IMG/VR virus record: IMGVR_UViG_3300028189_000014 | Span: 1 to 62,200 of that record | Origin: a virus | Direction: 5' to 3' (one strand) | DNA: 62,200 bases | Shown: piece after piece, positions 1 through 62,200 of the stretch | How the letters are laid out: every line of letters starts with the position of its first letter | How positions within the stretch are numbered: the stretch's first letter is position 1 | The notes under the pieces: generated by a model | Seen by the model: the letters and a program-made list of their open reading frames with translations, nothing else | Database searches by the model: none | What the model was told of the DNA's origin: nothing | Made by a program: the position numbers and the translations under genes

Positions 1-130
1 CGCAGACAAGGACGCTGCGAAAAGACTCCGAGCCATATGGGAGTCAAAAAAACAGGAGCTTAAATTAACACAAGTAACAGTAGCTGATGAAATAGGCACA
101 AGTCAGAGTGCAATTAGTCAGTACCTAAAC
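1..130. repeat. Terminal overlap copy A (circularisation repeat)
   Basis: The first 130 bases match the last 130 bases (62071-62200) except at base 88, which is T here and C at 62158. Both versions encode Asp in the repressor gene (GAT/GAC). This is what an assembled circular or circularly permuted genome looks like when written with an overlap. A true direct terminal repeat is less likely, because the repeat lies inside a single gene that is whole only when the ends are joined. Confidence 0.9.
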
Positions 131-604
131 GGCACCATCGCATTGAATACCGATGCAGTGCTAGTCTTCGCCAAACTATTACAATGTGAGCCAAAAGACA
201 TTCGTCCGGTTTTAGGACGTAAATTGAAGATAAAACAAATACCTACAAGGAGAATACCCGTGGTAAAAAGTTCAACAGGAGCAGTATTGGACAAACACAT
301 AGAGGCTAAGTATATTGGCGAAACTAGCGACCAAGTATATGCAGTACTCATAGACGAACAGAGTTATCATCCACGTATCAAACAAGGAGAATATGTAGTA
401 GTAGACCCCGCAGCTGACATTACACCGGGTGATGAGGTATTAATTGAGACTATAGACTCTGAGTATATAATCAAAACTTATATTCGCGAGGTCGCACAAG
501 GGTATGCAGTTGAGAACATTCTGACAGAATACTCTTCAGTAATAGCACATGATGACATTGTAGCAATCCACCCTATCATCGCTGTTCAACGAGCTAAACT
601 ATGA
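1..604 (+). CDS. LexA/CI-like phage repressor, C-terminal part (gene continues from 62048)
   Basis: Joined with 62048-62070, this reads as a 208-aa protein. Residues ~15-70 hold an XRE-type helix-turn-helix (ADEIGTSQSAISQYLNG). Residues ~95-208 form an S24/LexA-like domain: Ser129 in the D-E-Q-S-Y-H-P segment and Lys166 in IIKTY fit the Ser/Lys self-cleavage dyad, followed by the usual VVVDP strand. No clear Ala-Gly cleavage bond is seen between the domains, so self-cleavage is inferred only. It should maintain lysogeny by binding operators, for which the dispersed 17-bp near-palindromes are candidates. Its start overlaps the preceding nuclease stop (ATGA) and its stop overlaps the next start (ATGA), so it belongs to a longer plus-strand operon. 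Confidence 0.9.
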   Translation, partial: ADKDAAKRLRAIWESKKQELKLTQVTVADEIGTSQSAISQYLNGTIALNTDAVLVFAKLLQCEPKDIRPVLGRKLKIKQIPTRRIPVVKSSTGAVLDKHIEAKYIGETSDQVYAVLIDEQSYHPRIKQGEYVVVDPAADITPGDEVLIETIDSEYIIKTYIREVAQGYAVENILTEYSSVIAHDDIVAIHPIIAVQRAKL

Positions 605-816
605 ATGACCCAGTAAATCATCCTAGTCATTATACTTTTTCTAAGTATGAGGTTATTGATGTGATTAACGAATGGGATTTAGGCTACGATCTAGGTAATG
701 CAGTGAAATATATTGCCAGAGCAGGTAGAAAAAACCCTGAGAAAGAGATGGAAGACATTAACAAAGCGATCTTTTATTTACAAGATTATATAAGCAGAGG
801 TAATAATGCGCCCTAA
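601..816 (+). CDS. DUF3310 family protein
   Basis: A 71-aa protein with the DUF3310 signature: VNHPSHY at the start, then EVIDVI, then GNAVKYIARAGRKNP and a final KAIFYLQ helix. The family is common in phages and is sometimes annotated as a nucleotide-kinase-like accessory; its biochemical role is not established. The start overlaps the repressor stop by four bases, suggesting translational coupling. Its last codons contain the -35, operator-like 17-mer and -10 of a possible promoter for the next gene. Confidence 0.85.
   Translation: MNDPVNHPSHYTFSKYEVIDVINEWDLGYDLGNAVKYIARAGRKNPEKEMEDINKAIFYLQDYISRGNNAP
777..806 (+). promoter_or_regulatory. Sigma70-like promoter overlapping a 17-bp near-palindrome
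   Basis: TTTACA (777-782), an 18-base spacer, then TAATAA (801-806). The 17-mer TATAAGCAGAGGTAATA (789-805) fills the spacer and the -10, an arrangement in which bound repressor would block RNA polymerase. It lies inside the end of the DUF3310 gene and directly before the ATG at 806. A leader would be very short or absent, so promoter activity is a hypothesis. Confidence 0.5.
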
Positions 817-1213
817 ATTATTGCGAAATCCAGATCCTACTTCCGCTACCGCTATATATGAATGTCCTGTTTGCAATGAAGAATTTACAGCAATTATGTA
901 TCGTATACAGCACGGTCAAAAATCATGTTCGCAGAAATGCGGGCGCGTCCTATCTAAGGCTAAACAAGTAGGGCGACCGCCTAATGCTGTACTAGGTAAA
1001 GTGTACAGCGAGTTTTCACCTGTAGATTTCAAACGTATTTGTAAGCAATTAAATATAAGCAGAGCTAATCATCACGATAAAGATCTAGTACTTATGTGGA
1101 ACGCTCGTACTGACGAGCTACTTCCTCGACTGGAGGATAAAGGCAAGAAACTAGAGATCTTAGGAGAGAACGAGGTCACGACTATGGATCGTTTAAAGGA
1201 GATATATGGATGA
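806..1213 (+). CDS. Unknown protein with N-terminal Cys4 zinc-finger-like motif
   Basis: 135 aa. CPVC (near residue 20) and a later C-x3-C pair (SCSQKC) resemble a treble-clef or zinc-ribbon knuckle. The rest is basic and helical, with a segment (FKRICKQLNISRANHHDKD) that could contact DNA. I do not recognise the family. It starts ten bases before the DUF3310 stop and ends in an ATGA overlap with the excisionase-like gene, so it is part of the lysogeny operon and may act in integration control or DNA binding. Confidence 0.7.
   Translation: MRPKLLRNPDPTSATAIYECPVCNEEFTAIMYRIQHGQKSCSQKCGRVLSKAKQVGRPPNAVLGKVYSEFSPVDFKRICKQLNISRANHHDKDLVLMWNARTDELLPRLEDKGKKLEILGENEVTTMDRLKEIYG
1054..1070 (+). 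promoter_or_regulatory. Dispersed 17-mer, intragenic copy
   Basis: TATAAGCAGAGCTAATC, one mismatch class away from the genome-wide consensus TATAAGCAGTGCTAATA. It lies inside the gene at 806-1213, about 140 bases before the excisionase-like start. No convincing -35 is seen upstream. It may be a repressor site without promoter function. Confidence 0.4.
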
Positions 1214-1512
1214 ACACATTAACCCTAACTGAAGCTGCAGCTTATTTGAAGTGCAATGCTGAGACTGTTCGAGTCAAAGCTAAAGCACGGGAAATAAAAG
1301 CAGTAAAAGTTGGGAGACAGTGGGTATTTAAAGAAGAAGACTTGTCATCTTATTTAGATAAGTTGTACGATGGGGATTTTAACACCGTGCAACCACCATG
1401 CAATACTATCAAACGGGGTCTAAATTCATTTGGTACCGATTCACCGCTCCTGACGGACGACGAGTACGAAGATCTACTAAGACCACCGACAAACGTAAGG
1501 CCCAGGAATTAG
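1210..1512 (+). CDS. Excisionase-like MerR-type HTH protein
   Basis: 100 aa. Residues ~1-50 match the excisionase-family winged helix (LTLTEAAAYLKCNAETVRVKA, then a wing with VGRQWVFKEEDL). Such proteins bend att DNA and steer the integrase toward excision, which fits the adjacent integrase and attP. A good AAGGAG site precedes ATG 1210. The last ~38 residues are read from DNA that also encodes the integrase N-terminus in another frame; they look low-complexity and are probably not under strong protein-level selection. Confidence 0.8.
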   Translation: MNTLTLTEAAAYLKCNAETVRVKAKAREIKAVKVGRQWVFKEEDLSSYLDKLYDGDFNTVQPPCNTIKRGLNSFGTDSPLLTDDEYEDLLRPPTNVRPRN

Positions 1513-2384
1513 AAGACAAGCATCGTGCCCAACTCTGGGACGAACATAAGCTAGGTACTCAACCTGAAGTTCTATGGAACACAGCATGCGTTCGTTGGGT
1601 TAAAGAAAGTACCAAGACTTCTATCAACGACGATCTCGAAAAACTCCGATGGCTGGATAAATTTCTACGCGATCAGCCGCTTCATACCATTACCACTGAT
1701 TGTATTGAACAGATCATCGAAGCTAAGTTAGCTGAAGGTGTCGCCCCCGCAACTATTAACCGCTACACCACTCTGGTAGGTTCTATCCTACGCAAAGCTC
1801 ACGGTCCCTGGCATTGTCTGAACGAACTTCCACATATACGGAAACTGAAAGAACCCGACAAACGAATACGTTGGATCACGCGAGAACAAGCAAAACTACT
1901 TATTGCCGAGTTACCTCCACACCAAAAAGCTATGGTGGAATTCAGCCTAGCTACGGGTCTAAGAGAATCAAATGTAACAGGTTTGGAGTGGTCCCAGATC
2001 TCCCCTTCTGGGAGTAAGGCATGGCTTCATCCAGACCAGACGAAGAATAGTAAACCGATGTCCGTCCCGTTTAATCCTACAGCGCAACGAGTTGTAGCAG
2101 AACGCCGAGGGATACATTCTGTGTATGTGTTTACTTTTAAAGATAAACGAATACAAAAGGCACACACTGGCGCATTTAAGAAGGCTCTAGTGAGAGCGGG
2201 TATTGAGCACTTCAGGTGGCATGACCTACGCCACACATGGGCGAGTTGGCACGTACAGAATGGTACGCCATTAAACGTTTTACAAGAACTTGGAGGTTGG
2301 AGTAGCTACGAGATGGTACTACGGTACGCTCACTTAGCACCTGACCATTTAGCAGATTATGCGAATAACATTGAGGATAAGTGA
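1398..2384 (+). CDS. int: Tyrosine recombinase (phage integrase)
   Basis: 328 aa. N-terminal arm-binding region (residues ~3-45: YYQTGSKFIWYRFTAPDGRR), SAM-like core-binding domain (~60-140) and catalytic domain (~155-328). Catalytic residues visible: Arg189 (TGLRESN), a likely Lys216, His275-x-x-Arg278 (HDLRH), Trp301 at the His/Trp position and nucleophile Tyr310 (LRYAHL). It should recombine attP at 2382-2606 with a host tRNA-His gene. Starting at 1398 keeps the arm-binding domain but overlaps the excisionase-like gene by 115 bases out of frame. No strong ribosome site is seen, so translation may be coupled to that upstream gene. Confidence 0.95.
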   Translation: MQYYQTGSKFIWYRFTAPDGRRVRRSTKTTDKRKAQELEDKHRAQLWDEHKLGTQPEVLWNTACVRWVKESTKTSINDDLEKLRWLDKFLRDQPLHTITTDCIEQIIEAKLAEGVAPATINRYTTLVGSILRKAHGPWHCLNELPHIRKLKEPDKRIRWITREQAKLLIAELPPHQKAMVEFSLATGLRESNVTGLEWSQISPSGSKAWLHPDQTKNSKPMSVPFNPTAQRVVAERRGIHSVYVFTFKDKRIQKAHTGAFKKALVRAGIEHFRWHDLRHTWASWHVQNGTPLNVLQELGGWSSYEMVLRYAHLAPDHLADYANNIEDK

Positions 2385-2606
2385 CATAATTCTGACATAG
2401 CACCGAGGAGCGGTTTTGCTAACTCGTTGATTTAATGGGGTGAACGAAGGGGCTCGAACCCTCGACAACCGGAATCACAATCCGGGGCTCTACTGGCACA
2501 CCCTATATAAATCAATATGTTACTACCTAACCCTATGTCAAAACCCAGTACAATACTGGCATAATCCACCCAAAACAACCTACCTCTGTCATAATTCTGG
2601 CATAGC
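2382..2606. other. Probable attP region with arm-type repeats
   Basis: Between the integrase stop and the converging tail gene lie six copies of TGnCATA: 2382, 2393, 2557, 2587 and 2598 in direct orientation and 2534-2540 inverted. Two pairs form an almost identical 17-bp direct repeat, CATAATTCTG(A/G)CATAGC, at 2385-2401 and 2590-2606. Within each pair the spacing is 11 bases, about one helical turn. The repeats flank the tRNA-derived core at 2436-2493, as integrase arm sites do. A perfect 6-bp inverted repeat (CCAGTA/TACTGG) lies at 2545-2559. No gene is seen here. Confidence 0.75.
2436..2493 (-). other. 3' fragment of tRNA-His (anticodon GTG), likely att core
   Basis: Read on the minus strand it gives the end of a D-arm (GTAGAGC), an anticodon stem-loop CCGGA-TTGTGAT-TCCGG with GTG at 2476-2478, a variable loop, T-arm GAGGG-TTCGAGC-CCCTT, acceptor 3' strand, discriminator C and CCA ending at 2436. 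The 5' acceptor strand and most of the D-arm are missing, so it cannot fold as a complete tRNA. It would rebuild the 3' end of the host tRNA-His gene after integration. Confidence 0.8.
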
Positions 2607-4885
2607 TAAGTGTATTTAGTTACATCCGTTATAATATACATATTAGACTTACGATTTATAGTTTTTGGGTCATAAGGAATGCTGCCATAGGATACTGAGC
2701 CCGCATCGTCATCATCGTCCCAAGGCCAAAAACCTACAGCTCCTGCATCCCAATCAGCCGAATACTCGAACCCTCCATCGTAAGTGGCCCATCCAGATTT
2801 AAATGAACTGCCTGTTATTTTAAAAGCGTTAAGATACATAACCCACCACGTCGCAACTGACTGTTGACGCTGTATACCCTCTAAAATACTATGGTAAGTG
2901 GGGATCCATCCATTCCATGTAATATACCAACCCCATAATTCATATTCACTATAACCTCTAATAGACCGCATCTGCACAGCTTGGGTAAGTGATGGAGCAG
3001 CAAACATTAAATTACCTTGCGTTAGTCCGGCAGTGATATTGGAACTAGTACTGAAACCAGCAGACCTAAAATCCCAGTCGTTCTGTGTGCTGCCCGGCGC
3101 TTGACTCCCCCCGAAAGAGTTACCGCTCCAATACCAGCGTTTAACACCTTGATCATAATAAATACCTGTAAATGTTCCGCTATCTGTAGGAGACCCCGTA
3201 CTAACAGGCGTAGCAGGTGATGTAATTGATCCGCCTGAGACAACTACTAATGGTTTTAATCGACTATCAAAAGTGGGTAGAGTAGCTGAACCTGTAGCTA
3301 TAGTAGAGAACACGTTCCAATCATAAGTGTATTCTACTGATCTATACAGCTCTTCTAAAGTAGCTGGAGTTATAGTAAGAGTTTGGTCTGTTGTGACGGC
3401 TTGAGCTGCTACCATAGTTGCGTAATAAGCGTCTCTAGCATTTTCCCAAGCAGTAGTAACTGGATTAGGCTTAGCTACTGAGTATATTACATTATTTCCT
3501 CCTGTTAGTAGCTGTTTAGCAGGCGCTCCCACTACTTCCGAGATAACCAACCAAGCTGTAGGGCTACTAACTATAGGAGTGTTATCACTATACACCCCAT
3601 AGTCAGGAGTCCCATACACATAGGTATTGAGATTAGTGTTAGCCCCTGAGTAATGTGAGTTGTACCCGTCCAATAACTTATTATACATATAAACTTCTTC
3701 GTCATACGTAGCAATCAGCGTGAGATTCTGATTAGTTATACTCGCTATATGCTGTGCATAAGCAGTTTGGTAAGCGCTATACCTCGGTTGTAAGTACGAT
3801 TTCCAACCCGAAGAATAATTGTATGTATAATAAGTGCTCCAGCCATATGCATAATTGTAGATTCCGTCAGGCGCTGCATTATAAACTGACGTAATATAGG
3901 ATATTGAAAGAGAATACCCATCTGAAGACTGAGGTGCACCTAATGGACCCCAGTATGTCGCAACCACAGGAGATACAACATTTAACAATGTCTGACGACT
4001 ACTACTTTGCCAAAAACTATATAAACTATTAGCTACGCACCAGTTGTAATCATTTAGATAGTTTAAATATTTCATCACATCTTGCCCAAAGACCTGAGTG
4101 CCATGACCGTTATGCATAACCACGTTTTGTGATGCCATATACGTATCTAGCCCACTCCAAGTACGTTCTTCCATAGTACTTACAACTAACGTAGGGTATG
4201 TTGGAGCTATAGGTTTAGGGTAGTAACCATTAGAATGCGAGCCAATATCAATCCAAATATCTCCTAGTGCGGGATTAGCTGGGGCGCTAGCACTTCCCGT
4301 CAACGTTGCGGTACTTCCAGCAATCTGTAAAGGCGTAGGACAAGTACTCAAAGCTGCATTAGCTGTATTAACACTACTCTCGGTTGTTAACGTAGCCTCA
4401 ACTGTTCTACTCTGAGCTATAGTCATTACTTTTTCTACTGTAGGGCCACGTAATGGGATATCACCGAATAACTGCATCCCGTAACTTTCCGTAGACGGGG
4501 TTATATAAGTATTAGGTAGAAATAGATGGAGTTCTGGAGTTAAAGTACTATCACTACCTGATTGAATAACTTCGAATTCCCAAGTGGTCGTCTGTGATAT
4601 GTAACCTTGCCTAATAACTGCATGCCACTTCGTATAATCACTAGGTCTGATAAATACAGTAGGGACTCCTTCTGTAACATATGAATATGAATATAACACA
4701 TGCCCATCAATTGAATCATTCGTCCCTGAGTATCCCGGAAAATCCGTCGGCCCCACTAAAGAAGCTATAAATGTAGCCTGTCCTGCATAGTGTAATGATT
4801 GTAATCCACTATCTATAAGAACTTGGCTATCTAAAGTAGATCCTGTTCTATAATGATCTGAGAATACTTTAACCCCCAGACTCAT
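2606..4885 (-). CDS. Large tail/structural protein, Tyr- and Ser/Thr-rich
   Basis: 759 aa, last gene of the leftward virion block. The sequence is rich in aromatic and small polar residues, typical of beta-rich distal tail parts, with a run of acidic residues (WPWDDDDDAG) near the C-terminus. No catalytic motif or family recognised. Its start overlaps the stop of the 93-aa gene upstream (ATGA-type junction), so it is co-translated with the tail genes at 4882-8181. A tail fibre or tip component is inferred from position only. Confidence 0.7.
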   Translation of the reverse strand: MSLGVKVFSDHYRTGSTLDSQVLIDSGLQSLHYAGQATFIASLVGPTDFPGYSGTNDSIDGHVLYSYSYVTEGVPTVFIRPSDYTKWHAVIRQGYISQTTTWEFEVIQSGSDSTLTPELHLFLPNTYITPSTESYGMQLFGDIPLRGPTVEKVMTIAQSRTVEATLTTESSVNTANAALSTCPTPLQIAGSTATLTGSASAPANPALGDIWIDIGSHSNGYYPKPIAPTYPTLVVSTMEERTWSGLDTYMASQNVVMHNGHGTQVFGQDVMKYLNYLNDYNWCVANSLYSFWQSSSRQTLLNVVSPVVATYWGPLGAPQSSDGYSLSISYITSVYNAAPDGIYNYAYGWSTYYTYNYSSGWKSYLQPRYSAYQTAYAQHIASITNQNLTLIATYDEEVYMYNKLLDGYNSHYSGANTNLNTYVYGTPDYGVYSDNTPIVSSPTAWLVISEVVGAPAKQLLTGGNNVIYSVAKPNPVTTAWENARDAYYATMVAAQAVTTDQTLTITPATLEELYRSVEYTYDWNVFSTIATGSATLPTFDSRLKPLVVVSGGSITSPATPVSTGSPTDSGTFTGIYYDQGVKRWYWSGNSFGGSQAPGSTQNDWDFRSAGFSTSSNITAGLTQGNLMFAAPSLTQAVQMRSIRGYSEYELWGWYITWNGWIPTYHSILEGIQRQQSVATWWVMYLNAFKITGSSFKSGWATYDGGFEYSADWDAGAVGFWPWDDDDDAGSVSYGSIPYDPKTINRKSNMYIITDVTKYT

Positions 4886-5163
4886 CGTGCGAACACCATT
4901 ATGAGCGAGTTGACAGTTCCTGTGTTATCGACAGAAACTGTACTACCCGCAACAGTAACATTCGACACATAGGCCTCTTGGTTATTGGGGATAAAATCTA
5001 GTTGGAGCTGTAGAGTGGACAATTCCATCCCTGCTGCTGCTTGATTTATAAAGCTAGTAGCTATACCGGGACGAGCAGCAAAAAAGCCTACAAGGCTCCA
5101 TGCGGTATCTTTTGTCCCGATACCCATAGCTCCAGAGGCATCAAACGTTTCAACTCCGAACAT
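4882..5163 (-). CDS. Small tail-associated protein
   Basis: 93 aa, no recognised domain; composition suits a beta-sandwich structural protein. It overlaps the tail gene upstream by 14 bases and the 759-aa gene downstream by four, so the three are translated as a unit. It may be a small fibre cap or connector, inferred from context. Confidence 0.65.
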   Translation of the reverse strand: MFGVETFDASGAMGIGTKDTAWSLVGFFAARPGIATSFINQAAAGMELSTLQLQLDFIPNNQEAYVSNVTVAGSTVSVDNTGTVNSLIMVFAR

Positions 5164-6445
5164 TACTGTCTTGTATACTTATAGTGTCAGAAATAGCAAC
5201 TTCATAAGCTACCGTCCGAACATCGCTATCTCCTAACTCTATAGTGTCAGAAATAGCAACTTCATACGCTGTCGCTTCCCATATAAAATTCACATTTGTC
5301 ATAGCTAATAAGGTGTCATCAGTAGGAAGCGTGGTGACATATACTTTCTGAGCCGCTTGTAATATAGATACAGTGCCTGCTTCTAACGTAGCCGCCGTAT
5401 CACGGATGGAGTAGGTTGTGTTAACTCCAGATTTAACTCCGTAAATAATAGCACCTTGGCTATAGTCAGCTGTGTCAGTAATCTCTATGTTAACTGCTGC
5501 ATCTACTACCTTTACAGTAGTACTACCAGACATATATGTATCAACATTGGCTACAAAATTAGCAGCATTGTCCCAGATGCTAAACGTAGTACCTACAGTA
5601 TAGTTAGCAGCAGTAGCTACAGTATCAACTGTTAGATTTCCAATCTTAACCCGTAGATTTCCATTGTCATCAAACACACCTAGCGTACCAACACCTAGGT
5701 TAATAATGAAACGGTTATTAACATCATGGATAACGTTCGCTTGGATGTCACCCATAGTGGCTCTGAATGCCTGAAAGGAATCAGAGACAACTATACGATC
5801 AGCAGCTATCGACTCGGCAATAATTGATTCTATCCGAGCATCTTTTATAAGAGCATCAGATATATAAGTCTTATTACCCACTGCACCGAAAGGTTCTTCA
5901 CCTATTGCATCCTTTATAACATCGGTTACAGATTTTAATGTATTCCCTCTAACTCCCTCTACTTTGTTAAAATTACCTCTAACTCCCGTTGTAGAAACAA
6001 AGCGTATCCAATAGTAGTAATCACTGTCATACCCTACAGAATCAGAAAACATAGTCCCTGTGATCGAACCTATTTTCAGAGCATACTGTCTATCATTAGC
6101 AGTATGCCTATAAATCTCTGTGTACCCATGTCCGGTATAGTCAGTACCGCCCCATGTGAGCAGGATGTTAGTAAAAGTATTAGAAGTTGCTTCTAAATCA
6201 GTAGGGTCATTAGGTTTCCCACTCAAAGCTGTTGGGACTGATATACCCACTCGAGTTGAGTTACTGGTAGCATCAGTAGATAAGGTAACTATTCCGCTAT
6301 CAATAAGATCTCTGAAACTAACAAAAGCATCCTTAGGATCACCCCTATCACCTTCACGTATTTCCATGAGCTCTTTTACTGCATTTAAGACACGGTTAAG
6401 CTCTAGGTCTTTAGTTTTAACTGCGGTGATAGAAGGCTTTTTCAT
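5150..6445 (-). CDS. Tail protein with fibronectin III-like domain (hub/tip type)
   Basis: 431 aa. Residues ~80-165 look like an FN3 domain (PTDLEATSNTFTNILLTW, then YYYWIRFVSTTG). They are followed by a segment typical of host-specificity (J-like) tail tip proteins: SDALIKDARIESIIAESIAADRIV. The C-terminus has two imperfect copies of AYEVAISDTI. It sits between a 579-aa tail protein and the 93-aa protein with short overlaps. It probably forms part of the tail tip or links fibres to the tail. Confidence 0.7.
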   Translation of the reverse strand: MKKPSITAVKTKDLELNRVLNAVKELMEIREGDRGDPKDAFVSFRDLIDSGIVTLSTDATSNSTRVGISVPTALSGKPNDPTDLEATSNTFTNILLTWGGTDYTGHGYTEIYRHTANDRQYALKIGSITGTMFSDSVGYDSDYYYWIRFVSTTGVRGNFNKVEGVRGNTLKSVTDVIKDAIGEEPFGAVGNKTYISDALIKDARIESIIAESIAADRIVVSDSFQAFRATMGDIQANVIHDVNNRFIINLGVGTLGVFDDNGNLRVKIGNLTVDTVATAANYTVGTTFSIWDNAANFVANVDTYMSGSTTVKVVDAAVNIEITDTADYSQGAIIYGVKSGVNTTYSIRDTAATLEAGTVSILQAAQKVYVTTLPTDDTLLAMTNVNFIWEATAYEVAISDTIELGDSDVRTVAYEVAISDTISIQDSNVRS

Positions 6446-8181
6446 TGTATTCCTGATAGTCCTGAGACACTATCTGCAAAATACACAGCCTCAATTGCAG
6501 AAGTTCCAGAGAGCGTTATCTCCCAATGCGTTCCTCGGCTACCGCTGGGTAATCGAAACGTAGCTACTCCAGTTGCATCCGCTGTAACTGCTATAGGACT
6601 TAACGCAGTCCCATCTATAGTTAGAGTTAGGCTAGTAGTTCCGCCTCCTGCAGTAAAGACAACTTGCCCTGTAGATAATATAGTAGGTCGCTCAGTGATG
6701 AAAACTTTAGAAGTCCATGTAAAAGTATCATCGGTAGTATCTGAAGTCCAAGGGGCTATATTCCAGAAAGGGTAATTGGCATTATATTCTGATACATCTG
6801 TTAACTTACTGAGATTTTGATAGACATATAAAGTATCAGTAATAATGTCATTAAAGGCAGCATCCGTATCAAGATCTATAGTGACAAAGTGTTTGTCTAC
6901 TGGGTTAAATATAAACCCTCCAGTCCCATTAAAAGCATAATACAGATTATCATGTTGGTAAGCGTGTATAGAACTTGGGTTGTATGTACTCCACTGTGCC
7001 CGGGTTATTAAGTCCTTAGTTAATAGCTCAGCACCTCCACTAGAAACATATACCAACCCATCAGGTGAGGCATATATCACACCATCCAATATAGATACGA
7101 TAGATCGCTTCGATACACAAGCCTGCTCTACGGATAAACCTATGAGGTCCATAGATGCTGAGGTGGCACCGCTTGCTAGATACGGAGTACCTTTAGTACA
7201 TATAACAAGTTGATCTCCGGCTCTGCCTAGCCCGACTATCTCATAAGGCACACCTAGCTGATATTCTATAGGCCATGCGTATGGGATATAAGGTTCTGAG
7301 AACATTAAGGTGTTCTCATAGAAACCTGCTAACACGCCATTAGCCATAGCTGTTAATCCTTTAAGATTAGTATCAGGTGGCACCCAGGTTTTTGTAGGGA
7401 GCACTTCTGCACGGTTTCCGGTATCAATTATCGTAACTCCTCCAGTTACTGTGGTAGTTTCTGCACAAAACTGAAAGTCCGTAGCATTACTCCCTGTAGC
7501 TGTTACATATAATCTAACTTTGGCGATACTTTCATAAACTCCATTAGTTGATGGTATGGTTACACCTATTACAGGCTCTTCAGTCAATAGAGCAGCTACT
7601 CGCGGGGAAGGTGCGGAAGGTGCGCTTTCTTCACCAGTAGCATTTACATAAGTATAGACATAGAATCTCTGCTCTAAATCTAATGAGGCGGTCGAGCCTG
7701 TTATCCACGCGGTAGTAGGTGCTTCTGTTGGTTTAGGCATTCCTACTGCCTGACTTGTGTAGGGTTTTCGGTATATAGGAGTAGTAAGATCTGTCTTATA
7801 ATCTACTGTTGCAGGTGTGGCATTAGTGTCAGTGACTAATTCGTTGTTAGTCATCTTCATAATCCCATCACCGGTGAAATACAGACGGTCCGTTGAGTCA
7901 TTCACAATAGGGCTTTGCACTACATCAACATCAAACATCCAATGCAGCCAATGAGTGCCGTACTTATATATAGTAGTTGGTGAGCCATCTTCCCTAAGGT
8001 TACTACTAGATTCTCTACCTATAGGCTCCAACGACGAATCTATAGTTATAGCCCCGTAACCTTTCAGATCCCCGTTTTCTAGCCGAGCATTTAGTGCTGT
8101 CTGAGCAAACTCAGGTGCTAGTAACCTAGGCGCTAACTTAGGGACTGCTCCTTTAAAGCTCGTTATTTTGAATCCCGGCAT
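6442..8181 (-). CDS. Podovirus tail protein (tail tube/needle-type structural protein)
   Basis: 579 aa. The N-terminus (GFKITSFKGAVPKLAPRLLAPEFAQTA) resembles structural tail proteins of marine podoviruses; the remainder is beta-rich with long Thr/Ser stretches. No enzyme motif is seen. The start is overlapped by 29 bases by the small zinc-finger gene at 8153-8305; the stop overlaps the FN3-type tail gene by four bases. Structural role is inferred from neighbours and composition. Confidence 0.65.
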   Translation of the reverse strand: MPGFKITSFKGAVPKLAPRLLAPEFAQTALNARLENGDLKGYGAITIDSSLEPIGRESSSNLREDGSPTTIYKYGTHWLHWMFDVDVVQSPIVNDSTDRLYFTGDGIMKMTNNELVTDTNATPATVDYKTDLTTPIYRKPYTSQAVGMPKPTEAPTTAWITGSTASLDLEQRFYVYTYVNATGEESAPSAPSPRVAALLTEEPVIGVTIPSTNGVYESIAKVRLYVTATGSNATDFQFCAETTTVTGGVTIIDTGNRAEVLPTKTWVPPDTNLKGLTAMANGVLAGFYENTLMFSEPYIPYAWPIEYQLGVPYEIVGLGRAGDQLVICTKGTPYLASGATSASMDLIGLSVEQACVSKRSIVSILDGVIYASPDGLVYVSSGGAELLTKDLITRAQWSTYNPSSIHAYQHDNLYYAFNGTGGFIFNPVDKHFVTIDLDTDAAFNDIITDTLYVYQNLSKLTDVSEYNANYPFWNIAPWTSDTTDDTFTWTSKVFITERPTILSTGQVVFTAGGGTTSLTLTIDGTALSPIAVTADATGVATFRLPSGSRGTHWEITLSGTSAIEAVYFADSVSGLSGIQ

Positions 8182-8305
8182 CTTCTTGTTCCTCTAACCA
8201 ATAATTACGGCATTCCACTGAGCACCATCTAGGTATATGTCCTCCATTAACTTCAACAGGCTTATCACAGTATGCACATTTCGTTCCTATCCCTTTATCT
8301 CCCAT
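8153..8305 (-). CDS. 50-aa zinc-finger-like protein
   Basis: A small gene not covered by larger frames. It encodes 50 aa with C-x2-C near the start (KCAYCDK) and C-x3-C later (WCSVEC), a Cys4 treble-clef arrangement followed by an aromatic, acidic helix. ATG at 8305 lies within the endolysin 3' end and the stop lies within the start of the tail gene at 8181. The tight overlaps and motif spacing make it credible. Function unknown; possibly a virion or host-targeting accessory. Confidence 0.65.
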   Translation of the reverse strand: MGDKGIGTKCAYCDKPVEVNGGHIPRWCSVECRNYWLEEQEDAGIQNNEL

Positions 8306-8661
8306 CTCGCTTTCAGCCTCCTGCTGTCGATGTGTGTGAATGTTTCGTATTTTCCAAACCCATAAGAGTCAGGATACCGTTCTATTAAGTATCCATACAC
8401 CTTGTCTGGTGTCACTCCTTTTAGGAGCACGTCGCTTGCTTTTCCCTCGAGATGTTTTGAAAAAACGCTGCCCCCTACAGAGGCATTGTGCGATTTACAT
8501 CTCATAGCTGAGGTGACGGTTATAGGCGTGTTAAAGTGTCGTCGTAGTTCCTCTAGTATGTTAATCAATGTCACATCAACAGTAGGATCCTGTGATTGTG
8601 GGCAGGTGCCGCATTGGCATGCGAATTCGCTTCTGGCGAAATGCTGACTAATCTTCTGCAC
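8287..8661 (-). CDS. Endolysin: M15 family L,D-/D,D-peptidase
   Basis: 124 aa. The M15 zinc-ligand pattern is present: H70 and D77 in SKHLEGKASD and H110 in THID, with the supporting SAMRCKSHN segment. Such enzymes cut peptidoglycan stem peptides. There is no signal peptide, so export would depend on a holin; candidate small membrane proteins lie at 9578-9788. An N-terminal CQCGTC cluster is unusual for this family and could bind metal or form a disulfide. It overlaps the lipoprotein gene by 14 bases. Confidence 0.85.
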   Translation of the reverse strand: MQKISQHFARSEFACQCGTCPQSQDPTVDVTLINILEELRRHFNTPITVTSAMRCKSHNASVGGSVFSKHLEGKASDVLLKGVTPDKVYGYLIERYPDSYGFGKYETFTHIDSRRLKARWEIKG

Positions 8662-8860
8662 AATTTATCTCAATTCTATTTGGACGCACAGCGCTATCCA
8701 CGACCTTTCGTACTGCTGTTCTCCCAGCACTGGGAATTTTGCAATATTTACTTACTGCGACATTAGCTGTCTCAGCGATAATCCTTGGCATACAACCCGT
8801 TAACAGCAATGGTAATATAATCACTGCTAATAAAATTAGATGAGTTCTTTTGGAGAACAT
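8648..8860 (-). CDS. Small lipoprotein of the lysis cluster (spanin/Rz1-like role possible)
   Basis: 70 aa. N-terminal signal peptide with basic start, hydrophobic core (LILLAVIILPLLL) and lipobox LTGC, so the protein should be lipidated at Cys23 and anchored in the outer membrane. It sits between the lipase and endolysin genes with short overlaps, the usual place for an o-spanin. No matching inner-membrane i-spanin is obvious, though the 147-aa coiled-coil membrane protein at 9975-10418 could serve. Confidence 0.7.
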   Translation of the reverse strand: MFSKRTHLILLAVIILPLLLTGCMPRIIAETANVAVSKYCKIPSAGRTAVRKVVDSAVRPNRIEINCAED

Positions 8861-9585
8861 GATGGTAATCCTCGTGTTAGTTGTACATAGTTAGCAACGG
8901 AGTGGTCACGAAATGAATCTACTTTTCGTATCGCTGCCCCTTTACACATCCCTATTATAAACTGCTTGGCTCTCGTCCAAAAGCCAGGATCCTCTACACA
9001 GTTACCTGCGCCTGTAAAATAGTAACATACTCCCACATGGCGATAATCCCAGATTGCCATTGGATGTCGAGTTACTATATCGTTCTGATTTCTAAATCTA
9101 TAAACATTCATAAAACGATAAGAAAACGTAGCTTTGAATATATCGTCTCCAACTCGTGGAGAGCCGTAGGTATACAACTCGGCATTACGCAGATCTAATC
9201 TAGACATAGCTATCGTAGCGAGTGCTGCTCCTAAACTATGTCCGGTAAAAGTTACGTGACGTTCCTCACAAAACTCATTGTAGTCTGCAACAACTTCATC
9301 CCAAACAGTATCTAAAGCATTCCAGAAACCTGTATGTACAGAGCCTTCAGTACCAAGAGGGAATAATTGAAATTTAAGATCTGCTTTAAGATCTGCAAAT
9401 TCAGCAACCTCAGTCCCTCTAAAAACAAATACTAATTCTTTAGCAGTCCATACGGTGTAAAACTGAGTGCCTTCTACTGAATGGAAACGAAAGTTACCAT
9501 CCGTATGAACCTTAGCGAATTCTTCAGGAGGGAAGTAGGCTTGCTCTGAGAGAAGAGCCATTTCATATGCTTTGTTATTATCCAT
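8836..9585 (-). CDS. Class 3 (Rossmann-type) lipase
   Basis: 249 aa when started at ATG 9585, which has a GAGG site nine bases upstream; a longer TTG start at 9600 would use that site as its own codon. The nucleophile motif GHSLGAALA, an Asp in NDIVTRHP and a His in FRDHSV form the alpha/beta-hydrolase triad of class 3 lipases. No signal peptide is visible. Placement in the lysis cluster suggests it attacks membrane lipids during lysis. A virion-associated role at entry is an alternative. Confidence 0.85.
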   Translation of the reverse strand: MDNNKAYEMALLSEQAYFPPEEFAKVHTDGNFRFHSVEGTQFYTVWTAKELVFVFRGTEVAEFADLKADLKFQLFPLGTEGSVHTGFWNALDTVWDEVVADYNEFCEERHVTFTGHSLGAALATIAMSRLDLRNAELYTYGSPRVGDDIFKATFSYRFMNVYRFRNQNDIVTRHPMAIWDYRHVGVCYYFTGAGNCVEDPGFWTRAKQFIIGMCKGAAIRKVDSFRDHSVANYVQLTRGLPSCSPKELI

Positions 9586-9691
9586 AATAATAAACCTCAA
9601 AAAAATTATGAAGAATCCATGTGGCAGCGGAGGCTCCTAAAACAGCAAGCCCTATATAAGTTATTAGTTCACAGATGGCTTTGAATAACAT
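9578..9691 (-). CDS. 37-aa single-span membrane peptide (holin-like candidate)
   Basis: Starts ATG 9691 and ends eight bases inside the lipase gene. The sequence has one hydrophobic stretch (ITYIGLAVLGASAATWIL) with short polar ends. It overlaps the 39-aa membrane peptide upstream by 23 bases. The back-to-back small membrane genes beside endolysin, lipoprotein and lipase suggest holin or antiholin roles. Too short for family assignment. Confidence 0.5.
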   Translation of the reverse strand: MLFKAICELITYIGLAVLGASAATWILHNFFEVYYYG

Positions 9692-9788
9692 ACAGCATCT
9701 CGTATATGCATATTGCTATCAGCACTATTACTGCAGCTACGGCTAGCAATACAATTAAAATCGGAAACCTGAAGAAATAGTAACTCAC
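9669..9788 (-). CDS. 39-aa single-span membrane peptide (holin-like candidate)
   Basis: GTG start at 9788 lies directly after the stop of the 61-aa gene (9789-9791). The peptide has a short aromatic, basic N-terminus and a strongly hydrophobic span (ILIVLLAVAAVIVLIAI). Placement in the lysis cluster makes a holin or antiholin plausible. The start codon is inferred from the junction. Confidence 0.5.
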   Translation of the reverse strand: MSYYFFRFPILIVLLAVAAVIVLIAICIYEMLYVIQSHL

Positions 9789-9974
9789 TCACAGTTTGAT
9801 CGCTTCAAGTATACCTAGTTGTGTGGCAACGGCATAAAGACATATCCCATAAACCCCGCCTTTAATGTGAGCTAACTGTTTATTTATCTCGTCCAGCGTA
9901 GTCTCCAACTCATCAATTCTCTGTCTGTGGACTTTTATTATTGTCTCCATTTCACTGCATCTGTGCTCGTCCAT
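9789..9974 (-). CDS. 61-aa XhlA-like coiled coil plus membrane segment
   Basis: Residues ~8-40 form a heptad-rich coiled coil (IIKVHRQRIDELETTLDEIN) followed by a moderately hydrophobic C-terminal stretch (YGICLYAVATQLGILEAI). This layout is that of XhlA-type holin partners, which act with a small holin and an endolysin. It starts at the base after the stop of the 147-aa gene and is directly followed by the 39-aa membrane peptide. Confidence 0.6.
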   Translation of the reverse strand: MDEHRCSEMETIIKVHRQRIDELETTLDEINKQLAHIKGGVYGICLYAVATQLGILEAIKL

Positions 9975-10418
9975 TTACTTCATCCCTATAATTAATTTAA
10001 GTCCACCAACCAGTGATCCAGCAAGAATAAAGAAGGCTATTATCCAAGCCGCACAAGTCATAATGAAATCAGTTCTCTCTTCTCGCTGTCGCTCTTCATC
10101 ACGCTGTGCTTTGAGTCGTGCTTTCTGCTGTTCACCCTCGAAGCGAAGGAAATCATCCCACATCATATGCCGCGTCCTGACCATGAGTTCTTTTAACTGA
10201 TCTCTTTTATTCCGCATGGCTTCTTGAGCCATGAATATCTCAAGGTCAGACTCTTGCTCTGATCCTTTCTTAGCCATCCTAGCTTTGTGGTCAATCTCCC
10301 GACCAGCGTCTGAGAACTTAGCTAGGTGATCACCTAGTTCAAATATCTCCTTGCCATTAGACACCGCAGTCTTGATGACCTCGAATGCGGCGTTGGCTAT
10401 GGCTAGTTCAGCTAACAT
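9975..10418 (-). CDS. Coiled-coil protein with C-terminal membrane anchor
   Basis: 147 aa. Long charged helices (residues ~35-115, many Arg/Glu/Gln) end in one membrane span near the C-terminus (WIIAFFILAGSLVGGLKLII). Lysis-region position could point to a spanin-like or holin-like role, although i-spanins normally have their membrane span at the N-terminus. It overlaps the 106-aa gene upstream by 11 bases. Family not recognised. Confidence 0.6.
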   Translation of the reverse strand: MLAELAIANAAFEVIKTAVSNGKEIFELGDHLAKFSDAGREIDHKARMAKKGSEQESDLEIFMAQEAMRNKRDQLKELMVRTRHMMWDDFLRFEGEQQKARLKAQRDEERQREERTDFIMTCAAWIIAFFILAGSLVGGLKLIIGMK

Positions 10419-10728
10419 CTACATCCCATTCTTGGGTTGCTTCGTTCCATGTATACATCTGCCCATCGTCCGGCATTGGGGTTGGTGCATCCCAGAGACA
10501 AGTATCTTCGTTCAGTATCCACGATGAATAGGGTTTCGGTGGAATGAAAGCATCTCTGCCTTTGTCGTATGTGTATCCGATTCCTGCGTAGTTTTTGCGG
10601 AAGTTGCCGTTGTAAGATGTTTGTACCCAGAGAAATGAATCGCCGACATGACCTGAATTAATAAAGTTTTGTTCAGCCACTATTACTTGAGTGACTACGT
10701 TGTTTTCTAACTTTGCGAAATGACTCAT
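10408..10728 (-). CDS. Tail-fibre-associated protein of the FIPPKPYxSW type
   Basis: 106 aa. Contains the conserved block FIPPKPYSSWILNEDTCLW with a final YTWNEATQEW, seen in small structural or fibre-linked proteins of marine phages. Role undefined. It overlaps the glycine-rich fibre gene upstream by four bases, so probably an accessory of that adhesin. Confidence 0.65.
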   Translation of the reverse strand: MSHFAKLENNVVTQVIVAEQNFINSGHVGDSFLWVQTSYNGNFRKNYAGIGYTYDKGRDAFIPPKPYSSWILNEDTCLWDAPTPMPDDGQMYTWNEATQEWDVDVS

Positions 10729-11987
10729 GTTAAATACCTCACGATTACCATACCAGAACCACCTGCACCACCTGCACCTCCGCCGCCGCCGGTGTTAGTA
10801 AGTCCGTTTTGTTCAGTCTCTGTGCCGTTATTCCAACCACGACCACCTCCGCCAGTACCCCCATCATATTTTTCATTACCGGCAGGTAATCCACCAGAAC
10901 CCCCTCCTCCGGCAAACCAACCAAACTCACCAACCGAAGAACCAAAATAACTCGTCATATCTTTACCGACACCACCTACCCCACCTGATCCGGAATTATA
11001 ATTAGCACCTGCACCACCTGCACCACCTCCTCCTCCTCCATAAGGAGAGGTACCCCCAGAAAGCCCTCCATTACTACCGAATCCAGTAGAGCTATAAGTT
11101 GAAATCCCATCTGATGTATCATCTAATTGTAATGCGTTTGCTCCTGTGTACCCTGGGTACCAATTACCGCCCCCAGACCCTCCATCTTCAGCATTGTCAG
11201 TGTTATTATCATATCCACCATGACCCCCTCCGAATGATGTTAGAGTCCTTGCATTACCAACAAAAGTAGAATTAGAGCCAGAGTATCCCTCTGCACCTCC
11301 TGCGCCGACAGCTATTGTGTAGGAGGTCGGAATAATTGGGAGGTTTTGAATAAATATCAACCCACCTGCCCCACCACCGGCAGCACGTTGATTGTAGTTA
11401 TCTCCGCCGCCGCCACCACCACCGACAATCATTACATCAATTAAACTATTACCACTGACCGTTACATCGAACACCCCTCCGGTAGTAAACGTGTGAATTG
11501 TGTAATCACCAAAAACAGTGACTGTACCACCGGTAGCTATTGTACTTAGTGGTAAATTCCCACTCCCAGAACCAATATTAGTCCACACATTTGCGTTGGT
11601 AGTCGCATCTGTACAAACGTATGCTTCACCAGATGTTGAGTTGATCCAGAAGTGACCTACTGCAAGGTTTTCTGTAATAAGTGGGTCAATTGTTGCTGTG
11701 GTTGAGTCGGGGGTAATGATAGTAGCGTTAGTCCCTACAGCATCAAGCGTTCCATCGGATAACCCAGCGATTAATGTGCCGCCACCTATGTCATCAAATG
11801 TTGCTGCTGCGAGCTCAATAGTTTCTTGAGCTTGAATGGCGAGTACTGTATCAGTGCCATTCTGAGTCTGCTTAATAAACACTCGCCCATCATTACTATT
11901 AATGGCAAACTCACCAGACTCAATTTCTGTAGTAGTCGGTGTGCTACCTGCTGTACTTGAGCGTTTAACCAGTATCTTATTTGCCAT
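10725..11987 (-). CDS. Tail fibre/adhesin with polyglycine repeat tip
   Basis: 420 aa. The first ~40 residues (MANKILVKRSSTAGSTPTTT and a GEFAIN segment) share a pattern with the neighbouring fibre at 11996-12901 and may be the virion-attachment head. Residues ~185-415 are glycine-rich with repeated GGGGGAGG-type runs, like polyglycine-sandwich receptor-binding tips (T-even gp38 type). The Gly runs interleave with variable loops, so host-range variation is likely to map here. Function inferred from composition. Confidence 0.75.
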   Translation of the reverse strand: MANKILVKRSSTAGSTPTTTEIESGEFAINSNDGRVFIKQTQNGTDTVLAIQAQETIELAAATFDDIGGGTLIAGLSDGTLDAVGTNATIITPDSTTATIDPLITENLAVGHFWINSTSGEAYVCTDATTNANVWTNIGSGSGNLPLSTIATGGTVTVFGDYTIHTFTTGGVFDVTVSGNSLIDVMIVGGGGGGGDNYNQRAAGGGAGGLIFIQNLPIIPTSYTIAVGAGGAEGYSGSNSTFVGNARTLTSFGGGHGGYDNNTDNAEDGGSGGGNWYPGYTGANALQLDDTSDGISTYSSTGFGSNGGLSGGTSPYGGGGGGAGGAGANYNSGSGGVGGVGKDMTSYFGSSVGEFGWFAGGGGSGGLPAGNEKYDGGTGGGGRGWNNGTETEQNGLTNTGGGGGAGGAGGSGMVIVRYLT

Positions 11988-11995
11988 AGTCTTCT

Positions 11996-12901
11996 CTAGA
12001 AAGAACCGCCATCAATTGTAGATGTAGCTGATAATTTAGAATCTAATTCTGTTATCAGATTTAAACCTTCAGCGTGACTTTCAAATGCAGATACTATCTC
12101 GTTTACTGTATTGATGATACTGTCGCCATCAGCAGTAGTCATAGTTGAGTACCATGAATAAACTGAATTATGATTCGTCTTATCAGTGCTGCTCATCAAC
12201 CCAGCAGTTGTAGTTGTAGCGTCTGAATAGGTTGTGTCAGATGCGCTTAAAACGCCACTAGCGATAGATAAGTTTGTGCCTACTTTAATGCCGCCCAGAA
12301 CTGATGCTTCAGCGGTGGGTAAGGTATATCCTGCGGCATTCGCACTCAACACCCCACTAGTCATAGTTAGATTATTACCTATTTTCACACCGCCAGAAAC
12401 TGTACCCGTCGCTACAGGTAAGGAATAGTTATTGGCGCTCGCTGCTATCCCATCAAGTTTTGTAGCTAAGGTTGAAGTGAAATTCTTTTGTGTAAGACCA
12501 TCATCCCCCACCGAATAGGTTGTGTCCGTGAACACTGCATTTGACGGGACTGCTTTACCTACTGAGAAACTGCTCACAGTAGCTGCGTCAATGTTCAGCG
12601 CATTAATGTCCGTTTGAGTCTGATCAGCAGTAGCATTATCTTCGATATTAGATAACTTGGTATTAAGCGCAGTTGAGAAGTTTACATCAGTTGATACATA
12701 ACTAGCATCGCTGACGATGTTTGCATCGTATCCTTGAACAACTGTACCAATTTCACCACCAATCGTGGCAATACTGCTGCCGCTCTCGCCAATATAAAGT
12801 TTTGCGCCATTTTCAGCATAGGCTAACTCGCCAACTGCCAACGATGTTGGAATTGTATTGCCCGACGAACCAGCGCGTTTTATCTGAATTGTATTTGCCA
12901 T
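11996..12901 (-). CDS. Tail fibre with phage-tail-repeat segments
   Basis: 301 aa. Head region MANTIQIKRAGSSGNTIPTS resembles the glycine-rich fibre's N-terminus. The body has repeats of LPTAEASVLGGIKVGTNL / SLPVATGTVSGGVKIGNNL with SGVLSA, the classic tail-fibre repeat, and ATADQTQTDINAL segments. Likely a trimeric fibre. It lacks an obvious chaperone domain. Ribosome site and start are normal. Confidence 0.8.
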   Translation of the reverse strand: MANTIQIKRAGSSGNTIPTSLAVGELAYAENGAKLYIGESGSSIATIGGEIGTVVQGYDANIVSDASYVSTDVNFSTALNTKLSNIEDNATADQTQTDINALNIDAATVSSFSVGKAVPSNAVFTDTTYSVGDDGLTQKNFTSTLATKLDGIAASANNYSLPVATGTVSGGVKIGNNLTMTSGVLSANAAGYTLPTAEASVLGGIKVGTNLSIASGVLSASDTTYSDATTTTAGLMSSTDKTNHNSVYSWYSTMTTADGDSIINTVNEIVSAFESHAEGLNLITELDSKLSATSTIDGGSF

Positions 12902-12913
12902 TGTATTTCCTCG

Positions 12914-13117
12914 TTAAAAATATCCGCCATTAAGCGGTAAGTCAGTTGTTGTTGAATCTACGGTAGAATTCGGGCATATCTTAGCCATGATTTTTTGAGC
13001 ATGTAACACGTTGTTATGCGTTATTTTCTGCGAAGCAGTTGCCTCGGTTACTAAAAACAATGTGCCATCTTCAACGGTGGTTAATTCATCGAGATCACTA
13101 AGTTTTTTATCAGCCAT
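12914..13117 (-). CDS. Small fibre-related protein
   Basis: 67 aa, starting MADKKLSDLDELTTVEDGTLFLV, a head-type motif found at the N-termini of many phage fibre proteins. Here it is a free-standing short protein, perhaps a remnant or a connector of a larger fibre. It overlaps the 105-aa gene upstream by eight bases. Confidence 0.6.
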   Translation of the reverse strand: MADKKLSDLDELTTVEDGTLFLVTEATASQKITHNNVLHAQKIMAKICPNSTVDSTTTDLPLNGGYF

Positions 13118-13427
13118 CGAACTTCCTCACTTTAGCCATAAAATCAATTGTCCATTTTGCATCTACCCCCGACGAATCCACAGTCAACTCACCAAAATAT
13201 TGGGTGTCTGCACTTAACGTCGCGAAACTACTTTGTAGTACAGCGAGATAGTCGCCTGTTGTACTATTTGTAACTAAGGGTAGCGTAAGTTCAGTGCCTA
13301 CGTTTGCTCCATCAATATCTTTGAGCTGGAATTTCACAGTAGCTGCGCCCAAAAACACATTTTCTGAAGAGTCCTTCAAATTCGATATTGCGATGGTGGT
13401 GTCATTATCTATATATAACGTCTGCAT
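13110..13427 (-). CDS. Baseplate/fibre domain protein (BppU-like fold possible)
   Basis: 105 aa of predicted beta structure, with an N-terminal segment (TTIAISNLKDSSENVF), then VKFQLKDIDG and a C-terminal WTIDFMAKVRKF strand. The layout recalls the N-terminal domain of upper-baseplate proteins and parallels the 124-aa gene at 19052-19426. Assignment is tentative. Confidence 0.5.
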   Translation of the reverse strand: MQTLYIDNDTTIAISNLKDSSENVFLGAATVKFQLKDIDGANVGTELTLPLVTNSTTGDYLAVLQSSFATLSADTQYFGELTVDSSGVDAKWTIDFMAKVRKFDG

Positions 13428-13431
13428 TGCC

Positions 13432-13716
13432 CTATGCCTCTATTATTAAATTAGACCCGTCAGAGAACAAGAATTTATCTCCACTCGATAGTAGTAATAC
13501 AGGTGTAGAGAAATACTGCTCTTGTCTAGCCTGACGAGCTGCTGCAGTTGTTACCGCAAAAACATAACTATTAATATGTAGCAGTGCATCTACTGTCTTT
13601 AACTCTAGATCTCCAACTACTCTTGACGTAAGTAAGCTAGTAAGAGTCGTACCTACAGTAGCCGTGCCTGTAGCAGTTACACTAGGCGTAACTGTGATTT
13701 TAGATTTAGTTATCAT
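13432..13716 (-). CDS. Unknown small structural protein
   Basis: 94 aa, Thr/Val-rich first half (VTPSVTATGTATVGTTL), mixed second half ending in FLFSDGSNLIIEA. No recognised domain. Embedded in the tail-fibre block with an 11-base overlap with the gene upstream. Probably a virion part. Confidence 0.55.
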   Translation of the reverse strand: MITKSKITVTPSVTATGTATVGTTLTSLLTSRVVGDLELKTVDALLHINSYVFAVTTAAARQARQEQYFSTPVLLLSSGDKFLFSDGSNLIIEA

Positions 13717-14341
13717 TGATACTTACAAGCGATGGGTCAGCATCAGCCAATGGGTCAATCGCCCATTCATAACTATTAACCTTGCTCACCGTTGACTCCC
13801 TAGTAATCAATGGGTCGCCATAAGTTTCAACACCCTCTTCAGATGTGTGCTTGGTTTTATTCACCATTGTTACTGGATGATTATCATAGGCTTTAACCGC
13901 ATCTAAATCAGCCAGAGCATTAATCTCAGTTTCTTTACGATTTGAGTCTGTACGAATTGCGGCACGATACGCTTTAACATCAGCGTTCATTGCTGTGCCA
14001 CCATCGGCTTCACGAATAACCATCCAATCGGTTTCTGCTATCTTGCTTGATGCGATTTGGCGAACCTGACTAATCATATTATTCTTTAAGTCAGCAACAT
14101 CTCTATCAATACCAGCGTAAGTGCCAACAACCTCGCCATTAACTACCGCTCTGGTTAACTGCCCTTGCCATTGATATTTCGAGTTAATCCCAATTTCACT
14201 GTATGGCAGAATGTCTAACTCAGCGAGTTGCTCCCTACTCCATTGCGTGAAGATATTTCTGGGATATTGAACCCCATTAATCGTTAAACCTCTGGTGGAT
14301 TTAACAACAAATCCTGAATCTATACTTCCAACAAACCACAT
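13706..14341 (-). CDS. Fibre-associated protein (tail-fibre-assembly type)
   Basis: 211 aa. The middle part (residues ~80-150: DLKNNMISQVRQIASSKIAE, then TDWMVIREADGG and a further helix) resembles the helical domain of tail-fibre assembly and DUF4376-type proteins, with an N-terminal part GINSKYQWQGQ. Position directly after an 819-aa fibre supports a chaperone or connector role. Confidence 0.6.
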   Translation of the reverse strand: MWFVGSIDSGFVVKSTRGLTINGVQYPRNIFTQWSREQLAELDILPYSEIGINSKYQWQGQLTRAVVNGEVVGTYAGIDRDVADLKNNMISQVRQIASSKIAETDWMVIREADGGTAMNADVKAYRAAIRTDSNRKETEINALADLDAVKAYDNHPVTMVNKTKHTSEEGVETYGDPLITRESTVSKVNSYEWAIDPLADADPSLVSINDN

Positions 14342-14371
14342 ACTGTTTCTCCTGTAAATTGTAGTTTCATG

Positions 14372-16831
14372 TTATCTTGCGTTAGCATATTTGAATGGTG
14401 TTTCTGCGAAAGCTATGTAGATGTATGTTTGACCAGTTGTATTCTGAGTAGAATCTGAGTGTCTAAGCTTGAAGCCGTTAGAAAGAACATCCAAATATCT
14501 ATTACCATCATATTCTCCTAAAGAGTCATTAGGGAATAGTTCTTTATCAGAAGAATTAGATGGAGCTCTTGAAGTGTCGTGTGTAATCCAGTACCCAGTA
14601 GATGTACTCTTAGTCATCACATAAGCTGGTCTAAACCCTGTATAAACAAACGGTCCATCCGCAACCCCATTACCAGTATACGAACCAACTTTTGAATAGC
14701 CGTCAACGGAGTGGAAACAGTAGGCTATAAAAGTTTCTGTGTCGGCGTTCGTATCTCCTGCGTAACCAATAGCGTAAGTTGATGCGCCCACTGAACTAGG
14801 GTGTGTATCACCCCAAGAGGCTTGACTATTGTCACTTATGGAAGCAGCGGTAGTGTTGAGAAATATCTCGTGTCCTGAAGTTAAATCCTTGTGGTAGGTA
14901 TTCCAACCATCGCCCTGACTGCGTTTCTTAATAATAATCATTTCAGGCGCGGAATTTAGTCCGTGTCCAATAGTTGAATTATCGACACCATTACCTGTAT
15001 ATTTAACAATGCTGAATCCAGCATCACGGTTAGCTGACACTCCCCATCCAGTTGTTAGTGTGCCGGCAGTAACACCAGCGGTTGTATTACTGCTTGATGA
15101 TGTTATTGAACCGCCAGATAACACATTAAAAGTGTTTGCGTTTGTAGCCGCTTTCCAGTTCCAAGCTACGTACGTTCCGCCATTATGATTGAAGTAAGAG
15201 TAAGAGCTATTAGACCCTTTGGTGGCAGTAAAACCATTTTCATCGAAAGATGTTACTTGACCATAAGTAGTTGCGGTGTAGTCTGAGCCTGATGCATCCG
15301 AGCCTTGTATATAACCCGCACCACGAACAGAATCAATTAATGTATGACTTTGAGAGATATTCCTTTGTTTTGCCCATATAAAATCTGGCTGAAAACCAAC
15401 CTCTGTAGATGATACGCTAGACCCTCCATCACCAGCCCATACATCAGTATTAAAATGCTCACTTGGTATAACATCGGGTACAGGAAGATTAGCCGTACAT
15501 AATGCTAGGAATCCTGATGGTGGTTCGTAGAAGAATTCGCCATATGTCCCATCGTTGAAAGGTGAACCAGTTGGACGAGTTGGTAATGATGCAGTTGGTG
15601 TACCAGCGAATGAGGAGTCTTGTCCGAAGTTGGCTACAAAAGTGGAAGAACCAGAACTAGAGCCGTGTACAGAGTAGGGAATCACTGGTTTCTTTGTTGC
15701 TGTTAAATTCTCTGTTCCTTGCGATGAAGTACCTTTGTACCAAGTTATCTGGTTATCGTCTGCGTTGTACGCAATCCTGATAATATCACCGTCTGTATAG
15801 CTTGCAGGAGCTGTGGATACTACCGTTCCCTCAATGTAATAACCATTAGATGCACCTCCCGACCTATAATAACCCGTCTTGTTTGCGTACATAGTGCTGG
15901 TCGCTACACCCGCATCTATAATTCCTGTCATCATTTCACCCACTGAAGATACATAAACTTCCCAGTACCACTTCCCAGACTCAGGTATTAAGAAAGAACC
16001 AAGTATAGGATTAGTATAAGCACCTGTGACAACCCTAGAATTTCCCTCTGATAACGTAACACTAGATGCTATAGCTAAAGGATTAATCGTACAAAAGTTA
16101 TTCGTAGGCGTATCAATCATCTGGTCGGTTGATGCTATGCCAGAAGATGCCCAATGATTTGGGTTTGTAATACGACTTCTATCAGCACCGACTGTAGTTG
16201 TACTAGCAGTGCCAGTACCAGAATCTGCGAAATCTAAGTAAAAACCATTCGTGCCGTAAGTGCCTGTGTATTCAATAGGTTTCCACTCTCCGTAGTCGCC
16301 AGTCTCACCAAAGTCTGATGGCGTTAATGCCTGTCCGTCTATGAAGTTGACTTCTGCGAGGTAGCCGTCAAAATATGTCACACTAAATCTGCCAAGGTGG
16401 TGGGATGTTGTGTTAGCATTTAATTTGGTGATTGTTCCTGTGTAACTTCCGACTTCAACTGAGTTCCAATAGGCTTTTATATTTGTGCCGTTACTACGAA
16501 CAACCACATGCGCCCATGCAGACGGGTCACGATACACACCCGTAGTTGCTATTGCCACAGACCCATCATTTTTCATTACTCTAAGAATATCGTATTCATT
16601 AAAATAAATACCAGCATATCCAGTGGATTCTGCAAAAATTCCAGCCGAACCTGTAGAAACTCTTTTCAACCAGCAAGAAAATGTCCATATAGTATTACTA
16701 GTTGGTGTACCGAAAGTCTTACTCAAATATGAATTGTCACCATCCTCAAACCGCAGTGAGTTATCTATCGTGTAACCACCAGCACCAGCACCAGCCGCAC
16801 CTTGCCTTGTTTTATCCGAAGTAAATGCCAT
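14372..16831 (-). CDS. Large multi-domain adhesin: LamG-like and SPRY-like domains
   Basis: 819 aa. Residues ~20-190 look like a concanavalin/LamG sandwich (TFSCWLKRV, AWAHVVVRSNGTNIKAYWN, LGRFSVTYFDGYLAEV). Residues ~255-420 resemble a SPRY/B30.2 sandwich (GKWYWEVYVSS, YNADDNQITWYKG). The C-terminal half holds repeats with DFIWAKQRN and MIIIKKRSQGDGWNTYH motifs common in marine phage fibres. These folds bind glycans or proteins, so this is a strong receptor-binding candidate. Confidence 0.75.
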   Translation of the reverse strand: MAFTSDKTRQGAAGAGAGGYTIDNSLRFEDGDNSYLSKTFGTPTSNTIWTFSCWLKRVSTGSAGIFAESTGYAGIYFNEYDILRVMKNDGSVAIATTGVYRDPSAWAHVVVRSNGTNIKAYWNSVEVGSYTGTITKLNANTTSHHLGRFSVTYFDGYLAEVNFIDGQALTPSDFGETGDYGEWKPIEYTGTYGTNGFYLDFADSGTGTASTTTVGADRSRITNPNHWASSGIASTDQMIDTPTNNFCTINPLAIASSVTLSEGNSRVVTGAYTNPILGSFLIPESGKWYWEVYVSSVGEMMTGIIDAGVATSTMYANKTGYYRSGGASNGYYIEGTVVSTAPASYTDGDIIRIAYNADDNQITWYKGTSSQGTENLTATKKPVIPYSVHGSSSGSSTFVANFGQDSSFAGTPTASLPTRPTGSPFNDGTYGEFFYEPPSGFLALCTANLPVPDVIPSEHFNTDVWAGDGGSSVSSTEVGFQPDFIWAKQRNISQSHTLIDSVRGAGYIQGSDASGSDYTATTYGQVTSFDENGFTATKGSNSSYSYFNHNGGTYVAWNWKAATNANTFNVLSGGSITSSSSNTTAGVTAGTLTTGWGVSANRDAGFSIVKYTGNGVDNSTIGHGLNSAPEMIIIKKRSQGDGWNTYHKDLTSGHEIFLNTTAASISDNSQASWGDTHPSSVGASTYAIGYAGDTNADTETFIAYCFHSVDGYSKVGSYTGNGVADGPFVYTGFRPAYVMTKSTSTGYWITHDTSRAPSNSSDKELFPNDSLGEYDGNRYLDVLSNGFKLRHSDSTQNTTGQTYIYIAFAETPFKYANAR

Positions 16832-17397
16832 TATGCAAACCCACTACCAGCTTCCATTCCGTACCAACTTGTTCCGTCACTCAGGAATGAATAAATTGAA
16901 ATTGTAGTCGCTGATGGTACTGTACCACCCGACCAGAGAATTGTTGCGCCCGCCCAAGCCGGAGCAGTTTTAGTGATAATCGTGAACGACTTACCTGCTG
17001 CAGCTGTCGGCATTGTTACCGTAACTTGCGCGGCATTAGTTAAGTCGAAAATAGTGCCGTTACTCAGATCTACAGTGTATGCAGTTGTTGAGTCAGTCGC
17101 CTCAGTTTCCGTAATACCTTTAAGTGTCTGCGTTGCTGTAAAAGTCTGAGCAGCATCTGTCCGTGCTAAGCCTAGACTCGTACTAGCTAGTGTCCCTATT
17201 TCTACCCACGCACTATTAGCAGTATTGCGAAGTTTTAACTTCCCATTAGCCGTATCAGCCCACCACTGAAAAGCAAAGGTGGTAGGCGGCTCAGTAGCGG
17301 AGCTGTTGTTAGTAGCGATAGCATTTAACGCACTATTAATATCGCTCCTAACTGTTGCCCCACTTGAGTTAGCGATGGTGTAATCATGTGTTGCCAT
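16831..17397 (-). CDS. Tail fibre protein, paralogue of the next gene
   Basis: 188 aa from ATG 17397, which has GGAG upstream; a longer frame extends to 17439 but would overlap the neighbour heavily. N-terminal MATHDYTIANSSGATVRSDI is typical of marine phage fibre heads, followed by FQWWADTANGKLKLRN. The C-terminus (SIYSFLSDGTSWYGMEAGSG) closely matches that of the 220-aa gene upstream (TIYSFLCDGVKWYGMEVGNG), so the two share a C-terminal domain. Confidence 0.7.
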   Translation of the reverse strand: MATHDYTIANSSGATVRSDINSALNAIATNNSSATEPPTTFAFQWWADTANGKLKLRNTANSAWVEIGTLASTSLGLARTDAAQTFTATQTLKGITETEATDSTTAYTVDLSNGTIFDLTNAAQVTVTMPTAAAGKSFTIITKTAPAWAGATILWSGGTVPSATTISIYSFLSDGTSWYGMEAGSGFA

Positions 17398-18059
17398 TAT
17401 GTACTCCCAAAACCATTGCCAACTTCCATCCCGTACCACTTAACGCCGTCACATAGAAATGAGTATATGGTTCGAGCTGTTCGAGAAGGTACCGCTGAGT
17501 CACCCGACCATGTAATAGGTATAGTAGTTGACCAACTGACTGTTACACCGTTTTTTTCGATAACAGTGAAAGATTTACCCTCATACTCGGCTATGGTAGT
17601 AGTGCCATTAACAGTCGTCGAGGGCATTTCTATTGTTACGTCTTGATCTATCCTGAATATAGTACCTGTACTAAGATCTGGTATATAGTTAACAGACGCA
17701 CCTGAGGTGTTGTAAGTATTTACAGTCTCTACGATAGCTACAGTAGCTAGCGTCGAAGGTGCTAAGTCATCCACTGTATCTTCAAGTAATTCCTTTGTTA
17801 GTCGTAACTCGCAGAGGTCTCCAGAGGCAACTGTCCAACTAACTGCGCTAGCCGCAGTTAATGCAGTACCATTTATAGTAACGATCTTAACAATCGTATT
17901 AGCACTGCCATCTGCCGTAGATAAGGTAACGTAGGTGGAATCCCCTGAGGCTAAAGTGAAATCAGGGAATACATTTGCAGCACCTACCACTATATCTAAA
18001 CCATTGGTACTGATGCTCGTTAGCGTCGTAGAGGCATTATTTGCATATTTAATAGCCAT
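17397..18059 (-). CDS. Tail fibre/structural protein with shared C-terminal domain
   Basis: 220 aa. N-terminus (MAIKYANNASTTLTSISTNG) is a beta-rich head; C-terminus is paralogous to the 188-aa neighbour (YSFLCDGVKWYGMEVGNG). The stop overlaps the neighbour's ATG region. Duplication of a fibre tip domain next to a different head suggests swapping within the adhesin block. Confidence 0.7.
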   Translation of the reverse strand: MAIKYANNASTTLTSISTNGLDIVVGAANVFPDFTLASGDSTYVTLSTADGSANTIVKIVTINGTALTAASAVSWTVASGDLCELRLTKELLEDTVDDLAPSTLATVAIVETVNTYNTSGASVNYIPDLSTGTIFRIDQDVTIEMPSTTVNGTTTIAEYEGKSFTVIEKNGVTVSWSTTIPITWSGDSAVPSRTARTIYSFLCDGVKWYGMEVGNGFGST

Positions 18060-18062
18060 GAT

Positions 18063-18527
18063 TTAGCTCGCTGCAATGCTGATCGTCCAAGTAATTGTAA
18101 GAGTATCATTAGCTCCTTTAACAACTCCTGTGAAAACAGTACGTGCTAGCATAACGAATGGTGTAGTAGAATCGAAGATGCCCGCTTCTGTAATCGTTAC
18201 ATCTGCTCCAGACCCTACCCCAGCCCAAGTACCTACGAAAACGACATTAGCATCAGTTGAAGTTGTAGCAGCATTGGCAGTTACGCTCGTGGCAGTTTGC
18301 AGAGAGCTAGTCGATAATGGAGTCTCTAATGCTGTATTTCCGACAACAACTGCAGTAGTTCCTGTACCAGTCTCCATTTGCGTCATATCATCTACTGTAT
18401 CACCTGCTATACGGCTCGCTATCCAACTAAAACCTGTATTTACTACTGCGTTGTTTACTTCGCGAACGACTTTACCATTCTTAGCTATGGTTACATTACC
18501 TGTTATTTTTAAGTTATCGTGTGCCAT
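18063..18527 (-). CDS. Tail structural protein
   Basis: 154 aa. Begins MAHDNLKITGNVTIAKNGKV and continues as a single beta-rich domain (TDANVVFVGTWAGVG, then ITEAGIFD). Similar small proteins occur in tail and baseplate regions of many phages. No catalytic residues are seen. Ribosome site is within the short gap after 18537. Confidence 0.6.
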   Translation of the reverse strand: MAHDNLKITGNVTIAKNGKVVREVNNAVVNTGFSWIASRIAGDTVDDMTQMETGTGTTAVVVGNTALETPLSTSSLQTATSVTANAATTSTDANVVFVGTWAGVGSGADVTITEAGIFDSTTPFVMLARTVFTGVVKGANDTLTITWTISIAAS

Positions 18528-18536
18528 TGTTTTTTC

Positions 18537-19052
18537 CTATGCATTAAGCGTTGTCTTGTTAAAAGGGGTCGTATTAAATCTACTATTGGAGGCTTGGTAT
18601 GTGACTACAACAGTTTCAGAGAATGCTAATCCATCTGCTTTAGTAGTACCGACCCCTAAGCCATGGGTGTCAGTTAGCGCAACATCGTCTGTTAAGTGTC
18701 TACTCCGATCAAAAGCGAATGCGAGTGACTCAGTAAACGTAATCGAATCAGTTAAGGCTTTGTTAATATCAAAGGTCAGTGACTCAGCAAAAGATACGCC
18801 GTCAGTTGCGGTTTCTTCGACTGAGTTTCTCGCTATCGACTGGCTATCAGTTAGTTGGATTTGATCACTGATGATGCGGTGGAAGGCTGTGTTTACTACA
18901 ACGCTATCTGAGAGACCGAAGCTGTCACTGGCTGTAACATATTTCAGGGCTTTTTTAGAGCTAGGATCGGTAAAAATCGAAGTGGCGCGTATATTCTGTA
19001 CATCAGCGCCTGCTGTTATAGAACTTCCCGAAGATGTGATTTTTAAAGCCAT
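18537..19052 (-). CDS. Repeat protein with (T)DSxxFxES repeats
   Basis: 171 aa. Residues ~35-155 are made of imperfect repeats of the type LTDSITFTESLAF, ATDGVSFAESLTF, LTDDVALTDTHGL and KADGLAFSETVVV, suggesting a short solenoid or fibrous shaft. A related pattern (AISDTIELGDSDV) ends the FN3-type tail protein at 5150-6445. Probable fibre shaft; its stop codon overlaps the 124-aa gene's end only by the shared junction. Confidence 0.6.
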   Translation of the reverse strand: MALKITSSGSSITAGADVQNIRATSIFTDPSSKKALKYVTASDSFGLSDSVVVNTAFHRIISDQIQLTDSQSIARNSVEETATDGVSFAESLTFDINKALTDSITFTESLAFAFDRSRHLTDDVALTDTHGLGVGTTKADGLAFSETVVVTYQASNSRFNTTPFNKTTLNA

Positions 19053-19426
19053 TAGAAATCTGCTCGGACTTTAAATTTTAATTTGTCGAAAACAGTTTGT
19101 TTTCCACCAGCATCTGAGATTTCTATCTCGGCTTCGTAAGTACCCGCCTCGACATCTAATGTCTTCGGTCCCCATGTCATGAAACATTTACCTGCCGTTC
19201 TCGGGTCTGATATCCCGCATTGTAGAGTAGCTGGAGTAGTATCTGCGCCTAAAGCACGGAAATATACATTGACTGTTGCGCCTGTTAGATCTATTGGAGC
19301 CCACGTTGTAGCGTCGTCGGGGTCTAGCGTCGCGCCAGTAGCCGCAACGTTGGAATCGCGTAAGGTGAAATTAAGTTCTGGCTTATCGTCGCCCGAAACT
19401 AGGTTGATCGTGTCGTAATAAGCCAT
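19052..19426 (-). CDS. BppU-like upper baseplate / fibre-anchoring protein
   Basis: 124 aa. Sequence blocks SGDDKPELNFTLRDSNV, GATVNVYFRALG and AGTYEAEIEISDAGGKQTVF match the layout of BppU N-terminal domains, which anchor fibres to the baseplate. It is the first gene after the giant internal protein and is preceded by a strong promoter-like sequence with the 17-bp element, so it may head a separate fibre transcription unit. Confidence 0.65.
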   Translation of the reverse strand: MAYYDTINLVSGDDKPELNFTLRDSNVAATGATLDPDDATTWAPIDLTGATVNVYFRALGADTTPATLQCGISDPRTAGKCFMTWGPKTLDVEAGTYEAEIEISDAGGKQTVFDKLKFKVRADF

Positions 19427-19471
19427 TCTTTAACTCCAGTTAGAGGTTATTCTCAGCATCGGCTATGCGGT

Positions 19472-19504
19472 TATAAGCATAGCTTATTTTATTGGGGAAA
19501 TCAA
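19472..19504 (-). promoter_or_regulatory. Sigma70-like promoter with 17-bp near-palindrome
   Basis: On the minus strand: TTGATT (19499-19504), 17-base spacer, TATGCT (19476-19481). The 17-mer at 19472-19488 covers the -10 and much of the spacer. It is placed to drive the tail-fibre genes from 19426 leftward, immediately after the giant gene's stop at 19501. Same layout as before the small terminase and capsid genes. Confidence 0.6.
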
Positions 19505-22500
19505 TCATTCAGATGCCTCATCGCAGGGATCTGGCTCCAGATAGGGATAGATCTATTAACACCGTTACCACTAAAGATAGAATCTACATGCCCGGCTGTT
19601 GGACCTAATAATCGAGTTGAAGTTTTCCCATTCCATCCTTGTGCATCCATAGCTGAGAACCCTATTTCTAGAGCGCCAAAACCTCCCGATCTACGGAATA
19701 TATTATAGGTGTAATCTCCCATGCCTTGTTTGGCTGTCGGATCGCGTTTACCCCAGTATTGGAGGAGTTCTCGAAGTTCTAGAGCTAAGCCTGCTAGTGG
19801 CAGCATGAAAAATGCGGCTAGAGCTATAGGCACAGACTTCGCAGGTAGGCCGTCTTGTTGTTTAACATTATTCCAGATACCTTCGAGCACCGTATGTTGG
19901 TATGCGTAGAAGAATGTTTTGAGGTGGGTTAGTAAACCAAATCTAGGATCGGACATGAACACCGGGCGCATTGCGTTATTCGGATTTACTACTGATTGAT
20001 CCACAAAAATCCCAATAGCATCTTGAACTCGCTGAGCCAATAACGCCGTATTCGGATCTTGTTCTAAATCCATGCTCATATCCTCTGCACGATTCCATAC
20101 CGGACGACCTAACTTATCCCATTGTTTTACTAAATCTGGGGTTAGTTTGAGCTCTTCTAAGAACTGGGTACTGTTCTCGTTCTGCTCAGTTATGCCATGT
20201 CTGATAATGAAATCCTCAGCAATAGACGCTGACATCACGCGGGACATATCAGTAAACCACTTCTGCCCGTTATATAAGAACAAATTCTTATTGGCTGTTT
20301 GTGCCCATGATGGCGCGGTATCTAACCCATATACTTCCAGCATTGCATGGTTCGCTAAGGTATCTTCTAAGAAGCCCATAGCCCGGTATCGCTGATAAGC
20401 CTCTTTGCGGTTCTTTACGGTACGTGCATACTGATGAAGAGCAGCTGATGCACCCTGAACATCTTTAGCGCGTAAGATAGGCCCTGCTAACTCAGGTATA
20501 GAGGCTACTGCGGTAAAGAGCAACACCATCCAGTTTTCCGCCGCCATAATATTATTCTGGTATTTACGCAACTGCGGATCCATATCTATACCCCGCTGTC
20601 CTAAGATTCCCTGCATCACGGTCTTAACACGGTTACGTGCTGTTGCATCAGGGATTGTGGCAATCTGATCGTTGAGTTTCTTAGCGGCATCGAAATAAGG
20701 CTCATCTCGCCCGTTGTCGACAATCTCGCCAAACAACCTACCGAACTCTGCGTGTCTGATCGACTTACGAACTGAGTTCATAAGTACAAACTCAGGGTCA
20801 GGATGTAGCCATCCGCCTTCGAGAAGATCCGCATTAGGGATCTGCATTAACTTGCCTCGTTTACGAACGGTGTTACCCGAAGGTGCATGTACTACATTTG
20901 GATCTAATGAAGTCTGATCTCGTAATATAGCATTTCGAAAATAGTCAGCATGAGTCTCATTCTCTACGAAATCATACTGCATCAAGAATTCATTAAACGC
21001 TTGTCCTTCCTGCTCTATCTTAGGGTTATTATACATTCGAGGGAAATGGTTAGTTACGCTCTCGAAGAACGGTACGGTGGACCCTAGATATTCAGTGAAT
21101 TTACGATGGACTTTGCGTAGTTCGACAGTCTTAGGATGCACTTCTGCGTCGGTTAACTGCTCATTTTGAACTTCACTCAGTATCTGGTCTTTCAGCCCCG
21201 GCGGTATAGATTTGAGCACTGTCTCATACGCTCCACCCCACTGCCGATCAAGCTGAGCAACTGCGACTAACCAGGGGCGTTGAATAGCACTAGTTGTTTG
21301 TGGACGTAGCCATAGCTTATCAGCAATAGCGTCAGCTCCCCATAACCGAAGCTGTTGATCCGCCGATAACAATGGGTACAGAACTTTCCTAGAACCTGAG
21401 AGAATCGCATTGATTCGAACCCGTGCTTGGTCGCGTAATTGCGGAGTTACTGCATTCAATAACGTTTCACGTAGTCGTTCAGTAAACGAGTCCAGCTCTT
21501 CTTCTGTAGGATTCGTTGTAGATGTGTCCTCTTCAGTTATAGATACAGAGTCTCGTTCATAGGCTGAGGGCTGTTCAAAGCCATAGCCGGGCGAATAACG
21601 TTTAGAGGTAACACCCTGCATATATTCAGAGAATGTTTGGTTCTGCTCAAACCGTCTCGACTTATTCTTATGCATCCGCTCATAAGCCGCTTTTAATCCT
21701 GCTTTGATCTCAGTGAATAATTGCTTCACTTTTTTAGCTAAGGATTGCTTCGTATCTGTAGATTCTGCAAGGAGACTATGTAATCCTTGCATACTGTCAA
21801 GATTACCTGAAGCTGCCCAAGCACTCATCTGGTCAGCGAACCATTCTCGGTAAGCATAAGGCTTATCCCAAGAACCCATCTCTGTTTCATAGGCTTTATA
21901 TAGAGCATCTTGTACTTCTTTCGGGGCTTTATGGAGAGCGTTACGCATAAATGCATGCCCAAACTCATGCCCTAAAGTAATCATCTGTACGGGGGCATCC
22001 CACTTGTTGTTTATATAGATAACGGCATGGTCTTTAAAATACCAAGTAGTCCCCATCTTATTTTTTTGTGCTAACCGACTAGTCATATCAGCTAGAACAT
22101 CTTCATCGACCAACGGGTTACGCAGCTTCGCATTCTGTTTAAGGATGCGTCCTACCGCCTGCATCTCTTTGTATTCTGAGAGAGCTCTTAGTTGGCGCAG
22201 AAGCTCGACTTTTTTAGCTCTCGCATTAGTCCTGACTTTCTTATTTTTTGCGTTTTCACCCTGTATCTTATTAAGTTCTTTCTGAATATTAAGCCATGCC
22301 TCGCCTCTATCTGAACGAACCAACTCTAGTTGTTTGGGGTTTAATACAGTTGACAGATCGTCAGGGAGTGCCAGTTCACTCTGGTCGACTATGTCCTGTA
22401 AGCCGTCGTTGTCAATTAGCATGACGTTGAACTTCGAGTTCGTCGCTTTAAGTAGTTGTACTACCGTGGGGCCTAACAGTTTCGCTGTTTTACCTACCGC

Positions 22501-25500
22501 TTTAACGTGAGGACCTAACATTTTTCCGCCAGCACTCGAGAGCACCGATTGCCAAGAACTACCCTGACTTACTGTACTATTAGGATCTGCTTTGTGGCCT
22601 CGGTTCCTAAATCCTGAGAGAATAAGGTCGCGCCATTGACGTTCGAACTTATGGTCAGACTGCGACACTTCAGTATCGTTATCTACAGTATCTAATATAG
22701 ACTTGTCGCCCGTGACGTAATCTTCGACTCCTTTACCGAACGCCGCGTTTTCACGTTGGACATTGAGCCAGTTGGCTAACTTAGTGGCGTGTTGGTCGAG
22801 TTTTAGAGACTCATTTTCTAGACGAGTAGCTTCTTCGTTTAAAGCGATTTGTTCCTCTGCATCTTGTAGGTTCTCATCATTCGCCTCCTCCCGGAGAGCA
22901 GTCGATTCTTTACGTAATGCCATAGTATACTTATGCACCTCAGCTATATCGTTGGATGTTTTAACTTCTAATTCTGCGCGGTAGCCTCGTTCTAGTTTAT
23001 CGAGTAGATCTATTTGTTTTATGAGGTTATTACTTTCTTCTGGAGTCCTCATATGATTCGGCTTGGCTGATATCTCACCGATCTGCTCTTGAAGAGCTCG
23101 TATCTGCCGTACCTTCACATCGTTATTAGCAATGTTCAGTTCTTGCTGAGTTACCTTATCTAAGGTGAGCATCTGTGTCGCCATTGTTGCGAGATGCATA
23201 TGGGTTTCTTGTAATACAGGATTCCCATCGCTTACCCGTTCATTTTTACCTGTTTCGGGATGGAATACGTACTGCGGCGCGAATGACTGTGCCGCATCTA
23301 ACATATCATTGATATGTTTCTTCAACGCGTAAGACGGATGAGATTCATCAGGTAATTTCTGACGACCTACAACTGCGCGTGACGATATGACTACATCTTC
23401 GTCTGCTGTGCCGTACTGGGATTCAGCTTTTTGGTCAACCTCTCCGGGTCTATGAGGCCCTAAGTCTGCTAGTCGCTTCGCTGCTTCGCGCGTATACTCC
23501 GCACGGGTTACAAGATCCTGCCCATAACCTAAGTTATCCCAGCTACTCAAAGCCGCATCTTTGCGGGCTTGGTCTGTAGTATTTAAATCAACCTGTTCGG
23601 TTATTTCAGGATCAGTGTTTACGTCTTGAACTTCTGACAACTTCTCAAGCTGCTCCTCCAAGAACATCATTGTTATCTTATCGTCAGGATCGAGTGATTG
23701 GCCTTCTTCTATATCCCGATACATTTTAAAGTACAGCTTCTCCCGCTCAGCTGTATATCGCTGACTCAACTCTATAGCTGCATCACCACGCTCATCTTTG
23801 TTAACCTCTTTATCTCTGAGTTTAGCGTGTAGCGCTGTCTCTGTTTCGTTCCTGAGTTCACTAGCTTGGAGATAAACGGTCTTCTTGAAAAAAGCCTCAC
23901 GCGCAGACGCTACCGTTGTTGATCGACGTTTTGACTCTGTTGATACTCCGGTCTCCTCATTTACATGGCTGACCATCGAATCGACAGTTCGATCCCCTGC
24001 TTTAGTCTTATAATTCCATATCCGACGATTATCCCAATTACTAAGATCTCGCCCTAGTAGATCTTCGTGTTCAATGCCTTTATCGCCATACTTTTCTGGA
24101 TTGCGACGAATTATTATTTCTAAAGATCGGATCAACGCTTCATATACATCAGCGGCTGACGGTTGGAGAATGGGCATTTTCTGCCCCCGCTCTTGCGCTA
24201 ACTTGAGCATCCCTAATCTAACTAACTCGATAGTGTCGTAGTTCTTGCCGTCTACAGTGACTATCTCAGCATCGCGGTCCTCTAAGCTATTCGCTTTTTT
24301 GTTGCCGCTGACTTGAGCTTTACGTAATAATGCTACTTCGCCAAACCGAACACCTTGGAAATTATTAGAATCCGTAGGGTACACAGAGAGGTAATGACTC
24401 TTCGGTATCGGATCGCCTTTGTAATCTTTTTCATCAGAGTATTCAGCGACTTCGATCCCTATAGTATGGTCAGGAAATTCTGCCTGTAGAGCCATCAGTT
24501 TCCGCTCTAGAGATTCAGACGGTTGTCCGATTTTCTCTCCTTTACTATGAGCTGCATAGGGCTTGCCTCTATCTTCATGGATCTCGTTCTGCCCTATGAT
24601 GAGTACTTCGGGAATACTCATCTCAAAACCACCACTCTCGAACACGTCAAATGCTCGCCACGTAGTACCCATTACTTTAGAAGTAGAATTGTTTAAGGCT
24701 TTATTAACCGCAACTGCGATTAAATCTCCTGCGATAGCATCGAATTTATCTTTGAGGGCTATATTATTTCCCTCCTCATCGAAACCAAAAGAAGGCATGT
24801 CCTCTGCCTTACTTTGTTTTTTCACGAAGGCTTCTTTCTCTTCCTTCGTTTTCAGAGAACTGTATTCAACAGCAGCTTCGCGTAATTTTTGTACTTTCGA
24901 GTACGCCTCAGTAGCCTTAGCTGACATTTCATCTAATGCAGCTTTGCGCCCCTCGGGAGTTGATGCTTTACCTAAAGCCTCAGCACCTTTCTCAAGAGAA
25001 TCTTTTAGCGCGTCATTAAATTCATTAAACGATTTAGGACTATCTGAATAGGCTTCTTTTACTTTGTCGACAAAGCTCTTAATCGTGTCGCCGTAAGCTG
25101 TGTGATCTGTGTTCGCATCATCCCTATGGGTGTTAAGCTGTTCGGTAAAGTTACCTATCTCGTTTGATGCATCTACAACTTTTTGATGAGATTCACCTAT
25201 TTTCTTAGCTGCCCAGTCAACACCTTGTCCTACTTTATGAGCACCGTATTGCGTAGCGGCAACGGGCGCAGATCCACCAAACGCCATGCCACCGCCAGCA
25301 GCGAAACCTTTGGAGAAGTCTTCTATAAGGCGTTGCCCGTTCTCGGGTGAGAATATGTCGTATTCGGGTTTATTAGCTTTAATCGCTAAGAAACTAATTA
25401 TAGATTGGATGTCTTCAGTGAATCCTTCTACCCCTGCAGTTATACCTACGCCTTTCGCCACCGTAGCGATAGTTTCCATGACGGTTTTAGGGTTCTTGCG

Positions 25501-26496
25501 CGCAACTTTAAAAACTTGTTTTAGTGCAGCTGCGACACCAACTACATCTACGGCAGCACCGGGGACTCCTGCAAGTAATGCCGCCGCCCCTGCTTTGTCA
25601 GGAGCAACGCCTTCTCTGATCTGATCTTTATAATACTCACCGACCATTAACGGATAGCTAGCTGTAGCCGCACCTACTAACGCTCCTTTCTTCTTCGCTT
25701 CGATTCGTAGTCCTCTAGCGAGCGCTTTCTTTGCTCCCGAACTTAACTTATCTACTAATTTCTTAGGATCTGTTTTGGGGTCAAAATTCTTAGCTGCTTG
25801 TTTTCGTGCAGCTTTTGCGTTGATGCCTAGACCCGTTTTAGATGGGTGGACATCCCAATCGAATATCCTCCGTATTTCATCGTGATATTTCTTAGGTACT
25901 TTATCTATTACTTTACTAACGGTTTTATAGGACGCTTCTAGATACTTAGGTCCTCTAAGCGTAGCACCTATAATACCTCCTGCGACCATAGGAACCATTT
26001 GAGCGAAATTCTCAGTTATCGCTTCAAGTATGTATGTGCCCGCCTTTGCAGGATCCCAGTCAACATCATATATAGATTCAATTTCAGCCGGATAATAACT
26101 AGCTTTATCTGCGTATTCTTCGCTGGTCTCCCGCCCAAAATCTGCTGCGGATTCAAATCCTGTAACCTCTGCAGCAGCTTCAATAGCTGAGCCTACATTA
26201 GAAACCGCGTTGTTAACCCCTCTGAGTATACCTCTCTGTGCGGCAGACTGATGCTGAAGATTCCCTTGACGTATTCGATTGTTATGCTGCTCGTCCCTTA
26301 TCGCTTTATCGTAGCGTAGGATATCCTCATCATTTAAAGCGTCTATGTCGAACTTCGGCGTATCTGCTGCGGTCTTTGCTACTGCTTGAGCATCTTTTTT
26401 TTCCTGTTCAGATACAGGAATATTCGATGCTTGTATCTTCGCCGATAAAGCTAAAATCTCGTCGTCAGATAGCGCATTTATGTCGAATCTGCTCAT
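19501..26496 (-). CDS. Giant internal virion (ejection) protein with metallopeptidase motif
   Basis: 2331 aa, the largest gene. N-terminus has two copies of an F-D-I-x-A-L-x-D-(D/E)-(E/D)-I-L motif (residues 3-14 and ~49-60). A glycine/alanine-rich hydrophobic region follows (~150-420), then long charged coiled-coil stretches. Near residue 1510 is GHEFGHAFM with a downstream YREWFADQ, fitting a zincin (HExxH plus distal Glu). The C-terminal ~500 residues are helical. The combination suits a large ejected core protein that can cross and cut the cell wall or process partners. It is not an N4-type virion RNA polymerase: I see none of its motifs. Confidence 0.75.
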   Translation of the reverse strand: MSRFDINALSDDEILALSAKIQASNIPVSEQEKKDAQAVAKTAADTPKFDIDALNDEDILRYDKAIRDEQHNNRIRQGNLQHQSAAQRGILRGVNNAVSNVGSAIEAAAEVTGFESAADFGRETSEEYADKASYYPAEIESIYDVDWDPAKAGTYILEAITENFAQMVPMVAGGIIGATLRGPKYLEASYKTVSKVIDKVPKKYHDEIRRIFDWDVHPSKTGLGINAKAARKQAAKNFDPKTDPKKLVDKLSSGAKKALARGLRIEAKKKGALVGAATASYPLMVGEYYKDQIREGVAPDKAGAAALLAGVPGAAVDVVGVAAALKQVFKVARKNPKTVMETIATVAKGVGITAGVEGFTEDIQSIISFLAIKANKPEYDIFSPENGQRLIEDFSKGFAAGGGMAFGGSAPVAATQYGAHKVGQGVDWAAKKIGESHQKVVDASNEIGNFTEQLNTHRDDANTDHTAYGDTIKSFVDKVKEAYSDSPKSFNEFNDALKDSLEKGAEALGKASTPEGRKAALDEMSAKATEAYSKVQKLREAAVEYSSLKTKEEKEAFVKKQSKAEDMPSFGFDEEGNNIALKDKFDAIAGDLIAVAVNKALNNSTSKVMGTTWRAFDVFESGGFEMSIPEVLIIGQNEIHEDRGKPYAAHSKGEKIGQPSESLERKLMALQAEFPDHTIGIEVAEYSDEKDYKGDPIPKSHYLSVYPTDSNNFQGVRFGEVALLRKAQVSGNKKANSLEDRDAEIVTVDGKNYDTIELVRLGMLKLAQERGQKMPILQPSAADVYEALIRSLEIIIRRNPEKYGDKGIEHEDLLGRDLSNWDNRRIWNYKTKAGDRTVDSMVSHVNEETGVSTESKRRSTTVASAREAFFKKTVYLQASELRNETETALHAKLRDKEVNKDERGDAAIELSQRYTAEREKLYFKMYRDIEEGQSLDPDDKITMMFLEEQLEKLSEVQDVNTDPEITEQVDLNTTDQARKDAALSSWDNLGYGQDLVTRAEYTREAAKRLADLGPHRPGEVDQKAESQYGTADEDVVISSRAVVGRQKLPDESHPSYALKKHINDMLDAAQSFAPQYVFHPETGKNERVSDGNPVLQETHMHLATMATQMLTLDKVTQQELNIANNDVKVRQIRALQEQIGEISAKPNHMRTPEESNNLIKQIDLLDKLERGYRAELEVKTSNDIAEVHKYTMALRKESTALREEANDENLQDAEEQIALNEEATRLENESLKLDQHATKLANWLNVQRENAAFGKGVEDYVTGDKSILDTVDNDTEVSQSDHKFERQWRDLILSGFRNRGHKADPNSTVSQGSSWQSVLSSAGGKMLGPHVKAVGKTAKLLGPTVVQLLKATNSKFNVMLIDNDGLQDIVDQSELALPDDLSTVLNPKQLELVRSDRGEAWLNIQKELNKIQGENAKNKKVRTNARAKKVELLRQLRALSEYKEMQAVGRILKQNAKLRNPLVDEDVLADMTSRLAQKNKMGTTWYFKDHAVIYINNKWDAPVQMITLGHEFGHAFMRNALHKAPKEVQDALYKAYETEMGSWDKPYAYREWFADQMSAWAASGNLDSMQGLHSLLAESTDTKQSLAKKVKQLFTEIKAGLKAAYERMHKNKSRRFEQNQTFSEYMQGVTSKRYSPGYGFEQPSAYERDSVSITEEDTSTTNPTEEELDSFTERLRETLLNAVTPQLRDQARVRINAILSGSRKVLYPLLSADQQLRLWGADAIADKLWLRPQTTSAIQRPWLVAVAQLDRQWGGAYETVLKSIPPGLKDQILSEVQNEQLTDAEVHPKTVELRKVHRKFTEYLGSTVPFFESVTNHFPRMYNNPKIEQEGQAFNEFLMQYDFVENETHADYFRNAILRDQTSLDPNVVHAPSGNTVRKRGKLMQIPNADLLEGGWLHPDPEFVLMNSVRKSIRHAEFGRLFGEIVDNGRDEPYFDAAKKLNDQIATIPDATARNRVKTVMQGILGQRGIDMDPQLRKYQNNIMAAENWMVLLFTAVASIPELAGPILRAKDVQGASAALHQYARTVKNRKEAYQRYRAMGFLEDTLANHAMLEVYGLDTAPSWAQTANKNLFLYNGQKWFTDMSRVMSASIAEDFIIRHGITEQNENSTQFLEELKLTPDLVKQWDKLGRPVWNRAEDMSMDLEQDPNTALLAQRVQDAIGIFVDQSVVNPNNAMRPVFMSDPRFGLLTHLKTFFYAYQHTVLEGIWNNVKQQDGLPAKSVPIALAAFFMLPLAGLALELRELLQYWGKRDPTAKQGMGDYTYNIFRRSGGFGALEIGFSAMDAQGWNGKTSTRLLGPTAGHVDSIFSGNGVNRSIPIWSQIPAMRHLND

Positions 26497-28049
26497 TGAT
26501 TTAAGACTCCACGCTTCTTCCTTATGTTTTCAGCCGCTTTGGCTATCGCTTGCTTTTGTTCCGGCGTGTAGTTGCTGATATTAGCGTTAGTGCTTTCATC
26601 TACAGGGGGCTCTGCTTTGCCACCAAGTAGTTTTTGTAGCCATGGCTGAAATGCTTTGGGGAACTCAGATAAGCGTACAGGATCTCCATATTCGAGTGTT
26701 TTGTTCGCTCCAGTTTTACTAGGTTTTAGTATCCGAACGTATTCCACGCCATCTTCGATAGTTAATCGCATAGACTCAGCGAGAGCCGATTCGTCGGGCT
26801 CTTCTAGCCTACCGTCCCACCATTCTTTATCCCACAATTCCCACCAGCTCGTCTTAAATTTGTCAGTACCTCGTACATGCTGCATGAAGCCTTTTATCTG
26901 TTGCTGTTGAATAGCCGGGTAATGTAGATCGAACATTTGTTGTTGTTGATCTGTCGCGTTAGGGTTATTGGCTACATTAAATAACTGGTTTGCTAATATA
27001 TTAGCCTGCGTAAATAAATATTGACCTTTAAGCCTCCCATCCTCCGCTTTGGTGATTACTTTCTCCATCTGCGCAATCATCCTATCAGTCGGAGCAGTGC
27101 CTTTGCCTGTAACACCTTTCAGTGCGGCTGTTATAGTTTTTTTGTCCGTTGCGTACTCATTGCGTTTATTCGCTGCATTTTCTTGCATCAAGGCTTTCTT
27201 ATAGGCATAACTAGCCTCAGCAAACTTCTCACGAGGCTTCCTAAAACTAGCATCGTCGAATTCTTTGGATGTTATATTATCTGTATTCATCTCAGTTGCC
27301 CTAGATGCGGTGAGCCTAGGGTCTGGGGCATATAGGTTAAGTTCGCCGCCTATGTTGCGGACTTGTTTTGCATGTAGATTAGCTATGTATGGCGAAGTGT
27401 TACCGTAGAGACGTTGTTGACGCTGTATCTCTTCATTCACATCCTCAGCCGGAATCAACTCCATTGCGTCGTTCGGATCAGACGATGCGTTTCGAGTCCA
27501 CGGGACGATCTCTTCCATCGACTCAGGGAGCAAGGAGGCGAGTCCTCCCATGACATCCTCTGTCATCGTATTGGCTCGTTTACGTAAGTTAACCTGATAT
27601 GCGCCACTAGGGTATTGAGCTGCTAATTCATCGGCATTGCCGAACCCTGAAAAATCGGTGATGAGCTTCACGCCTGCTATAGGATTAGCGGCGAATTCTG
27701 ACATATCACGGTTTGGGTTACTGCTTAGTTTTTTAAATACTCCGGGATGGTTTTGCATAAACCCATTTATTAATTTACCGTAACCTGAGGTTGGATCGGC
27801 CATGATTTGTTTCTGTGTCGTGCCATAATCCCACTGCTGTTCTTTTGGAATACCTTTGTTATGATCTTCCTGCGCCAACATAGTTAATTCATGCAGTCCT
27901 TTGGTTATCCCACCCAACTTAGCTTTGGTTAGAGCTCGTTGTTTTGCAGCAGCCTCTGTAGCTGACTTATCGGCCTCTATAGCATAGTACAATCCTTTCT
28001 GCCTAGAGGCATCATTACCTGCTGCACGTATCCCGTCAAATATACCCAT
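26493..28049 (-). CDS. Internal virion protein (ejection complex)
   Basis: 518 aa, charged and helix-rich, Gln/Asn-rich stretches (YPAIQQQQIKGFMQHV), no enzymatic motif recognised. It lies between two small Gln/Ala-rich proteins and the giant internal protein, mirroring the three- or four-gene core-protein order of podoviruses. Overlaps the giant gene by four bases. Confidence 0.6.
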   Translation of the reverse strand: MGIFDGIRAAGNDASRQKGLYYAIEADKSATEAAAKQRALTKAKLGGITKGLHELTMLAQEDHNKGIPKEQQWDYGTTQKQIMADPTSGYGKLINGFMQNHPGVFKKLSSNPNRDMSEFAANPIAGVKLITDFSGFGNADELAAQYPSGAYQVNLRKRANTMTEDVMGGLASLLPESMEEIVPWTRNASSDPNDAMELIPAEDVNEEIQRQQRLYGNTSPYIANLHAKQVRNIGGELNLYAPDPRLTASRATEMNTDNITSKEFDDASFRKPREKFAEASYAYKKALMQENAANKRNEYATDKKTITAALKGVTGKGTAPTDRMIAQMEKVITKAEDGRLKGQYLFTQANILANQLFNVANNPNATDQQQQMFDLHYPAIQQQQIKGFMQHVRGTDKFKTSWWELWDKEWWDGRLEEPDESALAESMRLTIEDGVEYVRILKPSKTGANKTLEYGDPVRLSEFPKAFQPWLQKLLGGKAEPPVDESTNANISNYTPEQKQAIAKAAENIRKKRGVLNQ

Positions 28050-28061
28050 TTTTATACCTTT

Positions 28062-28550
28062 TTATGAAAGAAGAAACCGAGCCCCTAGCCCTACTAATTG
28101 TGCTGCGTTATTCCAACCCGATGATTTAGATTGAGCAGCGGCCTGTGCTTGCTGCATGCTTTGAGCGTCAAGTAGACTCTGACCTGTGGCTTCATTACCT
28201 CGGCTCAAACCTAATAACCCACGACCTAAACCGACTTTTTGTTTGAGTATCTCTTGGTTACGATCTTTTAAACTCTGTGCCGTAGTATTGTAGTTATGTG
28301 CTTGCCCTACAGCTGCCCCTAGTGCATTACTACTATTCATCGCTTGTTGTTGCGAGGCTGATAGATTCACGCCATAACGCCCTCGGTTACGCGCGTTTGC
28401 GGCAGCAACTTGGTTAATATCATTGAGCGTATTGCTGTTGGAGTTATCAAGGGCGCTGGTATCTGCCATCTTGTTATCCATTGCCGTAACCATAGGAGCC
28501 ATGTCCTGTGATATACGATCCCATTCACCTCTATACATTGCTGCACTCAT
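28062..28550 (-). CDS. Small internal virion protein
   Basis: 162 aa from ATG 28550; a GTG-type extension upstream would use the ribosome site GGAG itself. Ala/Gln/Ser-rich and low-complexity (LSASQQQAMNSSNALGAAV, QQAQAAAQSK), like small ejection proteins that enter the periplasm. Its ATG overlaps the stop of the 216-aa gene (ATGA). Confidence 0.55.
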   Translation of the reverse strand: MSAAMYRGEWDRISQDMAPMVTAMDNKMADTSALDNSNSNTLNDINQVAAANARNRGRYGVNLSASQQQAMNSSNALGAAVGQAHNYNTTAQSLKDRNQEILKQKVGLGRGLLGLSRGNEATGQSLLDAQSMQQAQAAAQSKSSGWNNAAQLVGLGARFLLS

Positions 28551-29197
28551 AATTTTCTCCACCAATCGGATACATCATTTCCCCACCGCCCTAGCCGAGA
28601 GGTGTATCCCGGGACATCGCTTTGTTGTCCTGTGAAGAAAGCTCCTTGCTGTCGTCGTTTAGCAGCTTCTCTCTGGATCCAATCTCTTTCATTAAGTCTT
28701 TCCCATCCCCCGTATGCGGTTCCTAATCCTGTTAGCATAGAATCCTGCACCGATGCATTTGTACGATTAGCAAGATTCGCTTTTTCTATAAGCATCTGGT
28801 TATTCGCTAAAGCTGACTGTGAAAAAGCCTTCTGAGAATCCGTTAAAATACCCAGCGATAAATTAGCGGCATCAGATATTCCACCCAGTTGTTTCTGGTC
28901 TGCGCCTAACCGAGCATTCGTAGTTACATTCGATAAAGCCGCGCCTTGGTTATTAGGTCTAAAGCCTCGCCCTGCTGCTAAATTCAAAGCATTGGGGTCA
29001 TTCATAGATTGAAAATAATCAGATCGTGCGCGTTGCTCCATCTGAGCCCGATCATCGCGTTGTAGCGACTGGACATACTCCGCTTCTGCTGGACGGAACG
29101 ACGTGTCATATAAACCCCGTTGTTGTCCTGCTATGTTATTTAGGGTGGCGGCGCGTCCTCCTGTATCTCCCACGGTTTCATTACCAAACCAAGACAT
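28547..29197 (-). CDS. Small internal virion protein
   Basis: 216 aa, Gln/Asn/Arg-rich with helical repeats (RSDYFQSMNDPNALNLAAG, LANNQMLIEKANLANRTNA) and a basic C-terminus ending WWRKL. Overlaps both neighbours. Composition and place between adaptor proteins and the 518-aa protein suggest an ejection or core protein. No family assigned. Confidence 0.55.
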   Translation of the reverse strand: MSWFGNETVGDTGGRAATLNNIAGQQRGLYDTSFRPAEAEYVQSLQRDDRAQMEQRARSDYFQSMNDPNALNLAAGRGFRPNNQGAALSNVTTNARLGADQKQLGGISDAANLSLGILTDSQKAFSQSALANNQMLIEKANLANRTNASVQDSMLTGLGTAYGGWERLNERDWIQREAAKRRQQGAFFTGQQSDVPGYTSRLGRWGNDVSDWWRKL

Positions 29198-29835
29198 TAT
29201 ATACCTCCATACTTAACTTTACGGACAGTGCGAACCCTGCCATTCTGTGCTGTGTCTTTAGCTGCTTGGATTTCTTGGCTATACATTTGTGCGTATACCG
29301 ACCCCATATTAGGATCGCTCCAAGTCTTCCCTACCATAAGTAGTAACTTTGCTAATGTCCCTGAAACAAGAGCGTTGTAACTATCATTGAACATCTGCGA
29401 ATCCATACGATTAGCCACAATAGTCGGGTATACCGCTACCCGTATGCTCATAGCCTTAGCTGTAGTAGCTATAGGTATCGGCGCTATCGTAACCGTATCA
29501 GGAGCTAGCTGAGTAAAGTACTTAGGAGCCCCACTTTTCGTACGCCATTCGGGTTCGAGCTGTTGAAGTTGCGATTCAGTCTTAGGAGTCAGTGTATTCG
29601 TTAGATGTAGAATCGAAAGTACCTCAGCGACTGCTGTCTTACTCGGTACTTCTAACTCATAAGTAGCGGTATCCTTACTGACCGCTGCAGGATCTAAATC
29701 AACTCGCCATGATTTTGATGCTTTGAAAAACTCCATCGCCACTTCTTGGATGCGACTCTCTATAAAGAAGTCGGGGCAGTCTGGTATCTCCCCCTGTATC
29801 CTAGGAGTTAATGTACTGTATGCTGTATCTGCCAC
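29197..29835 (-). CDS. Head-tail adaptor/tail protein
   Basis: 212 aa. Starts MADTAYSTLTPRIQGEIPDC with later VPSKTAVAEVLSILHL and AVYPTIVANRMDSQMFNDSY; the layout matches the adaptor-like proteins that follow capsid genes in podoviruses with N4-type capsids. It is next to a second protein of similar size (29846-30463). Assignment from position and layout. Confidence 0.6.
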   Translation of the reverse strand: MADTAYSTLTPRIQGEIPDCPDFFIESRIQEVAMEFFKASKSWRVDLDPAAVSKDTATYELEVPSKTAVAEVLSILHLTNTLTPKTESQLQQLEPEWRTKSGAPKYFTQLAPDTVTIAPIPIATTAKAMSIRVAVYPTIVANRMDSQMFNDSYNALVSGTLAKLLLMVGKTWSDPNMGSVYAQMYSQEIQAAKDTAQNGRVRTVRKVKYGGI

Positions 29836-29845
29836 GTATTATCTC

Positions 29846-30463
29846 CTATGCCGCTGCTACTGCAGCGCTTCCTTTGAGCCCTAAGGCTTGAGCGAATGTA
29901 CCGTAGGCTGCCATGGCTCGCTGACCATTGCCTGCGAAATCTGCGTCTTTACTAAAAGCACGATAAAGTACGTAGTCCACTAGGACATTCGCGTATATAT
30001 CATCTAAGGCTATGGTATTACTTATACCCACCATATCTGTAGGTGTAACTGCGTAAACAAGTTCTACAGAAGCATCCGTTGTTGCTTTGGGGTATACATG
30101 AAATTCTTTAGGGTTTCTCGGATCAAACATAAAATATTTGATCGTCGCACTCGCTGGTGCATTACGCCAGTTAGGTAACTGCGCGTCTAAGTGTTCTCGA
30201 GCAATCTGTTTTACCACTTGCCCAGTCGTGTTGCTCAGAATATCAATAAACAAAATACCACCCGCAGGTAGTGTTTGTTTGATGCTTGCGACTAGAGACT
30301 CAGGACCACTAGAGGTGTTAGCATCTGGTTTTAATAGGACGATTTCACGTTGCCCGTCATTCAGCCACCCAAGTAACTCAGTTATAGGCCACCGAGTTTC
30401 GGCAGCATCTTGGAGTATAGTCTGCGCTTTATTGAGCAGAGTGCTACTTTTAATCGTACCCAT
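29846..30463 (-). CDS. Head-tail adaptor (DUF6682-like)
   Basis: 205 aa. N-terminal helical region LLNKAQTILQDAAETRWPIT followed by LLGWLNDGQREIVLLKPDA, then a beta-rich domain and a C-terminal helical part (ANVLVDYVLYRAFSKDADF), typical of adaptor proteins that sit under the portal. First gene after the capsid terminator. Confidence 0.65.
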   Translation of the reverse strand: MGTIKSSTLLNKAQTILQDAAETRWPITELLGWLNDGQREIVLLKPDANTSSGPESLVASIKQTLPAGGILFIDILSNTTGQVVKQIAREHLDAQLPNWRNAPASATIKYFMFDPRNPKEFHVYPKATTDASVELVYAVTPTDMVGISNTIALDDIYANVLVDYVLYRAFSKDADFAGNGQRAMAAYGTFAQALGLKGSAAVAAA

Positions 30464-30471
30464 CTATCTTC

Positions 30472-30503
30472 CTTATAAAAAGTGCCCCTCCCGGAGAAGG
30501 GGC
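30472..30503 (-). terminator. Rho-independent terminator after the capsid gene
   Basis: On the minus strand a GC-rich hairpin (GCCCCTTCT / GGGAGGGGC, 8-9 pairs with a tight loop) is followed by ACTTTTTAT. It lies between the capsid stop (30556) and the adaptor start (30463), so it should cap a strong capsid transcript while letting some polymerase through. Confidence 0.8.
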
Positions 30504-30516
30504 GGGTTTTCTACAA

Positions 30517-30540
30517 GCAGTCTCCCCACCAAGAGACTGC
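30517..30540 (-). other. Second hairpin between capsid gene and terminator
   Basis: A perfect 8-bp stem GCAGTCTC/GAGACTGC with an 8-base loop, 16 bases after the capsid stop and before the terminator. It has no U-tract; it may protect the capsid mRNA 3' end from exonucleases. Confidence 0.55.
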
Positions 30541-30555
30541 TAAGATAGAACAGTT

Positions 30556-31725
30556 TTACGAGCCTGCTACTTCAGTTAAATCCACAGTCATCAAACCGTG
30601 ATCTAAGAGTAGATCAGCTGGTGTCCCGTTGCTAGCGGTAGGGCCTTGTTTGAAGACTGATTTCTTCATACCAAAGATCTTCGATACCGAAATACCAGAT
30701 TGGTTTTGGTAATCGTAGTTATCTTCAACCCAGTTAGGAGCACCGATGTCAGCGAATGCCATAGCTTGAGCACCACAGAACAGAGCCCGTGCTTGCTTAG
30801 TCGGATTAGTATCGCCTGACGCTACTATAGAAGTGTGGTAAGTATGACGGAACTCGTGGATCATAACGCCATCAACTAAGTAACTCGCAGAACCTGCGAA
30901 TAATGGGTTAGAACCCCCACGTACGCCAGCATTACGAACGTTAGCTAAGAAGTCAGCATCTAACTTCAATTTCTTCATCACTTGTGGTGTTACAAACATG
31001 TGATATAGTTCGTTACCTTGCTCACCTTTCACACCGCGAATAGCTAAGTCTCTAGCTTTTGCACGAAGCTCTACAATCATCGCATATGAAGCAAAGCCAT
31101 CGCCCGCAACATCTAGAGTATGAGAGTTTGAAGTAGTGAAAGTAGAATCTGCTAAGCCAGTAGAGTCACCTGTCCAAGCAAAAGCTCTGGTTGGAGCCGT
31201 AACATCGGCTGCGAAATCTAGATCCGACAGACCGTTAGCAGCTCGTGCTGTACCATCGTTTTTCTTGGTATAAAGCACACCGGACATGGTTAAGAAAGCT
31301 AATTGATCCATACGATCTGCTAGCCAATAAGCTAATACATCGCGTGAATTTTCACGGAAATTGATGATTGATTTCTGATCAGCCATACGACCTGCGATGC
31401 GGTTCGCGTTACGAAGTTGGTCGATCTGAATGACCATCTCGTAGCTTTTCATCGCTTCTTCATTACCTTCCAACTGGCTATCACCTGCGATACCATCTGT
31501 ATCCAGTTCTGCCAATAGTGAGATAACAGCGCGAGTGCCTTTCTCACTCTTAGTAAGATACGGTACTTTCTGGATCATGGAATTAATTCCAGAGCCTGTG
31601 AAAGCATCCATAAATGAATTTTCTTTAGTTTGTCGCCATAAGTCACGACCCCATGTGGTTTTCTGCTCGTCGGTTAGGTTCCCAAAATTGGTTGAACCGG
31701 CCGAGACTAAATCAGGATATGCCAT
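30556..31725 (-). CDS. Major capsid protein, N4-gp56 family type
   Basis: 389 aa from ATG 31725 (GGAG nine bases upstream; a TTG 15 bases earlier coincides with that site and is unlikely). N-terminal extended segment, then the HK97-like E-loop/spine region (SLLAELDTDGIAGDSQLEGN, SYEMVIQIDQLRNANRIAG) and AYWLADRMDQLAFLTMSGV, typical of this family. Expression is likely very high: it has its own promoter-like sequence with the 17-bp element, a long structured leader and a terminator. Confidence 0.85.
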   Translation of the reverse strand: MAYPDLVSAGSTNFGNLTDEQKTTWGRDLWRQTKENSFMDAFTGSGINSMIQKVPYLTKSEKGTRAVISLLAELDTDGIAGDSQLEGNEEAMKSYEMVIQIDQLRNANRIAGRMADQKSIINFRENSRDVLAYWLADRMDQLAFLTMSGVLYTKKNDGTARAANGLSDLDFAADVTAPTRAFAWTGDSTGLADSTFTTSNSHTLDVAGDGFASYAMIVELRAKARDLAIRGVKGEQGNELYHMFVTPQVMKKLKLDADFLANVRNAGVRGGSNPLFAGSASYLVDGVMIHEFRHTYHTSIVASGDTNPTKQARALFCGAQAMAFADIGAPNWVEDNYDYQNQSGISVSKIFGMKKSVFKQGPTASNGTPADLLLDHGLMTVDLTEVAGS

Positions 31726-31952
31726 TGTGTAATTCTCCAAAATAAAAACGTAAGTTAAGGTTCGGTTTCGAGCCGATGTTCGTTAACCCTGTTTTTATCG
31801 AGGCTGATCCTCGCCACCTTTTACGCTGGTGTAAGCTAAGTCATTACGTTGACGTGCAATGAGCCCGCTCAGTTATCGTACTGAGAAACGGAGTGCAGGG
31901 GTTCAGGGGAAGGACCATCCCCCCTGCGGGGTGAACTTTGACATTCAGGTGA
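31726..31952 (-). other. Long structured 5' leader of the capsid mRNA
   Basis: No gene is seen between the promoter and capsid ATG. On the minus strand the RNA contains several inverted repeats: GCAGGGG/CCCCTGC around 31896-31926, CGAGG/CCTCG near 31800, and others, plus a GC-rich stretch unlike the AT-rich surroundings. Such leaders can stabilise mRNA or regulate translation. No known riboswitch class recognised. Confidence 0.5.
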
Positions 31953-31982
31953 ATATTACCACTGCTTATATAATGAAGTCAA
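31953..31982 (-). promoter_or_regulatory. Strong sigma70-like promoter with 17-bp near-palindrome (capsid)
   Basis: On the minus strand: TTGACT (31977-31982), 18-base spacer, TAATAT (31953-31958). The 17-mer TATAAGCAGTGGTAATA (31954-31970) lies exactly across the spacer and -10. It is the closest of all copies to the sigma70 consensus and would give a leader of about 220 nt for the capsid gene. Confidence 0.65.
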
Positions 31983-31986
31983 GTAG

Positions 31987-32829
31987 TTACAAGATATCTC
32001 CACGTAATCGCTGTAATGTGGCGGCAGGTAATGCGTCGAACTCCTCTTGCGATAGTGTGTTTACATCCAGCACACTCTCCCCCCGAGAGACCCCACTATC
32101 TCCACCTAACGCCGGGGGCTGTCTATTAGCCGCCGCTAACTTCTCCTGAATATTCGCATTGCTAACAGCGGGAGTAGCCTGCTTTGGAGCGAACAGCTCA
32201 GGATACTGAGCTTTAGTAATGCTATATGCCTCAACTAACGCCGACGACGGATCGTCCCCCGCCGCCATGAACTTATCCCGTAGCCCTAAGGTGTAGTCTG
32301 TAACTGTTTTGTTATAGTTCTCATGCTCTGGGTTATACAACGGGTTCTCAGTAGTAATCTGAGCAACAGTCTGGTTAAATCGTACATTAGCCTCAGCCTG
32401 TGTAGTCGAAGTCGATGCTAACTGTTCGGCGGTAAACCGGTGTTGCTCCGCTTCTGCGGCCCTCATCTCTTGACGTAATGACAGGGCTTTATCCTCTTCT
32501 CCCGCCCACATAGCTTGTAGGTATTCCTTCTCCTTACCGTCAAAGTCATATTCAGGAGCTTTAACCTCTTCCTGCTTAGTCCGCTGTTGCATGCGTTGAA
32601 GTGTCTCTTCCAACTGTTTACGACGAGCAATCTCTGCATCAAGGCGTTGCTTAGGAATCTGAATATCATCCGGCTTTTCCTCCTTTACAGGTTCGGGTTC
32701 GGGCTCTGCTTCGGCTACGACTTCAGGTTCTGGCTCGGGGGTAGGTTCTTCTGCTACCTCAGCTACGGTATCACCGCGATCTTCTACGGCTTCTTCTTCT
32801 ACTACTACGTCTTCTCCGGGTTGTGCCAT
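31987..32829 (-). CDS. Scaffolding protein
   Basis: 280 aa, very acidic N-terminal third (repeated Glu/Val/Pro: EPTPEPEPEVVAEAEPEPEP), central coiled coil (QLEETLQRMQQRTKQEE) and a C-terminal part that is Ala/Gln-rich. Charge, coiled coil and position between portal and capsid genes are characteristic of podovirus scaffolds that guide procapsid assembly and then leave. Only 17 bases separate it from the portal gene. Confidence 0.8.
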   Translation of the reverse strand: MAQPGEDVVVEEEAVEDRGDTVAEVAEEPTPEPEPEVVAEAEPEPEPVKEEKPDDIQIPKQRLDAEIARRKQLEETLQRMQQRTKQEEVKAPEYDFDGKEKEYLQAMWAGEEDKALSLRQEMRAAEAEQHRFTAEQLASTSTTQAEANVRFNQTVAQITTENPLYNPEHENYNKTVTDYTLGLRDKFMAAGDDPSSALVEAYSITKAQYPELFAPKQATPAVSNANIQEKLAAANRQPPALGGDSGVSRGESVLDVNTLSQEEFDALPAATLQRLRGDIL

Positions 32830-32846
32830 GGTCTTTCCTCTGGTGG

Positions 32847-34886
32847 TTAGTGGGTCTTCGTATTATGAGATGCTGCTGATATCTTAGCGATCTCTAATTT
32901 AGTCATGAGCTCTTCACGTTTTGACGTAAGCTCTGCTTGTAGTTTCTGAACATTGAACTGATCATCAATAATAATATCCTGCGTCTTAGCTTGGCTTAAC
33001 TGGGCTTCTGCCTGTTTCTGCATAATGTCAGCTTCCAGATTACCTACCGTAGCTTGGAGCTGTTTGATCTCTAGCTGCTGTACCATCTGCTGCATTTGCA
33101 TCTCTTCTTCAGTCGGCTCACCTTGCCCCATCATCTCACGGACTCGTTTAGCCAGCTCATCTTTCTGAGCTAAGTGGCTATACTCAATAATAGCGTCATC
33201 AGGTACCTGAACGCCTGCAGTCCGTAGACTAATAGCCTCAGCAAACTGAGAGTCATTATAAGTATCTCTGGACGGCGCTGAAGTAATAGCTACGTCATAC
33301 TCGCCCACTGTGATGTTATTGACCACCTCCCCTGTCGCTGTCTCCTCGTTAATAGTCATCGGGGTTCTCGGCTGATCGGGGTTCTGAAAATCAGTCAATT
33401 GGATTACCCGTTGCTCTTTATAAAATGCCTGTAATAGATCTAGGATTTTAAGGGCTAGGATATGGCGTGTACGTGCCAGATTATCTAGCGGTACTTGAAT
33501 CTGTACCTGCCCGCGAGCTTGCTTGGCTTGTATTGCTACGCCAGAGACCTCAGCAGAGTCGAACCCCATCAGAGAGTCAGATACGCCTGATATCTCTTTG
33601 ATGTTATTCGCTGCTTTCTGAGCAATACGATCTAACCCCGTAGGGATCTGATTCGGCTGGATCTTAACTGGCGGTGTGGAGCCACGATTATACGTTATAA
33701 TCAAACCGGTCTCAGCACCCCGTTCTTCAAGTTCTTCTTCGGTCATGTTTGACAGTGACCCGCCCTCAACTACCCAGCCACTATTCGCCGTGGTATTTAC
33801 AATATGAAGCTCTTGTGAACTGATCTTATTGAGTTGTTCCTGTGGACTGATCAAGTTGCGGACGATACCAAAAGGTCGCCCGCGTCGGAAGTATGGGAAG
33901 AATGGCACAATAGTAAAATCGTTATACAAACTCCAGTCATCGCGAAGTACCACCTTGTCAGCCGTTACCGTCCAACGAACTCGGGGTATTACTTTCTTAC
34001 GTACTAGCATTCCTGCTTTCTCGGCATAATCCTCCATACGCTGATCAGACCAGTTATGAGGTACCGGTTTTACATCCCCTCCCTTTTCGTCTACGAACTC
34101 TCTGTACAAAACATTCTTTCTGTACTGACGCTCGATCACGCGTATCGACTTAACCGATGCCTGATCGTCAAGACTGTTCAACTGGTCATACCCCACTCCT
34201 TCTAGGGTCTTACCAAAACGATTGTCGATTACCTCAATACTGTCCTTACTGTACCGCTGTCCGTTCATGCCTATAGATTTGAGCCGATCCGCTTTATCCT
34301 GCCCGTAATTCATCGCTATCTCATCTATCGACAACCACCGAGTCTCGAAAAACTCATTCCAGGTTTTAGGGTCATAGTTCTTAGCATCAGGATCTATGAG
34401 TATGTCTAGAGGATCTTTACTCTCAATCCTAACCTCACCCTCAACGTGGTCGTCGAAATCTATACGAACATCGAAGTAGCCACGTTCTTGGATGATACCG
34501 TCAGCAAAGACCTGTGACTCCAACCAATCCAACTGATTGTTGTCGCCAATCTGAATGAATAGTTTATTCAGAATCTCTGCGACATCCTGTGTAGCATCAC
34601 GTTTTGGTAGGAATCGTACGTCCCCGCGTTTATTCGCCTGCTCACCCAGCACGGTATTAACCGTAGATAACACGGTGTTAATCGTAAGCGTAGGTCTGCC
34701 CTCAGCGTTGAGCTTAGCGACATCTCTATCGTCCCATTGCTCACCGCGATAGAAGGCATCGCACTTCTTAGCGATATCGACATACTCAAGATGACCCGCA
34801 TCGCGGGCGCGCACATAACGCCGCCACTGCTCATCAGCAACTAACCGTTCTTTCTCGCTCTCAGCGACCCGCTTAGTCTTAGCCAT
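32847..34886 (-). CDS. Portal protein, P22-like family
   Basis: 679 aa. The N-terminal block FYRGEQWDDRDVAKLNAEGRP, then INTVLSTVNTVLGEQANKRGD and DPLDILIDPDAKNYD, is characteristic of P22-like portals. The middle contains FFPYFRRGRPFGIVRNLI and a GVSDSLMGFDSAEVSG region. The last ~90 residues form a Gln-rich coiled coil (barrel). Twelve copies would form the DNA-entry ring and dock terminase. Confidence 0.9.
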   Translation of the reverse strand: MAKTKRVAESEKERLVADEQWRRYVRARDAGHLEYVDIAKKCDAFYRGEQWDDRDVAKLNAEGRPTLTINTVLSTVNTVLGEQANKRGDVRFLPKRDATQDVAEILNKLFIQIGDNNQLDWLESQVFADGIIQERGYFDVRIDFDDHVEGEVRIESKDPLDILIDPDAKNYDPKTWNEFFETRWLSIDEIAMNYGQDKADRLKSIGMNGQRYSKDSIEVIDNRFGKTLEGVGYDQLNSLDDQASVKSIRVIERQYRKNVLYREFVDEKGGDVKPVPHNWSDQRMEDYAEKAGMLVRKKVIPRVRWTVTADKVVLRDDWSLYNDFTIVPFFPYFRRGRPFGIVRNLISPQEQLNKISSQELHIVNTTANSGWVVEGGSLSNMTEEELEERGAETGLIITYNRGSTPPVKIQPNQIPTGLDRIAQKAANNIKEISGVSDSLMGFDSAEVSGVAIQAKQARGQVQIQVPLDNLARTRHILALKILDLLQAFYKEQRVIQLTDFQNPDQPRTPMTINEETATGEVVNNITVGEYDVAITSAPSRDTYNDSQFAEAISLRTAGVQVPDDAIIEYSHLAQKDELAKRVREMMGQGEPTEEEMQMQQMVQQLEIKQLQATVGNLEADIMQKQAEAQLSQAKTQDIIIDDQFNVQKLQAELTSKREELMTKLEIAKISAASHNTKTH

Positions 34887-34887
34887 T

Positions 34888-35079
34888 TCAGAATCCTTTA
34901 GGCGCGCCTAGTCCTAAACTAGGAGGTTGTGAACCAAACTGTTGCTCAATAGATTCATAGGTTTTACATTCACACGTCTCCCCGTTCTCGCTAAAACTCA
35001 GCTCAATCGCTGGAGATGTGCACATCTGTTCTCGGTTGTGTTTGCAATCCGCGCAAGCACAGTTATTTTCTGTAGCCAT
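34888..35079 (-). CDS. Small Cys-rich protein (metal-binding candidate)
   Basis: 63 aa with seven Cys in the first 40 residues (NNCACADCKHN, later MCTSP and ETCECKTYE), a pattern of small zinc- or iron-binding proteins. It ends one base before the portal start. A 17-bp control element lies just upstream (35100-35116). Function unknown; a structural metal-binding plug or host-interacting factor are both possible. Confidence 0.65.
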   Translation of the reverse strand: MATENNCACADCKHNREQMCTSPAIELSFSENGETCECKTYESIEQQFGSQPPSLGLGAPKGF

Positions 35080-35099
35080 TATCGTTGTCCTTTATTTAA

Positions 35100-35116
35100 T
35101 ATTAGCGTTGCTTATA
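35100..35116 (-). promoter_or_regulatory. Dispersed 17-mer upstream of the Cys-rich and portal genes
   Basis: TATAAGCAACGCTAATA on the minus strand, ending 21 bases before the ATG at 35079 and straddling the stop of the 283-aa gene. The -10-like TAATAT is present; the -35 position reads TTAGGT with 18-base spacing, a poor match. Confidence 0.5.
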
Positions 35117-35953
35117 TCCATAACCTAACCCTTCTCGTACGAGCTCATCCGGTGTTCTTACATGAGGATCTTTACCTTGTAACCCACCTCGTATCCCATC
35201 CACATTCCCACCAATATCGAAGAGGTAGTCATCAAATGCAGCACCTAACCCCATGGGGGCTATATCCTTTCCGAAGTCGTATAGCTGATACACATGGGCC
35301 ATAGCGTTACTTATACCTGAGGCTAACCCAGTCCGAGTACCTCGAGGTAGCCATTCAGGCATGCTGTTACGCACACGACTCGACCAGTCTGCAGCACCTG
35401 CGTAATTCTTTGCGGCATCGGCTGGGGTCATATTCTGTATGGGTTCTCCAGTAGCATCTCCGATCCCTCGTTTTATAGCGGCGTTCGCTAGCTTATGGTT
35501 TTCGTTCTCATTAAACCCGTAAGCCTGCATATCAGGCTCGATCCATTCAGAATGGATACGTTGTGCTTGCTCATTGGCGAGCTGCCCCTCATTTGGTGCG
35601 AAGGAGCTGAAATCTTTTATCCGGCCCTTCTTATCCCAATAGTCGTATAAGTTCGCTTCTTCTATAAATTCCCCAGTCTCGTAGTCGTATCCGGGCACAT
35701 TGTATATACGTCCATCAGGACCCGAAACCCCGTTTATGTATACTGTTGAAATGGAGCCGTCCCCGTTCATACGAGGATTGTTTTGGATGGCATTACGGTG
35801 CTGCTCGATTAGCGACCTATCCTCGGGTCGTGCTTCAGCTGAATCCCGCCACGAAGGTGCTAGCGCCTCATCTATATTCCGCAGACTACTGTTATACCAA
35901 CCATTCTTGATATACCTGTCATGGATCGTCTCTGCCATCCTATTCTCCACCAT
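35102..35953 (-). CDS. Unknown protein of the packaging region
   Basis: 283 aa, polar, Gly/Asp/Arg/Asn-rich with repeated short charged patches and no catalytic motif I recognise. Contains GPDGRIYNVPGYDYETGEF and a C-terminal DDYLFDIGGNVDGIRGGLQG. Lies between terminase and portal, overlapping the 214-aa gene by 14 bases. Similar low-complexity proteins in marine podoviruses are virion proteins; that is inference. Confidence 0.55.
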   Translation of the reverse strand: MVENRMAETIHDRYIKNGWYNSSLRNIDEALAPSWRDSAEARPEDRSLIEQHRNAIQNNPRMNGDGSISTVYINGVSGPDGRIYNVPGYDYETGEFIEEANLYDYWDKKGRIKDFSSFAPNEGQLANEQAQRIHSEWIEPDMQAYGFNENENHKLANAAIKRGIGDATGEPIQNMTPADAAKNYAGAADWSSRVRNSMPEWLPRGTRTGLASGISNAMAHVYQLYDFGKDIAPMGLGAAFDDYLFDIGGNVDGIRGGLQGKDPHVRTPDELVREGLGYGYKQR

Positions 35954-36584
35954 ATCCGAGCATACGCCGCTCTCCCGGAGTCAACGACTGCAGCTCCGCT
36001 GCTCTGTTGACCCACTCAGGATTTCTCGCGGGGTCCATAAACTGCTGTGCTCTACCCAGTCCTTTACGGTACAACGAGAGCTCATCGGTATTAGGGTCAG
36101 GAGAGTGGATGCCCATCATTAGCATGTCATCCGCCATACCGCGCAGCACCCCTACATCTCTAGGCACATCAGGGGCTAACTGGGTATTACCCTGATAGAG
36201 CCTACCGTCATCGCCCATGATCCAGTCGTTCTCTTGTTGGCGTTGCTTACGGCGACGGTACTGTGCGCGCATCTCGCTCGGGGACATAGCATTTGGATTT
36301 ATAGGCTCGTCCATGCTTGGCGGTGTCCAGCCCTGCATCTTTGCTCCGAGCCCCGCTCGCAATCCACGCTCACCTATTTCTTTAGCTGCATGCTCGCCCG
36401 TCGAACCGCCTAACTTCCCTACGCCGCCCGAACGAAATGCCAACCCTAAAATGTCACGCATCGTCACGTCTTGAGGATCTTTACCTAACACGGGTAACGC
36501 ATCCTGTAGCCGCATACCTAACACGCCCATAGGGTCGTCGACTAATTCACCGAAGTCCACTGGGTCAAACTTTGTTTCTGCCAT
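35940..36584 (-). CDS. Unknown protein of the packaging region
   Basis: 214 aa. N-terminus FDPVDFGELVDDPMGVLGMR, then a Gly-rich linker and a basic Arg/Gln tract (MRAQYRRRKQRQQENDW). Followed eight bases after the large terminase stop. May be a virion or DNA-packaging accessory; no family assigned. Confidence 0.55.
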   Translation of the reverse strand: MAETKFDPVDFGELVDDPMGVLGMRLQDALPVLGKDPQDVTMRDILGLAFRSGGVGKLGGSTGEHAAKEIGERGLRAGLGAKMQGWTPPSMDEPINPNAMSPSEMRAQYRRRKQRQQENDWIMGDDGRLYQGNTQLAPDVPRDVGVLRGMADDMLMMGIHSPDPNTDELSLYRKGLGRAQQFMDPARNPEWVNRAAELQSLTPGERRMLGYGGE

Positions 36585-36592
36585 CTCTACTC

Positions 36593-38332
36593 CTACGCTG
36601 TCATCGCGTTCTTCTTACCTTTTCCGAACGCTGCTAATTTGTCACGCCAGCTTGGTGGTGGTTTTTCCACTGGAGCTCTGTAAATACTAAACTCTGCCAT
36701 CATCAGACCGATCCATGCCATGGCATCAACCTGATCGTCGTGCACCCCGTTAGGAAAACGGAGCATCTCGTTAATTAGTGGTACCGTAAACTCAGCGTTC
36801 TTAGGAAATAGCACCATACCCTGCTGCATCCGACCCTGAATCGCACGGGCACGTACCATCTTGTCGCGCTTACCCGGGCGTAGGTCTTTGAAGTACGCCG
36901 AAAATAAGTTACGTTCGCGCATACGCTTCTCGAGGAACGGCCCTATCGCCATCTCAATGTGTCCTTTCTCCACCCCGATGATGTCGGGCTGCCAGGCTTC
37001 GTACATATCGAGCATCTTCTCAACGATGTCGTGCCCGTTCCACCGCCCTCGCTCAACATGCAATAAGTACAGCTTGTCCTCAGGGCTCACCCCCATCACG
37101 ACACCTACCGAGTAATCGTTCGCCTCACGCTGACCAATCGCCAAGTCCCACGCCGCGTAAATTTTCATCTCTTCGCGCGGAGGCTCTTCGTCGTAGTACC
37201 GTATCATCGAACGTGTGAAGTACTCGCCCTCGTCTGCGACGGGATTCTGCTGGTACAACGCCGACCAATCGCGCGGGCCTACCGCTGCGCGGATGCGCCT
37301 GAGGGACTCCAGGTCATACCGAGCCTCATGCAGCGGTGTGCCTTTCTTACGATGCGGCTCATCTATCTCCGCTATCGCCGGATATTTGATCACCTCCCAC
37401 TGGTCGCCAGATTTCTGCTGCTCGAGCAGCCATCCGGCTAAATCGTCATCGTGCCACCGCGTTAGTATCACCAGCACCCCTCCGCCGGGGGCTAACCGTG
37501 TGTACGCCGTGGATGTGTACCAGTCCTTAACCGACTGCCGACCCGTCTCCGACTCAGCATCCTCTCTGTTCTTAACCGGATCGTCGATCACCAATACGTG
37601 GGCACCCTTACCCGTGATCGCACCGCCGACACCCGCCGCGACGTACCCGCCGCCCTTATCAGTGAGCCATGCCTCAGCTGACTGACTGTCCTTATCTAAC
37701 CGCGTCTCTTTGAAAACCGTTTGGTACGGCTTTTCCCGCAGCACCTGCCTGACTTTCCTACTGAAGCTCATCGCTAGCGACCCTGAGTACGAGCATGCGA
37801 TGAACTCGTGCGTTGGGTTACGCCCGATGTGCCACGCTGGAAAATATGTCGATGCCAGTAGGCTCTTACCATGGCGTGGCGGCATGAACAGCATCAAGCG
37901 TGGGGATTCTTTGTTCGCCACCGCATCTGAGAACTTTTCAAGCCGCTCGCATATATCCTTATGCACCCAGCCCGCCTGATATTCTGGGAAAAATCGTGTG
38001 ACGAAAGGTAGCAATCGTCGTTTGCTCAGCTCGCGCCGTGCTAGCTCCTGTTTCGCCAATTCCTTAGCATCAGGACGTTTTTCTTCTAATCTTTTAACTT
38101 CTTTTTTTACCGCCGCAGTTTTCGCTTTGCCACGCAGGGCATCGCGCGCTTGCTGATGCTGCTGACGACGCTCTTTCTGGACTGCTGCGACTGCTTTAGG
38201 ATTCTTAGCCCGGCTTACGCGATGCGTCTCTTTAATGTCAGCATTCTGGACGCAATTCATGCATAAGTCGCCTTTGAACAGCGTCTCTTTATGCTCTTCT
38301 TTGCACTTTTTACATTTTTTAAGAGGAATCAT
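36593..38332 (-). CDS. terL: Terminase large subunit (ATPase and nuclease)
   Basis: 579 aa. A short zinc ribbon opens the protein (Cys7, Cys10, Cys24, Cys27) and a Lys/Glu-rich linker follows. Walker A PPRHGKS at 151-157, Walker B LVIDDP near 240, then the RNase H-like nuclease: AAWDLAIGQREANDYSVG, IGVEKGH and a final HDDQVDAMAW. It powers headful or cos packaging with the small subunit, whose gene overlaps its start by four bases. The N-terminal zinc ribbon is not part of the usual terminase core. Confidence 0.92.
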   Translation of the reverse strand: MIPLKKCKKCKEEHKETLFKGDLCMNCVQNADIKETHRVSRAKNPKAVAAVQKERRQQHQQARDALRGKAKTAAVKKEVKRLEEKRPDAKELAKQELARRELSKRRLLPFVTRFFPEYQAGWVHKDICERLEKFSDAVANKESPRLMLFMPPRHGKSLLASTYFPAWHIGRNPTHEFIACSYSGSLAMSFSRKVRQVLREKPYQTVFKETRLDKDSQSAEAWLTDKGGGYVAAGVGGAITGKGAHVLVIDDPVKNREDAESETGRQSVKDWYTSTAYTRLAPGGGVLVILTRWHDDDLAGWLLEQQKSGDQWEVIKYPAIAEIDEPHRKKGTPLHEARYDLESLRRIRAAVGPRDWSALYQQNPVADEGEYFTRSMIRYYDEEPPREEMKIYAAWDLAIGQREANDYSVGVVMGVSPEDKLYLLHVERGRWNGHDIVEKMLDMYEAWQPDIIGVEKGHIEMAIGPFLEKRMRERNLFSAYFKDLRPGKRDKMVRARAIQGRMQQGMVLFPKNAEFTVPLINEMLRFPNGVHDDQVDAMAWIGLMMAEFSIYRAPVEKPPPSWRDKLAAFGKGKKNAMTA

Positions 38333-38814
38333 GGCTCTGTTGGAGGTGGCAACACAAAGTCATCGGCCCCTGCTAGCTTAACTAGCTCGGCATCATCCAA
38401 ACGCTCCAATTGCTCCACTTTATGCAAGTGTAAACTCTGTGTTTGCACCTTCTCTGGCTCGTACAAACCGTGCATCTTACCCAATTCCCGTACCGCTGCG
38501 ATTTCCTCAGTACTGGTCGCTGATTTTCTATGGGCTTCAAACAACATTATGGTCAGCTTATCCCTTGTCACCTTTATATTATCTAACTCTTCGCTTCGTA
38601 GATGACCTAATAATGCTTGAATCTTCTCCTGCGCCATTAATGAGCGCCCGGAATGGGCATGGCTTTTATACCCCGCAGCTTTTGCAGCTTGGGATGGGGT
38701 TAACCCTCTCAATGCGTACAGCACAAACTGCTCTTGCTGTGCAGTTAGTGGTGTTATGTCTGCGTGGGGGTAGCACGACTGTAAGTACGCTATATCACCC
38801 GCTGTTATAGACAT
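38329..38814 (-). CDS. terS: Terminase small subunit
   Basis: 161 aa. N-terminal helix-turn-helix (LTPSQAAKAAGYKSHAHSG), a central oligomerisation helix pair (ITKLTIMLFEAH-like region, residues ~80-120) and an acidic, Pro-rich tail ending LPPPTEP, matching small terminases that recognise packaging DNA. First gene of the leftward virion block, just after a promoter-like element. Confidence 0.8.
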   Translation of the reverse strand: MSITAGDIAYLQSCYPHADITPLTAQQEQFVLYALRGLTPSQAAKAAGYKSHAHSGRSLMAQEKIQALLGHLRSEELDNIKVTRDKLTIMLFEAHRKSATSTEEIAAVRELGKMHGLYEPEKVQTQSLHLHKVEQLERLDDAELVKLAGADDFVLPPPTEP

Positions 38815-38833
38815 ATTTCTCCTATGATTTGGG

Positions 38834-38866
38834 CATAAGCATAGCTTATATTGAAAAATTTAGCAA
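38834..38866 (-). promoter_or_regulatory. Sigma70-like promoter with 17-bp near-palindrome (late block)
   Basis: On the minus strand: TTGCTA (38861-38866), 17-base spacer, TATGCT (38838-38843). The near-palindrome TATAAGCTATGCTTATG covers 38834-38850. It sits 20 bases before the small terminase start and is the natural entry promoter for the packaging and head genes. Confidence 0.6.
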
Positions 38867-39027
38867 AAAAATTCAGTAATAACCGTGTGTCTTCATATAT
38901 ATGGATGTTCAGTATTTCCGTACCGCCGTCCCCGATTTGCTTTTTGGCATCCCCGATTCCAAAACTCGTACCTCGTTTTGGGCGAAGTGAGAACGAGGGT
39001 CAATTAAGGCATAAAGGAGATACAGAT
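38867..39027. promoter_or_regulatory. Divergent intergenic region between late and early arms
   Basis: No gene is seen. The region separates leftward and rightward transcription. It contains a duplicated TCCCCGATT (38929 and 38951 area), a 7-bp inverted repeat CCTCGTT/AACGAGG around 38970-38998, and an AT-rich stretch (38852-38900). A rightward early promoter is expected here, but I cannot pick hexamers with confidence. Confidence 0.4.
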
Positions 39028-39264
39028 ATGAACAAAGTAAGATTAGCATTCCATCTATTACTAAGTCGTGAAGGGTCTACAGTAGTTGGGCTCTCCATCC
39101 TAGTGGCTATGATCGTATGGCAAATCATATTCTTCCTAGTAACTAAGAGCGTCTGGCTCTTACTCATCCCGATAGTGACCATCGGTTGCTATGTATTCCA
39201 AGATGATATCAAGAACGCTTGGTATCGCGGTCGTCAGCACGTTGCTGGCGTTAAACGTATTTAA
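39028..39264 (+). CDS. Small membrane protein, two predicted spans
   Basis: 78 aa from ATG 39028 (AAGGAG ten bases upstream). Two adjoining hydrophobic segments (TVVGLSILVAMIVWQIIFFL and VWLLLIPIVTIGCYVF) and a basic C-terminus (IKNAWYRGRQHVAGVKRI). First gene of the rightward arm. Early phage membrane proteins often modify the host envelope or exclude superinfection; that role is only a possibility. Confidence 0.7.
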   Translation: MNKVRLAFHLLLSREGSTVVGLSILVAMIVWQIIFFLVTKSVWLLLIPIVTIGCYVFQDDIKNAWYRGRQHVAGVKRI

Positions 39265-39278
39265 ATAAGGAGAAACGT

Positions 39279-39473
39279 ATCCGACACACTACAGCTTATA
39301 ACTACTTCAAGGCAACTGTCCGAGTCTACAACGACGACAGTTATCTCTCTCAACGCGTACAACGTCAACGTACTACATACGTTGCTGACCTATTCGAACT
39401 CTTCGATATCCCTATCGCAGAGGGATCAGTACTCTTCTATGAGTTCTGGGATAAAGACGAGATTGCCGGTTAA
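39279..39473 (+). CDS. 64-aa protein with apparent ATC start codon
   Basis: A clear reading frame preceded by AAGGAG (39268-39272 area) at ideal distance from an ATC codon; there is no ATG, GTG or TTG anywhere in frame. The product starts RHTTAYNYFKATVRVYND and ends FYEFWDKDEIAG, with normal codon composition. It ends shortly before a hairpin with TTGAAC. Either ATC initiates here (as rare AUU/AUC starts do elsewhere) or the start is a mutated or misread ATG. Confidence 0.5.
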   Translation: MRHTTAYNYFKATVRVYNDDSYLSQRVQRQRTTYVADLFELFDIPIAEGSVLFYEFWDKDEIAG

Positions 39474-39486
39474 CCACCAAGTAACT

Positions 39487-39515
39487 CCCAGTCCACTACG
39501 TGGGCTGGGTTGAAC
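39487..39515 (+). other. 3' hairpin of the covarying CCAG/TAC/CTGG-TTGAAC family
   Basis: CCCAG-TCCAC-TAC-GTGGG-CTGGG (39487-39509) followed by TTGAAC. Loop TAC and the trailing TTGAAC match the copies at 40389 and 41726, while stem bases differ with pairing kept. Lies just after a small gene's stop. Confidence 0.6.
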
Positions 39516-39546
39516 TTTGAATCAATGATAACTAAGGAGATATACC

Positions 39547-39702
39547 ATGTACATAGACTTACCAGACGAAGATCTCGCGGAGATCGAAGCAACTAACCTC
39601 ATGATCATCGAATGCTTCGCAGAAGCTGAGCTTGACGCAGCTATCGAAGCTGCAAAGGAACGCTTAGTGCAAGACACCGCGCTAGAACTTAGCGTATTTT
39701 AG
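39547..39702 (+). CDS. 51-aa acidic protein
   Basis: ATG 39547 with AAGGAGATATACC upstream, a textbook ribosome site. Product MYIDLPDEDLAEIEATNLMI plus a Glu/Ala-rich helical C-terminus (EAELDAAIEAAKERL). Highly acidic and helical, like many small early phage proteins that mimic nucleic acid or bind host enzymes. No family recognised. Followed by a hairpin and the repeat-rich region. Confidence 0.65.
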   Translation: MYIDLPDEDLAEIEATNLMIIECFAEAELDAAIEAAKERLVQDTALELSVF

Positions 39703-39705
39703 CAA

Positions 39706-39731
39706 CTCTGGTCTTAAGAACAGGGTTGAAG
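39706..39731 (+). other. Degenerate 3' hairpin with TTGAAG
   Basis: CTCTG-GTCT-TA-AGAA-CAGGG followed by TTGAAG, three bases after a stop codon. It keeps the outer stem and trailing motif of the hairpins at 39487, 40390 and 41727 but has a different inner stem and loop. Confidence 0.45.
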
Positions 39732-40250
39732 GACAACATGTGGACTACATGTTGAAATTCAACCTGTTACGCTCCTAAGCCCATGATTCATAAGGCAAAA
39801 AAACCCAAAAAAGGCCATATTATGGCAAAAGACAACATGTGGGGTTCGCCTTAGTAGCATATACGTATATTAGTGTGTTTTTTCTTAGTATTTCTTTGTT
39901 TTTTTATTAGTTTTAATAGGTACTAGTCTTTAATAATATGTAGTCCTATAAAAAACAAGGAAATTCATTAGTAATATCAATAACTTAGAGCGTAACAGGT
40001 TGTCCAAAAACCTGTAGTCCACATGTTACCACATGTTACGCTCTGTAACTCGTTGATTCTTAACGAGTTTTTCACCTACTGATGACCCCTAAAAACACCT
40101 GTTTTGGTACATCTGTAGTCCTTGTACATTTTTTGTACAATACTTAAAGTATTACATTAACTTCGTGGAACATAAATTGTTTCACAACCTGTAGTCCTTT
40201 TTGTTCAACCTGTAGTCCTTTTTTAAATCCATTTAACTAGGAGAAATACC
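39732..40250. other. Repeat-rich AT-rich region, candidate replication origin
   Basis: No gene is seen in about 500 bases. Six TGTAGTCC octamers (39939, 40013, 40114, 40190, 40211 direct; 39742-39749 inverted), a 15-bp inverted pair (39760-39774 and 39988-40002, CAACCTGTTACGCTC), tandem CACATGTTAC (40020-40029, 40030-40039) and nested inverted repeats (CAACATGT/ACATGTTG 39734-39754) flank a very AT-rich stretch at about 39850-39985. This is the usual composition of a phage or plasmid origin: iterons beside an easily melted tract. Alternatively it is a recombination or transcription control region. Confidence 0.55.
40047..40072 (+). terminator. Hairpin with U-tract inside the repeat region
   Basis: AACTCGTT-gattctt-AACGAGTT followed by TTTC: a perfect 8-bp stem, the last pairs merging with a short T-run. 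A weak to moderate rightward terminator. Confidence 0.5.
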
Positions 40251-40412
40251 ATGCAAACACCCATATGGGACGACGGATCCCCGGTAGAAGAAGAGCACCT
40301 CGAAGAGTACTTCACCCAACGCTACGCAGAGTTAGAGCATGAAATGCTCGACTTTGAGTGGGAGGAGTTCATCCAATCAAAGGTTGATGCTCAGCTCGCT
40401 ACGCGAGACTGA
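40251..40412 (+). CDS. 53-aa acidic protein
   Basis: ATG 40251 preceded by TAGGAGAAATACC. Product starts MQTPIWDDGSPVEEEHLEEY, is strongly acidic, and ends DAQLATRD. The last codons and 3' end are an exact 31-bp repeat shared with the Nudix gene end (AQLATRD there too). Function unknown. Confidence 0.65.
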   Translation: MQTPIWDDGSPVEEEHLEEYFTQRYAELEHEMLDFEWEEFIQSKVDAQLATRD

Positions 40413-40419
40413 GTTGAAC
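40389..40419 (+). repeat. 31-bp direct repeat copy 1: gene end plus hairpin
   Basis: Starts GCTCAGCTCGCTACGCGAGA and ends TTGAAC; identical over 31 bases to 41726-41756. It encodes QLATRD and the stop, and folds as CTCAG-CTCGC-TAC-GCGAG-A-CTGAG. Same architecture as the hairpin at 39487. Confidence 0.85.
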
Positions 40420-40437
40420 CCATAAAAGGAGTATGTC

Positions 40438-40575
40438 ATGTTCACCATCAAATCAATACAGCTAGGTTATATATTTGCCTACAGAATCTGGGATGTAAAG
40501 GCTAACCGCCCTGTATCCCCATTGTTCGCTGAGCTTGCACAAGCTGAGCGTGAATTGGCTATCTTAGAATTATAA
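40438..40575 (+). CDS. 45-aa protein
   Basis: ATG 40438 with AAAGGAG upstream. Product MFTIKSIQLGYIFAYRIWDV with a helical C-terminus (LFAELAQAERELAILEL). Overlaps the 17-bp element at 40571 by a few bases and is followed by a terminator. Function unknown. Confidence 0.6.
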   Translation: MFTIKSIQLGYIFAYRIWDVKANRPVSPLFAELAQAERELAILEL

Positions 40576-40587
40576 GCATAGCTAATA
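40571..40587 (+). promoter_or_regulatory. Dispersed 17-mer before terminator and gene 40647
   Basis: TATAAGCATAGCTAATA. It overlaps the stop of the 45-aa gene and lies upstream of a terminator hairpin and the gene at 40647. The -35 position (TATCTT, 17-base spacing) is poor. Confidence 0.45.
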
Positions 40588-40592
40588 ACCAT

Positions 40593-40622
40593 GCCTGCAC
40601 ACTCCGGTGTGTGGGCTTTTTT
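40593..40622 (+). terminator. Rho-independent terminator
   Basis: Stem GCCTGCACAC / GTGTGTGGGC around loop TCCG (10 pairs including two G-T) followed by six T. Ends the first early transcript block. Confidence 0.85.
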
Positions 40623-40646
40623 GTATCAACAAAAGGAGTACTAACC

Positions 40647-40835
40647 ATGTCAAATACTAAGCGTTTCTTAGAACACATCGAAGACCAAGCCCGCCACATG
40701 AGCAAAGCAGAGCTCATGGCAGAGTATCCATACACGGGCGTAGCCCAGTTATGGGACGAGGTCAATGGACCTCAGCAAGCTGAGTTACCGAACAGCTACG
40801 CACCATTCGACGATGCAAACCACCCCGAATCGTAA
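40647..40835 (+). CDS. 62-aa protein
   Basis: Started at ATG 40647 because AAAAGGAG lies directly upstream; a longer frame to 40611 runs into the terminator. Product MSNTKRFLEHIEDQARHMSK, helical N-terminus, acidic Pro/Asn-rich end (YAPFDDANHPES). Unknown function. Confidence 0.65.
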   Translation: MSNTKRFLEHIEDQARHMSKAELMAEYPYTGVAQLWDEVNGPQQAELPNSYAPFDDANHPES

Positions 40836-40837
40836 TA

Positions 40838-41014
40838 ATGGACTACGCCATAACTTTGTTCCTAGGGCTCACAGCTCTGGGGACAGGCTTCGCCGGGTAC
40901 GCAGTCTTATCAACCACAAAACTTACCTTGGCTACTGGCTCTGTTGCAGCCCTTAGCCTCTTATCCAGCGTCCTGAGTTGGACGTTGTTCTTTATATCGT
41001 ACGTGACACTTTAA
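40838..41014 (+). CDS. 58-aa membrane protein, two predicted spans
   Basis: ATG 40838, two bases after the previous stop. Two hydrophobic segments (AITLFLGLTALGTGFAGYAV and SVAALSLLSSVLSWTLFFIS) separated by a short Thr/Lys loop. Could be a holin-like or envelope-modifying early protein. The ribosome site is weak; coupling to the upstream gene is likely. Confidence 0.6.
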   Translation: MDYAITLFLGLTALGTGFAGYAVLSTTKLTLATGSVAALSLLSSVLSWTLFFISYVTL

Positions 41015-41093
41015 ACCCATTTAGGGGAGGGGACTTTTTTGGGTTATTTAGCCTATTTTCTCCCCCTCTCAAACCTACACAGGAGTATAGAAC

Positions 41094-41294
41094 ATGCAAA
41101 TAATCAACTTATTGATAACTATCTGGAAATCGCTTCCATGGTATACCAAAGCCCTAACTATGTTCTTCTGGGCAACCCTCATCATAGCCATCTATACAGG
41201 GCATATCACCCTCTGGCTAACCTACTATTTCTACTACCTAATCATCACATTCTGCATTGGTCTGTATATAGGCTATAAGGAGGCACACTCATGA
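41094..41294 (+). CDS. 66-aa membrane protein, two predicted spans
   Basis: ATG 41094 after CAGGAGTATAGAAC. Very hydrophobic and aromatic (ALTMFFWATLIIAIYTGHIT, LTYYFYYLIITFCIGLYIGY). Its end overlaps the Nudix start by four bases (ATGA). With the genes at 39028 and 40838, it makes three small membrane proteins in the early arm. Confidence 0.65.
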   Translation: MQIINLLITIWKSLPWYTKALTMFFWATLIIAIYTGHITLWLTYYFYYLIITFCIGLYIGYKEAHS

Positions 41295-41749
41295 GCACTA
41301 AAAAGAACGCATCAATGGTCGGGATCATATCAGCCCACAAAATACTACTATGCAGCACTAAGAAAAATCCAGAGTTCTGGCAGCCCGTAGGTGGTGGGCA
41401 GCAAGGTCATGAAGACCCACGTAATACTGCTATGCGAGAACTATGGGAAGAAACGGGCGTTGTCCTAGGCGACACACAGCTACTAAAAGAACGTTGTGTG
41501 CACCCCTCTAAAACAGGGGGGAAAGTTACTTTCTACACAGTAGAATACTCCGTCGCTTCTAGGTACTCAGAATATGAACACTTAGAAGATTTTCTCGAAG
41601 AACAGGACGAAATAGCAGATTTTAAATGGGTTACACCCGCTGACGCACTAGCAAGGCTACCCATGATGTCTGCCACTAAGCTGTTTCTCTGGCAACTACG
41701 TTACGAAATTTTATGTGACCAAATAGCTCAGCTCGCTACGCGAGACTGA
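41291..41749 (+). CDS. Nudix hydrolase
   Basis: 152 aa with a full Nudix box (G35-x5-E41-x7-R49-E50-L-x-E53-E54-x-G56), so it should hydrolyse a nucleoside diphosphate-linked substrate with Mg2+. Preceded by a beta strand region WQPVGGG. The exact substrate cannot be told from sequence; phage Nudix enzymes act on (d)NTPs, ADP-ribose-type compounds or capped RNA. Ends in AQLATRD from the 31-bp repeat. Confidence 0.9.
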   Translation: MSTKKNASMVGIISAHKILLCSTKKNPEFWQPVGGGQQGHEDPRNTAMRELWEETGVVLGDTQLLKERCVHPSKTGGKVTFYTVEYSVASRYSEYEHLEDFLEEQDEIADFKWVTPADALARLPMMSATKLFLWQLRYEILCDQIAQLATRD

Positions 41750-41756
41750 GTTGAAC
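41726..41756 (+). repeat. 31-bp direct repeat copy 2: Nudix gene end plus hairpin
   Basis: Exact copy of 40389-40419. It supplies the last residues (QLATRD) and stop of the Nudix gene, the CTCAG/CTGAG hairpin and TTGAAC. Confidence 0.85.
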
Positions 41757-41798
41757 TACAAACTATGTGATTAATCAATTAAATTGGAGTACATCATC

Positions 41799-43469
41799 AT
41801 GGAAGCTCAGATATTAGAGTATCTAAATAAGCAATACAGCTATGAGAGCAAAGCGCTCCGTATAGCTAAGTTGAAAGAGCGTCAGCTAACACCGCTAGCC
41901 ATCTCGGCTAAGCTATGGACGGCACTCTGCCGCACCCAGCAGGACAAAACTGCAATACAGAACGTAGCCACACGCCTAGGTACTAGCCTCGGCTATACGG
42001 ATCAGCTCGACGCAGTTAAAACTGGCGCTGAGCTGTTGGCAATCTGTCAACATCAAGGATGGTACACGCTTGATATGACCCGTTATGGCACCTATGTGCT
42101 ACCTAACTTACCTAAAGAAGCGTTGATAAAATCCAACTTCCCCACCTTCAAGCCCAACAAATGGAGTAGTAACCATAATGGTGAAGACTCTATTATATTA
42201 GGTGGCGGGATGAAACATCACAATCAAGCACAGTCGTATGACGTGCTTAATATCCTACAGAATATAGAATGGTGTATAGATACCGAGGTTCTACGTTATG
42301 AGAAGAACCCGAAAGCTAAGCACCACTCCCAGAGAACCCGTGCTGACTTCAATGCTATATATAACGACTTAATAGGTCGTGGCTTCTACTTCAAATGGCG
42401 TTACGACATGCGCGGGCGTGGATTCATCCACAGTTATTTCTTAAACTTCCAAAGTCATGAATATGACAAGGCTCTGTTATCACCTCGTAAAAAGGTAATT
42501 ACCGAGAACCTCGGTAACCTTAAGATAGCCGTAGCTAACGAAGCAGGGCACGATAAGCTCCTGTTCGAAGAGCGTATAGCCTGGTTCGATGCACAGCTTG
42601 AGAAAGGCTTCAATACCGAAGAATTCAAATACCCCATACTAGGACGCAAAGCATTACGAGCCTACGCCCTAGCAGAACAGGGACTGCCTAGTAATTACAT
42701 GATGGGGCTAGATGCTACTGCCTCGGGCTTACAGATCATGGCGGCATTAATTGGCTGTAAGATCACAGCGAAAGCCTGCAACTTGATCTATTCAGGCACA
42801 CGAGAGGATCTGTACACACTCGTAGCTGATACGATGAATGCTGAGCTATCACCAGCTGACTATGTAGACCGTAACATGGTGAAAGATCCTGTAATGACTC
42901 ACTATTACAATAGTATCAAAGAACCACGTAAAGCGTTCAACGATGCACAGCTACAGGCGTTCTACAACGCATTGGATGGGCTCTGCCCCGGTGCCGTAGA
43001 CGTTATGGATACGATCAACGCCTTCTGGAATAAGCGGACACTTGAGCACAGTTGGACTCTCCCTGACGGGCACCGCTCAGTTGTCCCTGTCATCGAAACA
43101 GTAGACAAACGTGTTGAGGTAGATGAGCTGAATCACCGTCGCTTCGCTTATATCTACAAAAAGAATATGCCATCACGTAAGTCAACGTCCTTAGTGCCTA
43201 ACATTATTCACTCGGTCGATGCCTACGTTGCCCGTGAGATGGTAAGGCGCTGTCCGTTCGACATTGTGCATATTTTCGATTGCTTCTACTTCTACCCAGA
43301 TAATATGGACGAAGCCTCACGTATATACCGTGAGATCCTAGCAGATATCGCACAGAGCAATCTGTTAGCTGACATCTTATCGGAAATTAGCGGTAAGAAT
43401 ATAAGCATTGCTAAAGATAGTGACGATTTACACATCGACATCCTTACTAGCAAATATGCGATTTCTTAG
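41799..43469 (+). CDS. Compact T7-type single-subunit RNA polymerase
   Basis: 556 aa from ATG 41799 (a TTG at 41784 coincides with its ribosome site). Core motifs of the family are present: Y202-D-M-R-G-R207 (T7 MDWRGR), motif A D305-ATASGLQ, motif B R358-x3-K362-x7-Y370 with exactly the T7 spacing (R627, K631, Y639), H471-S (T7 H784) and motif C D494 in HIFDCFYF. The His before the motif C Asp (T7 H811) is Phe here. T7 polymerase is 883 aa, so most of the N-terminal promoter and RNA-binding domain is reduced. It should transcribe phage genes from its own promoters; promoter recognition must differ from T7. Confidence 0.9.
   Translation: MEAQILEYLNKQYSYESKALRIAKLKERQLTPLAISAKLWTALCRTQQDKTAIQNVATRLGTSLGYTDQLDAVKTGAELLAICQHQGWYTLDMTRYGTYVLPNLPKEALIKSNFPTFKPNKWSSNHNGEDSIILGGGMKHHNQAQSYDVLNILQNIEWCIDTEVLRYEKNPKAKHHSQRTRADFNAIYNDLIGRGFYFKWRYDMRGRGFIHSYFLNFQSHEYDKALLSPRKKVITENLGNLKIAVANEAGHDKLLFEERIAWFDAQLEKGFNTEEFKYPILGRKALRAYALAEQGLPSNYMMGLDATASGLQIMAALIGCKITAKACNLIYSGTREDLYTLVADTMNAELSPADYVDRNMVKDPVMTHYYNSIKEPRKAFNDAQLQAFYNALDGLCPGAVDVMDTINAFWNKRTLEHSWTLPDGHRSVVPVIETVDKRVEVDELNHRRFAYIYKKNMPSRKSTSLVPNIIHSVDAYVAREMVRRCPFDIVHIFDCFYFYPDNMDEASRIYREILADIAQSNLLADILSEISGKNISIAKDSDDLHIDILTSKYAIS
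43400..43416 (+). promoter_or_regulatory. Dispersed 17-mer inside the RNA polymerase gene end
   Basis: TATAAGCATTGCTAAAG, 120 bases before the next gene. A weaker match in its right half; possible operator only. Confidence 0.35.
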
Positions 43470-43486
43470 TGGACTCCGTCCACTTA
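43468..43486 (+). other. 3' hairpin after the RNA polymerase gene
   Basis: AGTGGAC-TCC-GTCCACT, a perfect 7-bp stem starting in the stop codon, with TTAAATGATTTTT after it. Possible weak terminator or processing hairpin. A second small inverted repeat GAGCT-AAAT-AGCTC follows at 43500-43513. Confidence 0.5.
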
Positions 43487-43534
43487 AATGATTTTTAACC
43501 GAGCTAAATAGCTCACAAATACTGGAGAAATACC

Positions 43535-43954
43535 ATGGCTAACAAAGCAACTACTACCTATGACGACGAAACCTATTTTTTCTTACAACTAGGCAACCAA
43601 CGTGTACGTTTTGTACCTGTTGAAGCCTTTGCGGGGACTATCACCGAAGCTGGTGTGTATAACTTCCTTAGCACTAAAGCCATCGTTGGTGTAACAGCCC
43701 CACGTACCAGCGGTAAGAATGCAGGTAAACTTGGCTTTACTGTTAACGGCACCCAAGGCAAACGCACTAGCGTTATTGGGTTCATTAACTTCTATGAAAG
43801 CACAGCTTGTGCTACCTCTACAGATACCGAGCTTGGCGCTGAGAAAGGCAAGCTAGAAATGCTGTTGAAGAAAATGAAACGTACTGACGTAACTACACCT
43901 TACACTGATGAGCAAAATGAGTCATTCGCAGATGACTTAGGCTTAGCAGCGTAA
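43535..43954 (+). CDS. Unknown 139-aa protein between RNA polymerase and terminator
   Basis: ATG 43535 with TGGAGAAATACC upstream. Predicted beta-rich first half (YFFLQLGNQRVRFVPVEAF), a Gly/Thr-rich middle (GVTAPRTSGKNAGKLGFTV) and a helical acidic C-terminus (KGKLEMLLKKMKRTDV, then DDLGLAA). It has the compactness and strong terminator of a highly expressed gene. Could be a small DNA- or RNA-binding partner of the polymerase; I do not recognise it. Confidence 0.65.
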   Translation: MANKATTTYDDETYFFLQLGNQRVRFVPVEAFAGTITEAGVYNFLSTKAIVGVTAPRTSGKNAGKLGFTVNGTQGKRTSVIGFINFYESTACATSTDTELGAEKGKLEMLLKKMKRTDVTTPYTDEQNESFADDLGLAA

Positions 43955-43966
43955 CTTTTACCTCTT

Positions 43967-43990
43967 GGGGAGCTTCGGCTCCCTTTTTTT
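43967..43990 (+). terminator. Strong rho-independent terminator
   Basis: GGGAGC-TTCG-GCTCCC (43968-43983), a UUCG-type tetraloop hairpin, followed by seven T. Closes the RNA polymerase transcript. Confidence 0.92.
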
Positions 43991-44009
43991 ATGCCAGGAG
44001 ATTAATCGA

Positions 44010-44297
44010 ATGAGCCAATACAACTACCCAACGACAGCATTGCTATCCAAAGCTCAACACGTACGCCTTAAAAATTACGCTGCAAGTGAAGGTATTAGCG
44101 TCAGCAAGATACTTAGAAGTTATGTAGATGCCATATGTCCCCGCCCTTCTCCAGGACGAAAGAGTGGGATTAAGAATTATCTATATGGACAAGAACAGCC
44201 TGTAAAGAGCCCTACCAAAGCTATTAAAGATATTATGGACGCAATCGACCCCAATCAATACGAAATCGTGTTGATAAGAAAAATTCACCAGCCATAG
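44010..44297 (+). CDS. Small helical DNA-binding-like protein (paralogue of 45257)
   Basis: 95 aa from ATG 44010 (CAGGAG upstream). LLSKAQHVRLKNYAASEGIS and VSKILRSYVDAI have the strand-helix-helix pattern of ribbon-helix-helix proteins. The gene at 45257 shares the block LLSKxQHxxLKxYAxxxGxxxSKxxRxYxD. Likely sequence-specific DNA binders, but small ribbon-helix-helix proteins can also be toxin partners. Confidence 0.7.
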   Translation: MSQYNYPTTALLSKAQHVRLKNYAASEGISVSKILRSYVDAICPRPSPGRKSGIKNYLYGQEQPVKSPTKAIKDIMDAIDPNQYEIVLIRKIHQP

Positions 44298-44308
44298 GAG
44301 GCTTGTTT

Positions 44309-44431
44309 ATACAAGTAAAACTCGAGCACGACGGCGTTGTACTTGATGTGTTCGATAAAGATAATGACGTAATTAAAAGCCACTATAAATATTATAGTGA
44401 CATGGGACTAACAGCACCAAAGGAGGTGTGA
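44309..44431 (+). CDS. 40-aa protein with apparent ATA start
   Basis: AGGAGG (44296-44301) is seven bases before ATA 44309; an in-frame TTG at 44303 is only one base from the site. Product starts QVKLEHDGVVLDVFDKDND and ends MGLTAPKEV. The stop is shared with the next gene's ribosome site. Packing and codon use support a real gene; the start would be non-canonical. Confidence 0.45.
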   Translation: MQVKLEHDGVVLDVFDKDNDVIKSHYKYYSDMGLTAPKEV

Positions 44432-44432
44432 G

Positions 44433-44672
44433 ATGAGCCAACGTGATTGGGACGAATTAGAAAAAGAAAAACAGAATATCATAGACGGTAAGAGCATTAC
44501 ACATCTTTGGACCGTGCAGGATATTTTTCAGCAGAGCGAAAATCATTCCGAAGACGGAAAAGTCTGCATTGAAGAAGTTGATGCTTTGCGAATACTAGAA
44601 GCTATCAGATGGCCTGATCCTGATTACAATGACTATGACATAATCAGTGACATGATATCGGACTGCACTTAA
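44433..44672 (+). CDS. MSxxDW-family small protein, member 1
   Basis: 79 aa, MSQRDWDELEKEKQNIIDGK then THLWTVQDIFQ. Shares the layout MSxxDW...I-x-x-G...(V/I)(W)(S/T)..D(I/V) with the genes at 45033 and 60580, 16 kb away. Preceded by AAGGAGGTGTGAG, a variant of the junction used in the 59.7-61.3 kb cluster. Acidic; function unknown. Confidence 0.7.
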   Translation: MSQRDWDELEKEKQNIIDGKSITHLWTVQDIFQQSENHSEDGKVCIEEVDALRILEAIRWPDPDYNDYDIISDMISDCT

Positions 44673-44684
44673 TGGAGGTGAAAG

Positions 44685-44987
44685 ATGGATATGAACTATG
44701 ATATTTACCCCCCAGAAGATTATGAATACTCATCATTAGATGAACTAATAGACTTATGGGCTTCAACCCCGTGGAATTTCTACATTCATTGGTATAGCTA
44801 CACAGACTGCGGCGTTACCATTACTATGAAATTCGGTTCTGATGAAGAACTCTGTAACGATGAGTTACCTCATAGAGATTGGGATACCTCAATTACTAAA
44901 CTTAAAGTCAGTTCTATTATTGAAGGGTCTTCAGCAGAAGTACCCGGCTATTGGATAGATAACCCTAATGATTTTTTAAACTTCTAA
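44685..44987 (+). CDS. 100-aa acidic, aromatic-rich protein
   Basis: ATG 44685 with TGGAGGTGAAAG before it. Many Tyr/Trp/Asp (YPPEDYEYSSLDELIDLW, STPWNFYIHWYSYTDC). Strongly acidic. Looks like a DNA-mimic or inhibitor-type small phage protein, but that is only a guess from composition. Confidence 0.65.
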   Translation: MDMNYDIYPPEDYEYSSLDELIDLWASTPWNFYIHWYSYTDCGVTITMKFGSDEELCNDELPHRDWDTSITKLKVSSIIEGSSAEVPGYWIDNPNDFLNF

Positions 44988-45032
44988 ACGTCGTAGAAGA
45001 AGAAGCTAACAACCTATGGGAGGAAACAAATA

Positions 45033-45248
45033 ATGAGCCTAGCTGATTGGCAAGACGTGCAAAGCGATAGAGAGAACATCATAACAGGTATAGCTGTAGC
45101 AGAAGTCTGGAGTACTACAGATATACACAACGCTACTGATTATAAACTAACAAATGAGCAGGCAATGTATATATTAGCGTTGCTTATTAAAGACCATGAT
45201 GCGAATATAGAGAAAGATATACAACGTCTAACCAAAATTCATTTTTAG
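45033..45248 (+). CDS. MSxxDW-family small protein, member 2
   Basis: 71 aa, MSLADWQDVQSDRENIITGI, then VAEVWSTTDIHNATDY, clearly homologous to 44433 and 60580. Its 3' half contains an antisense copy of the 17-bp element (45172-45188). Acidic C-terminal helix. Function unknown. Confidence 0.7.
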   Translation: MSLADWQDVQSDRENIITGIAVAEVWSTTDIHNATDYKLTNEQAMYILALLIKDHDANIEKDIQRLTKIHF

Positions 45249-45256
45249 GAGGAACG

Positions 45257-45493
45257 ATGAGTACCCAAATGAACATCCTGTTATCCAAAAACCAACATAT
45301 AGCCTTAAAGACCTACGCGAAAAAACAAGGACTCGCTATGTCTAAAGTTGTGCGGAACTATATAGATAGTTTAGAACAACAAGTAACCCCTAATTTCCTA
45401 AAAAGAACCGGATGGTGTAGACCCTGTGACTCCATCCAATTTACAACTGAAGGCCGCTGTGATACCTGCGGCGAATGGACGGTGAAACAATGA
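45257..45493 (+). CDS. Ribbon-helix-helix-like protein fused to Cys4 zinc ribbon
   Basis: 78 aa. N-terminal half (LLSKNQHIALKTYAKKQGLA, MSKVVRNYIDSL) is paralogous to 44010; C-terminal half has C-x2-C, C-x2-C (CRPCDS and CDTCGEW), a zinc ribbon. The paralogue lacks the zinc ribbon, so one has gained or lost a domain. Confidence 0.7.
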   Translation: MSTQMNILLSKNQHIALKTYAKKQGLAMSKVVRNYIDSLEQQVTPNFLKRTGWCRPCDSIQFTTEGRCDTCGEWTVKQ

Positions 45494-45633
45494 AGAAAGC
45501 TAAAAAACAAAAACGTGAAGAAGCTGAACTACGCGAAGCTGCTAAACGCAACCCCGCAGACCAATTGAAATGGCTTGATGAGAACGAACTTCGAGCTTTA
45601 AAAGAACGCAAGAAACTAACCAACCAACTATAG
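45490..45633 (+). CDS. 47-aa basic/charged helical protein
   Basis: ATG 45490 overlaps the previous stop (ATGA). Product begins MKKAKKQKREEAELREAAKR and continues as one charged helix. Too short to assign. Confidence 0.6.
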   Translation: MKKAKKQKREEAELREAAKRNPADQLKWLDENELRALKERKKLTNQL

Positions 45634-45641
45634 GAGGTCGT

Positions 45642-45839
45642 ATGAACGAGGAACTAAGTACTTTCGAAGAAGACATACTCTATCTAAAAACCAAATTACA
45701 TCGAGACTCTATAAGCCAAGAAGTCTTAGATGTTTACGCCTTGAAGATCGCAGATCGCGTTCTACGAGGACGAGAAACTGTGTCCCAAGCTCGCGTTAAA
45801 GAGCTTAAAAATATAAGGAATGCTTATGGGTTATCGTAG
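45642..45839 (+). CDS. 65-aa helical protein
   Basis: ATG 45642 with TAGGAGGTCGT upstream. Acidic N-terminus (MNEELSTFEEDILYLKTKLH), basic C-terminus (RVKELKNIRNAYGLS). Coiled-coil or helical pair. Overlaps the next gene by 14 bases. Confidence 0.6.
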   Translation: MNEELSTFEEDILYLKTKLHRDSISQEVLDVYALKIADRVLRGRETVSQARVKELKNIRNAYGLS

Positions 45840-46179
45840 CGATATAGTCATATGCATGACCCCTGAAAAAGAATATGAATTTAAATTCCTAGGAATATCG
45901 AACGCCGAAGAATGGCCTTATAGCCGTGAAGTTCAACCTGATTCGACAATACGGTACACATACCATGGCGTTAAATGGTATCAAAGCTATCCAGAAGTTC
46001 CAGAAGCTGAGAAGTGGTTCTCTACTATCCCAGAAAACACCTACTGTTTCATACGCGTAGGTGAAGGCGATGGTTATAACACTGATATCGAAGCGCACGG
46101 CGATCAAGAACGCTTCGGTGTAAACGTATCAGTTATCCCCGAAATAGTAGATGCCAATTGGAATCCTCTGTTCGTATAG
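45826..46179 (+). CDS. 117-aa unknown protein
   Basis: ATG 45826 chosen over 45820, since AAGGA is seven bases from it. Compact beta-rich look (YRSDIVICMTPEKEYEFKFL, YTYHGVKWYQSYPEVPEAEK, YCFIRVGEGDGYNTDIE). Last gene before the structured gap at 46180-46381. Confidence 0.65.
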   Translation: MGYRSDIVICMTPEKEYEFKFLGISNAEEWPYSREVQPDSTIRYTYHGVKWYQSYPEVPEAEKWFSTIPENTYCFIRVGEGDGYNTDIEAHGDQERFGVNVSVIPEIVDANWNPLFV

Positions 46180-46381
46180 CCACAACTAACTAACCAGATA
46201 AGTAAGTTTACCCTGTGGATAACTTTTCTTATACCTTAAAACTAATCTAGTCCTATACCTAGGTATAGGTGGTCCAAGCCGTGAGTGGGCTGATGGAAAA
46301 AACCTCGGCAGCGGGAGCAGATCTCACATATCAAGATGTACTCCGATCTGTGATCCCGCACTTTAACATTCAGGAGGTTAT
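46180..46381 (+). other. Structured non-coding leader, 200 bases
   Basis: No gene is seen. It contains a perfect 18-bp palindrome CCTATACCTAGGTATAGG (46252-46269) and a long hairpin: GCGGGA (46311-46316) with CAGATC pairs to GATCTG and TCCCGC (46345-46359) around a ~21-base loop. A strong ribosome site (CAGGAGG) follows directly. It could be a regulatory leader or a small RNA for the peptide and ATPase genes downstream; I recognise no known riboswitch class. Confidence 0.5.
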
Positions 46382-46444
46382 ATGGTTTTATTTATAGGGA
46401 TAGGGTTATTTCTAATAGTCCTATCTGTTTCGATAGATGGATAG
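46382..46444 (+). CDS. 20-aa hydrophobic leader-type peptide
   Basis: ATG 46382 with excellent CAGGAGG site. Product MVLFIGIGLFLIVLSVSIDG is a single membrane span. Its stop overlaps the ATG of the next gene (46437), which lacks its own ribosome site, so translation of the two is probably coupled. Either a micro-membrane protein or a translational on-ramp. Confidence 0.6.
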   Translation: MVLFIGIGLFLIVLSVSIDG

Positions 46445-46895
46445 CCAACAGGAGTACCTACGCAACAGGGTCTACGAAGAGCTACTCCGTATAAATGCTG
46501 GTAGACACCTAGTGTCATACCAATTATTCCCTAAAGCAGGAATCATTGAGCTAGATTGCAGAGGAGATCATGTTTTTAGAGTAAATGACTTAGGGTACAT
46601 GACCTACACCTTAGGGCTGCCTATCAACCAGAAAGCAGAACGTATCTTGAGGATAAAAAACAGCATGCTTGCAAATTACCAACGCAATCAGGAAGGGAAA
46701 TGGTTGTGGAGCTATGAAGACACACACCATGATATTTTAAACGTACTAAAGGAAGGAGTAACCACCAATGAAACCCAGCGAACTGACCGAGCTCTTAAAA
46801 GCCTCGCTTATAAACGTGACCTTGAAACCCGGCGAATCCCGTCTATCAGCAATGGTATGGGGCGCGCCTGGCATCGGGAAATCACAGATCATTAA
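46437..46895 (+). CDS. 152-aa protein overlapping the ATPase gene
   Basis: Starts MDSQQEYLRNRVYEELLRIN, followed by a beta-rich part (GIIELDCRGDHVFRVNDLGY). No domain known. It runs 128 bases into the MoxR gene in a different frame; its last ~42 residues are Arg/Thr-rich and may be a by-product of the overlap. Possibly a cofactor of the ATPase module. Confidence 0.6.
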   Translation: MDSQQEYLRNRVYEELLRINAGRHLVSYQLFPKAGIIELDCRGDHVFRVNDLGYMTYTLGLPINQKAERILRIKNSMLANYQRNQEGKWLWSYEDTHHDILNVLKEGVTTNETQRTDRALKSLAYKRDLETRRIPSISNGMGRAWHREITDH

Positions 46896-47799
46896 ACAGC
46901 TAGCAGAAGAACACGACTATCGCTTTTTAGATATACGCCTATCTCAGATGGGTCCCGAAGACATGCAGGGGGTACCTTTTGTAGTCGTCGAAGATTCTGA
47001 AAAACGAACTGCTTGGGGTACACCACTTATGTACCCTAAAGAAGGTGACAAAAAAACCCTGATGTTCTTCGATGAAATCACCCATGCTCCACCTGCAGTA
47101 CGCAAATCTGCCTTTCAGATCATCCTAGACCGACAAATAGGACAACATAAATTCCCTGAAGACACAGTTATTGTCGCAGCAGGAAACCGCGTTGAAGATC
47201 GCTCCGGTGCACAAGAAATGGAGTTGGCTCTAAAGAACCGCTTTATGCACTGCGACTTAGAGGTAGATCGTGATGATCTAGCAAGTTGGTGGGTGAGGAA
47301 CGATAAAGACTCTAGAATCTTATCATTTCTACGTGCCGCACCGCATCATATACATGATATGCCTGAAGGTGTCACAAGTGAGAACGCTTTCCCGTCGCCA
47401 CGTACATGGGATTTCGCTTCGCAAATTCTCAGGACTGTCCCTAAACACCTACGCCTACAAGCTTTGAAAGGAACTGTCGGAACAGGTCCTGCTAAAGAAC
47501 TCGAAGTACACTTACGTACAGAACTCCCCGATATGGAGAAACTATTGGCAGAACCGTGGAGTTTCAAACCGCCGGAAGACCGTTCAGTTATGTACGCTAT
47601 AGCCAACGCGCTTACAACTTACGTAACTCGAGCTACGATACAAGGTTTCTGTGATATTGCAGAGCAATTAGCTTCGATCAACCACCAACAGGATTTTGCT
47701 GTTACTATGACGCGTGACTTGTTCATTAACAAACCTGAACTAACTCAAACCTCAAGCTATATTGCTTGGGCAGCTAAACATAAACATTTGGTGATTTAA
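46768..47799 (+). CDS. MoxR-family AAA+ ATPase
   Basis: 343 aa. Walker A GAPGIGKS (32-39), Walker B LMFFDE (98-103), sensor-1 region VIVAAGNRVED, and a C-terminal helical lid. Ribosome site AAGGAAGGAG fixes the start at 46768. MoxR ATPases work as chaperone-like motors with VWA-domain partners; a VWA-peptidase-like protein is encoded 1.2 kb downstream, and a 282-aa protein between them is the likely third part. Substrate unknown; could remodel replication or host complexes. Confidence 0.88.
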   Translation: MKPSELTELLKASLINVTLKPGESRLSAMVWGAPGIGKSQIIKQLAEEHDYRFLDIRLSQMGPEDMQGVPFVVVEDSEKRTAWGTPLMYPKEGDKKTLMFFDEITHAPPAVRKSAFQIILDRQIGQHKFPEDTVIVAAGNRVEDRSGAQEMELALKNRFMHCDLEVDRDDLASWWVRNDKDSRILSFLRAAPHHIHDMPEGVTSENAFPSPRTWDFASQILRTVPKHLRLQALKGTVGTGPAKELEVHLRTELPDMEKLLAEPWSFKPPEDRSVMYAIANALTTYVTRATIQGFCDIAEQLASINHQQDFAVTMTRDLFINKPELTQTSSYIAWAAKHKHLVI

Positions 47800-47981
47800 T
47801 GTACGAAGACGATTCTGGTGAAGACCGCACGAACACTTTAGCAGTTCCTATAGAACCATCTTTACAGGAAGCGGTTAATAGCGCTGCTAACGTAAGAGGC
47901 GTGTCGCCAGAAGCATTTACTCGTTGGGCTTTAATCCGAATGATAGCCGATGTATCAGGACATCGTTGGAAACCCAAATAA
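47799..47981 (+). CDS. 60-aa small acidic/basic protein (ribbon-helix-helix-like)
   Basis: ATG overlaps the ATPase stop (TAATG). LAVPIEPSLQEAVNSAANVR, then SPEAFTRWALIRMIADV: strand-helix-helix layout of a ribbon-helix-helix regulator with a basic end (GHRWKPK). Could autoregulate the module. Confidence 0.55.
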   Translation: MYEDDSGEDRTNTLAVPIEPSLQEAVNSAANVRGVSPEAFTRWALIRMIADVSGHRWKPK

Positions 47982-47987
47982 AAAAAA

Positions 47988-48025
47988 AGCTCTGCCTATA
48001 TCACTAAATATAAGCAGAGCTGATA
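47988..48025. other. Hairpin with 17-mer; terminator-like on the minus strand
   Basis: AGCTCTGC C TATAT / ATATA A GCAGAGCT (47988-48021) preceded on the plus strand by nine A. Read on the minus strand the stem is followed by nine U, a good terminator for leftward transcripts, although no leftward gene is visible here. It contains the 17-mer TATAAGCAGAGCTGATA (48009-48025). Confidence 0.5.
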
Positions 48026-48073
48026 TTCCATAGCCAAGGGAGGGGTTATGGAATAGAGAGTAAGCGGTATTAA

Positions 48074-48090
48074 TATTAGCAATACTTATG
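48074..48090 (-). promoter_or_regulatory. Dispersed 17-mer before gene 48104
   Basis: Minus-strand CATAAGTATTGCTAATA, 14 bases before ATG 48104. Together with 48009 it makes a pair of elements in the 122-base gap, 65 bases apart, about six helical turns. Confidence 0.45.
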
Positions 48091-48103
48091 GGAGAAAGCA
48101 ATA

Positions 48104-48952
48104 ATGAATAAAGATAATTTAATAATGATACGTCTGTACCAAGCAAAATGGGCAGGACGACGTTTCGATGGCAAAGCTAGTGCCAAAATAGCAAAAGATG
48201 CAGGTGCAGCACCGGACACGGTTCGCGCTAATAAACTGATTGTCCCTGAAGCCGTAATAAAACCCACCGATTTACATTGGGGCATGATGAAGAAATGGTT
48301 TTACGAACAAACGTCGCCCTTCTATGACACCGGATGGCGAGTACGTCCAATGCACGACTTTCTAACGTTCAGAAAAGAATACACGCAATATAAAGACGAA
48401 GCTGAAAAATTAGTTAACACTTTAATAACTACAACGTACCCAGAAGCTGTCGCTAATGCAGAAGCTCGCATGGGAGACTTATACAACTCTGCAAACTACC
48501 CAAATCCCGAAGACCTTCGTGATTGCTTTGAGATCGAAATAGACCTTCAACAAATACCCGCAATTACTCATAACTGGCTTACTAAGTTAGACGAAGAATC
48601 TAAAATAATAGTCGATAACACCACTAAGAAAGCAGAAACCAACGTCGCTCAAGAACCTTGGCTACGTTTATACACCCCCCTAAATAGATTACAAAGTGCT
48701 CTAAGTACTCGCGTAGGCGAGAAAGGCTCTGTCTTTAAAAACAGTACTGTAGAAACACTACCCACAATATGCGATACCGCTGTATCTATTGCTGTGGATC
48801 CTAATGACACAGACCTACAGGATGCCGTATACAAAATACGCAATGACATAGCTGTAGCAGATACTAAGAAGCTACGAACCGAAGCAGCGTATAGAGCCTT
48901 CGTACTACGTCAAATCACTAACGTTCTGAAAATAGTGAAAAACAACATATAG
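48104..48952 (+). CDS. 282-aa helical protein of the ATPase/VWA module
   Basis: N-terminal half helix-rich and basic (YQAKWAGRRFDGKASAKIAK, DAGAAPDTVRANKLIV), C-terminal half helical (RTEAAYRAFVLRQITNVLKI). Similar in layout to proteins found between MoxR ATPases and VWA proteins in phages (DUF3150-like), but I cannot confirm the family. Likely an adaptor or substrate of the module. Confidence 0.6.
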   Translation: MNKDNLIMIRLYQAKWAGRRFDGKASAKIAKDAGAAPDTVRANKLIVPEAVIKPTDLHWGMMKKWFYEQTSPFYDTGWRVRPMHDFLTFRKEYTQYKDEAEKLVNTLITTTYPEAVANAEARMGDLYNSANYPNPEDLRDCFEIEIDLQQIPAITHNWLTKLDEESKIIVDNTTKKAETNVAQEPWLRLYTPLNRLQSALSTRVGEKGSVFKNSTVETLPTICDTAVSIAVDPNDTDLQDAVYKIRNDIAVADTKKLRTEAAYRAFVLRQITNVLKIVKNNI

Positions 48953-48961
48953 GAGGACTAA

Positions 48962-50128
48962 ATGGCTGCCCCACGTAGAATTAAAAAAGCAAAAAACGTT
49001 AAGCAATACGACCGTATGGCTAAAGCCCGAACACGTCTTATCCTCGACGAACCTTTTTTTGCCACCTTACTCCTTAAACTCCATTTAATAGAAGACACAT
49101 CCATCCCTACTGCCGCAACTGATGGCAGAGTAATTCTATATAGTCCTGAATATACAGAGACGATAACCGACGCAGAATGCGTAGGGCTATTAGCTCACGA
49201 ACTCATGCATTGTGTGTTCTACCATATGACGCGTCGAGGTCATAGGACTCCCTATAGATATAATTTAGCCGGAGACTACGTAATAAATCCCGGAATTACA
49301 GCATCAGGTATGACTTTGCCCCCCGGGGCCTTGGACGACCCTCAGTATTACAACATGACCACAGAACAAGTATACGACTTACTCCCCGAGGACGAGGAAG
49401 GCAATAACCCGATTGGCCCTGATGGATTTCCTCAAGATTTCCCACCAACTGACTGGGTGTTCGATGACAGCAAAGCCGCTATGTCCCCAGCTGAGAAAAG
49501 CCGCGTTGAAGAAGAATGGGAGCTTAATGTACAAGAGGCCGTACGAAATGCAGAAGCTGCAGGAAAAATGCCTGCAGGACTCGAATCTATTATTGAAAGT
49601 TTTGGTAAGCCCCAAGTTAATTGGCGCGCTGCACTACGACGATTCTTCACCGTGTATTCAAAACGCGACTATTCATGGAGCAAAGTAAAACGCCGTTTAA
49701 TCTCACAAAATATTTACCTTCCAAGTCTACACTCAGAAGATTTAGACAATCTCGTTATCGGCGTTGATACCTCTGGTTCTGTCTCCGATGAAGAACTTGC
49801 CTTATTCAGCGATGAAATCAACAGCATACTCGTGAATTTTACAGCTACTGTCACTGTAATCTATTGTGATTCCGTAATACAAGAAGTTGAAACTTTTGAA
49901 ACTGATGAATTACCCAGAGCTTTAAGTGATGAATTCCCCGGACGAGGAGGTACTAGACTTACACCTATTCTTGAATATATAGAGACCATGAATTTAGATC
50001 CTAGTTGCATGGTGTATCTAACCGATGGAGGGATATGGGACAACCCACCTGCCCCATCATACCCTGTGTTGATCGTAACTACAGACGAAGAAATTTCAAT
50101 TGGCGAAAACATAAAAATGGAGCGGTGA
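48962..50128 (+). CDS. VWA-like protein with metallopeptidase-type N-domain (DUF2201-like)
   Basis: 388 aa. H79-E-L-M-H83 in a zincin-type helix, with a following YNLAGDYVINPGI segment, and a C-terminal VWA-like fold with a MIDAS motif D-T-S-G-S near residue 270 and TDGG near the end. This fusion is known as DUF2201 and is usually next to a MoxR ATPase, as here. It probably recognises or processes a protein target under ATPase control. Confidence 0.85.
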   Translation: MAAPRRIKKAKNVKQYDRMAKARTRLILDEPFFATLLLKLHLIEDTSIPTAATDGRVILYSPEYTETITDAECVGLLAHELMHCVFYHMTRRGHRTPYRYNLAGDYVINPGITASGMTLPPGALDDPQYYNMTTEQVYDLLPEDEEGNNPIGPDGFPQDFPPTDWVFDDSKAAMSPAEKSRVEEEWELNVQEAVRNAEAAGKMPAGLESIIESFGKPQVNWRAALRRFFTVYSKRDYSWSKVKRRLISQNIYLPSLHSEDLDNLVIGVDTSGSVSDEELALFSDEINSILVNFTATVTVIYCDSVIQEVETFETDELPRALSDEFPGRGGTRLTPILEYIETMNLDPSCMVYLTDGGIWDNPPAPSYPVLIVTTDEEISIGENIKMER

Positions 50129-50130
50129 AC

Positions 50131-51054
50131 ATGAGCAATACACTTTTAACTAAAATAGCCACCCAAAAACAAGAACTACACGCTTTGACGCTTGATGGCA
50201 AAATATATAACCTAAATAAAGTCTACAAAGCATTTTTCACAGACCCGCACGGCTCAGAAACTCGTCGCTCGTTAGCTATAATTCGTCCGTTTCACCATAA
50301 CTCTCTTAATTCGACATGGCGTAATAATGTAATCGAAAATATACGAGTTACACAAAGTTTACGAGCAACACTACGTGATGAACGCGCTAAAATGTCTGCA
50401 GCTCAAAAACTTGTATTCGACCACATACCCAGTAAAAGAGTGCGTCGATTACTATACCCAGTATGGGAAACCCCTAAACCTATGCGCTCAGCAGCCTCTA
50501 AAAATATCGACAAAGTAGGCATATACTATACCTATATAAACCACACAGAAAAAACACCATCCCACATCATCATCCCTAAGACAGATCTTGTGTACATGGC
50601 AGACTACATACAAACTCGACAAACTTGTAAGACAGCCATTATTGCTGCCGAAGAGCTAACCGCTAATGACCTAGAGGATTATGAAGTATATAAAGTAGCG
50701 GTATTGAAAAAACAAAAAGACTCAACCGAATTACATATCGAACATCTATATGCAGCGATACTAAAAGGGCTACCCGAACAAAAAGAACGTGCCGTGGCAG
50801 ATATAGTTGTCTACGCAAAAAAACGTGAAAACTTAGACCAACGACTTAGCACTAAAGCTAATAGCATGCTTAACAAGCACTACAGCTACACAGACAATTA
50901 TTGGCAATATTTAAGATTCGTAGAAGAGTTAGGTCGTCAAATCCATTACAACGAATTCAAAATAGCAATACAAACAATAATAAATGTCCTAGACCCCTTG
51001 TCTTACGAATATAACATAGCTATAAATGCGCTCAAAAGCAGCGTATCCGAATGA
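50131..51054 (+). CDS. 307-aa unknown helical protein
   Basis: Started at ATG 50131 (GGAGCGGTGAAC before it); a longer frame to 50005 would run through the VWA gene. Basic and helix-rich (VTQSLRATLRDERAKMSAAQ, KKRENLDQRLSTKANSMLNK), no motif recognised. Sits between the ATPase module and DNA polymerase and its stop overlaps the next start, so it could serve either. Confidence 0.6.
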   Translation: MSNTLLTKIATQKQELHALTLDGKIYNLNKVYKAFFTDPHGSETRRSLAIIRPFHHNSLNSTWRNNVIENIRVTQSLRATLRDERAKMSAAQKLVFDHIPSKRVRRLLYPVWETPKPMRSAASKNIDKVGIYYTYINHTEKTPSHIIIPKTDLVYMADYIQTRQTCKTAIIAAEELTANDLEDYEVYKVAVLKKQKDSTELHIEHLYAAILKGLPEQKERAVADIVVYAKKRENLDQRLSTKANSMLNKHYSYTDNYWQYLRFVEELGRQIHYNEFKIAIQTIINVLDPLSYEYNIAINALKSSVSE

Positions 51055-51179
51055 TACCTTTAAAGAAGTTATGGCTTCGCCTCAAAAGGCATAGATGCTC
51101 CAGATTCATTAAATATTACGCTACAGGAGAGAAAGTATGTACTTCCTGCGGAGAAATTACTCCAATAAAAACGAAGTGA
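51051..51179 (+). CDS. 42-aa basic zinc-ribbon-like peptide
   Basis: ATG 51051 overlaps the previous stop. MIPLKKLWLRLKRHRCSRFI and CTSCGEITPIKTK: very basic, one C-x2-C plus an additional Cys. Translation coupling supports it. Too short to assign. Confidence 0.5.
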   Translation: MIPLKKLWLRLKRHRCSRFIKYYATGEKVCTSCGEITPIKTK

Positions 51180-51265
51180 CCTTAGTTGGAGCTTTGTTAC
51201 TACTCCCCCTATTCCTTTGCATTGGAGGTTTTTTAATCCTTAAATATCTAATAACAAAAAAATGA
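51137..51265 (+). CDS. 42-aa single-span membrane peptide
   Basis: ATG 51137 with ACAGGAGAGAAAGT upstream; runs out of frame through the previous gene's end and its stop overlaps the DNA polymerase start (ATGA). One hydrophobic span (LVGALLLLPLFLCIGGFLIL) with basic ends. Unknown role. Confidence 0.5.
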   Translation: MYFLRRNYSNKNEVTLVGALLLLPLFLCIGGFLILKYLITKK

Positions 51266-53130
51266 AACTCATCCTAGATTTTGAAACCTTCTATAGCGTC
51301 CCTTATTCGCTGACTAAAATGACAACTATGGAGTATGTACGAGATGACCTATTCAAGATACACGGTGTAGGCATACAACTAGAAGATTGGTTAGCCCCAG
51401 AGTATATCTACGAGGAAGATGTCGAAGAAACCCTACGCGATATTTGGGAATCTCATGAAACAATAGAACTCGTCTGCCATAACACGCGTTTTGATGCTTA
51501 TATCTTAGCCAGACGTTTTGGGTTATATGCCGATTTCTACTACGACACCATGAGCATGTCAGCAGGACTATTCCCGGGGCAGAAAAGTAACTTAGCTAGT
51601 CTATGTGGACGCTTATGGCCCTCTGATCCAACTATGCAAAAGGGTGAAGAATTAAAACAAACTAAAGGAATTGAAGATTTATCGCCTGAGCTCAGTAAAA
51701 CCCTTGGAGACTATTGCATTCAGGACGTACGTATCACACAAACGGCATTTGATCTGATGGTTGAAAACTATCCCCAAAGAGAACTAACCTTAATCGACCT
51801 GCATATACGAATGTTCGTAAACCCTAAGTTTATACTAGACCGTAAAACAGTCGAAGAATTTTTAGCCGAAGAACAACGCATCCAAACAGATTTAGTAGCA
51901 GCCTCAGGATATACAGCTAAACAGTTAGGATCTAATCCACAGTTCGCCGAAATCCTAGAGTCTCTAGAAATCCCAATCCCTAAAAAAATATCACCTACAA
52001 CAAACAAAGAAACTTTCGCCTTTGCTAAAAACGATATTAATTTCCAAGAACTTCAAACCTCAAACCCACAATTTAAACATATATGGGACGCTCGTTTAGC
52101 AGTTAAGAGCACAATAAATCGTACTCGAGCAAAACGGATGCTAAACGCTGCAGACCCCTATACTAATGAGTTAGCAGTAGCGCTTAAATACTATGGTGCA
52201 CACACCGGACGAGCTTCTGGAGCTGAAAAACTTAACTTCCAGAACTTACGTAGAGGCTCTATCCTAAGACGCGCACTACACGCACCAGAAGGCCACAGTG
52301 TAGTAGTTGTTGACTCCGCACAAATCGAAGCGCGAGTCTTAGCGTGGGTATCAAACCAACTAGAATTATTGCAATTATTCGCTGACGATATAGACGTATA
52401 TTGCGCTTTCGCCAACCACATCTACCCCGACAAGGTACCCGTGACTAAAGAACAAAACCCTCTGGAACGCTTTGTAGGTAAAGTTGCTATTTTAGGCTTA
52501 GGATACGGTATGGGATGGCGTAAATTCCAAAAAACATTAGAAGCCGGTGCCTTAGGTGCTGACCCACTACTAATCACTGATAGCGAAGCTGAAAAAATCG
52601 TACAGACATACCGAAGAGCAAATTACATGATCCAAGGCTATTGGGGTACTGCAAGTAAGATGCTGTTTGCTATGATGCAGAAAGGCAAACCCCCTATACC
52701 GTGGGGGCCTTTAATGGTCACACACGAACAAATACTACTCCCTAATGGTATGGCTTTGAAATACCCAGGGCTTAGAATTGTAGATGGAGAGAACGGACGC
52801 GAGCTCGTTTACAACCTCACGCTACCTTCATCTGCTACAGATAAAGAGATGATCGAAAGTAAATCTACTGTACGTACATATGGAGCAAAAATGGTCGAAA
52901 ATATAGTACAGGCGCTAGCCAGAATTATCGTTATGGATCAAATGCTCGAAATAAATGAAAAATATCCCGTTGCATTAACTGTACATGATGAGGTGGTCTG
53001 TATTGTACCTAATGAGACAGCTTCGGACGCATTTGAGTTCATGCTCAAAGTTATGAAGACCCCACCCGACTGGGCTCCTAACCTACCGCTGGATGCGGAG
53101 GGCGGGGTCGACTATTGTTATTCGAAATAA
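51262..53130 (+). CDS. Family A DNA polymerase with 3'-5' exonuclease
   Basis: 622 aa. DEDD exonuclease residues: D6-x-E8, D78 (HNTRFD) and D155 (YCIQD). Polymerase: motif A D351-SAQIEARVL, motif B R403-x3-K407-x7-Y415, motif C H575-D576-E577. No 5' nuclease domain. It should replicate the phage genome with the primase-helicase gene that follows. Confidence 0.95.
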   Translation: MKLILDFETFYSVPYSLTKMTTMEYVRDDLFKIHGVGIQLEDWLAPEYIYEEDVEETLRDIWESHETIELVCHNTRFDAYILARRFGLYADFYYDTMSMSAGLFPGQKSNLASLCGRLWPSDPTMQKGEELKQTKGIEDLSPELSKTLGDYCIQDVRITQTAFDLMVENYPQRELTLIDLHIRMFVNPKFILDRKTVEEFLAEEQRIQTDLVAASGYTAKQLGSNPQFAEILESLEIPIPKKISPTTNKETFAFAKNDINFQELQTSNPQFKHIWDARLAVKSTINRTRAKRMLNAADPYTNELAVALKYYGAHTGRASGAEKLNFQNLRRGSILRRALHAPEGHSVVVVDSAQIEARVLAWVSNQLELLQLFADDIDVYCAFANHIYPDKVPVTKEQNPLERFVGKVAILGLGYGMGWRKFQKTLEAGALGADPLLITDSEAEKIVQTYRRANYMIQGYWGTASKMLFAMMQKGKPPIPWGPLMVTHEQILLPNGMALKYPGLRIVDGENGRELVYNLTLPSSATDKEMIESKSTVRTYGAKMVENIVQALARIIVMDQMLEINEKYPVALTVHDEVVCIVPNETASDAFEFMLKVMKTPPDWAPNLPLDAEGGVDYCYSK

Positions 53131-53158
53131 AAAGGACTATTATGAGATACTGCCAAAA

Positions 53159-53175
53159 TATAAGCAGTACTTATA
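53159..53175 (+). promoter_or_regulatory. Dispersed 17-mer before the primase-helicase gene
   Basis: TATAAGCAGTACTTATA, with perfect 6-bp arms TATAAG/CTTATA, ending 16 bases before ATG 53191. -10-like TACTTAT is within it; no good -35 is seen. Confidence 0.5.
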
Positions 53176-53190
53176 CGCCAAGGGGACATT

Positions 53191-55668
53191 ATGCCGAAAA
53201 TCACATTCTTAGAGGCAGCTAACAGAACGCGCCTATCGAAAGAATTCTCAAAACAAGGTAAGCAATCTTACCCCATGTATGTAAATAAATTTACTTCACA
53301 CATACATGACATCCCCGCTACCAATGTAGGGTGGGATACCCAATACCAACTAATGAAAAAACATGCTCCTTTAGGACACTGCTTGCTTAAAGGTCAACTC
53401 GACAGACCTTTGGTTAACGAACCCCGCAAAGGACACACAGATCGTTACCAAAAAACTGAAACCTTAGTCCTAGATATCGACGGACTCGAACTCGAAGGAT
53501 ATACGATACCTGAAAGTATAAGCAGTACTGATATTAAAGATATTGCCGAACGAATCGTAAAACTATTACCCCCTATATTCTCTAACTCCTCATACATAGC
53601 CACAGCATCAGCTTCGTTAGGTCTTAAACAAAACCTAATCTGCATGCATTTAGATTTCTACTTATCCGCAGAAGTAAATCCAATGCGATTAAAAGACTGG
53701 ATCACTTGGTTAAATCTAAACATCAAAGATTTTAGTACTCAGGTGTCCCTTAATACTTCAGGGCTCAGTTTATCCTACCCCATTGATAGAACATTAGCTC
53801 AAAACGATAAACTAATATATTGTGCACCCCCTACATTCATACCTCCTTTGATTGACCCTGTAGAAGAACGTATCGTCTTAGTTAAAAAAGATAATCCTAC
53901 AGTAGATATCTCAATATTATTGAAGCAGGTAAATGTCGAAGCTAACACCCAAGCGATTAAAGATACAGTCATCGCCTTACGTAAATCAGCAGGACTAAAA
54001 CGACGCACCCCCAAAACTAGATATGTTACCTTAGAGGACGGACATAAAACCGAAGTCTTAGAGAACCCAGATCAAGCACGAATTACTTACGCCTACCACA
54101 CTATAGAATACTGCTACTTCAATATTAATAATGGTGACAGTAACGCGTATTGGTGCCCCATAGGCAACCCACGTATCGTCTACACTTTCAAAGACGAGCC
54201 CCCATTTGAAATGCAGCGAGTAGATGCTGATTTCCACGAATGGTATACCGAAGAATTTAAAGATGAAATACGCGGTGCTGCGAACCTACGCCCTTTCATC
54301 TTTAGAGATTTCTGGACTGACGTGCACTATAACGCAGTGTTCGATGAGAATAATAACAACATTCCTCGTATCGCTTCAGCAAATAAATCCAATCTAGGCG
54401 ACTTCATGTTAGAGCATGGTTTGGCTATGCCCGAACCTATCCCGACATGGGATTATGTATTCGATCCATCAACTGATAAGCAGATAGATTTCCAACGACA
54501 GTGGCTTAATAAATACCAACCAACAGACTATCTACTTAATGCTAAGCCTCTTGAGAATATAGAACTAACTTATGGAGACGCTACATTACTGCAGAATTAT
54601 TGCCCTACTATATATAAAATAATATGGCATCTGGTCGGTGACAGCTCCTTAGAATATGAACATTTCATAAACTGGCTAGCCTATGGTGTAAAACGTCGAT
54701 GTAAAACTACAACCGCATGGGTCTTCAGTGGAGTAGAAGGCACAGGTAAAGGAGTCTTCTACCATAAAGTATTAGTACCCCTAATCGGGAACCGCTACTC
54801 GGTCATGCGAAAACTATCTGATTTTGACGATCAGTTTAATGCGTGGCAAGAGACCAACTTAATCACTGTGGTGGATGAAGCGCGTATAAATGACGTAGCC
54901 TCATCATCTCGCACGATGAACTTCCTGAAGAATTTTATCACCGAGCCTTATGGCAAGGTACGTGTGATGCGTGTCGATAGTCTAGTGGATAAACCGCTAT
55001 ATAACAACGTTATGTTCTACACGAATAATCAAGATGCTTTGAAGCTATCAGCTACAGATCGACGCTTTAATATAGGCATACATCAAGAGCTCTCATTAAT
55101 CCGTGCATATCCTAAAATTAGACAGGAAATAGATGACTTATTACCTAAAGAATTGCAGATATTCACTAATTTCCTGACCACCTATAGTGAAGACGAGGAT
55201 CAAGCACGCACTCCTTTAGAGAACGAAGCCAAATTGCAAATGCGCGAAGCGAGCATGACGTGGATAGAAGAGTATAGCTTCGCTATTAGAACAGGGAACT
55301 TAGACTTCTTCGTAAAATTCGTTGATATGGAACCTACAGCCATAAATGAGATCACCACTTTCGAAGCAGCTCAACGATTTATAAAAAGCTGGATAGCCGA
55401 TGTAGATCAACGGAAATCGTTCGTCACTGTAGCCCAACTACGAACGGTATATACCTGCTTAAACGACGCAACTATATCAGCTGTGAAATTCGGAAAATTA
55501 TTAGCCCGTAACGGAATAATTACCATTAATAGGCGGGGGAAAGGCCGAGGACTTGTTGTTGACTGGAAACTTGATACCTACGAACGCACCCCTTTAATCA
55601 ACGAACACTTCTCAGATCGAGATAAGGAAGCATACAAATGTCAGAACGAACCACAACAGACGCACTAG
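53191..55668 (+). CDS. Primase-helicase (AEP-like N-domain plus SF3 helicase)
   Basis: 825 aa. Residues ~90-230 contain VLDIDGL (D95, D97) and a helical region like archaeo-eukaryotic primase/prim-pol domains. A PriCT-like linker follows, then an SF3 helicase: Walker A GVEGTGKG (~514-521), Walker B LITVVDEAR (~560-568), and a sensor region NNVMFYTNNQDALKLS. Related fused enzymes (deep-sea phage NrS-1 type) start and unwind DNA in one polypeptide. The catalytic primase acid and metal residues beyond D95/D97 need alignment. Confidence 0.85.
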   Translation: MPKITFLEAANRTRLSKEFSKQGKQSYPMYVNKFTSHIHDIPATNVGWDTQYQLMKKHAPLGHCLLKGQLDRPLVNEPRKGHTDRYQKTETLVLDIDGLELEGYTIPESISSTDIKDIAERIVKLLPPIFSNSSYIATASASLGLKQNLICMHLDFYLSAEVNPMRLKDWITWLNLNIKDFSTQVSLNTSGLSLSYPIDRTLAQNDKLIYCAPPTFIPPLIDPVEERIVLVKKDNPTVDISILLKQVNVEANTQAIKDTVIALRKSAGLKRRTPKTRYVTLEDGHKTEVLENPDQARITYAYHTIEYCYFNINNGDSNAYWCPIGNPRIVYTFKDEPPFEMQRVDADFHEWYTEEFKDEIRGAANLRPFIFRDFWTDVHYNAVFDENNNNIPRIASANKSNLGDFMLEHGLAMPEPIPTWDYVFDPSTDKQIDFQRQWLNKYQPTDYLLNAKPLENIELTYGDATLLQNYCPTIYKIIWHLVGDSSLEYEHFINWLAYGVKRRCKTTTAWVFSGVEGTGKGVFYHKVLVPLIGNRYSVMRKLSDFDDQFNAWQETNLITVVDEARINDVASSSRTMNFLKNFITEPYGKVRVMRVDSLVDKPLYNNVMFYTNNQDALKLSATDRRFNIGIHQELSLIRAYPKIRQEIDDLLPKELQIFTNFLTTYSEDEDQARTPLENEAKLQMREASMTWIEEYSFAIRTGNLDFFVKFVDMEPTAINEITTFEAAQRFIKSWIADVDQRKSFVTVAQLRTVYTCLNDATISAVKFGKLLARNGIITINRRGKGRGLVVDWKLDTYERTPLINEHFSDRDKEAYKCQNEPQQTH
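53517..53533 (+). promoter_or_regulatory. Dispersed 17-mer inside the primase-helicase gene
   Basis: TATAAGCAGTACTGATA within codons ~109-115. May be chance or an internal repressor site. Confidence 0.3.
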
Positions 55669-55874
55669 AAACAAATTTCGAAGAGCTCTCAGAACGAGAT
55701 CAATTCGTCGCTATCAGCGCGATCCAGTTCATGGCTGATAATATTGGCGAAATACTAGATAGTGCCGAAGAACGCGGTGCTACTGGTGACGAACTCTTTG
55801 ATGATATTGATGACTTTATAAAAACAACACTTACGCAAATATACGGAACCCCAGACACAACCATCACCCACTAG
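55638..55874 (+). CDS. 78-aa acidic protein
   Basis: Overlaps the primase-helicase end by 31 bases. Acidic helical sequence (TNFEELSERDQFVAISAIQF, FDDIDDFIKTTLTQIYG). Unknown; position in the replication block suggests a small accessory. Confidence 0.6.
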   Translation: MSERTTTDALETNFEELSERDQFVAISAIQFMADNIGEILDSAEERGATGDELFDDIDDFIKTTLTQIYGTPDTTITH

Positions 55875-55882
55875 GAGGCCCT

Positions 55883-56572
55883 ATGGCTGAAGAAGAACGT
55901 ATACCTACTTGGTCATACTCAGCGTTATCTACTTTCGAGAAATGTCCTTTTCGGAGTTATCTACAGAAAATAAAGAAAATCCAAGAACCGCAACACCCTG
56001 CAGCTAAACGAGGAACTGATATCCACGATCAAGCCGAACGCTATGTACGTGGCGAGATCGAGTTCCCTAAATCCTTGAAGAAGTTTACAGATAGTTTTGA
56101 AACTCTACGTAAATTATTTGAAATAGGACAAGTCGAACTAGAGGGGGACTGGGGCTTTACTCAGGATTGGGAGATCTGTGAGTGGCGAGCTGAAGATGTC
56201 TGGGCACGTATTAAACTAGATGCTATGGTTCGGATGGACGATACATCAGCTAGAGTTATTGATTATAAAACAGGGCGTAAATTCGGAAACGAAATAGCAC
56301 ATGGACAACAAGCTCTTCTATATGCCATAGCTTCTTTCATACGCTATCCTGAACTAGAGTTTATACGTACTGAACTCTGGTACCTAGACCATGCCGCTGT
56401 ATCTGAACAAACCTACACACGCGCACAGGCTATGCTGTTCTATCCCCGCTGGGTAGAACGCGCCACCATCATGACTACGGCTACTGATTTCCCACCCAAA
56501 CCGTCCAAACAAGCCTGCAGGTGGTGTTCATACCGCACATCAGGCGATTGTGACTACGGTGTAGATTTATAA
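55883..56572 (+). CDS. Cas4/RecB-like PD-(D/E)XK exonuclease with Fe-S cluster
   Basis: 229 aa. Cys in FEKCPFRSY, then H in GTDIHDQAERY, catalytic VIDYKTG, motif QQALLYAI and a C-terminal C-x2-C-x7-C (CRWCSYRTSGDC). The four Cys fit a 4Fe-4S cluster as in Cas4 and AddB-type nucleases. Probably used in phage recombination or DNA end processing. Ribosome site TAGGAGG precedes it. Confidence 0.88.
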   Translation: MAEEERIPTWSYSALSTFEKCPFRSYLQKIKKIQEPQHPAAKRGTDIHDQAERYVRGEIEFPKSLKKFTDSFETLRKLFEIGQVELEGDWGFTQDWEICEWRAEDVWARIKLDAMVRMDDTSARVIDYKTGRKFGNEIAHGQQALLYAIASFIRYPELEFIRTELWYLDHAAVSEQTYTRAQAMLFYPRWVERATIMTTATDFPPKPSKQACRWCSYRTSGDCDYGVDL

Positions 56573-56586
56573 CTAAGGAGGATCTA

Positions 56587-56832
56587 ATGAACTTTGACAA
56601 ATATAGAAGAGCTTTTAAAGCACTTCAAGAAGATAAATTCGTAAAATATTCGACCCATGTAAGCTGTGCCTTAATGATCTTAGAAGCATTAAAACTATTT
56701 CTAAATTTCACTCTGGACTTTGTTTTATACATCGTCTTCTTCGGCATCCTACTTAAACTTATATGGACGATTATTACTTATGAAAGCGCATCTAATATAC
56801 AAGACGATCTCGGTACTATCCACAGTAATTAA
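56587..56832 (+). CDS. 81-aa membrane protein
   Basis: One or two spans (ALMILEALKLFLNFTLDFVL, YIVFFGILLKLIWTIITY) with charged ends. Strong AAGGAGGATCTA site. Unknown; unusual inside a replication block. Confidence 0.6.
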   Translation: MNFDKYRRAFKALQEDKFVKYSTHVSCALMILEALKLFLNFTLDFVLYIVFFGILLKLIWTIITYESASNIQDDLGTIHSN

Positions 56833-56905
56833 AGCCCTACAATTAGCTAGTATGGTTGCTGAAGCGCGTCAGCATTTTAAATATAAAAAACATCGGAGAC
56901 GCTAA
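56780..56905 (+). CDS. 41-aa basic helical peptide (uncertain)
   Basis: ATG 56780 overlaps the membrane gene by 53 bases; stop overlaps the helicase start (TAATG). MKAHLIYKTISVLSTVIKAL then basic KYKKHRRR. No ribosome site of its own; coupling possible. Confidence 0.4.
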   Translation: MKAHLIYKTISVLSTVIKALQLASMVAEARQHFKYKKHRRR

Positions 56906-58290
56906 TGCTACCTTTATACGAGCACCAGCAACAAACTGTCGATTTTCTGGCGAAAGCTCCTCGAGCATTGATTACGTCAGATCCTGGCACTGGGAAAACT
57001 CGAGCGGTATTAGAGCGATACTACCAAGCTCGTATAAATAAAGAATCTTACGGACGTATGCTAGTATTAGCCCCGTTATCTATATTAAAACCTTCATGGG
57101 GGGATGATATAGATACTTTCACCCCGGGGCTAACCTATTCGATAGCTTATGCAAAGAATCGAATGCAAGCATTCCAAATGAACACTGATATAGTGATAAC
57201 AAATCACGACGCAGTTAAATGGATCGCTAATAATGCAGAAGATATATTGCAGCGATTCGAATGGCTAGTAATTGATGAATTCACTGCATACAAACGCAGA
57301 ACGAGCCAACGAAGTAAAGCAGCCGCTTATATCCGAGAAGCCTTTAAATACAGAATAGCTCTTTCAGGAACCCCTAACTCGAACACTATTCTAGATATAT
57401 GGCACCCTACTCTTATAGTAGATGACGGTGAACGCCTAGGACAACAATTCTTCAGCTTTAGAGCACAAGTTTGTGAGCCTAAACAAGTAGGCGCGGGAAC
57501 TCATATGGTGCAATGGCTAGACAAAGAAGATGCAGAAGCCCGAGTTGCTGCATCCCTTAAAGATATCACTATCCGCCATCGGTTCGAAGACTGTCTAACC
57601 ATACCCCCTAACACCAAGAAACTAATATACACCGACCTCTCTAAGAAACAGGCGAAAGCCTACAACGAACTAAAACGAGATGCTTTGCTAGAACTCGATA
57701 ATGGCGATTATCTCGAAGCCATCCACGCAGGAGTTCTAGTAAAAAAACTACTGCAAGTAGCGAGCGGTGCGGTATACGATAACGAAGGAAACTCTCATGT
57801 TATAGATACCGCCCGTTATGAACTAATTATATCGCTTATAAAAGAACGAACCCATTCTATAGTAGCTTTTAACTGGACACACGAACGCGACGCTTTATGT
57901 AAATTAGCAGATAAAGAAGGACTAACATTTGCTGTAATAGATGGGTCAGTGAGTATATCTGAACGTACTGAGATTGTGAAACACTACCAAAAAGGAGCCT
58001 ACCAAGTGCTCTTTGCCCACCCACAATCAGCAGCACACGGGCTTACTCTAACGAAAGGTGTCACGACTATATGGGCGAGTCCGACATATAACGCTGAGCA
58101 CTTCCAGCAATTCAATAGGAGGATATATCGCGCAGGACAAACAAAAAAAACAGAAACCATATTGATCGCTGCACGAGGGACATGGGAAGTAGCCGTCTAT
58201 GACAAACTAGACGGTAAGTTAAATCGTATGGATTCTTTATTAAATTTATTTAAACAACTAACGGAGTTGGAAGATGGAAACAATAGGTGA
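56905..58290 (+). CDS. SNF2-type DEAD/H helicase-like ATPase
   Basis: 461 aa. Walker A DPGTGKT (26-32), motif II LVIDEFTAYK (D124-E125), motif III ALSGTPNSN, and C-terminal motifs SAAHGLTLTKGVTTIW and NRRIYRAGQTKKTETI, including the Arg finger region. Phage members act in recombination, replication restart or DNA remodelling. Its end overlaps the 122-aa gene by 17 bases. Confidence 0.9.
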   Translation: MLPLYEHQQQTVDFLAKAPRALITSDPGTGKTRAVLERYYQARINKESYGRMLVLAPLSILKPSWGDDIDTFTPGLTYSIAYAKNRMQAFQMNTDIVITNHDAVKWIANNAEDILQRFEWLVIDEFTAYKRRTSQRSKAAAYIREAFKYRIALSGTPNSNTILDIWHPTLIVDDGERLGQQFFSFRAQVCEPKQVGAGTHMVQWLDKEDAEARVAASLKDITIRHRFEDCLTIPPNTKKLIYTDLSKKQAKAYNELKRDALLELDNGDYLEAIHAGVLVKKLLQVASGAVYDNEGNSHVIDTARYELIISLIKERTHSIVAFNWTHERDALCKLADKEGLTFAVIDGSVSISERTEIVKHYQKGAYQVLFAHPQSAAHGLTLTKGVTTIWASPTYNAEHFQQFNRRIYRAGQTKKTETILIAARGTWEVAVYDKLDGKLNRMDSLLNLFKQLTELEDGNNR

Positions 58291-58642
58291 ACTTATTGAA
58301 CAACTTAGAAAAAAACGTGAAGAACTAACTAAACTAGAAACTACTAAAAAAGGACTCTCGAAGGATAAAATAGTTCTAGAAGGTAAATTACTAGAGGCGA
58401 TGGATAGTCAAAACATAACTTCGATGCGGGGTGATAAAGCGACTGTATCTATTTCAGAAGCGGTGGTACCAACTGTTGATAGTTGGGATGATTTCTACAA
58501 TTACATACTAGAAACTAAGCAACCATATTTACTAGAACGCAGACCTGCTGTCACAGCTTTTAGAGAAATACTAGAGACAGGAAATGAAGTCCCCGGACTT
58601 AAACCTTTTACACGAAGAACAGTTAACTTTCGTTCTAGATGA
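58274..58642 (+). CDS. 122-aa coiled-coil protein
   Basis: N-terminal coiled coil (LIEQLRKKREELTKLETTKK) followed by a compact domain ending RRTVNFRSR. Resembles small phage proteins that protect DNA ends or bind a helicase, but not assigned. Overlaps the SNF2 gene. Confidence 0.6.
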   Translation: METIGELIEQLRKKREELTKLETTKKGLSKDKIVLEGKLLEAMDSQNITSMRGDKATVSISEAVVPTVDSWDDFYNYILETKQPYLLERRPAVTAFREILETGNEVPGLKPFTRRTVNFRSR

Positions 58643-58648
58643 TGATAA

Positions 58649-58665
58649 TATAAGCAGTGCTAATA
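58649..58665 (+). promoter_or_regulatory. Dispersed 17-mer, consensus copy, before the SSB-like gene
   Basis: TATAAGCAGTGCTAATA, the exact consensus, ending 18 bases before ATG 58683. No convincing -35 upstream. Confidence 0.5.
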
Positions 58666-58682
58666 AACACTAAGGAATACTA

Positions 58683-59411
58683 ATGACTACTGAGCTTACT
58701 ATAGATACCAAGTTAAAAAAACAAATGGCGGCCATACCCGACGAACTAAAGAACGAAATGGATCAACGGGTTATAATCGAGAAACCCAAATGGCGTTCCA
58801 TCAGCAGAATGAACGATATGTTCAACTTATCTGATGCAGGGCCTAATGACCAACCGCTACCCTTGCTAAACATGATCATCTTAGCCTATGCATATAAAAA
58901 TGAATATTATGAAAAAGAATGGAGTATGTCCGGACAGAACGAACCGCCAACATGTTGGGCAGTAAATCCAGATAAGAGAAACTTAACTGTTACTACATCC
59001 GAAAAAGCAGCTAGCCCTAAGATAGAACCCGAAGAAAAATGCGATACCTGTGACCACGACGTATGGGGGTCAGGCAGAGGGGGTAAAGGGAAACGTTGCA
59101 CAAACGCCATTCAACTAGCTGTAATGCCTGTAAACTTCGAAGAAGGCGACGTGCCTTATAGTTTTAAAATAGTTAGAGCGTCTATCGCTCCATTTGAGAA
59201 CCACATGAAAAGGCTAAAAGAGAATGGATTACATTACTTACAAACCCAAACGCAATTTAGCTTTCAAGGCAAAGTAGTACACGCTAACTTACATCCCGTC
59301 ACTCCTGCTGTAAGTCCCGAACTTCTTGCGGCGTTGATGCCCTTACGTGAAAAAGCCAAAGAAATAGTAATGAAAGAGCCCCACATACCCTCTGACGAAG
59401 TTCCGTTCTAA
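58683..59411 (+). CDS. Candidate single-stranded DNA-binding protein with zinc motif
   Basis: 242 aa. A C-x2-C...C motif (EKCDTCDHDVW, later KRCTN) in the middle of a Gly-rich loop and an acidic tip ending SDEVPF. The tip is very like the DDDIPF-type tail by which bacterial SSB recruits partners. Not a canonical OB-fold by eye. Ends the main replication block with its own terminator, fitting abundant production. Confidence 0.6.
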   Translation: MTTELTIDTKLKKQMAAIPDELKNEMDQRVIIEKPKWRSISRMNDMFNLSDAGPNDQPLPLLNMIILAYAYKNEYYEKEWSMSGQNEPPTCWAVNPDKRNLTVTTSEKAASPKIEPEEKCDTCDHDVWGSGRGGKGKRCTNAIQLAVMPVNFEEGDVPYSFKIVRASIAPFENHMKRLKENGLHYLQTQTQFSFQGKVVHANLHPVTPAVSPELLAALMPLREKAKEIVMKEPHIPSDEVPF

Positions 59412-59425
59412 CCACCCACCTCTTA

Positions 59426-59450
59426 GCCCGCCTCGTGCGGGCATTTTTTT
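59426..59450 (+). terminator. Rho-independent terminator
   Basis: GCCCGC-CTCGT-GCGGGC followed by A and seven T, right after the SSB-like gene and before the small-gene cluster. Confidence 0.9.
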
Positions 59451-59463
59451 GGAAGGAGAAAAA

Positions 59464-59736
59464 ATGAAAACATATACGGTAGAAGAATTAACGGATTTGC
59501 TAGATAAGCACGGCATTGAGTACTGTGATGTTCATGATAGCGATCCAAACTATTTCCGAGTCGAATTTGATAAGGACAAACAGATAGTAAGACCAGTCTT
59601 TTTTGATAAACAAGATCTTATCGCTATTGGTCAGGCCGAAAAATTACTGAACGAGACCGGGAGATTCGGCATTCTCGAACACATTAGACTCTTAACTGAT
59701 TCTGTATTTGATCATGAAAAACAGGAATGGAGGTGA
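59464..59736 (+). CDS. 90-aa protein, first gene of the cassette cluster
   Basis: ATG 59464 with GGAAGGAGAAAAA. MKTYTVEELTDLLDKHGIEY, acidic, mixed alpha/beta. Stop (TGA) lies inside the first copy of the 15-bp junction (59729-59743). Confidence 0.65.
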   Translation: MKTYTVEELTDLLDKHGIEYCDVHDSDPNYFRVEFDKDKQIVRPVFFDKQDLIAIGQAEKLLNETGRFGILEHIRLLTDSVFDHEKQEWR

Positions 59737-59739
59737 GCG

Positions 59740-59991
59740 ATGACAACTTATAGTGACCTATGCGACTCAGTAGCTGAGAGAGTTGTAGAAGACATGGATA
59801 TGAAAACTCTGTGTTGCTACGCCTACGAAACCCTGTTCAATATCTACCAAGAATCCCCAAAACTAATGCTGGATTTAGTTAACGACCTTGAGATGTGGGA
59901 GGGGGAAGATGGGTGTCCTGAATATCTACAGATCATCAAGGACAAAATAGCTGAGGGAGAAGCATGGAAGGAGGAGGTGAGCGATGAGTGA
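59740..59991 (+). CDS. 83-aa helical cassette protein
   Basis: Starts in a junction copy; ends in EVSDE from the next one. Helical (MDMKTLCCYAYETLFNIYQE, SPKLMLDLVNDLEMW); shares the pattern L..Y..E.LF....SP..M..L with the 60179 gene, so probably paralogous. Confidence 0.65.
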   Translation: MTTYSDLCDSVAERVVEDMDMKTLCCYAYETLFNIYQESPKLMLDLVNDLEMWEGEDGCPEYLQIIKDKIAEGEAWKEEVSDE

Positions 59992-60175
59992 GTTCATGCT
60001 ACTAACCCCTAAGTTTATTGTTACTAAAGATGGATATTGGGGACGAGACTTATTGAATTCGCTTACCGAATTCTGTGAAGATCATTACAAACAATTTAAT
60101 TGTTACCCAATGGAATATGAGTATGAGGGGGTCGTGTACCCTTACGATGATTTTAAAGATCTTATAGGGAGGTGA
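59984..60175 (+). CDS. 63-aa cassette protein
   Basis: Starts in the junction at 59973-59987 and its TGA is within the next junction (60168-60182). Aromatic and acidic (LLTPKFIVTKDGYWGRDLLN, YPMEYEYEGVVYPYDDF). Unknown. Confidence 0.6.
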   Translation: MSEFMLLTPKFIVTKDGYWGRDLLNSLTEFCEDHYKQFNCYPMEYEYEGVVYPYDDFKDLIGR

Positions 60176-60178
60176 GCG

Positions 60179-60415
60179 ATGAGCGATCATGATGTAGACC
60201 CTTATGATGCTAGGGATAGACTGATCCAATATCATGTTGATCATGTGATGAGTCTGGGTGAGTTGAGAATGTATGTAGTGGAGGATTTATTTTCCACCAT
60301 CAAGAACTGTCCCGATACGATGGAGCATTTACTTGATCGCACAGGTATATCGCCTGAAGATCAAGCGTGTATTCGGAAATATTATGAGTTAGAGGAGGTG
60401 AGCGATGAAGTATAA
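60179..60415 (+). CDS. 78-aa cassette protein (paralogue of 59740 gene)
   Basis: MSDHDVDPYDARDRLIQYHV, then LGELRMYVVEDLFSTIKNCP, DTMEHLLDRTG. Similar helical pattern to 59740. Ends EEVSDEV in the junction at 60394-60408. Confidence 0.65.
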   Translation: MSDHDVDPYDARDRLIQYHVDHVMSLGELRMYVVEDLFSTIKNCPDTMEHLLDRTGISPEDQACIRKYYELEEVSDEV

Positions 60416-60593
60416 AGTGCATTGGACGAAAAGATACTTTGCCGCAGGGAGTGTAATAGTGGAAGCAGACAGCGAGGACCACGCTCATCGTATTGTACAC
60501 CCCAAACTTTTTACTCTCGAAGGGAATATGTACCACGATCCTAACGGAGATGAAATTGGGGCAGTAGAGGAGGTGAGCGATGAGCCAATCTGA
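60405..60593 (+). CDS. 62-aa DpnD/PcfM-like cassette protein, member 1
   Basis: MKYKVHWTKRYFAAGSVIVE, then ADSEDHAHRIV: a beta-beta-alpha layout with K-Y-x-V start and V-x-A-x-x-E-x-x-A, as in small DpnD/PcfM-type domains. Two more copies lie at 60857 and 61291. Confidence 0.6.
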   Translation: MKYKVHWTKRYFAAGSVIVEADSEDHAHRIVHPKLFTLEGNMYHDPNGDEIGAVEEVSDEPI

Positions 60594-60864
60594 TTGGGAC
60601 CACATAGAGTCCTACAAACAAGCCTTTATTGATGGGCAAGCTATTGCTGACATTTGGTCAGCTGTTGATGTACGGGAGATGTTCAATAATTTAATGGACA
60701 TGGATAAGCCACCCAAGTATTTGCTAGGGAAGGAACTTACTGACGAAGATATTCAGGAAATCCTATATATGGTGCAAGCTAGATTTGATGCTGAGCAAGG
60801 CATCAACTGGTTTCAAATTGAACACTATCTTAGTGAACATTTTGAGGAGGTGAGCGATGAGTAA
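60580..60864 (+). CDS. MSxxDW-family small protein, member 3
   Basis: 94 aa, MSQSDWDHIESYKQAFIDGQ, AIADIWSAVDVREM. Homologous to 44433 and 45033, here with a longer acidic C-terminus ending EEVSDE from the junction at 60846-60860. Confidence 0.7.
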   Translation: MSQSDWDHIESYKQAFIDGQAIADIWSAVDVREMFNNLMDMDKPPKYLLGKELTDEDIQEILYMVQARFDAEQGINWFQIEHYLSEHFEEVSDE

Positions 60865-61054
60865 ATATTACAGAGTCACCCGCCAATATATGACTTATGA
60901 CTGGGAAATTGTAAGTGCAGATACCGAAGAGGAAGCCCTAGATAAATATGAAACTGGTGATTACCTAGAAGATGGATGGAATGCGGATCAAGGTACTTTC
61001 AACGTAGAAAAAGTCCCATGTGAACCCGAATGGAAGGAGGTGAGTGATGAGTGA
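60857..61054 (+). CDS. 65-aa DpnD/PcfM-like cassette protein, member 2
   Basis: MSKYYRVTRQYMTYDWEIVS, ADTEEEALDKYETGDYL. Same pattern as 60405 and 61291. Ends KEVSDE. Acidic. Confidence 0.6.
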   Translation: MSKYYRVTRQYMTYDWEIVSADTEEEALDKYETGDYLEDGWNADQGTFNVEKVPCEPEWKEVSDE

Positions 61055-61298
61055 CAAAGTAACACATGAAAGCGGAACGGTTCTAGTTGAGTTTGAGAAG
61101 CCTTGTTCTTTCTCAGTAGAGTGGGATGACTGGCGTATGCCACCTAATGGCGACTTCATTATTGAAGACGCTATTAAAGCCTCTGGTAAAAAGGAGAGCG
61201 ACTTTGAATATGCCGTGCTACTCGTAACTAAGGTGGAGTTAGTGCCGAGAAATTATATTGAAGGATTAGATGGTCAACTGGAGGTGAGCGATGAATAA
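61047..61298 (+). CDS. 83-aa cassette protein
   Basis: ATG 61047 (61044 GTG is part of the junction). MSDKVTHESGTVLVEFEKPC, then SVEWDDWRMPPNGDF, mixed alpha/beta; ends QLEVSDE. Unknown. Its upstream junction has one change (GAGTGATG for GAGCGATG). Confidence 0.65.
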   Translation: MSDKVTHESGTVLVEFEKPCSFSVEWDDWRMPPNGDFIIEDAIKASGKKESDFEYAVLLVTKVELVPRNYIEGLDGQLEVSDE

Positions 61299-61464
61299 AT
61301 ACGAAGTATTGCAGGGCTACTCAATGGTAGAAGTGCATATAGTTCCTGCAGAGAATGAAGAACAAGCTAAAGAACTTGCTATGACGGGGGAATATTTCCA
61401 CAAAACCTACGATGGCGACTATGACGACGAGTTAACTGTTACCCAAATAGAAGAGGAAAAGTAA
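61291..61464 (+). CDS. 57-aa DpnD/PcfM-like cassette protein, member 3
   Basis: MNKYEVLQGYSMVEVHIVPA, ENEEQAKELAMTGEYF. Shares the fold pattern of 60405 and 60857. Last gene whose start lies in a junction copy. Stop overlaps the next ATG (TAATG). Confidence 0.6.
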   Translation: MNKYEVLQGYSMVEVHIVPAENEEQAKELAMTGEYFHKTYDGDYDDELTVTQIEEEK

Positions 61465-61640
61465 TGCTCAACTGGCTGAACAAATGGATCCGCCCTACCG
61501 AAGAACCCCGCCGTGCAGATAACGTCTGCCACTGTGGGAATCCTATGCTACGGTTATATTCTAAGAATATCTACCGGTGCTATCAATGTGACCGAGACTA
61601 TAAGATCTCGGATGGACTAGAAATCAGACATCAAAGGTAA
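61464..61640 (+). CDS. 58-aa zinc-ribbon protein
   Basis: ATG overlaps the preceding stop. C-x-C (NVCHCGNP) and C-x2-C (YRCYQCDRDY) form a Cys4 ribbon after an amphipathic start (MLNWLNKWIRPTEEPRRAD). Likely binds DNA or a protein partner. Confidence 0.65.
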   Translation: MLNWLNKWIRPTEEPRRADNVCHCGNPMLRLYSKNIYRCYQCDRDYKISDGLEIRHQR

Positions 61641-61643
61641 CTC

Positions 61644-62051
61644 ATGGACGAGCACGGATTTATCCGTTCAGTACACAGGCATCTACCCAGAAAAGGGCTG
61701 ACTGTCTGGAAGATAAACGATAACTATCGTGGTGGAGTGCCCGATGCTTATTATTCAGGTCCGAAAGCTGACATATGGATTGAATATAAGTATCTAAAAC
61801 AAATTCCTAAACGAGCAGGAACGATCATTAAACCTTCTTTACGCCCACAACAATTAAAGTGGCTAGCCAAAGAACATAGCTTTGGTCGCCAAGTTTATTG
61901 TATAGTGGGGAGCAAAGAAGGCGGATGTATTTTTAAATACCCAGAGTGGATTGAAGGTATATCTACCGAAGCGTTTAATACTAACATCATTAAACAGAAT
62001 GAACTAGCTGTATGGATATGCAGTTTAACAACTAAAGGTCAACCACCATGA
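61644..62051 (+). CDS. VRR-NUC/PD-(D/E)XK-type nuclease
   Basis: 135 aa. D in GGVPDAYYSG, then E-x-K in IWIEYKYLK and a later QLKWL/QVYCIVGSK: core of VRR-NUC or Holliday-type nucleases. It could resolve replication or recombination intermediates. The stop overlaps the repressor start by four bases. Confidence 0.75.
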   Translation: MDEHGFIRSVHRHLPRKGLTVWKINDNYRGGVPDAYYSGPKADIWIEYKYLKQIPKRAGTIIKPSLRPQQLKWLAKEHSFGRQVYCIVGSKEGGCIFKYPEWIEGISTEAFNTNIIKQNELAVWICSLTTKGQPP

Positions 62052-62200
62052 CACAACGTATTATCACTGACGCAGACAAGGACGCTGCGAAAAGACTCCG
62101 AGCCATATGGGAGTCAAAAAAACAGGAGCTTAAATTAACACAAGTAACAGTAGCTGACGAAATAGGCACAAGTCAGAGTGCAATTAGTCAGTACCTAAAC
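62048..62200 (+). CDS. LexA/CI-like repressor, N-terminal part (continues at 1)
   Basis: ATG 62048 overlaps the nuclease stop (ATGA). Encodes residues 1-51, including the start and the helix-turn-helix. Joined to base 1 the complete 208-aa gene is read. No promoter is visible directly upstream, so it may be expressed from the early operon or from a site within it. Confidence 0.9.
   Translation, partial: MTQRIITDADKDAAKRLRAIWESKKQELKLTQVTVADEIGTSQSAISQYLN
62071..62200. repeat. Terminal overlap copy B
   Basis: Repeats bases 1-130, with C at 62158 against T at 88. Confirms that the record is a closed molecule. Confidence 0.9.

Follow-up and report, generated by a model that had tools for sequence, protein, structure and literature searches.

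A genome-wide array of 17-bp palindromes as predicted operators of a lambda-CI-type repressor in a temperate virus

Sixteen strong copies of a 17-bp palindrome are spread over the window (the whole 62,200-nucleotide stretch of IMG/VR record IMGVR_UViG_3300028189_000014), and they are very probably operators of the phage's own lambda-CI-type repressor. A preliminary description had left two readings open, operators of a CI-like repressor and promoters of the phage RNA polymerase. Sequence comparison favors the first, through an array that is associated with the repressor gene and not with the polymerase gene, the symmetry of its half-sites, the kinship of the repressor to lambda CI, a motif that changes with the recognition helix, conserved site positions, and overlap with promoter elements. 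The second reading finds no such support.

Results

The palindrome array. A symmetric weight matrix finds 16 strong sites at 16 bits or more (consensus TATWAGCANTGCTWATA), far above the mean of 0.1 and maximum of 1 in 20 shuffles, a comparison that is partly circular because the 14 sites of the preliminary description served to train the matrix. Allowing up to three mismatches to the string quoted there gives 17 matches over both strands (shuffle mean 0.30, maximum 3), and palindrome searches blind to the motif also recover the array in the window. The 14 listed copies are all present, 12 of them within three mismatches of that string; those at 19472 and 38834 lie further from it, yet have one mismatch to the symmetric pattern TATAAGCNNNGCTWATA. 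Two strong sites, at 8816 and 45812, had been overlooked. Per-position base counts in the window describe an inverted repeat with two-fold symmetry over 17 bp. A weaker operator-like site (466..482, 15.0 bits, 1 difference in relative G002) lies within the repressor gene, and sites at 336 and 46796 are marginal. A near-identity search of named phages with 25,000 bases gave no match.

The centers of 8 of the 16 strong sites fall in non-coding DNA, which by our own gene list makes up 6.4% of the genome (binomial P 2e-6), and the sites at 789, 35100, and 45812 touch gene ends. The other five strong sites are intragenic, which we count against the operator reading. The claimed preference of the copies for the gene direction is weak (9/12 asymmetric sites, two-sided P 0.15), and we dropped orientation as evidence.

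Sites are better kept in relatives than their flanks. The candidate operator in the capsid promoter region (31954..31970) has 0/17 differences in G006, where the flanks are 69% identical; that at 19472..19488, upstream of the 19052-19426 gene, is identical in G002 and G001 (flanks 77% identical), and that at 35100..35116, upstream of the 34888-35079 gene and the portal gene, shows 0 differences in G004 (flanks 75%). The same holds at 45812..45828, which overlaps the start of the 45820 gene (17.6 bits; 0 differences in G003, flanks 78% identical), and at 53159..53175, between the DNA polymerase and DUF5906 primase genes (1 difference in G006, flanks 69%). The site abutting the start codon of the 806 gene (789..805) is identical in G002, and the one 19 bases upstream of the small terminase gene (38834..38850) has 0 differences in G003, G004, G005, and G006. 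Candidate operators found by both string match and matrix lie in non-coding DNA at 40571..40587 and at 48009..48025 (upstream of the 48104 gene), 13 bases upstream of that gene at 48074..48090, and within genes at 1054..1070 and 45172..45188. The intragenic site at 8816..8832 scores 19.3 bits, with 3 differences in G002, and the best match, 17 bases upstream of the 58683 gene (58649..58665), scores 25.2 bits. Related viruses appear to hold many site positions while the site sequence shifts together with the repressor.

The repressor. The repressor gene spans the record ends (62048..62200 and 1..604, both on the plus strand; 208 aa in all) and was joined via a 130-nt end overlap; it is uninterrupted in G002. 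Its product carries an N-terminal HTH_3 domain (35.3 bits, cut-off 23) and a C-terminal Peptidase_S24 domain (PF00717, 31.2 bits, cut-off 23.3). The family profile matches lambda repressor 3bdn (E 9e-17), and in Foldseek comparisons a model of the G002 repressor matches the lambda repressor-operator chain 1lmb_3 with a target TM of 0.85 (rmsd 1.4) and the lambda CI C-terminal domain 1f39 with a target TM of 0.66. With a helix-turn-helix of the lambda repressor type and an S24/LexA-like domain, the protein belongs to the lambda CI type, and lambda CI is its closest solved structure. Read by eye from the alignments, the window repressor has Gln at positions 33 and 44 (lambda numbering), as in lambda CI. 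SOS autocleavage would call for a Ser-Lys dyad and an Ala-Gly or Cys-Gly cleavage site; by eye, the window repressor has the likely catalytic Ser, replaced by Thr in G006 and G018, while its linker showed neither AG nor CG. The matrix scan places no strong operator directly upstream of the window's own repressor gene, a point against the operator reading.

Association of array and repressor among relatives. We followed the longer records among 55 terminase, 8 DNA polymerase, and 18 genome loci and the 80 nuclease loci kept out of 318; marine records were picked by length and by whether they gave a repressor match. Seventeen records hold a full repressor gene after a VRR-NUC gene, and the comparison group of 11 consists of 10 records without the repressor gene plus G015, whose gene is truncated. 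Fragments (G001, G003-G005, G007-G012, G014, G016, and G017), the distant G019, near-duplicates G025, G029, and G030, and G037 fall outside the 17- and 10-record groups, and G028 and G035 were left out of further analysis. Shuffles served as the control in de novo searches, as a reversed palindrome stays a palindrome and reversed sequence is therefore useless there; for matrix scans, too, reversed sequence is a weaker control than shuffles, since drifted matrices pass it. Codon-like patterns dominate global palindrome counts in GC-rich records.

In non-coding DNA, a blind search spanning gaps of 3 and 5 only detected an array in 14 of the 17 full-repressor records versus 0 of the 11 others (P 2e-5, for records that are related and with a cut of at least 4 sites chosen after the results were seen). 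Matrices grown from five 17-bp seeds gave 9-19 sites in all 13 records with a Q/H-class helix, against at most 5 in shuffled genomes, and 0-3 sites in all 10 records without the repressor gene. Arrays of 19-bp sites were found in G020 (11 sites, shuffles at most 4) and G027 (12 sites, shuffles at most 6), counts that are not specific and carry less weight because seeds of this length can drift to unrelated words, as in the repressor-free records G051 (20 sites), G053 (8), and G013 (8), and in G044 (28). In a gap test, a single palindrome was shared by four syntenic gaps of the same phage to a degree that none of 400 shuffles reached; this was so for 9 of the 17 full-repressor records, with seven different half-sites.

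Individual records depart from this pattern. The full-repressor record G022 lacks a convincing array: its gap-test score is matched or exceeded in 80 of 400 shuffles, and it holds 1 site at 14 bits, 3 with 19-bp seeds, and 6 with a longer matrix. For G026 we rely on the gap test (0/400 shuffles), its counts being low: seeded matrices give 6 sites against a shuffle maximum of 5, and the blind search gives 3 non-coding sites. The blind test ranks another word above the array of G018, for which seeded matrices nonetheless find 18 sites, and the gap test fails in seven marine repressor-bearing records, although the array is present elsewhere in them. Among records without the repressor, G034 shares a GC-rich palindrome between gaps (0/400 shuffles in the gap test), G033 has three non-coding sites of another palindrome (0/40 shuffles), and G053 has 5 matches to one fixed pattern versus 3.0 in shuffles. 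G015, whose repressor lacks the HTH, still has 11 TATWCGC-type sites. The fragments G016 and G017 hold 10 (control 0) and 6 (control 3) TATWCGC sites, and PF00940, PF00717, and PF01381 were not found in these two fragments. Taken as a whole, the comparison supports an array that travels with the repressor gene among syntenic relatives.

Overlap with promoter elements. Across phages, the -35 word TTG stands exactly 19 bases before the palindrome center at 21 of 87 upstream sites, where 1.45 are expected per offset (P 1e-18; the word was chosen after inspection of the sequences, the general TTGACA profile having been weak before it was reduced to TTG by offset). The -10 element TAATAT stands at +4, in the far half of the palindrome, at 20 of the 87 (93 oriented sites minus near-identical flanks). 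TTG lies within -21 to -18 at only 28 of these sites, which speaks against the operator reading. The preliminary description had put four palindromes on the spacer and -10 of sigma70-like promoters, and this holds across phages; singly, the window sites are mostly unremarkable. Each of the four promoters matches 8 or 9 of 12 consensus positions, and 36% of random window places reach 8/12 and 5% reach 9/12, so the stand-alone promoter reading of each window site was rejected. The overlap, convincing across phages only, is clearest at the capsid gene, where the promoter region reads TTGACT, 18 bases, and TAATAT on the minus strand. An operator lying on a host-type promoter would explain the apparent conflict between the operator and promoter readings.

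The five intragenic sites raise the alternative that the repressor chiefly obstructs elongation, as at the stoperators of mycobacteriophage L5, rather than acting at promoters. Two of these sites, inside the RNA polymerase gene (43400..43416; 0 differences in G001, G002, and G003) and inside the DUF5906 gene (53517..53533; 1 difference in G006, flanks 70% identical), show 0-1 differences in relatives where flanks are 70-87% identical. The L5 sites, as described in PMC6550527 and PMC9283540, are asymmetric 13-mers oriented with transcription, and the L5 repressor is there a monomer with two DNA-binding domains. The window sites differ from that description in being symmetric 17-mers without significant orientation, and a share of them lies on promoter elements. 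We consider a mainly road-blocking role unlikely.

Motif lineages and the recognition helix. The half-site differs by repressor lineage (TATWAGC, TATTAGY, TATWCGC, TAMWCGC, TATTACAT, and TATAACY), and differing motifs often sit at the same gene borders. Sites are 17 bp long in Q-class phages and 19 bp in G020, G026, and G027. Where lambda position 49 of the repressor is Q (H in two marine sequences), base 6 of the half-site is G, and where it is R or K the base is C; this code is our reading of the tables, from few lineages, with 3 of the 4 R/K cases being Pasteurellaceae prophages. Base 5 is mixed in G018 (A in 12/40 half-sites, C in 26/40).

The covariation with the CI recognition helix also bears on a rival reading in which the main binder is another phage regulator inherited with the repressor, either Cro-like or the HTH_17 protein encoded at 1210-1512. 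Linkage of the array to the repressor gene would fit such a protein too, and lambda Cro shares the operators of CI. The motif varies, however, with the helix of CI, inspection revealed no Cro-like gene beside the window repressor, and tblastn homologues of the HTH_17 gene occur in 3 of 18 non-window records and in 0 of 14 of a second record set. A different main binder thus seems very unlikely.

The window does encode an N4 RNAPII-like single-subunit RNA polymerase (41784..43469, plus strand, 561 aa; PF00940, phrog_2051), and the proximity of several sites to start codons, together with the 9 of 12 asymmetric sites along the gene, would suit promoters for it. Against this, 12 of 15 firm array carriers lack a detectable polymerase homologue (scored by PF00940 for G018 and G020 and by tblastn for the other carriers), the site is a symmetric inverted repeat, its orientation bias is not significant, and the signal beside the sites across phages is a sigma70 -35/-10 pair. 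We rejected this reading since the array is present without the polymerase, and give it hardly any credence. The virion RNA polymerase of N4 uses hairpin promoters, and we considered such an enzyme as well; the 2331-aa protein of the window shows no such domain (Pfam, E 0.01). Weakest of all, and highly improbable, are host-regulator or DNA organization/partition sites, which the number and spread of the sites might suggest. The motif changes from phage to phage although many positions are kept, none of the 10 repressor-free relatives yielded the 17-bp array, and sites lie on promoter elements.

Discussion

If the lambda-CI-type repressor uses the palindromes as operators, a dimer of it would bind each symmetric site through its helix-turn-helix domains, and at many gene borders the bound protein, covering the spacer and -10, would keep host RNA polymerase away. 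In the lysogen, the early, replication, packaging, and capsid genes would then be silenced directly and separately, with no single early switch and antiterminator cascade. Repression and superinfection immunity are likewise predicted, and the intragenic sites might act as road-blocks or in titration. Under this scheme, a lambda-type repressor would shut off the capsid promoter directly.

A broader reading, which we regard as possible but somewhat short of probable, is that a whole-genome operator array replaces the lambda-type cascade, with many positions fixed and the copies changing with helix residues 48 and 49. Counting half-site bases from the outer TAT, Q at 49 would specify G at base 6 and R/K would specify C, while S at 48 would specify A at base 5 and A/T would specify C; the first class has 17-bp sites and most of the second has 19-bp sites. 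If this code is true, G018 would be a phage caught between specificities.

The sites resemble lambda operators in being 17-bp near-palindromes with TAT...ATA ends. Lambda has six operators in two clusters, whereas here about 16 sites are spread genome-wide and include late and structural genes. The Streptomyces phage phiC31 has dispersed, conserved intergenic inverted repeats of ∼17 bp bound by the phage repressor, with a different repressor and host group. Many-site repression is already known from P1, L5, and phiC31, and the array described here would add a variant with a lambda-type repressor. The P1 C1 repressor likewise has many 17-bp operators dispersed over the genome, 22 in the account of PMC8546580; these are asymmetric, unlike the symmetric sites paired here with a lambda-CI-type protein. 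L5 has 20-30 repressor sites genome-wide, and its motifs diverge with repressor distance as described in PMC6550527, a parallel to the divergence of motif alongside repressor seen here. The SPBRE of SPbeta, as described in PMC10516654, is also an element repeated in promoter regions across the prophage and bound by a master repressor, MrpR; it is a 15-bp motif, and the repressor has a tyrosine-recombinase fold.

Within one syntenic phage family, the relatives offer a naturally occurring series of repressor-operator pairs that extends from contigs of uncultured viruses to prophages of named genomes (Vreelandella, Pseudomonas, Shewanella, and Pasteurellaceae), in which candidate operators can be matched to repressor genes from sequence alone. 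The series makes it testable how immunity specificity changes when a dozen or more sites must change too. A temperate life style is marked in the window by a tyrosine integrase (1398..2384, plus strand; PF00589, 102.5 bits), and the tRNA-His-like stretch beside it (2433..2493), 85% identical to an annotated E. coli tRNA-His, is the presumed attP core.

Genome Context and Distribution of the Palindrome Sites

The ends of the 62,200-base window, an IMG/VR virus record, overlap by 130 bases with one mismatch, so the genome is presumably circular (~62,070 bases); the repressor gene, which encodes HTH_3 and Peptidase_S24 domains, spans the record ends. The terminase and portal genes lie on the minus strand, as does the putative capsid gene, assigned from location and sequence, and the replication genes lie on the plus strand. 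The integrase gene adjoins a tRNA-His-like stretch (2433-2493), 85% identical to E. coli tRNA-His, which is the presumed attP. An N4 RNAPII-like single-subunit RNA polymerase is encoded at 41784-43469 as one 561-aa chain; among named N4-like phages, several have the match to it spread over genes carrying small- and large-subunit annotations. A search with 25,000 window bases gave no near-identity match to named phages, among which the closest terminase is that of Aeromonas phage phiA008 (54% identity across 84% of the protein).

All 14 palindrome copies in the preliminary description are present, 12 of them recovered by the quoted string at ≤3 mismatches (shuffle mean 0.30) and the other two by the symmetric form of the site, a two-fold symmetric 17-mer, TATWAGCANTGCTWATA. 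In symmetrised counts T3, A5, T13, and A15 are invariant in these 14 sites, and the centre is free. A symmetric matrix finds 16 strong sites, adding those at 8816 and 45812. Eight are centred in non-coding DNA, which is 6.4% of the genome by our gene list (P = 2 × 10−6), three more touch gene ends, and five are intragenic. Many sites are better conserved in relatives than their flanks: the capsid site has 0/17 changes in the related record G006, with flanks 69% identical, and the intragenic 53517 site has one change there, with flanks 70% identical. Conservation is uneven, the 8816 site having three changes in G002, another relative.

Association of the Array with the Repressor

Syntenic relatives (G-numbered records and prophages) were drawn from viral and bacterial contig scans with the polymerase, repressor, terminase, DNA polymerase, and PD-(D/E)XK nuclease; those analysed are part of the detected loci, mostly the longer ones. 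Prophage relatives occur in Vreelandella massiliensis, V. jeotgali, Pasteurella testudinis, Spirabiliibacterium mucosae, Aggregatibacter kilianii, Pseudomonas fluorescens, and Shewanella gaetbuli. A full repressor gene lies downstream of a VRR-NUC gene in 17 of the compared records (the window, G002, G006, G018, G020, G022, G026, G027, G032, G036, and G038-G044). Integrase was detected in 11 of 20 records searched, and in that search none was found in six marine repressor-free records or in repressor-bearing G018, G020, and G039.

The cleanest test of the association grew matrices from five 17-bp seeds on each record and on six dinucleotide shuffles per record. In the 13 records where helix position 49 of the repressor is Q (or H), this gives 9-19 sites, with shuffles ≤5 (window 19, G002 19, G006 13, G018 18, G032 19, G036 17, G038 14, G039 9, G040 17, G041 15, G042 13, G043 18, and G044 16). 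The ten records without a repressor gene (G013, G051-G055, phiA008, G031, G033, and G034) have between 0 and 3 sites (shuffles ≤6). Longer motifs accompany the four repressors in which position 49 is R or K: 19-bp seeds give 11 sites in G020 (shuffles ≤4), 12 in G027 (≤6), 6 in G026 (≤5), and 3 in G022 (≤4). Because these seeds also settle on unrelated words, as in G051 (20), G053 (8), G013 (8), and G044 (28), the 19-bp counts alone are little proof. A blind search of non-coding DNA, with no motif supplied, found at least four array sites in 14/17 repressor-bearing records versus 0/11 others; the exceptions were G018, G022, and G026 (3 sites). From the seeded and blind counts we take 15 records as firm array carriers, with the G026 array supported mainly by the gap test described below and no array demonstrated in G022 by the seeded, blind, or gap test. 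P values for the association are optimistic, as the records are related.

The suggestion that the sites are promoters of the phage polymerase fares poorly on this distribution. Among the compared records, the polymerase is confined to the window's clade and G006, and it is absent from 12 of the 15 firm carriers; G009 gave a weak partial tblastn match that PF00940 did not confirm. The array instead accompanies the repressor across relatives, which argues for the other reading offered, operators of the CI-like repressor.

The gap test asked whether a single palindrome is common, within each phage, to four homologous gaps (upstream of the capsid and small terminase genes, downstream of the DNA polymerase and 58274 genes), against 400 shuffles. 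All 400 were exceeded, with words that vary among phages in these shared gaps, in the window, G002, and G006 (TATAAGC), G018 (TATACGC), G032 (TAAACGC), G036 (TAGTAGT), G020 (TATTACA), G027 (TTATAAC), and G026 (TTATACC). G015 passes narrowly, and repressor-free G034 passes with a GC-rich word. G022 fails (80/400 shuffles reach it), as do the remaining repressor-free records in the test, G033 narrowly (11/400), and the seven marine repressor-bearing records G038-G044, whose TATTAGY arrays occupy a border set that overlaps with, but differs from, the one tested (the capsid, DUF5906, nuclease, SNF2, and DUF3310 genes).

Repressor and Predicted Half-Site Recognition

A profile of 19 family repressors has lambda repressor as its best solved-structure match (E 9e-17), and the G002 repressor, 95% identical to that of the window, gives an AlphaFold model (mean pLDDT 92, pTM 0.61) with lambda CI chains among its best structural matches. 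The tables, read by inspection, suggest a helix code, with half-site bases counted from the outer TAT. Repressors with Q at lambda position 49 (or H, seen in two marine sequences) are paired with half-sites that have G at base 6, and those with R or K are paired with C at that base. The first class has 17-bp sites and the second mostly 19-bp sites, which puts base 6 at different distances from the centre. In Q-class repressors, a base-5 A accompanies S at position 48, and a base-5 C accompanies A or T. Three of the four R/K repressors are from prophages of Pasteurellaceae, the family of Aggregatibacter. By eye, the likely catalytic Ser of the S24 domain is Thr in G006 and G018, so autocleavage is doubtful in this family.

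Several operators in G020 (L091, L092) are tandem pairs 20 bp apart, which suggests cooperative binding. In G018, G027, G032, G036, and G040 an operator lies ~60-110 bases before the first aligned repressor residue, suggesting autoregulation; the symmetric matrix scan found no strong site immediately upstream of the window's own repressor gene.

Promoter Overlap and Possible Mechanism

After removal of redundancy, the pool across phages comprised 87 sites, each upstream of a recognised gene. TTG stands exactly 19 bases before the centre in 21/87, versus an average of 1.45 per offset, a peak restricted to the gene strand (opposite-strand maximum 10, at offset 0). TAATAT starts 4 bases after the centre in 20/87; the opposite strand shows it in 12, in keeping with the palindromic form. 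Judged by sequence, this is a −35 and a −10 separated by 17 bases, and the operator covers both that spacer and the −10. Because TTG at −21 to −18 occurs in 28/87 sites (capsid 13/18, SNF2 4/6, small terminase 4/13, DUF5906 3/14, nuclease 0/6), the overlap with promoters is shown for some sites, foremost those of the capsid gene. The proposal that sites fill the spacer and −10 of sigma70-like promoters thus stands for that part across phages, but individual window sites are mostly unremarkable as promoters. Most likely, a repressor dimer would occlude host RNA polymerase at several promoters simultaneously, late ones included, and intragenic sites may be road-blocks.

Among 17 window sites scored on the gene strand, the best sigma70-like promoter (TTGAGA, 16 bases, TATAAT; 11/12) falls on a site within the repressor gene (466-482) that is operator-like but weak; this promoter is directed at the DUF3310, 806, and integrase genes.

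Relation to Known Systems and Further Observations

Phage phiC31 has dispersed repressor sites. Published accounts describe 22 asymmetric 17-bp sites in P1 (PMC8546580) and asymmetric 13-mers bound by a monomer in L5-type mycobacteriophages (PMC6550527, PMC9283540), both unlike the two-fold symmetric 17-mer of the window, and dispersed sites are likewise established in SPbeta (PMC10516654). Titles and abstract openings of open PMC papers yielded no such array in this phage group.

An AT-rich, non-coding stretch at 39729-40220, contains five 12-mers resembling AACCTGTAGTCC together with an inverted repeat of 40 nt (83% complementary) and is a possible replication origin. Across the whole window, TAGCTAnnnTAGCTA-like places number 24 (≤2 mismatches) versus 3.2 expected from base composition. 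By eye, small genes at 44433, 45033, and 60580 look alike, starting MSQ.DW or similar, and are probably paralogues. In G015 (L082) and in G030, within Vreelandella jeotgali, the repressor gene is a 100-aa frame without the HTH, perhaps marking a decaying prophage; with 17-bp seeds, G015 has 11 TATWCGC-type sites. In repressor-free G034, G033, G051, G053, and G013, different palindromic words are shared or repeated; these may be codon-like repeats or arrays belonging to other regulators.

What the first reader, a model, noticed from the sequence alone, without database searches (positions are those of the whole stretch)
41799..43469. Unusually short T7-type RNA polymerase
All core motifs are kept with T7-like spacing in motif B, but the protein is 556 aa against 883 in T7 and the conserved His before the motif C Asp is Phe. 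Promoter recognition and RNA-exit parts must be reduced or different. A temperate phage with an integrase and its own polymerase is also uncommon.
Basis: partly seen in the sequence, partly recalled or inferred. Interest (0 to 1): 0.75.

Follow-up and report, generated by a model that had tools for sequence, protein, structure and literature searches.

The report
One-chain N4-type phage RNA polymerase
A temperate bacterial virus carries a small, intact RNA-copying enzyme of a kind known until now mostly as two separate proteins in lytic N4-like phages; here it is a single protein in an otherwise unrelated phage, which gives a simple test case for how this minimal enzyme works and how the two-part version arose.

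Summary
The ORF at 41799-43469 is real, intact and under strong purifying selection (dN/dS 0.04-0.07). It is not a cut-down T7 enzyme. Its closest kin is phage N4 RNA polymerase II, normally two subunits (gp15 + gp16). Here both parts form one 556-aa chain, without the 70-91 aa insert that N4-type enzymes carry before motif C. Motif C is F-D instead of H-D and the glycine after the motif B tyrosine is Asn; both occur in some relatives. AlphaFold gives a T7-type fold (pLDDT 85) with shortened N-terminal and thumb regions. A few other IMG/VR contigs have the same one-chain form. The phage is a probably complete, integrase- and CI-bearing relative of KPP25 and phiA008; more distant members of that lineage lack the polymerase, so it was probably acquired. 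Unlike N4, no virion RNA polymerase and no gp2 homologue were detected. I read it as a functional phage polymerase expressed early from the rightward operon. How it finds promoters is unknown. A dispersed 17-bp element (about 15 sites) is probably a repressor operator, but could be its promoter. Verdict: new variant of a known kind.

The parts
41799..43469 (+). Single-chain N4-RNAPII-type RNA polymerase, 556 aa (equivalent of N4 gp15 + gp16)
42405..42419 (+). DxxGR motif (D203-R207; T7 D421-R425)
42492..42521 (+). Seamless junction (residues 232-241) at the place where N4 gp15 ends and gp16 begins
42696..42746 (+). Motif A, catalytic D305 (T7 D537)
42882..42911 (+). Motif B, K362...Y370, with N371 in place of T7 G640
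43209..43211 (+). H471 (T7 H784); 22 residues before F493, i.e. no N4-type insert
43275..43280 (+). Motif C F493-D494 (T7 H811-D812)
41291..41749 (+). Nudix hydrolase upstream of the polymerase in the same operon
43535..43954 (+). 139-aa protein directly downstream, conserved in the window clade and weakly in G019; no homology to N4 gp2 detected; possible cofactor by position only
43967..43984 (+). Terminator-like hairpin followed by T-run after the polymerase and the 139-aa gene
40593..40616 (+). Terminator-like hairpin just before the polymerase operon
46768..47799 (+). MoxR-type AAA ATPase, homologue of N4 gp24 (phrog_1297)
48962..50128 (+). DUF2201/VWA putative metallopeptidase, homologue of N4 gp25 (phrog_1314)
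51262..53130 (+). Family A DNA polymerase, KPP25/phiA008 type (backbone)
36593..38332 (-). Terminase large subunit, KPP25/phiA008 type (backbone)
19501..26496 (-). 2331-aa virion protein, homologous to phiA008 and KPP25 large virion proteins; no RNA polymerase domain detected
1398..2384 (+). Tyrosine integrase
2..604 (+). CI-like repressor (HTH_3 + peptidase S24), 5' end lies across the circular junction
40571..40587 (+). 17-bp dispersed element (TATWAGC-N3-GCTWATA) immediately before the polymerase operon; one of about 15

Best explanation
The gene encodes a catalytically competent DNA-dependent RNA polymerase of the N4 RNAPII type in one chain. Shown by sequence: it unites the gp15-like part (short N-terminal region, short thumb, DxxGR) and the gp16-like part (palm and fingers, motifs A-C), keeps the catalytic residues, and lacks the insert of Schitoviridae enzymes. 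Shown: it sits near the start of the rightward replication arm of a KPP25-like temperate phage without a detectable virion RNA polymerase. Inferred: host RNA polymerase transcribes this operon once the CI-like repressor is lifted; the phage polymerase then transcribes other phage genes, most likely the replication arm, as N4 RNAPII does for N4 middle genes. Inferred: because the T7-type N-terminal promoter-binding part is mostly missing while the region aligned with the T7 specificity loop is present, it depends on a helper protein and/or pre-opened AT-rich DNA to start. Inferred: an ancestor of the window clade gained it from an N4-related phage.
For: Homology: N4 RNAP2 (6dt7_B) phmmer E=4e-40 over residues 241-556, T7 E=2.5e-8, N4 RNAP1 weak at 0.0059; phrog_2166 hit over residues 3-362 at 9e-38; profile of the family against 6dt7_B E=6e-128. 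Architecture: one ORF spans the N4 split site; spacing from H471 to motif C is 22 residues, as in T7-like enzymes, while split N4-type enzymes have 70-91 extra residues there except L023, L092, L099 and L100. Fold: AlphaFold2 pLDDT 85, pTM 0.81; Foldseek to T7 RNAP E=5e-22, to N4 RNAP2 E=2.6e-20 with rmsd 3.0. Selection: dN/dS 0.04-0.07. Backbone: terminase, portal, capsid, DNA polymerase and helicases match phiA008/KPP25; neither has such a polymerase in the parts held, nor do the 52-61%-terminase relatives G029, G034, G042. Lysogeny genes: integrase, HTH+S24 repressor.
Against: No activity, transcript or promoter has been shown. N371 and F493 change two residues that are conserved in T7, so catalysis could be altered, though both changes occur in relatives. 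The thumb region and residues 107-142 of the model have low confidence, and the alignment behind that part is thin. No homologue of the N4 cofactor gp2 was found, so the analogy with N4 RNAPII is incomplete on the initiation step. The direction of transfer is inferred from presence and absence in few, partly incomplete contigs.
Confidence: 0.75

Rival explanations
1. It is a T7-type (Autographiviridae) polymerase that lost its N-terminal domain by truncation or a frame error.
For: Shorter than T7 by 327 aa; best Foldseek hits by E-value include T7 RNAP.
Against: Sequence is far closer to N4 RNAP2 than to T7 (4e-40 against 2.5e-8); the first 235 residues match N4 gp15-type subunits in 169 phage records, all 60 sampled being N4-type phages; intact in four contigs with purifying selection; the tree puts it in the N4 RNAPII clade with 100/100 support.
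Confidence: 0.03
2. The single chain is the ancestral, never-split state of the N4 RNAPII lineage; N4-like phages later split the gene and gained the insert.
For: The insert is absent in T7-like enzymes too; AU tests do not reject all split rows forming one side of a branch (p=0.59) nor all insert rows (p=0.72); further gene breaks are seen in JWAlpha (endonuclease between two RNAP2 pieces) and an HNH gene lies between the subunits of EE36phi1, so splitting seems easy.
Against: In the best free tree the one-chain enzymes are nested among split, insert-free ones (L023 sister 98/99; L092, L099, L100 outside), which favours a re-fusion by parsimony.
Confidence: 0.4
3. The single chain is a secondary re-fusion of split subunits in one sub-lineage.
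For: Tree topology (one-chain clade 94/86 inside an insert-free clade 100/99 whose other members are split); in L100 the two genes abut at 6777/6779, a small change away from fusion.
Against: The long branch to T7-like enzymes leaves the root open and AU tests do not reject the alternative; no linker scar at the junction.
Confidence: 0.45
4. The enzyme is a degenerate or inactive relic, or is used for primer synthesis in replication rather than transcription.
For: F493 and N371 substitutions; the gene lies in the replication arm.
Against: dN/dS 0.04-0.07; catalytic Asp, Lys, Tyr and DxxGR kept; the phage has its own helicase-primase type protein (53191-55668).
Confidence: 0.08

Closest known systems
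Phage N4 RNA polymerase II (gp15 + gp16; PDB 6dt7), Schitoviridae
   Same: Homologous over both subunits; truncated N-terminal and thumb regions; same motif order; also has gp24 and gp25 homologues downstream
   Different: One chain instead of two; lacks the 70-91 aa insert between the T7 H784 equivalent and motif C; F-D instead of H-D; Asn after the motif B Tyr; no virion polymerase or gp2 homologue found in the phage
One-chain relatives in IMG/VR: L003/L004/L005, L019-L021, L022, L085, G019
   Same: Single chain of about 540-606 aa without insert
   Different: L019-L021 and L085 contigs also carry a virion RNA polymerase of 2711-3422 aa; the window clade does not
T7 RNA polymerase
   Same: Fold and catalytic residues, motif B spacing, no insert before motif C
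   Different: T7 has about 170 more residues before the N321 landmark and about 48 more between it and DxxGR
Kochitakasuvirus KPP25 and Aeromonas phage phiA008
   Same: Two-arm gene order and homologous terminase, portal, capsid, DNA polymerase, helicases, large virion protein
   Different: No single-subunit RNA polymerase in the parts searched; no MoxR/VWA pair matched

Membership tests
T7-type single-subunit RNA polymerases (PF00940) | DxxGR, motif A Asp, motif B Lys/Tyr, motif C Asp and the polymerase fold | tested here: met
T7-type single-subunit RNA polymerases (PF00940) | RNA polymerase activity | not testable with these tools
   needs purified protein
N4 RNA polymerase II | Sequence descent from the gp15/gp16 lineage | tested here: met
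   (clade support 100/100 against T7-like)
N4 RNA polymerase II | Two separate subunits | tested here: not met
   one ORF
N4 RNA polymerase II | Insert of 70-91 aa before motif C | tested here: not met
N4 RNA polymerase II | gp2 single-stranded DNA-binding cofactor (phrog_4099) | tested here: inconclusive
   none in the window, but the family model also missed LIT1, so it is not sensitive; no hit
N4 RNA polymerase II | Transcribes middle genes, active on single-stranded or opened DNA | not testable with these tools
   known for N4 from PMC4496689
Schitoviridae (phage) | Virion-encapsidated RNA polymerase of about 3,500 aa (phrog_2206) | tested here: not met
   no match in the window; no BLAST or profile match of the 2331-aa protein
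Schitoviridae (phage) | Other N4 genes | tested here: not met
   of the 15 N4 proteins tested (gp1, gp2, RNAP subunits, replication and virion proteins) only gp15, gp16, gp24 and gp25 have homologues in the window
KPP25-like phages | Shared terminase, portal, capsid, DNA polymerase and helicases in the same two-arm order | tested here: met
Temperate phages | Integrase and CI-type repressor | tested here: met
   integration itself not shown

The most novel reading that the evidence does not exclude
The 556-aa protein is a self-sufficient minimal RNA polymerase that starts transcription on its own at the dispersed 17-bp TATWAGC-N3-GCTWATA elements, so that a phage-specific promoter and the lysogeny operator are one and the same site, with no virion polymerase, gp1 or gp2.
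Probability: 0.1. Interest if true: 0.8.

Novelty: new variant of a known kind. Interest (0 to 1): 0.52.

Why it matters
N4 RNAPII is one of the smallest T7-family polymerases, and why it is split in two and how it opens promoters with gp1, gp2 and an unknown factor are open questions (PMC4496689). A natural one-chain, insert-free version in a phage without a detected virion polymerase or gp2 suggests that neither the split nor the insert is needed, gives a single gene to express and test, and places an N4-type polymerase in a temperate phage of another lineage, where it must be kept silent in the prophage. Small single-gene polymerases are also of practical use for making RNA.

Tried and rejected
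Frame error or truncated T7 gene: rejected. Virion RNA polymerase inside the 2331-aa protein: no support by BLAST, profile alignment or phrog_2206. N4 gp2 homologue next to the polymerase (139-aa gene and small neighbours in relatives): no support by HMMER or hhalign. A dedicated three-gene cassette RNAPII + gp24 + gp25: weakened, because G029, a KPP25-like relative, has the MoxR/VWA pair without the polymerase, and gp25-like proteins are common in jumbo phages. Sigma-70 promoters near the operon: fewer than in shuffled sequence. Rfam: nothing. Prophage with this enzyme in isolate genomes: no one-chain form found by two pattern scans, which are not exhaustive. Order of split and fusion: unresolved. 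N4-type hairpin promoters: the window elements have a 3-nt centre, but one stem position pairs in only 5 of 16 sites, so hairpin selection is not supported.

Full report
OBSERVATION. The ORF runs from ATG 41799 to the stop at 43469, 556 aa. It matches PF00940 (E 6.5e-21), phrog_2051 (4e-101) and phrog_2166, named N4-like RNA polymerase (9e-38, residues 3-362). One detail differs: the glycine after the motif B tyrosine (T7 G640) is Asn. The window is a 62,200-base virus record whose two ends overlap by 130 bases with one mismatch, so it is most likely a complete, circularly permuted genome of about 62.07 kb.

NOT A TRUNCATION. Three IMG/VR contigs carry the gene at 91-96% identity with an uninterrupted frame; two of them have a 12-aa in-frame insertion. 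dN/dS is 0.04 against L003 and 0.07 against L005. The protein is therefore maintained.

WHAT IT IS. The best solved relative is subunit RNAP2 of N4 RNA polymerase II (6dt7_B, 4e-40), then T7 RNAP (2.5e-8) and yeast mitochondrial RNAP (2e-7); RNAP1 of N4 (6dt7_A) is weak alone (0.0059) but supported by the phrog_2166 profile. A joint alignment shows that residues 1-235 correspond to gp15 and 236-556 to gp16, in one chain with no scar at the place where N4 splits. Of the 327 residues missing relative to T7, about 170 are lost before the T7 N321 landmark and about 48 between it and DxxGR, i.e. in the N-terminal domain and thumb (domain names from general knowledge of T7 RNAP). N4 RNAPII is also described as having truncated N-terminal and thumb parts (PMC4496689). 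The stretch aligned with the T7 specificity loop is kept in similar length. AlphaFold2 gives pLDDT 85 and pTM 0.81, weak at residues 107-142; Foldseek finds T7 RNAP (5e-22) and N4 RNAP2 (2.6e-20, rmsd 3.0). Other short enzymes of 499-648 aa are among the BFVD hits, so small size alone is not unique.

THE DISCRETE CHARACTERS. In about 110 enzymes the segment between the T7 H784 region and motif C falls into two classes: 3-10 residues (T7-like enzymes, the window clade, L019-L021, L022, L085, L023, L092, L099, L100) or 70-91 residues (all other N4-type enzymes). One-chain enzymes were seen in the window, L003-L005, L019-L021, L022, L085 and later G019; L023, L092, L099 and L100 are split but lack the insert. 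In the phage collection (50,697 records) all listed N4-type hits were split in two pieces, and 60 records sampled from 169 with a gp15-side match were all N4-type phages with, where annotated, a separate subunit. These searches are not exhaustive. Phe before the motif C Asp is found in the window clade, L023 and L100, His in L019, L022, L085 and G019. Asn after the motif B Tyr is shared by the one-chain enzymes, L023 and L100, and by a few others such as L050.

PHYLOGENY. Insert columns left out, the insert-free enzymes form a clade (100/99) and the one-chain ones a sub-clade (94/86) with split L023 as sister (98/99). Read with the T7-like root this suggests one split and a later re-fusion. 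But the AU test rejects neither a single split (p 0.59) nor a single insert gain (p 0.72), and both constrained trees were slightly better than the free one. I leave the order open. Gene breaks in this family recur: an endonuclease gene separates two RNAP2 pieces in JWAlpha, and an HNH gene lies between the subunits in EE36phi1.

THE PHAGE. The genome has a leftward structural arm (2606-38814) and a rightward arm from 38851 over the junction to the integrase at 2384. Terminase, portal, capsid, the 2331-aa virion protein, DNA polymerase, helicase-primase type protein, exonuclease and SNF2 helicase match Aeromonas phage phiA008 and/or Pseudomonas phage KPP25, in the same two-arm order. Of the 15 N4 proteins tested (gp1, gp2, the RNAP subunits, main replication and virion proteins), only gp15, gp16, gp24 and gp25 have homologues in the window. 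phiA008 and the 48 kb of KPP25 examined have no single-subunit polymerase. Among 33 IMG/VR records with a related terminase only G001-G003 and G019, all with terminase identity of 80% or more, carry it; longer records with 52-61% terminase identity (G029 57 kb, G034 59 kb, G042 52 kb) do not. Gain in the window clade is the simplest reading. The MoxR/VWA pair is also in G029 without the polymerase, so it is separable from it. The related contigs L019-L021, L085, L023, L092 and L099 carry virion RNA polymerase matches; the window has none by phrog_2206, BLAST or profile comparison. In G001 and G002 the corresponding large protein has a weak match (E 4-6e-9) to positions 309-570 of that family only.

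MECHANISM. Shown: catalytic equipment, fold, place near the start of the rightward operon, terminator-like hairpins at 40593-40616 and 43967-43984. From published work on N4 (PMC4496689): N4 RNAPII transcribes middle genes, binds single-stranded DNA without sequence specificity, and needs gp2 and probably gp1. Inferred here: host polymerase makes the enzyme after derepression or infection, and the enzyme then reads other phage genes. The helper is unknown: the gp2 family was not found, but the model also misses LIT1, so absence is weak evidence. The 139-aa gene just downstream is a candidate by position only.

A DISPERSED ELEMENT. A 17-bp quasi-palindrome TATWAGC-N3-GCTWATA occurs about 15 times; 27 matches with up to two mismatches against 7.65 +/- 2.9 expected. 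Most strong sites are in intergenic gaps, which cover only about 7% of the genome. It is present in G001 and G019 and not above chance in phiA008, KPP25, G034, G029, or the L021 and L085 genomes. It follows both the polymerase and the CI-like repressor, so presence does not tell which protein uses it. The dyad form favours a dimeric repressor; 11 of 14 orientable sites point with transcription (my count), which stoperators or promoters would also show. One site, 40572, lies right before the polymerase operon.

VERDICT. A real, functional-looking, one-chain variant of N4 RNA polymerase II in a temperate KPP25-like phage. The kind is known; the chain architecture, missing insert and genomic setting are new with respect to the annotated collections searched here.

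Noticed in passing
window 467, 790, 1055, 8817, 19473, 31969, 35115, 38835, 40572, 43401, 45187, 47999, 48010, 53160, 53518, 58650: Dispersed 17-bp quasi-palindrome TATWAGC-N3-GCTWATA, far above chance, conserved in G001 and G019; probably operators of the CI-like repressor spread over both arms (stoperator-like), or less likely promoters of the phage polymerase.
   Followed up: partly
window 1-130 and 62071-62200: Imperfect terminal overlap of 130 bases (129 identical): the record is probably a complete circularly permuted genome; the CI-like repressor gene spans the junction.
   Followed up: yes
window 46768-47799 and 48962-50128: MoxR ATPase and DUF2201/VWA pair (N4 gp24/gp25 homologues) also occurs in jumbo and rV5-like phages and in the KPP25-like contig G029 without the polymerase; PHROGs and many records call the second one an HNH endonuclease, but Pfam sees a putative metallopeptidase plus VWA-like domain.
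   Followed up: partly
L008 2673-4692 and L010 2234-6309: Achromobacter phage JWAlpha RNAP2 is broken in two pieces around an endonuclease gene, and an HNH gene sits between the two subunits in roseophage EE36phi1: homing endonucleases may have driven the splitting of N4-type polymerases.
   Followed up: no
L238 8603-10291 (G019): A 49%-identical one-chain polymerase in a further integrase-bearing contig has Cys in place of the Asp of DxxGR (RFCTRGR) but His-Asp in motif C.
   Followed up: no
L150 9623-11781 (Moraxella macacae chromosome contig): Split, insert-bearing N4-type polymerase inside an 866-kb bacterial contig, i.e. a possible N4-like prophage.
   Followed up: no
L003 and L004, polymerase at 10001-11707: The close relatives have a 12-aa in-frame insertion between motifs A and B that looks like a small duplication (ADTMN repeated).
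   Followed up: no
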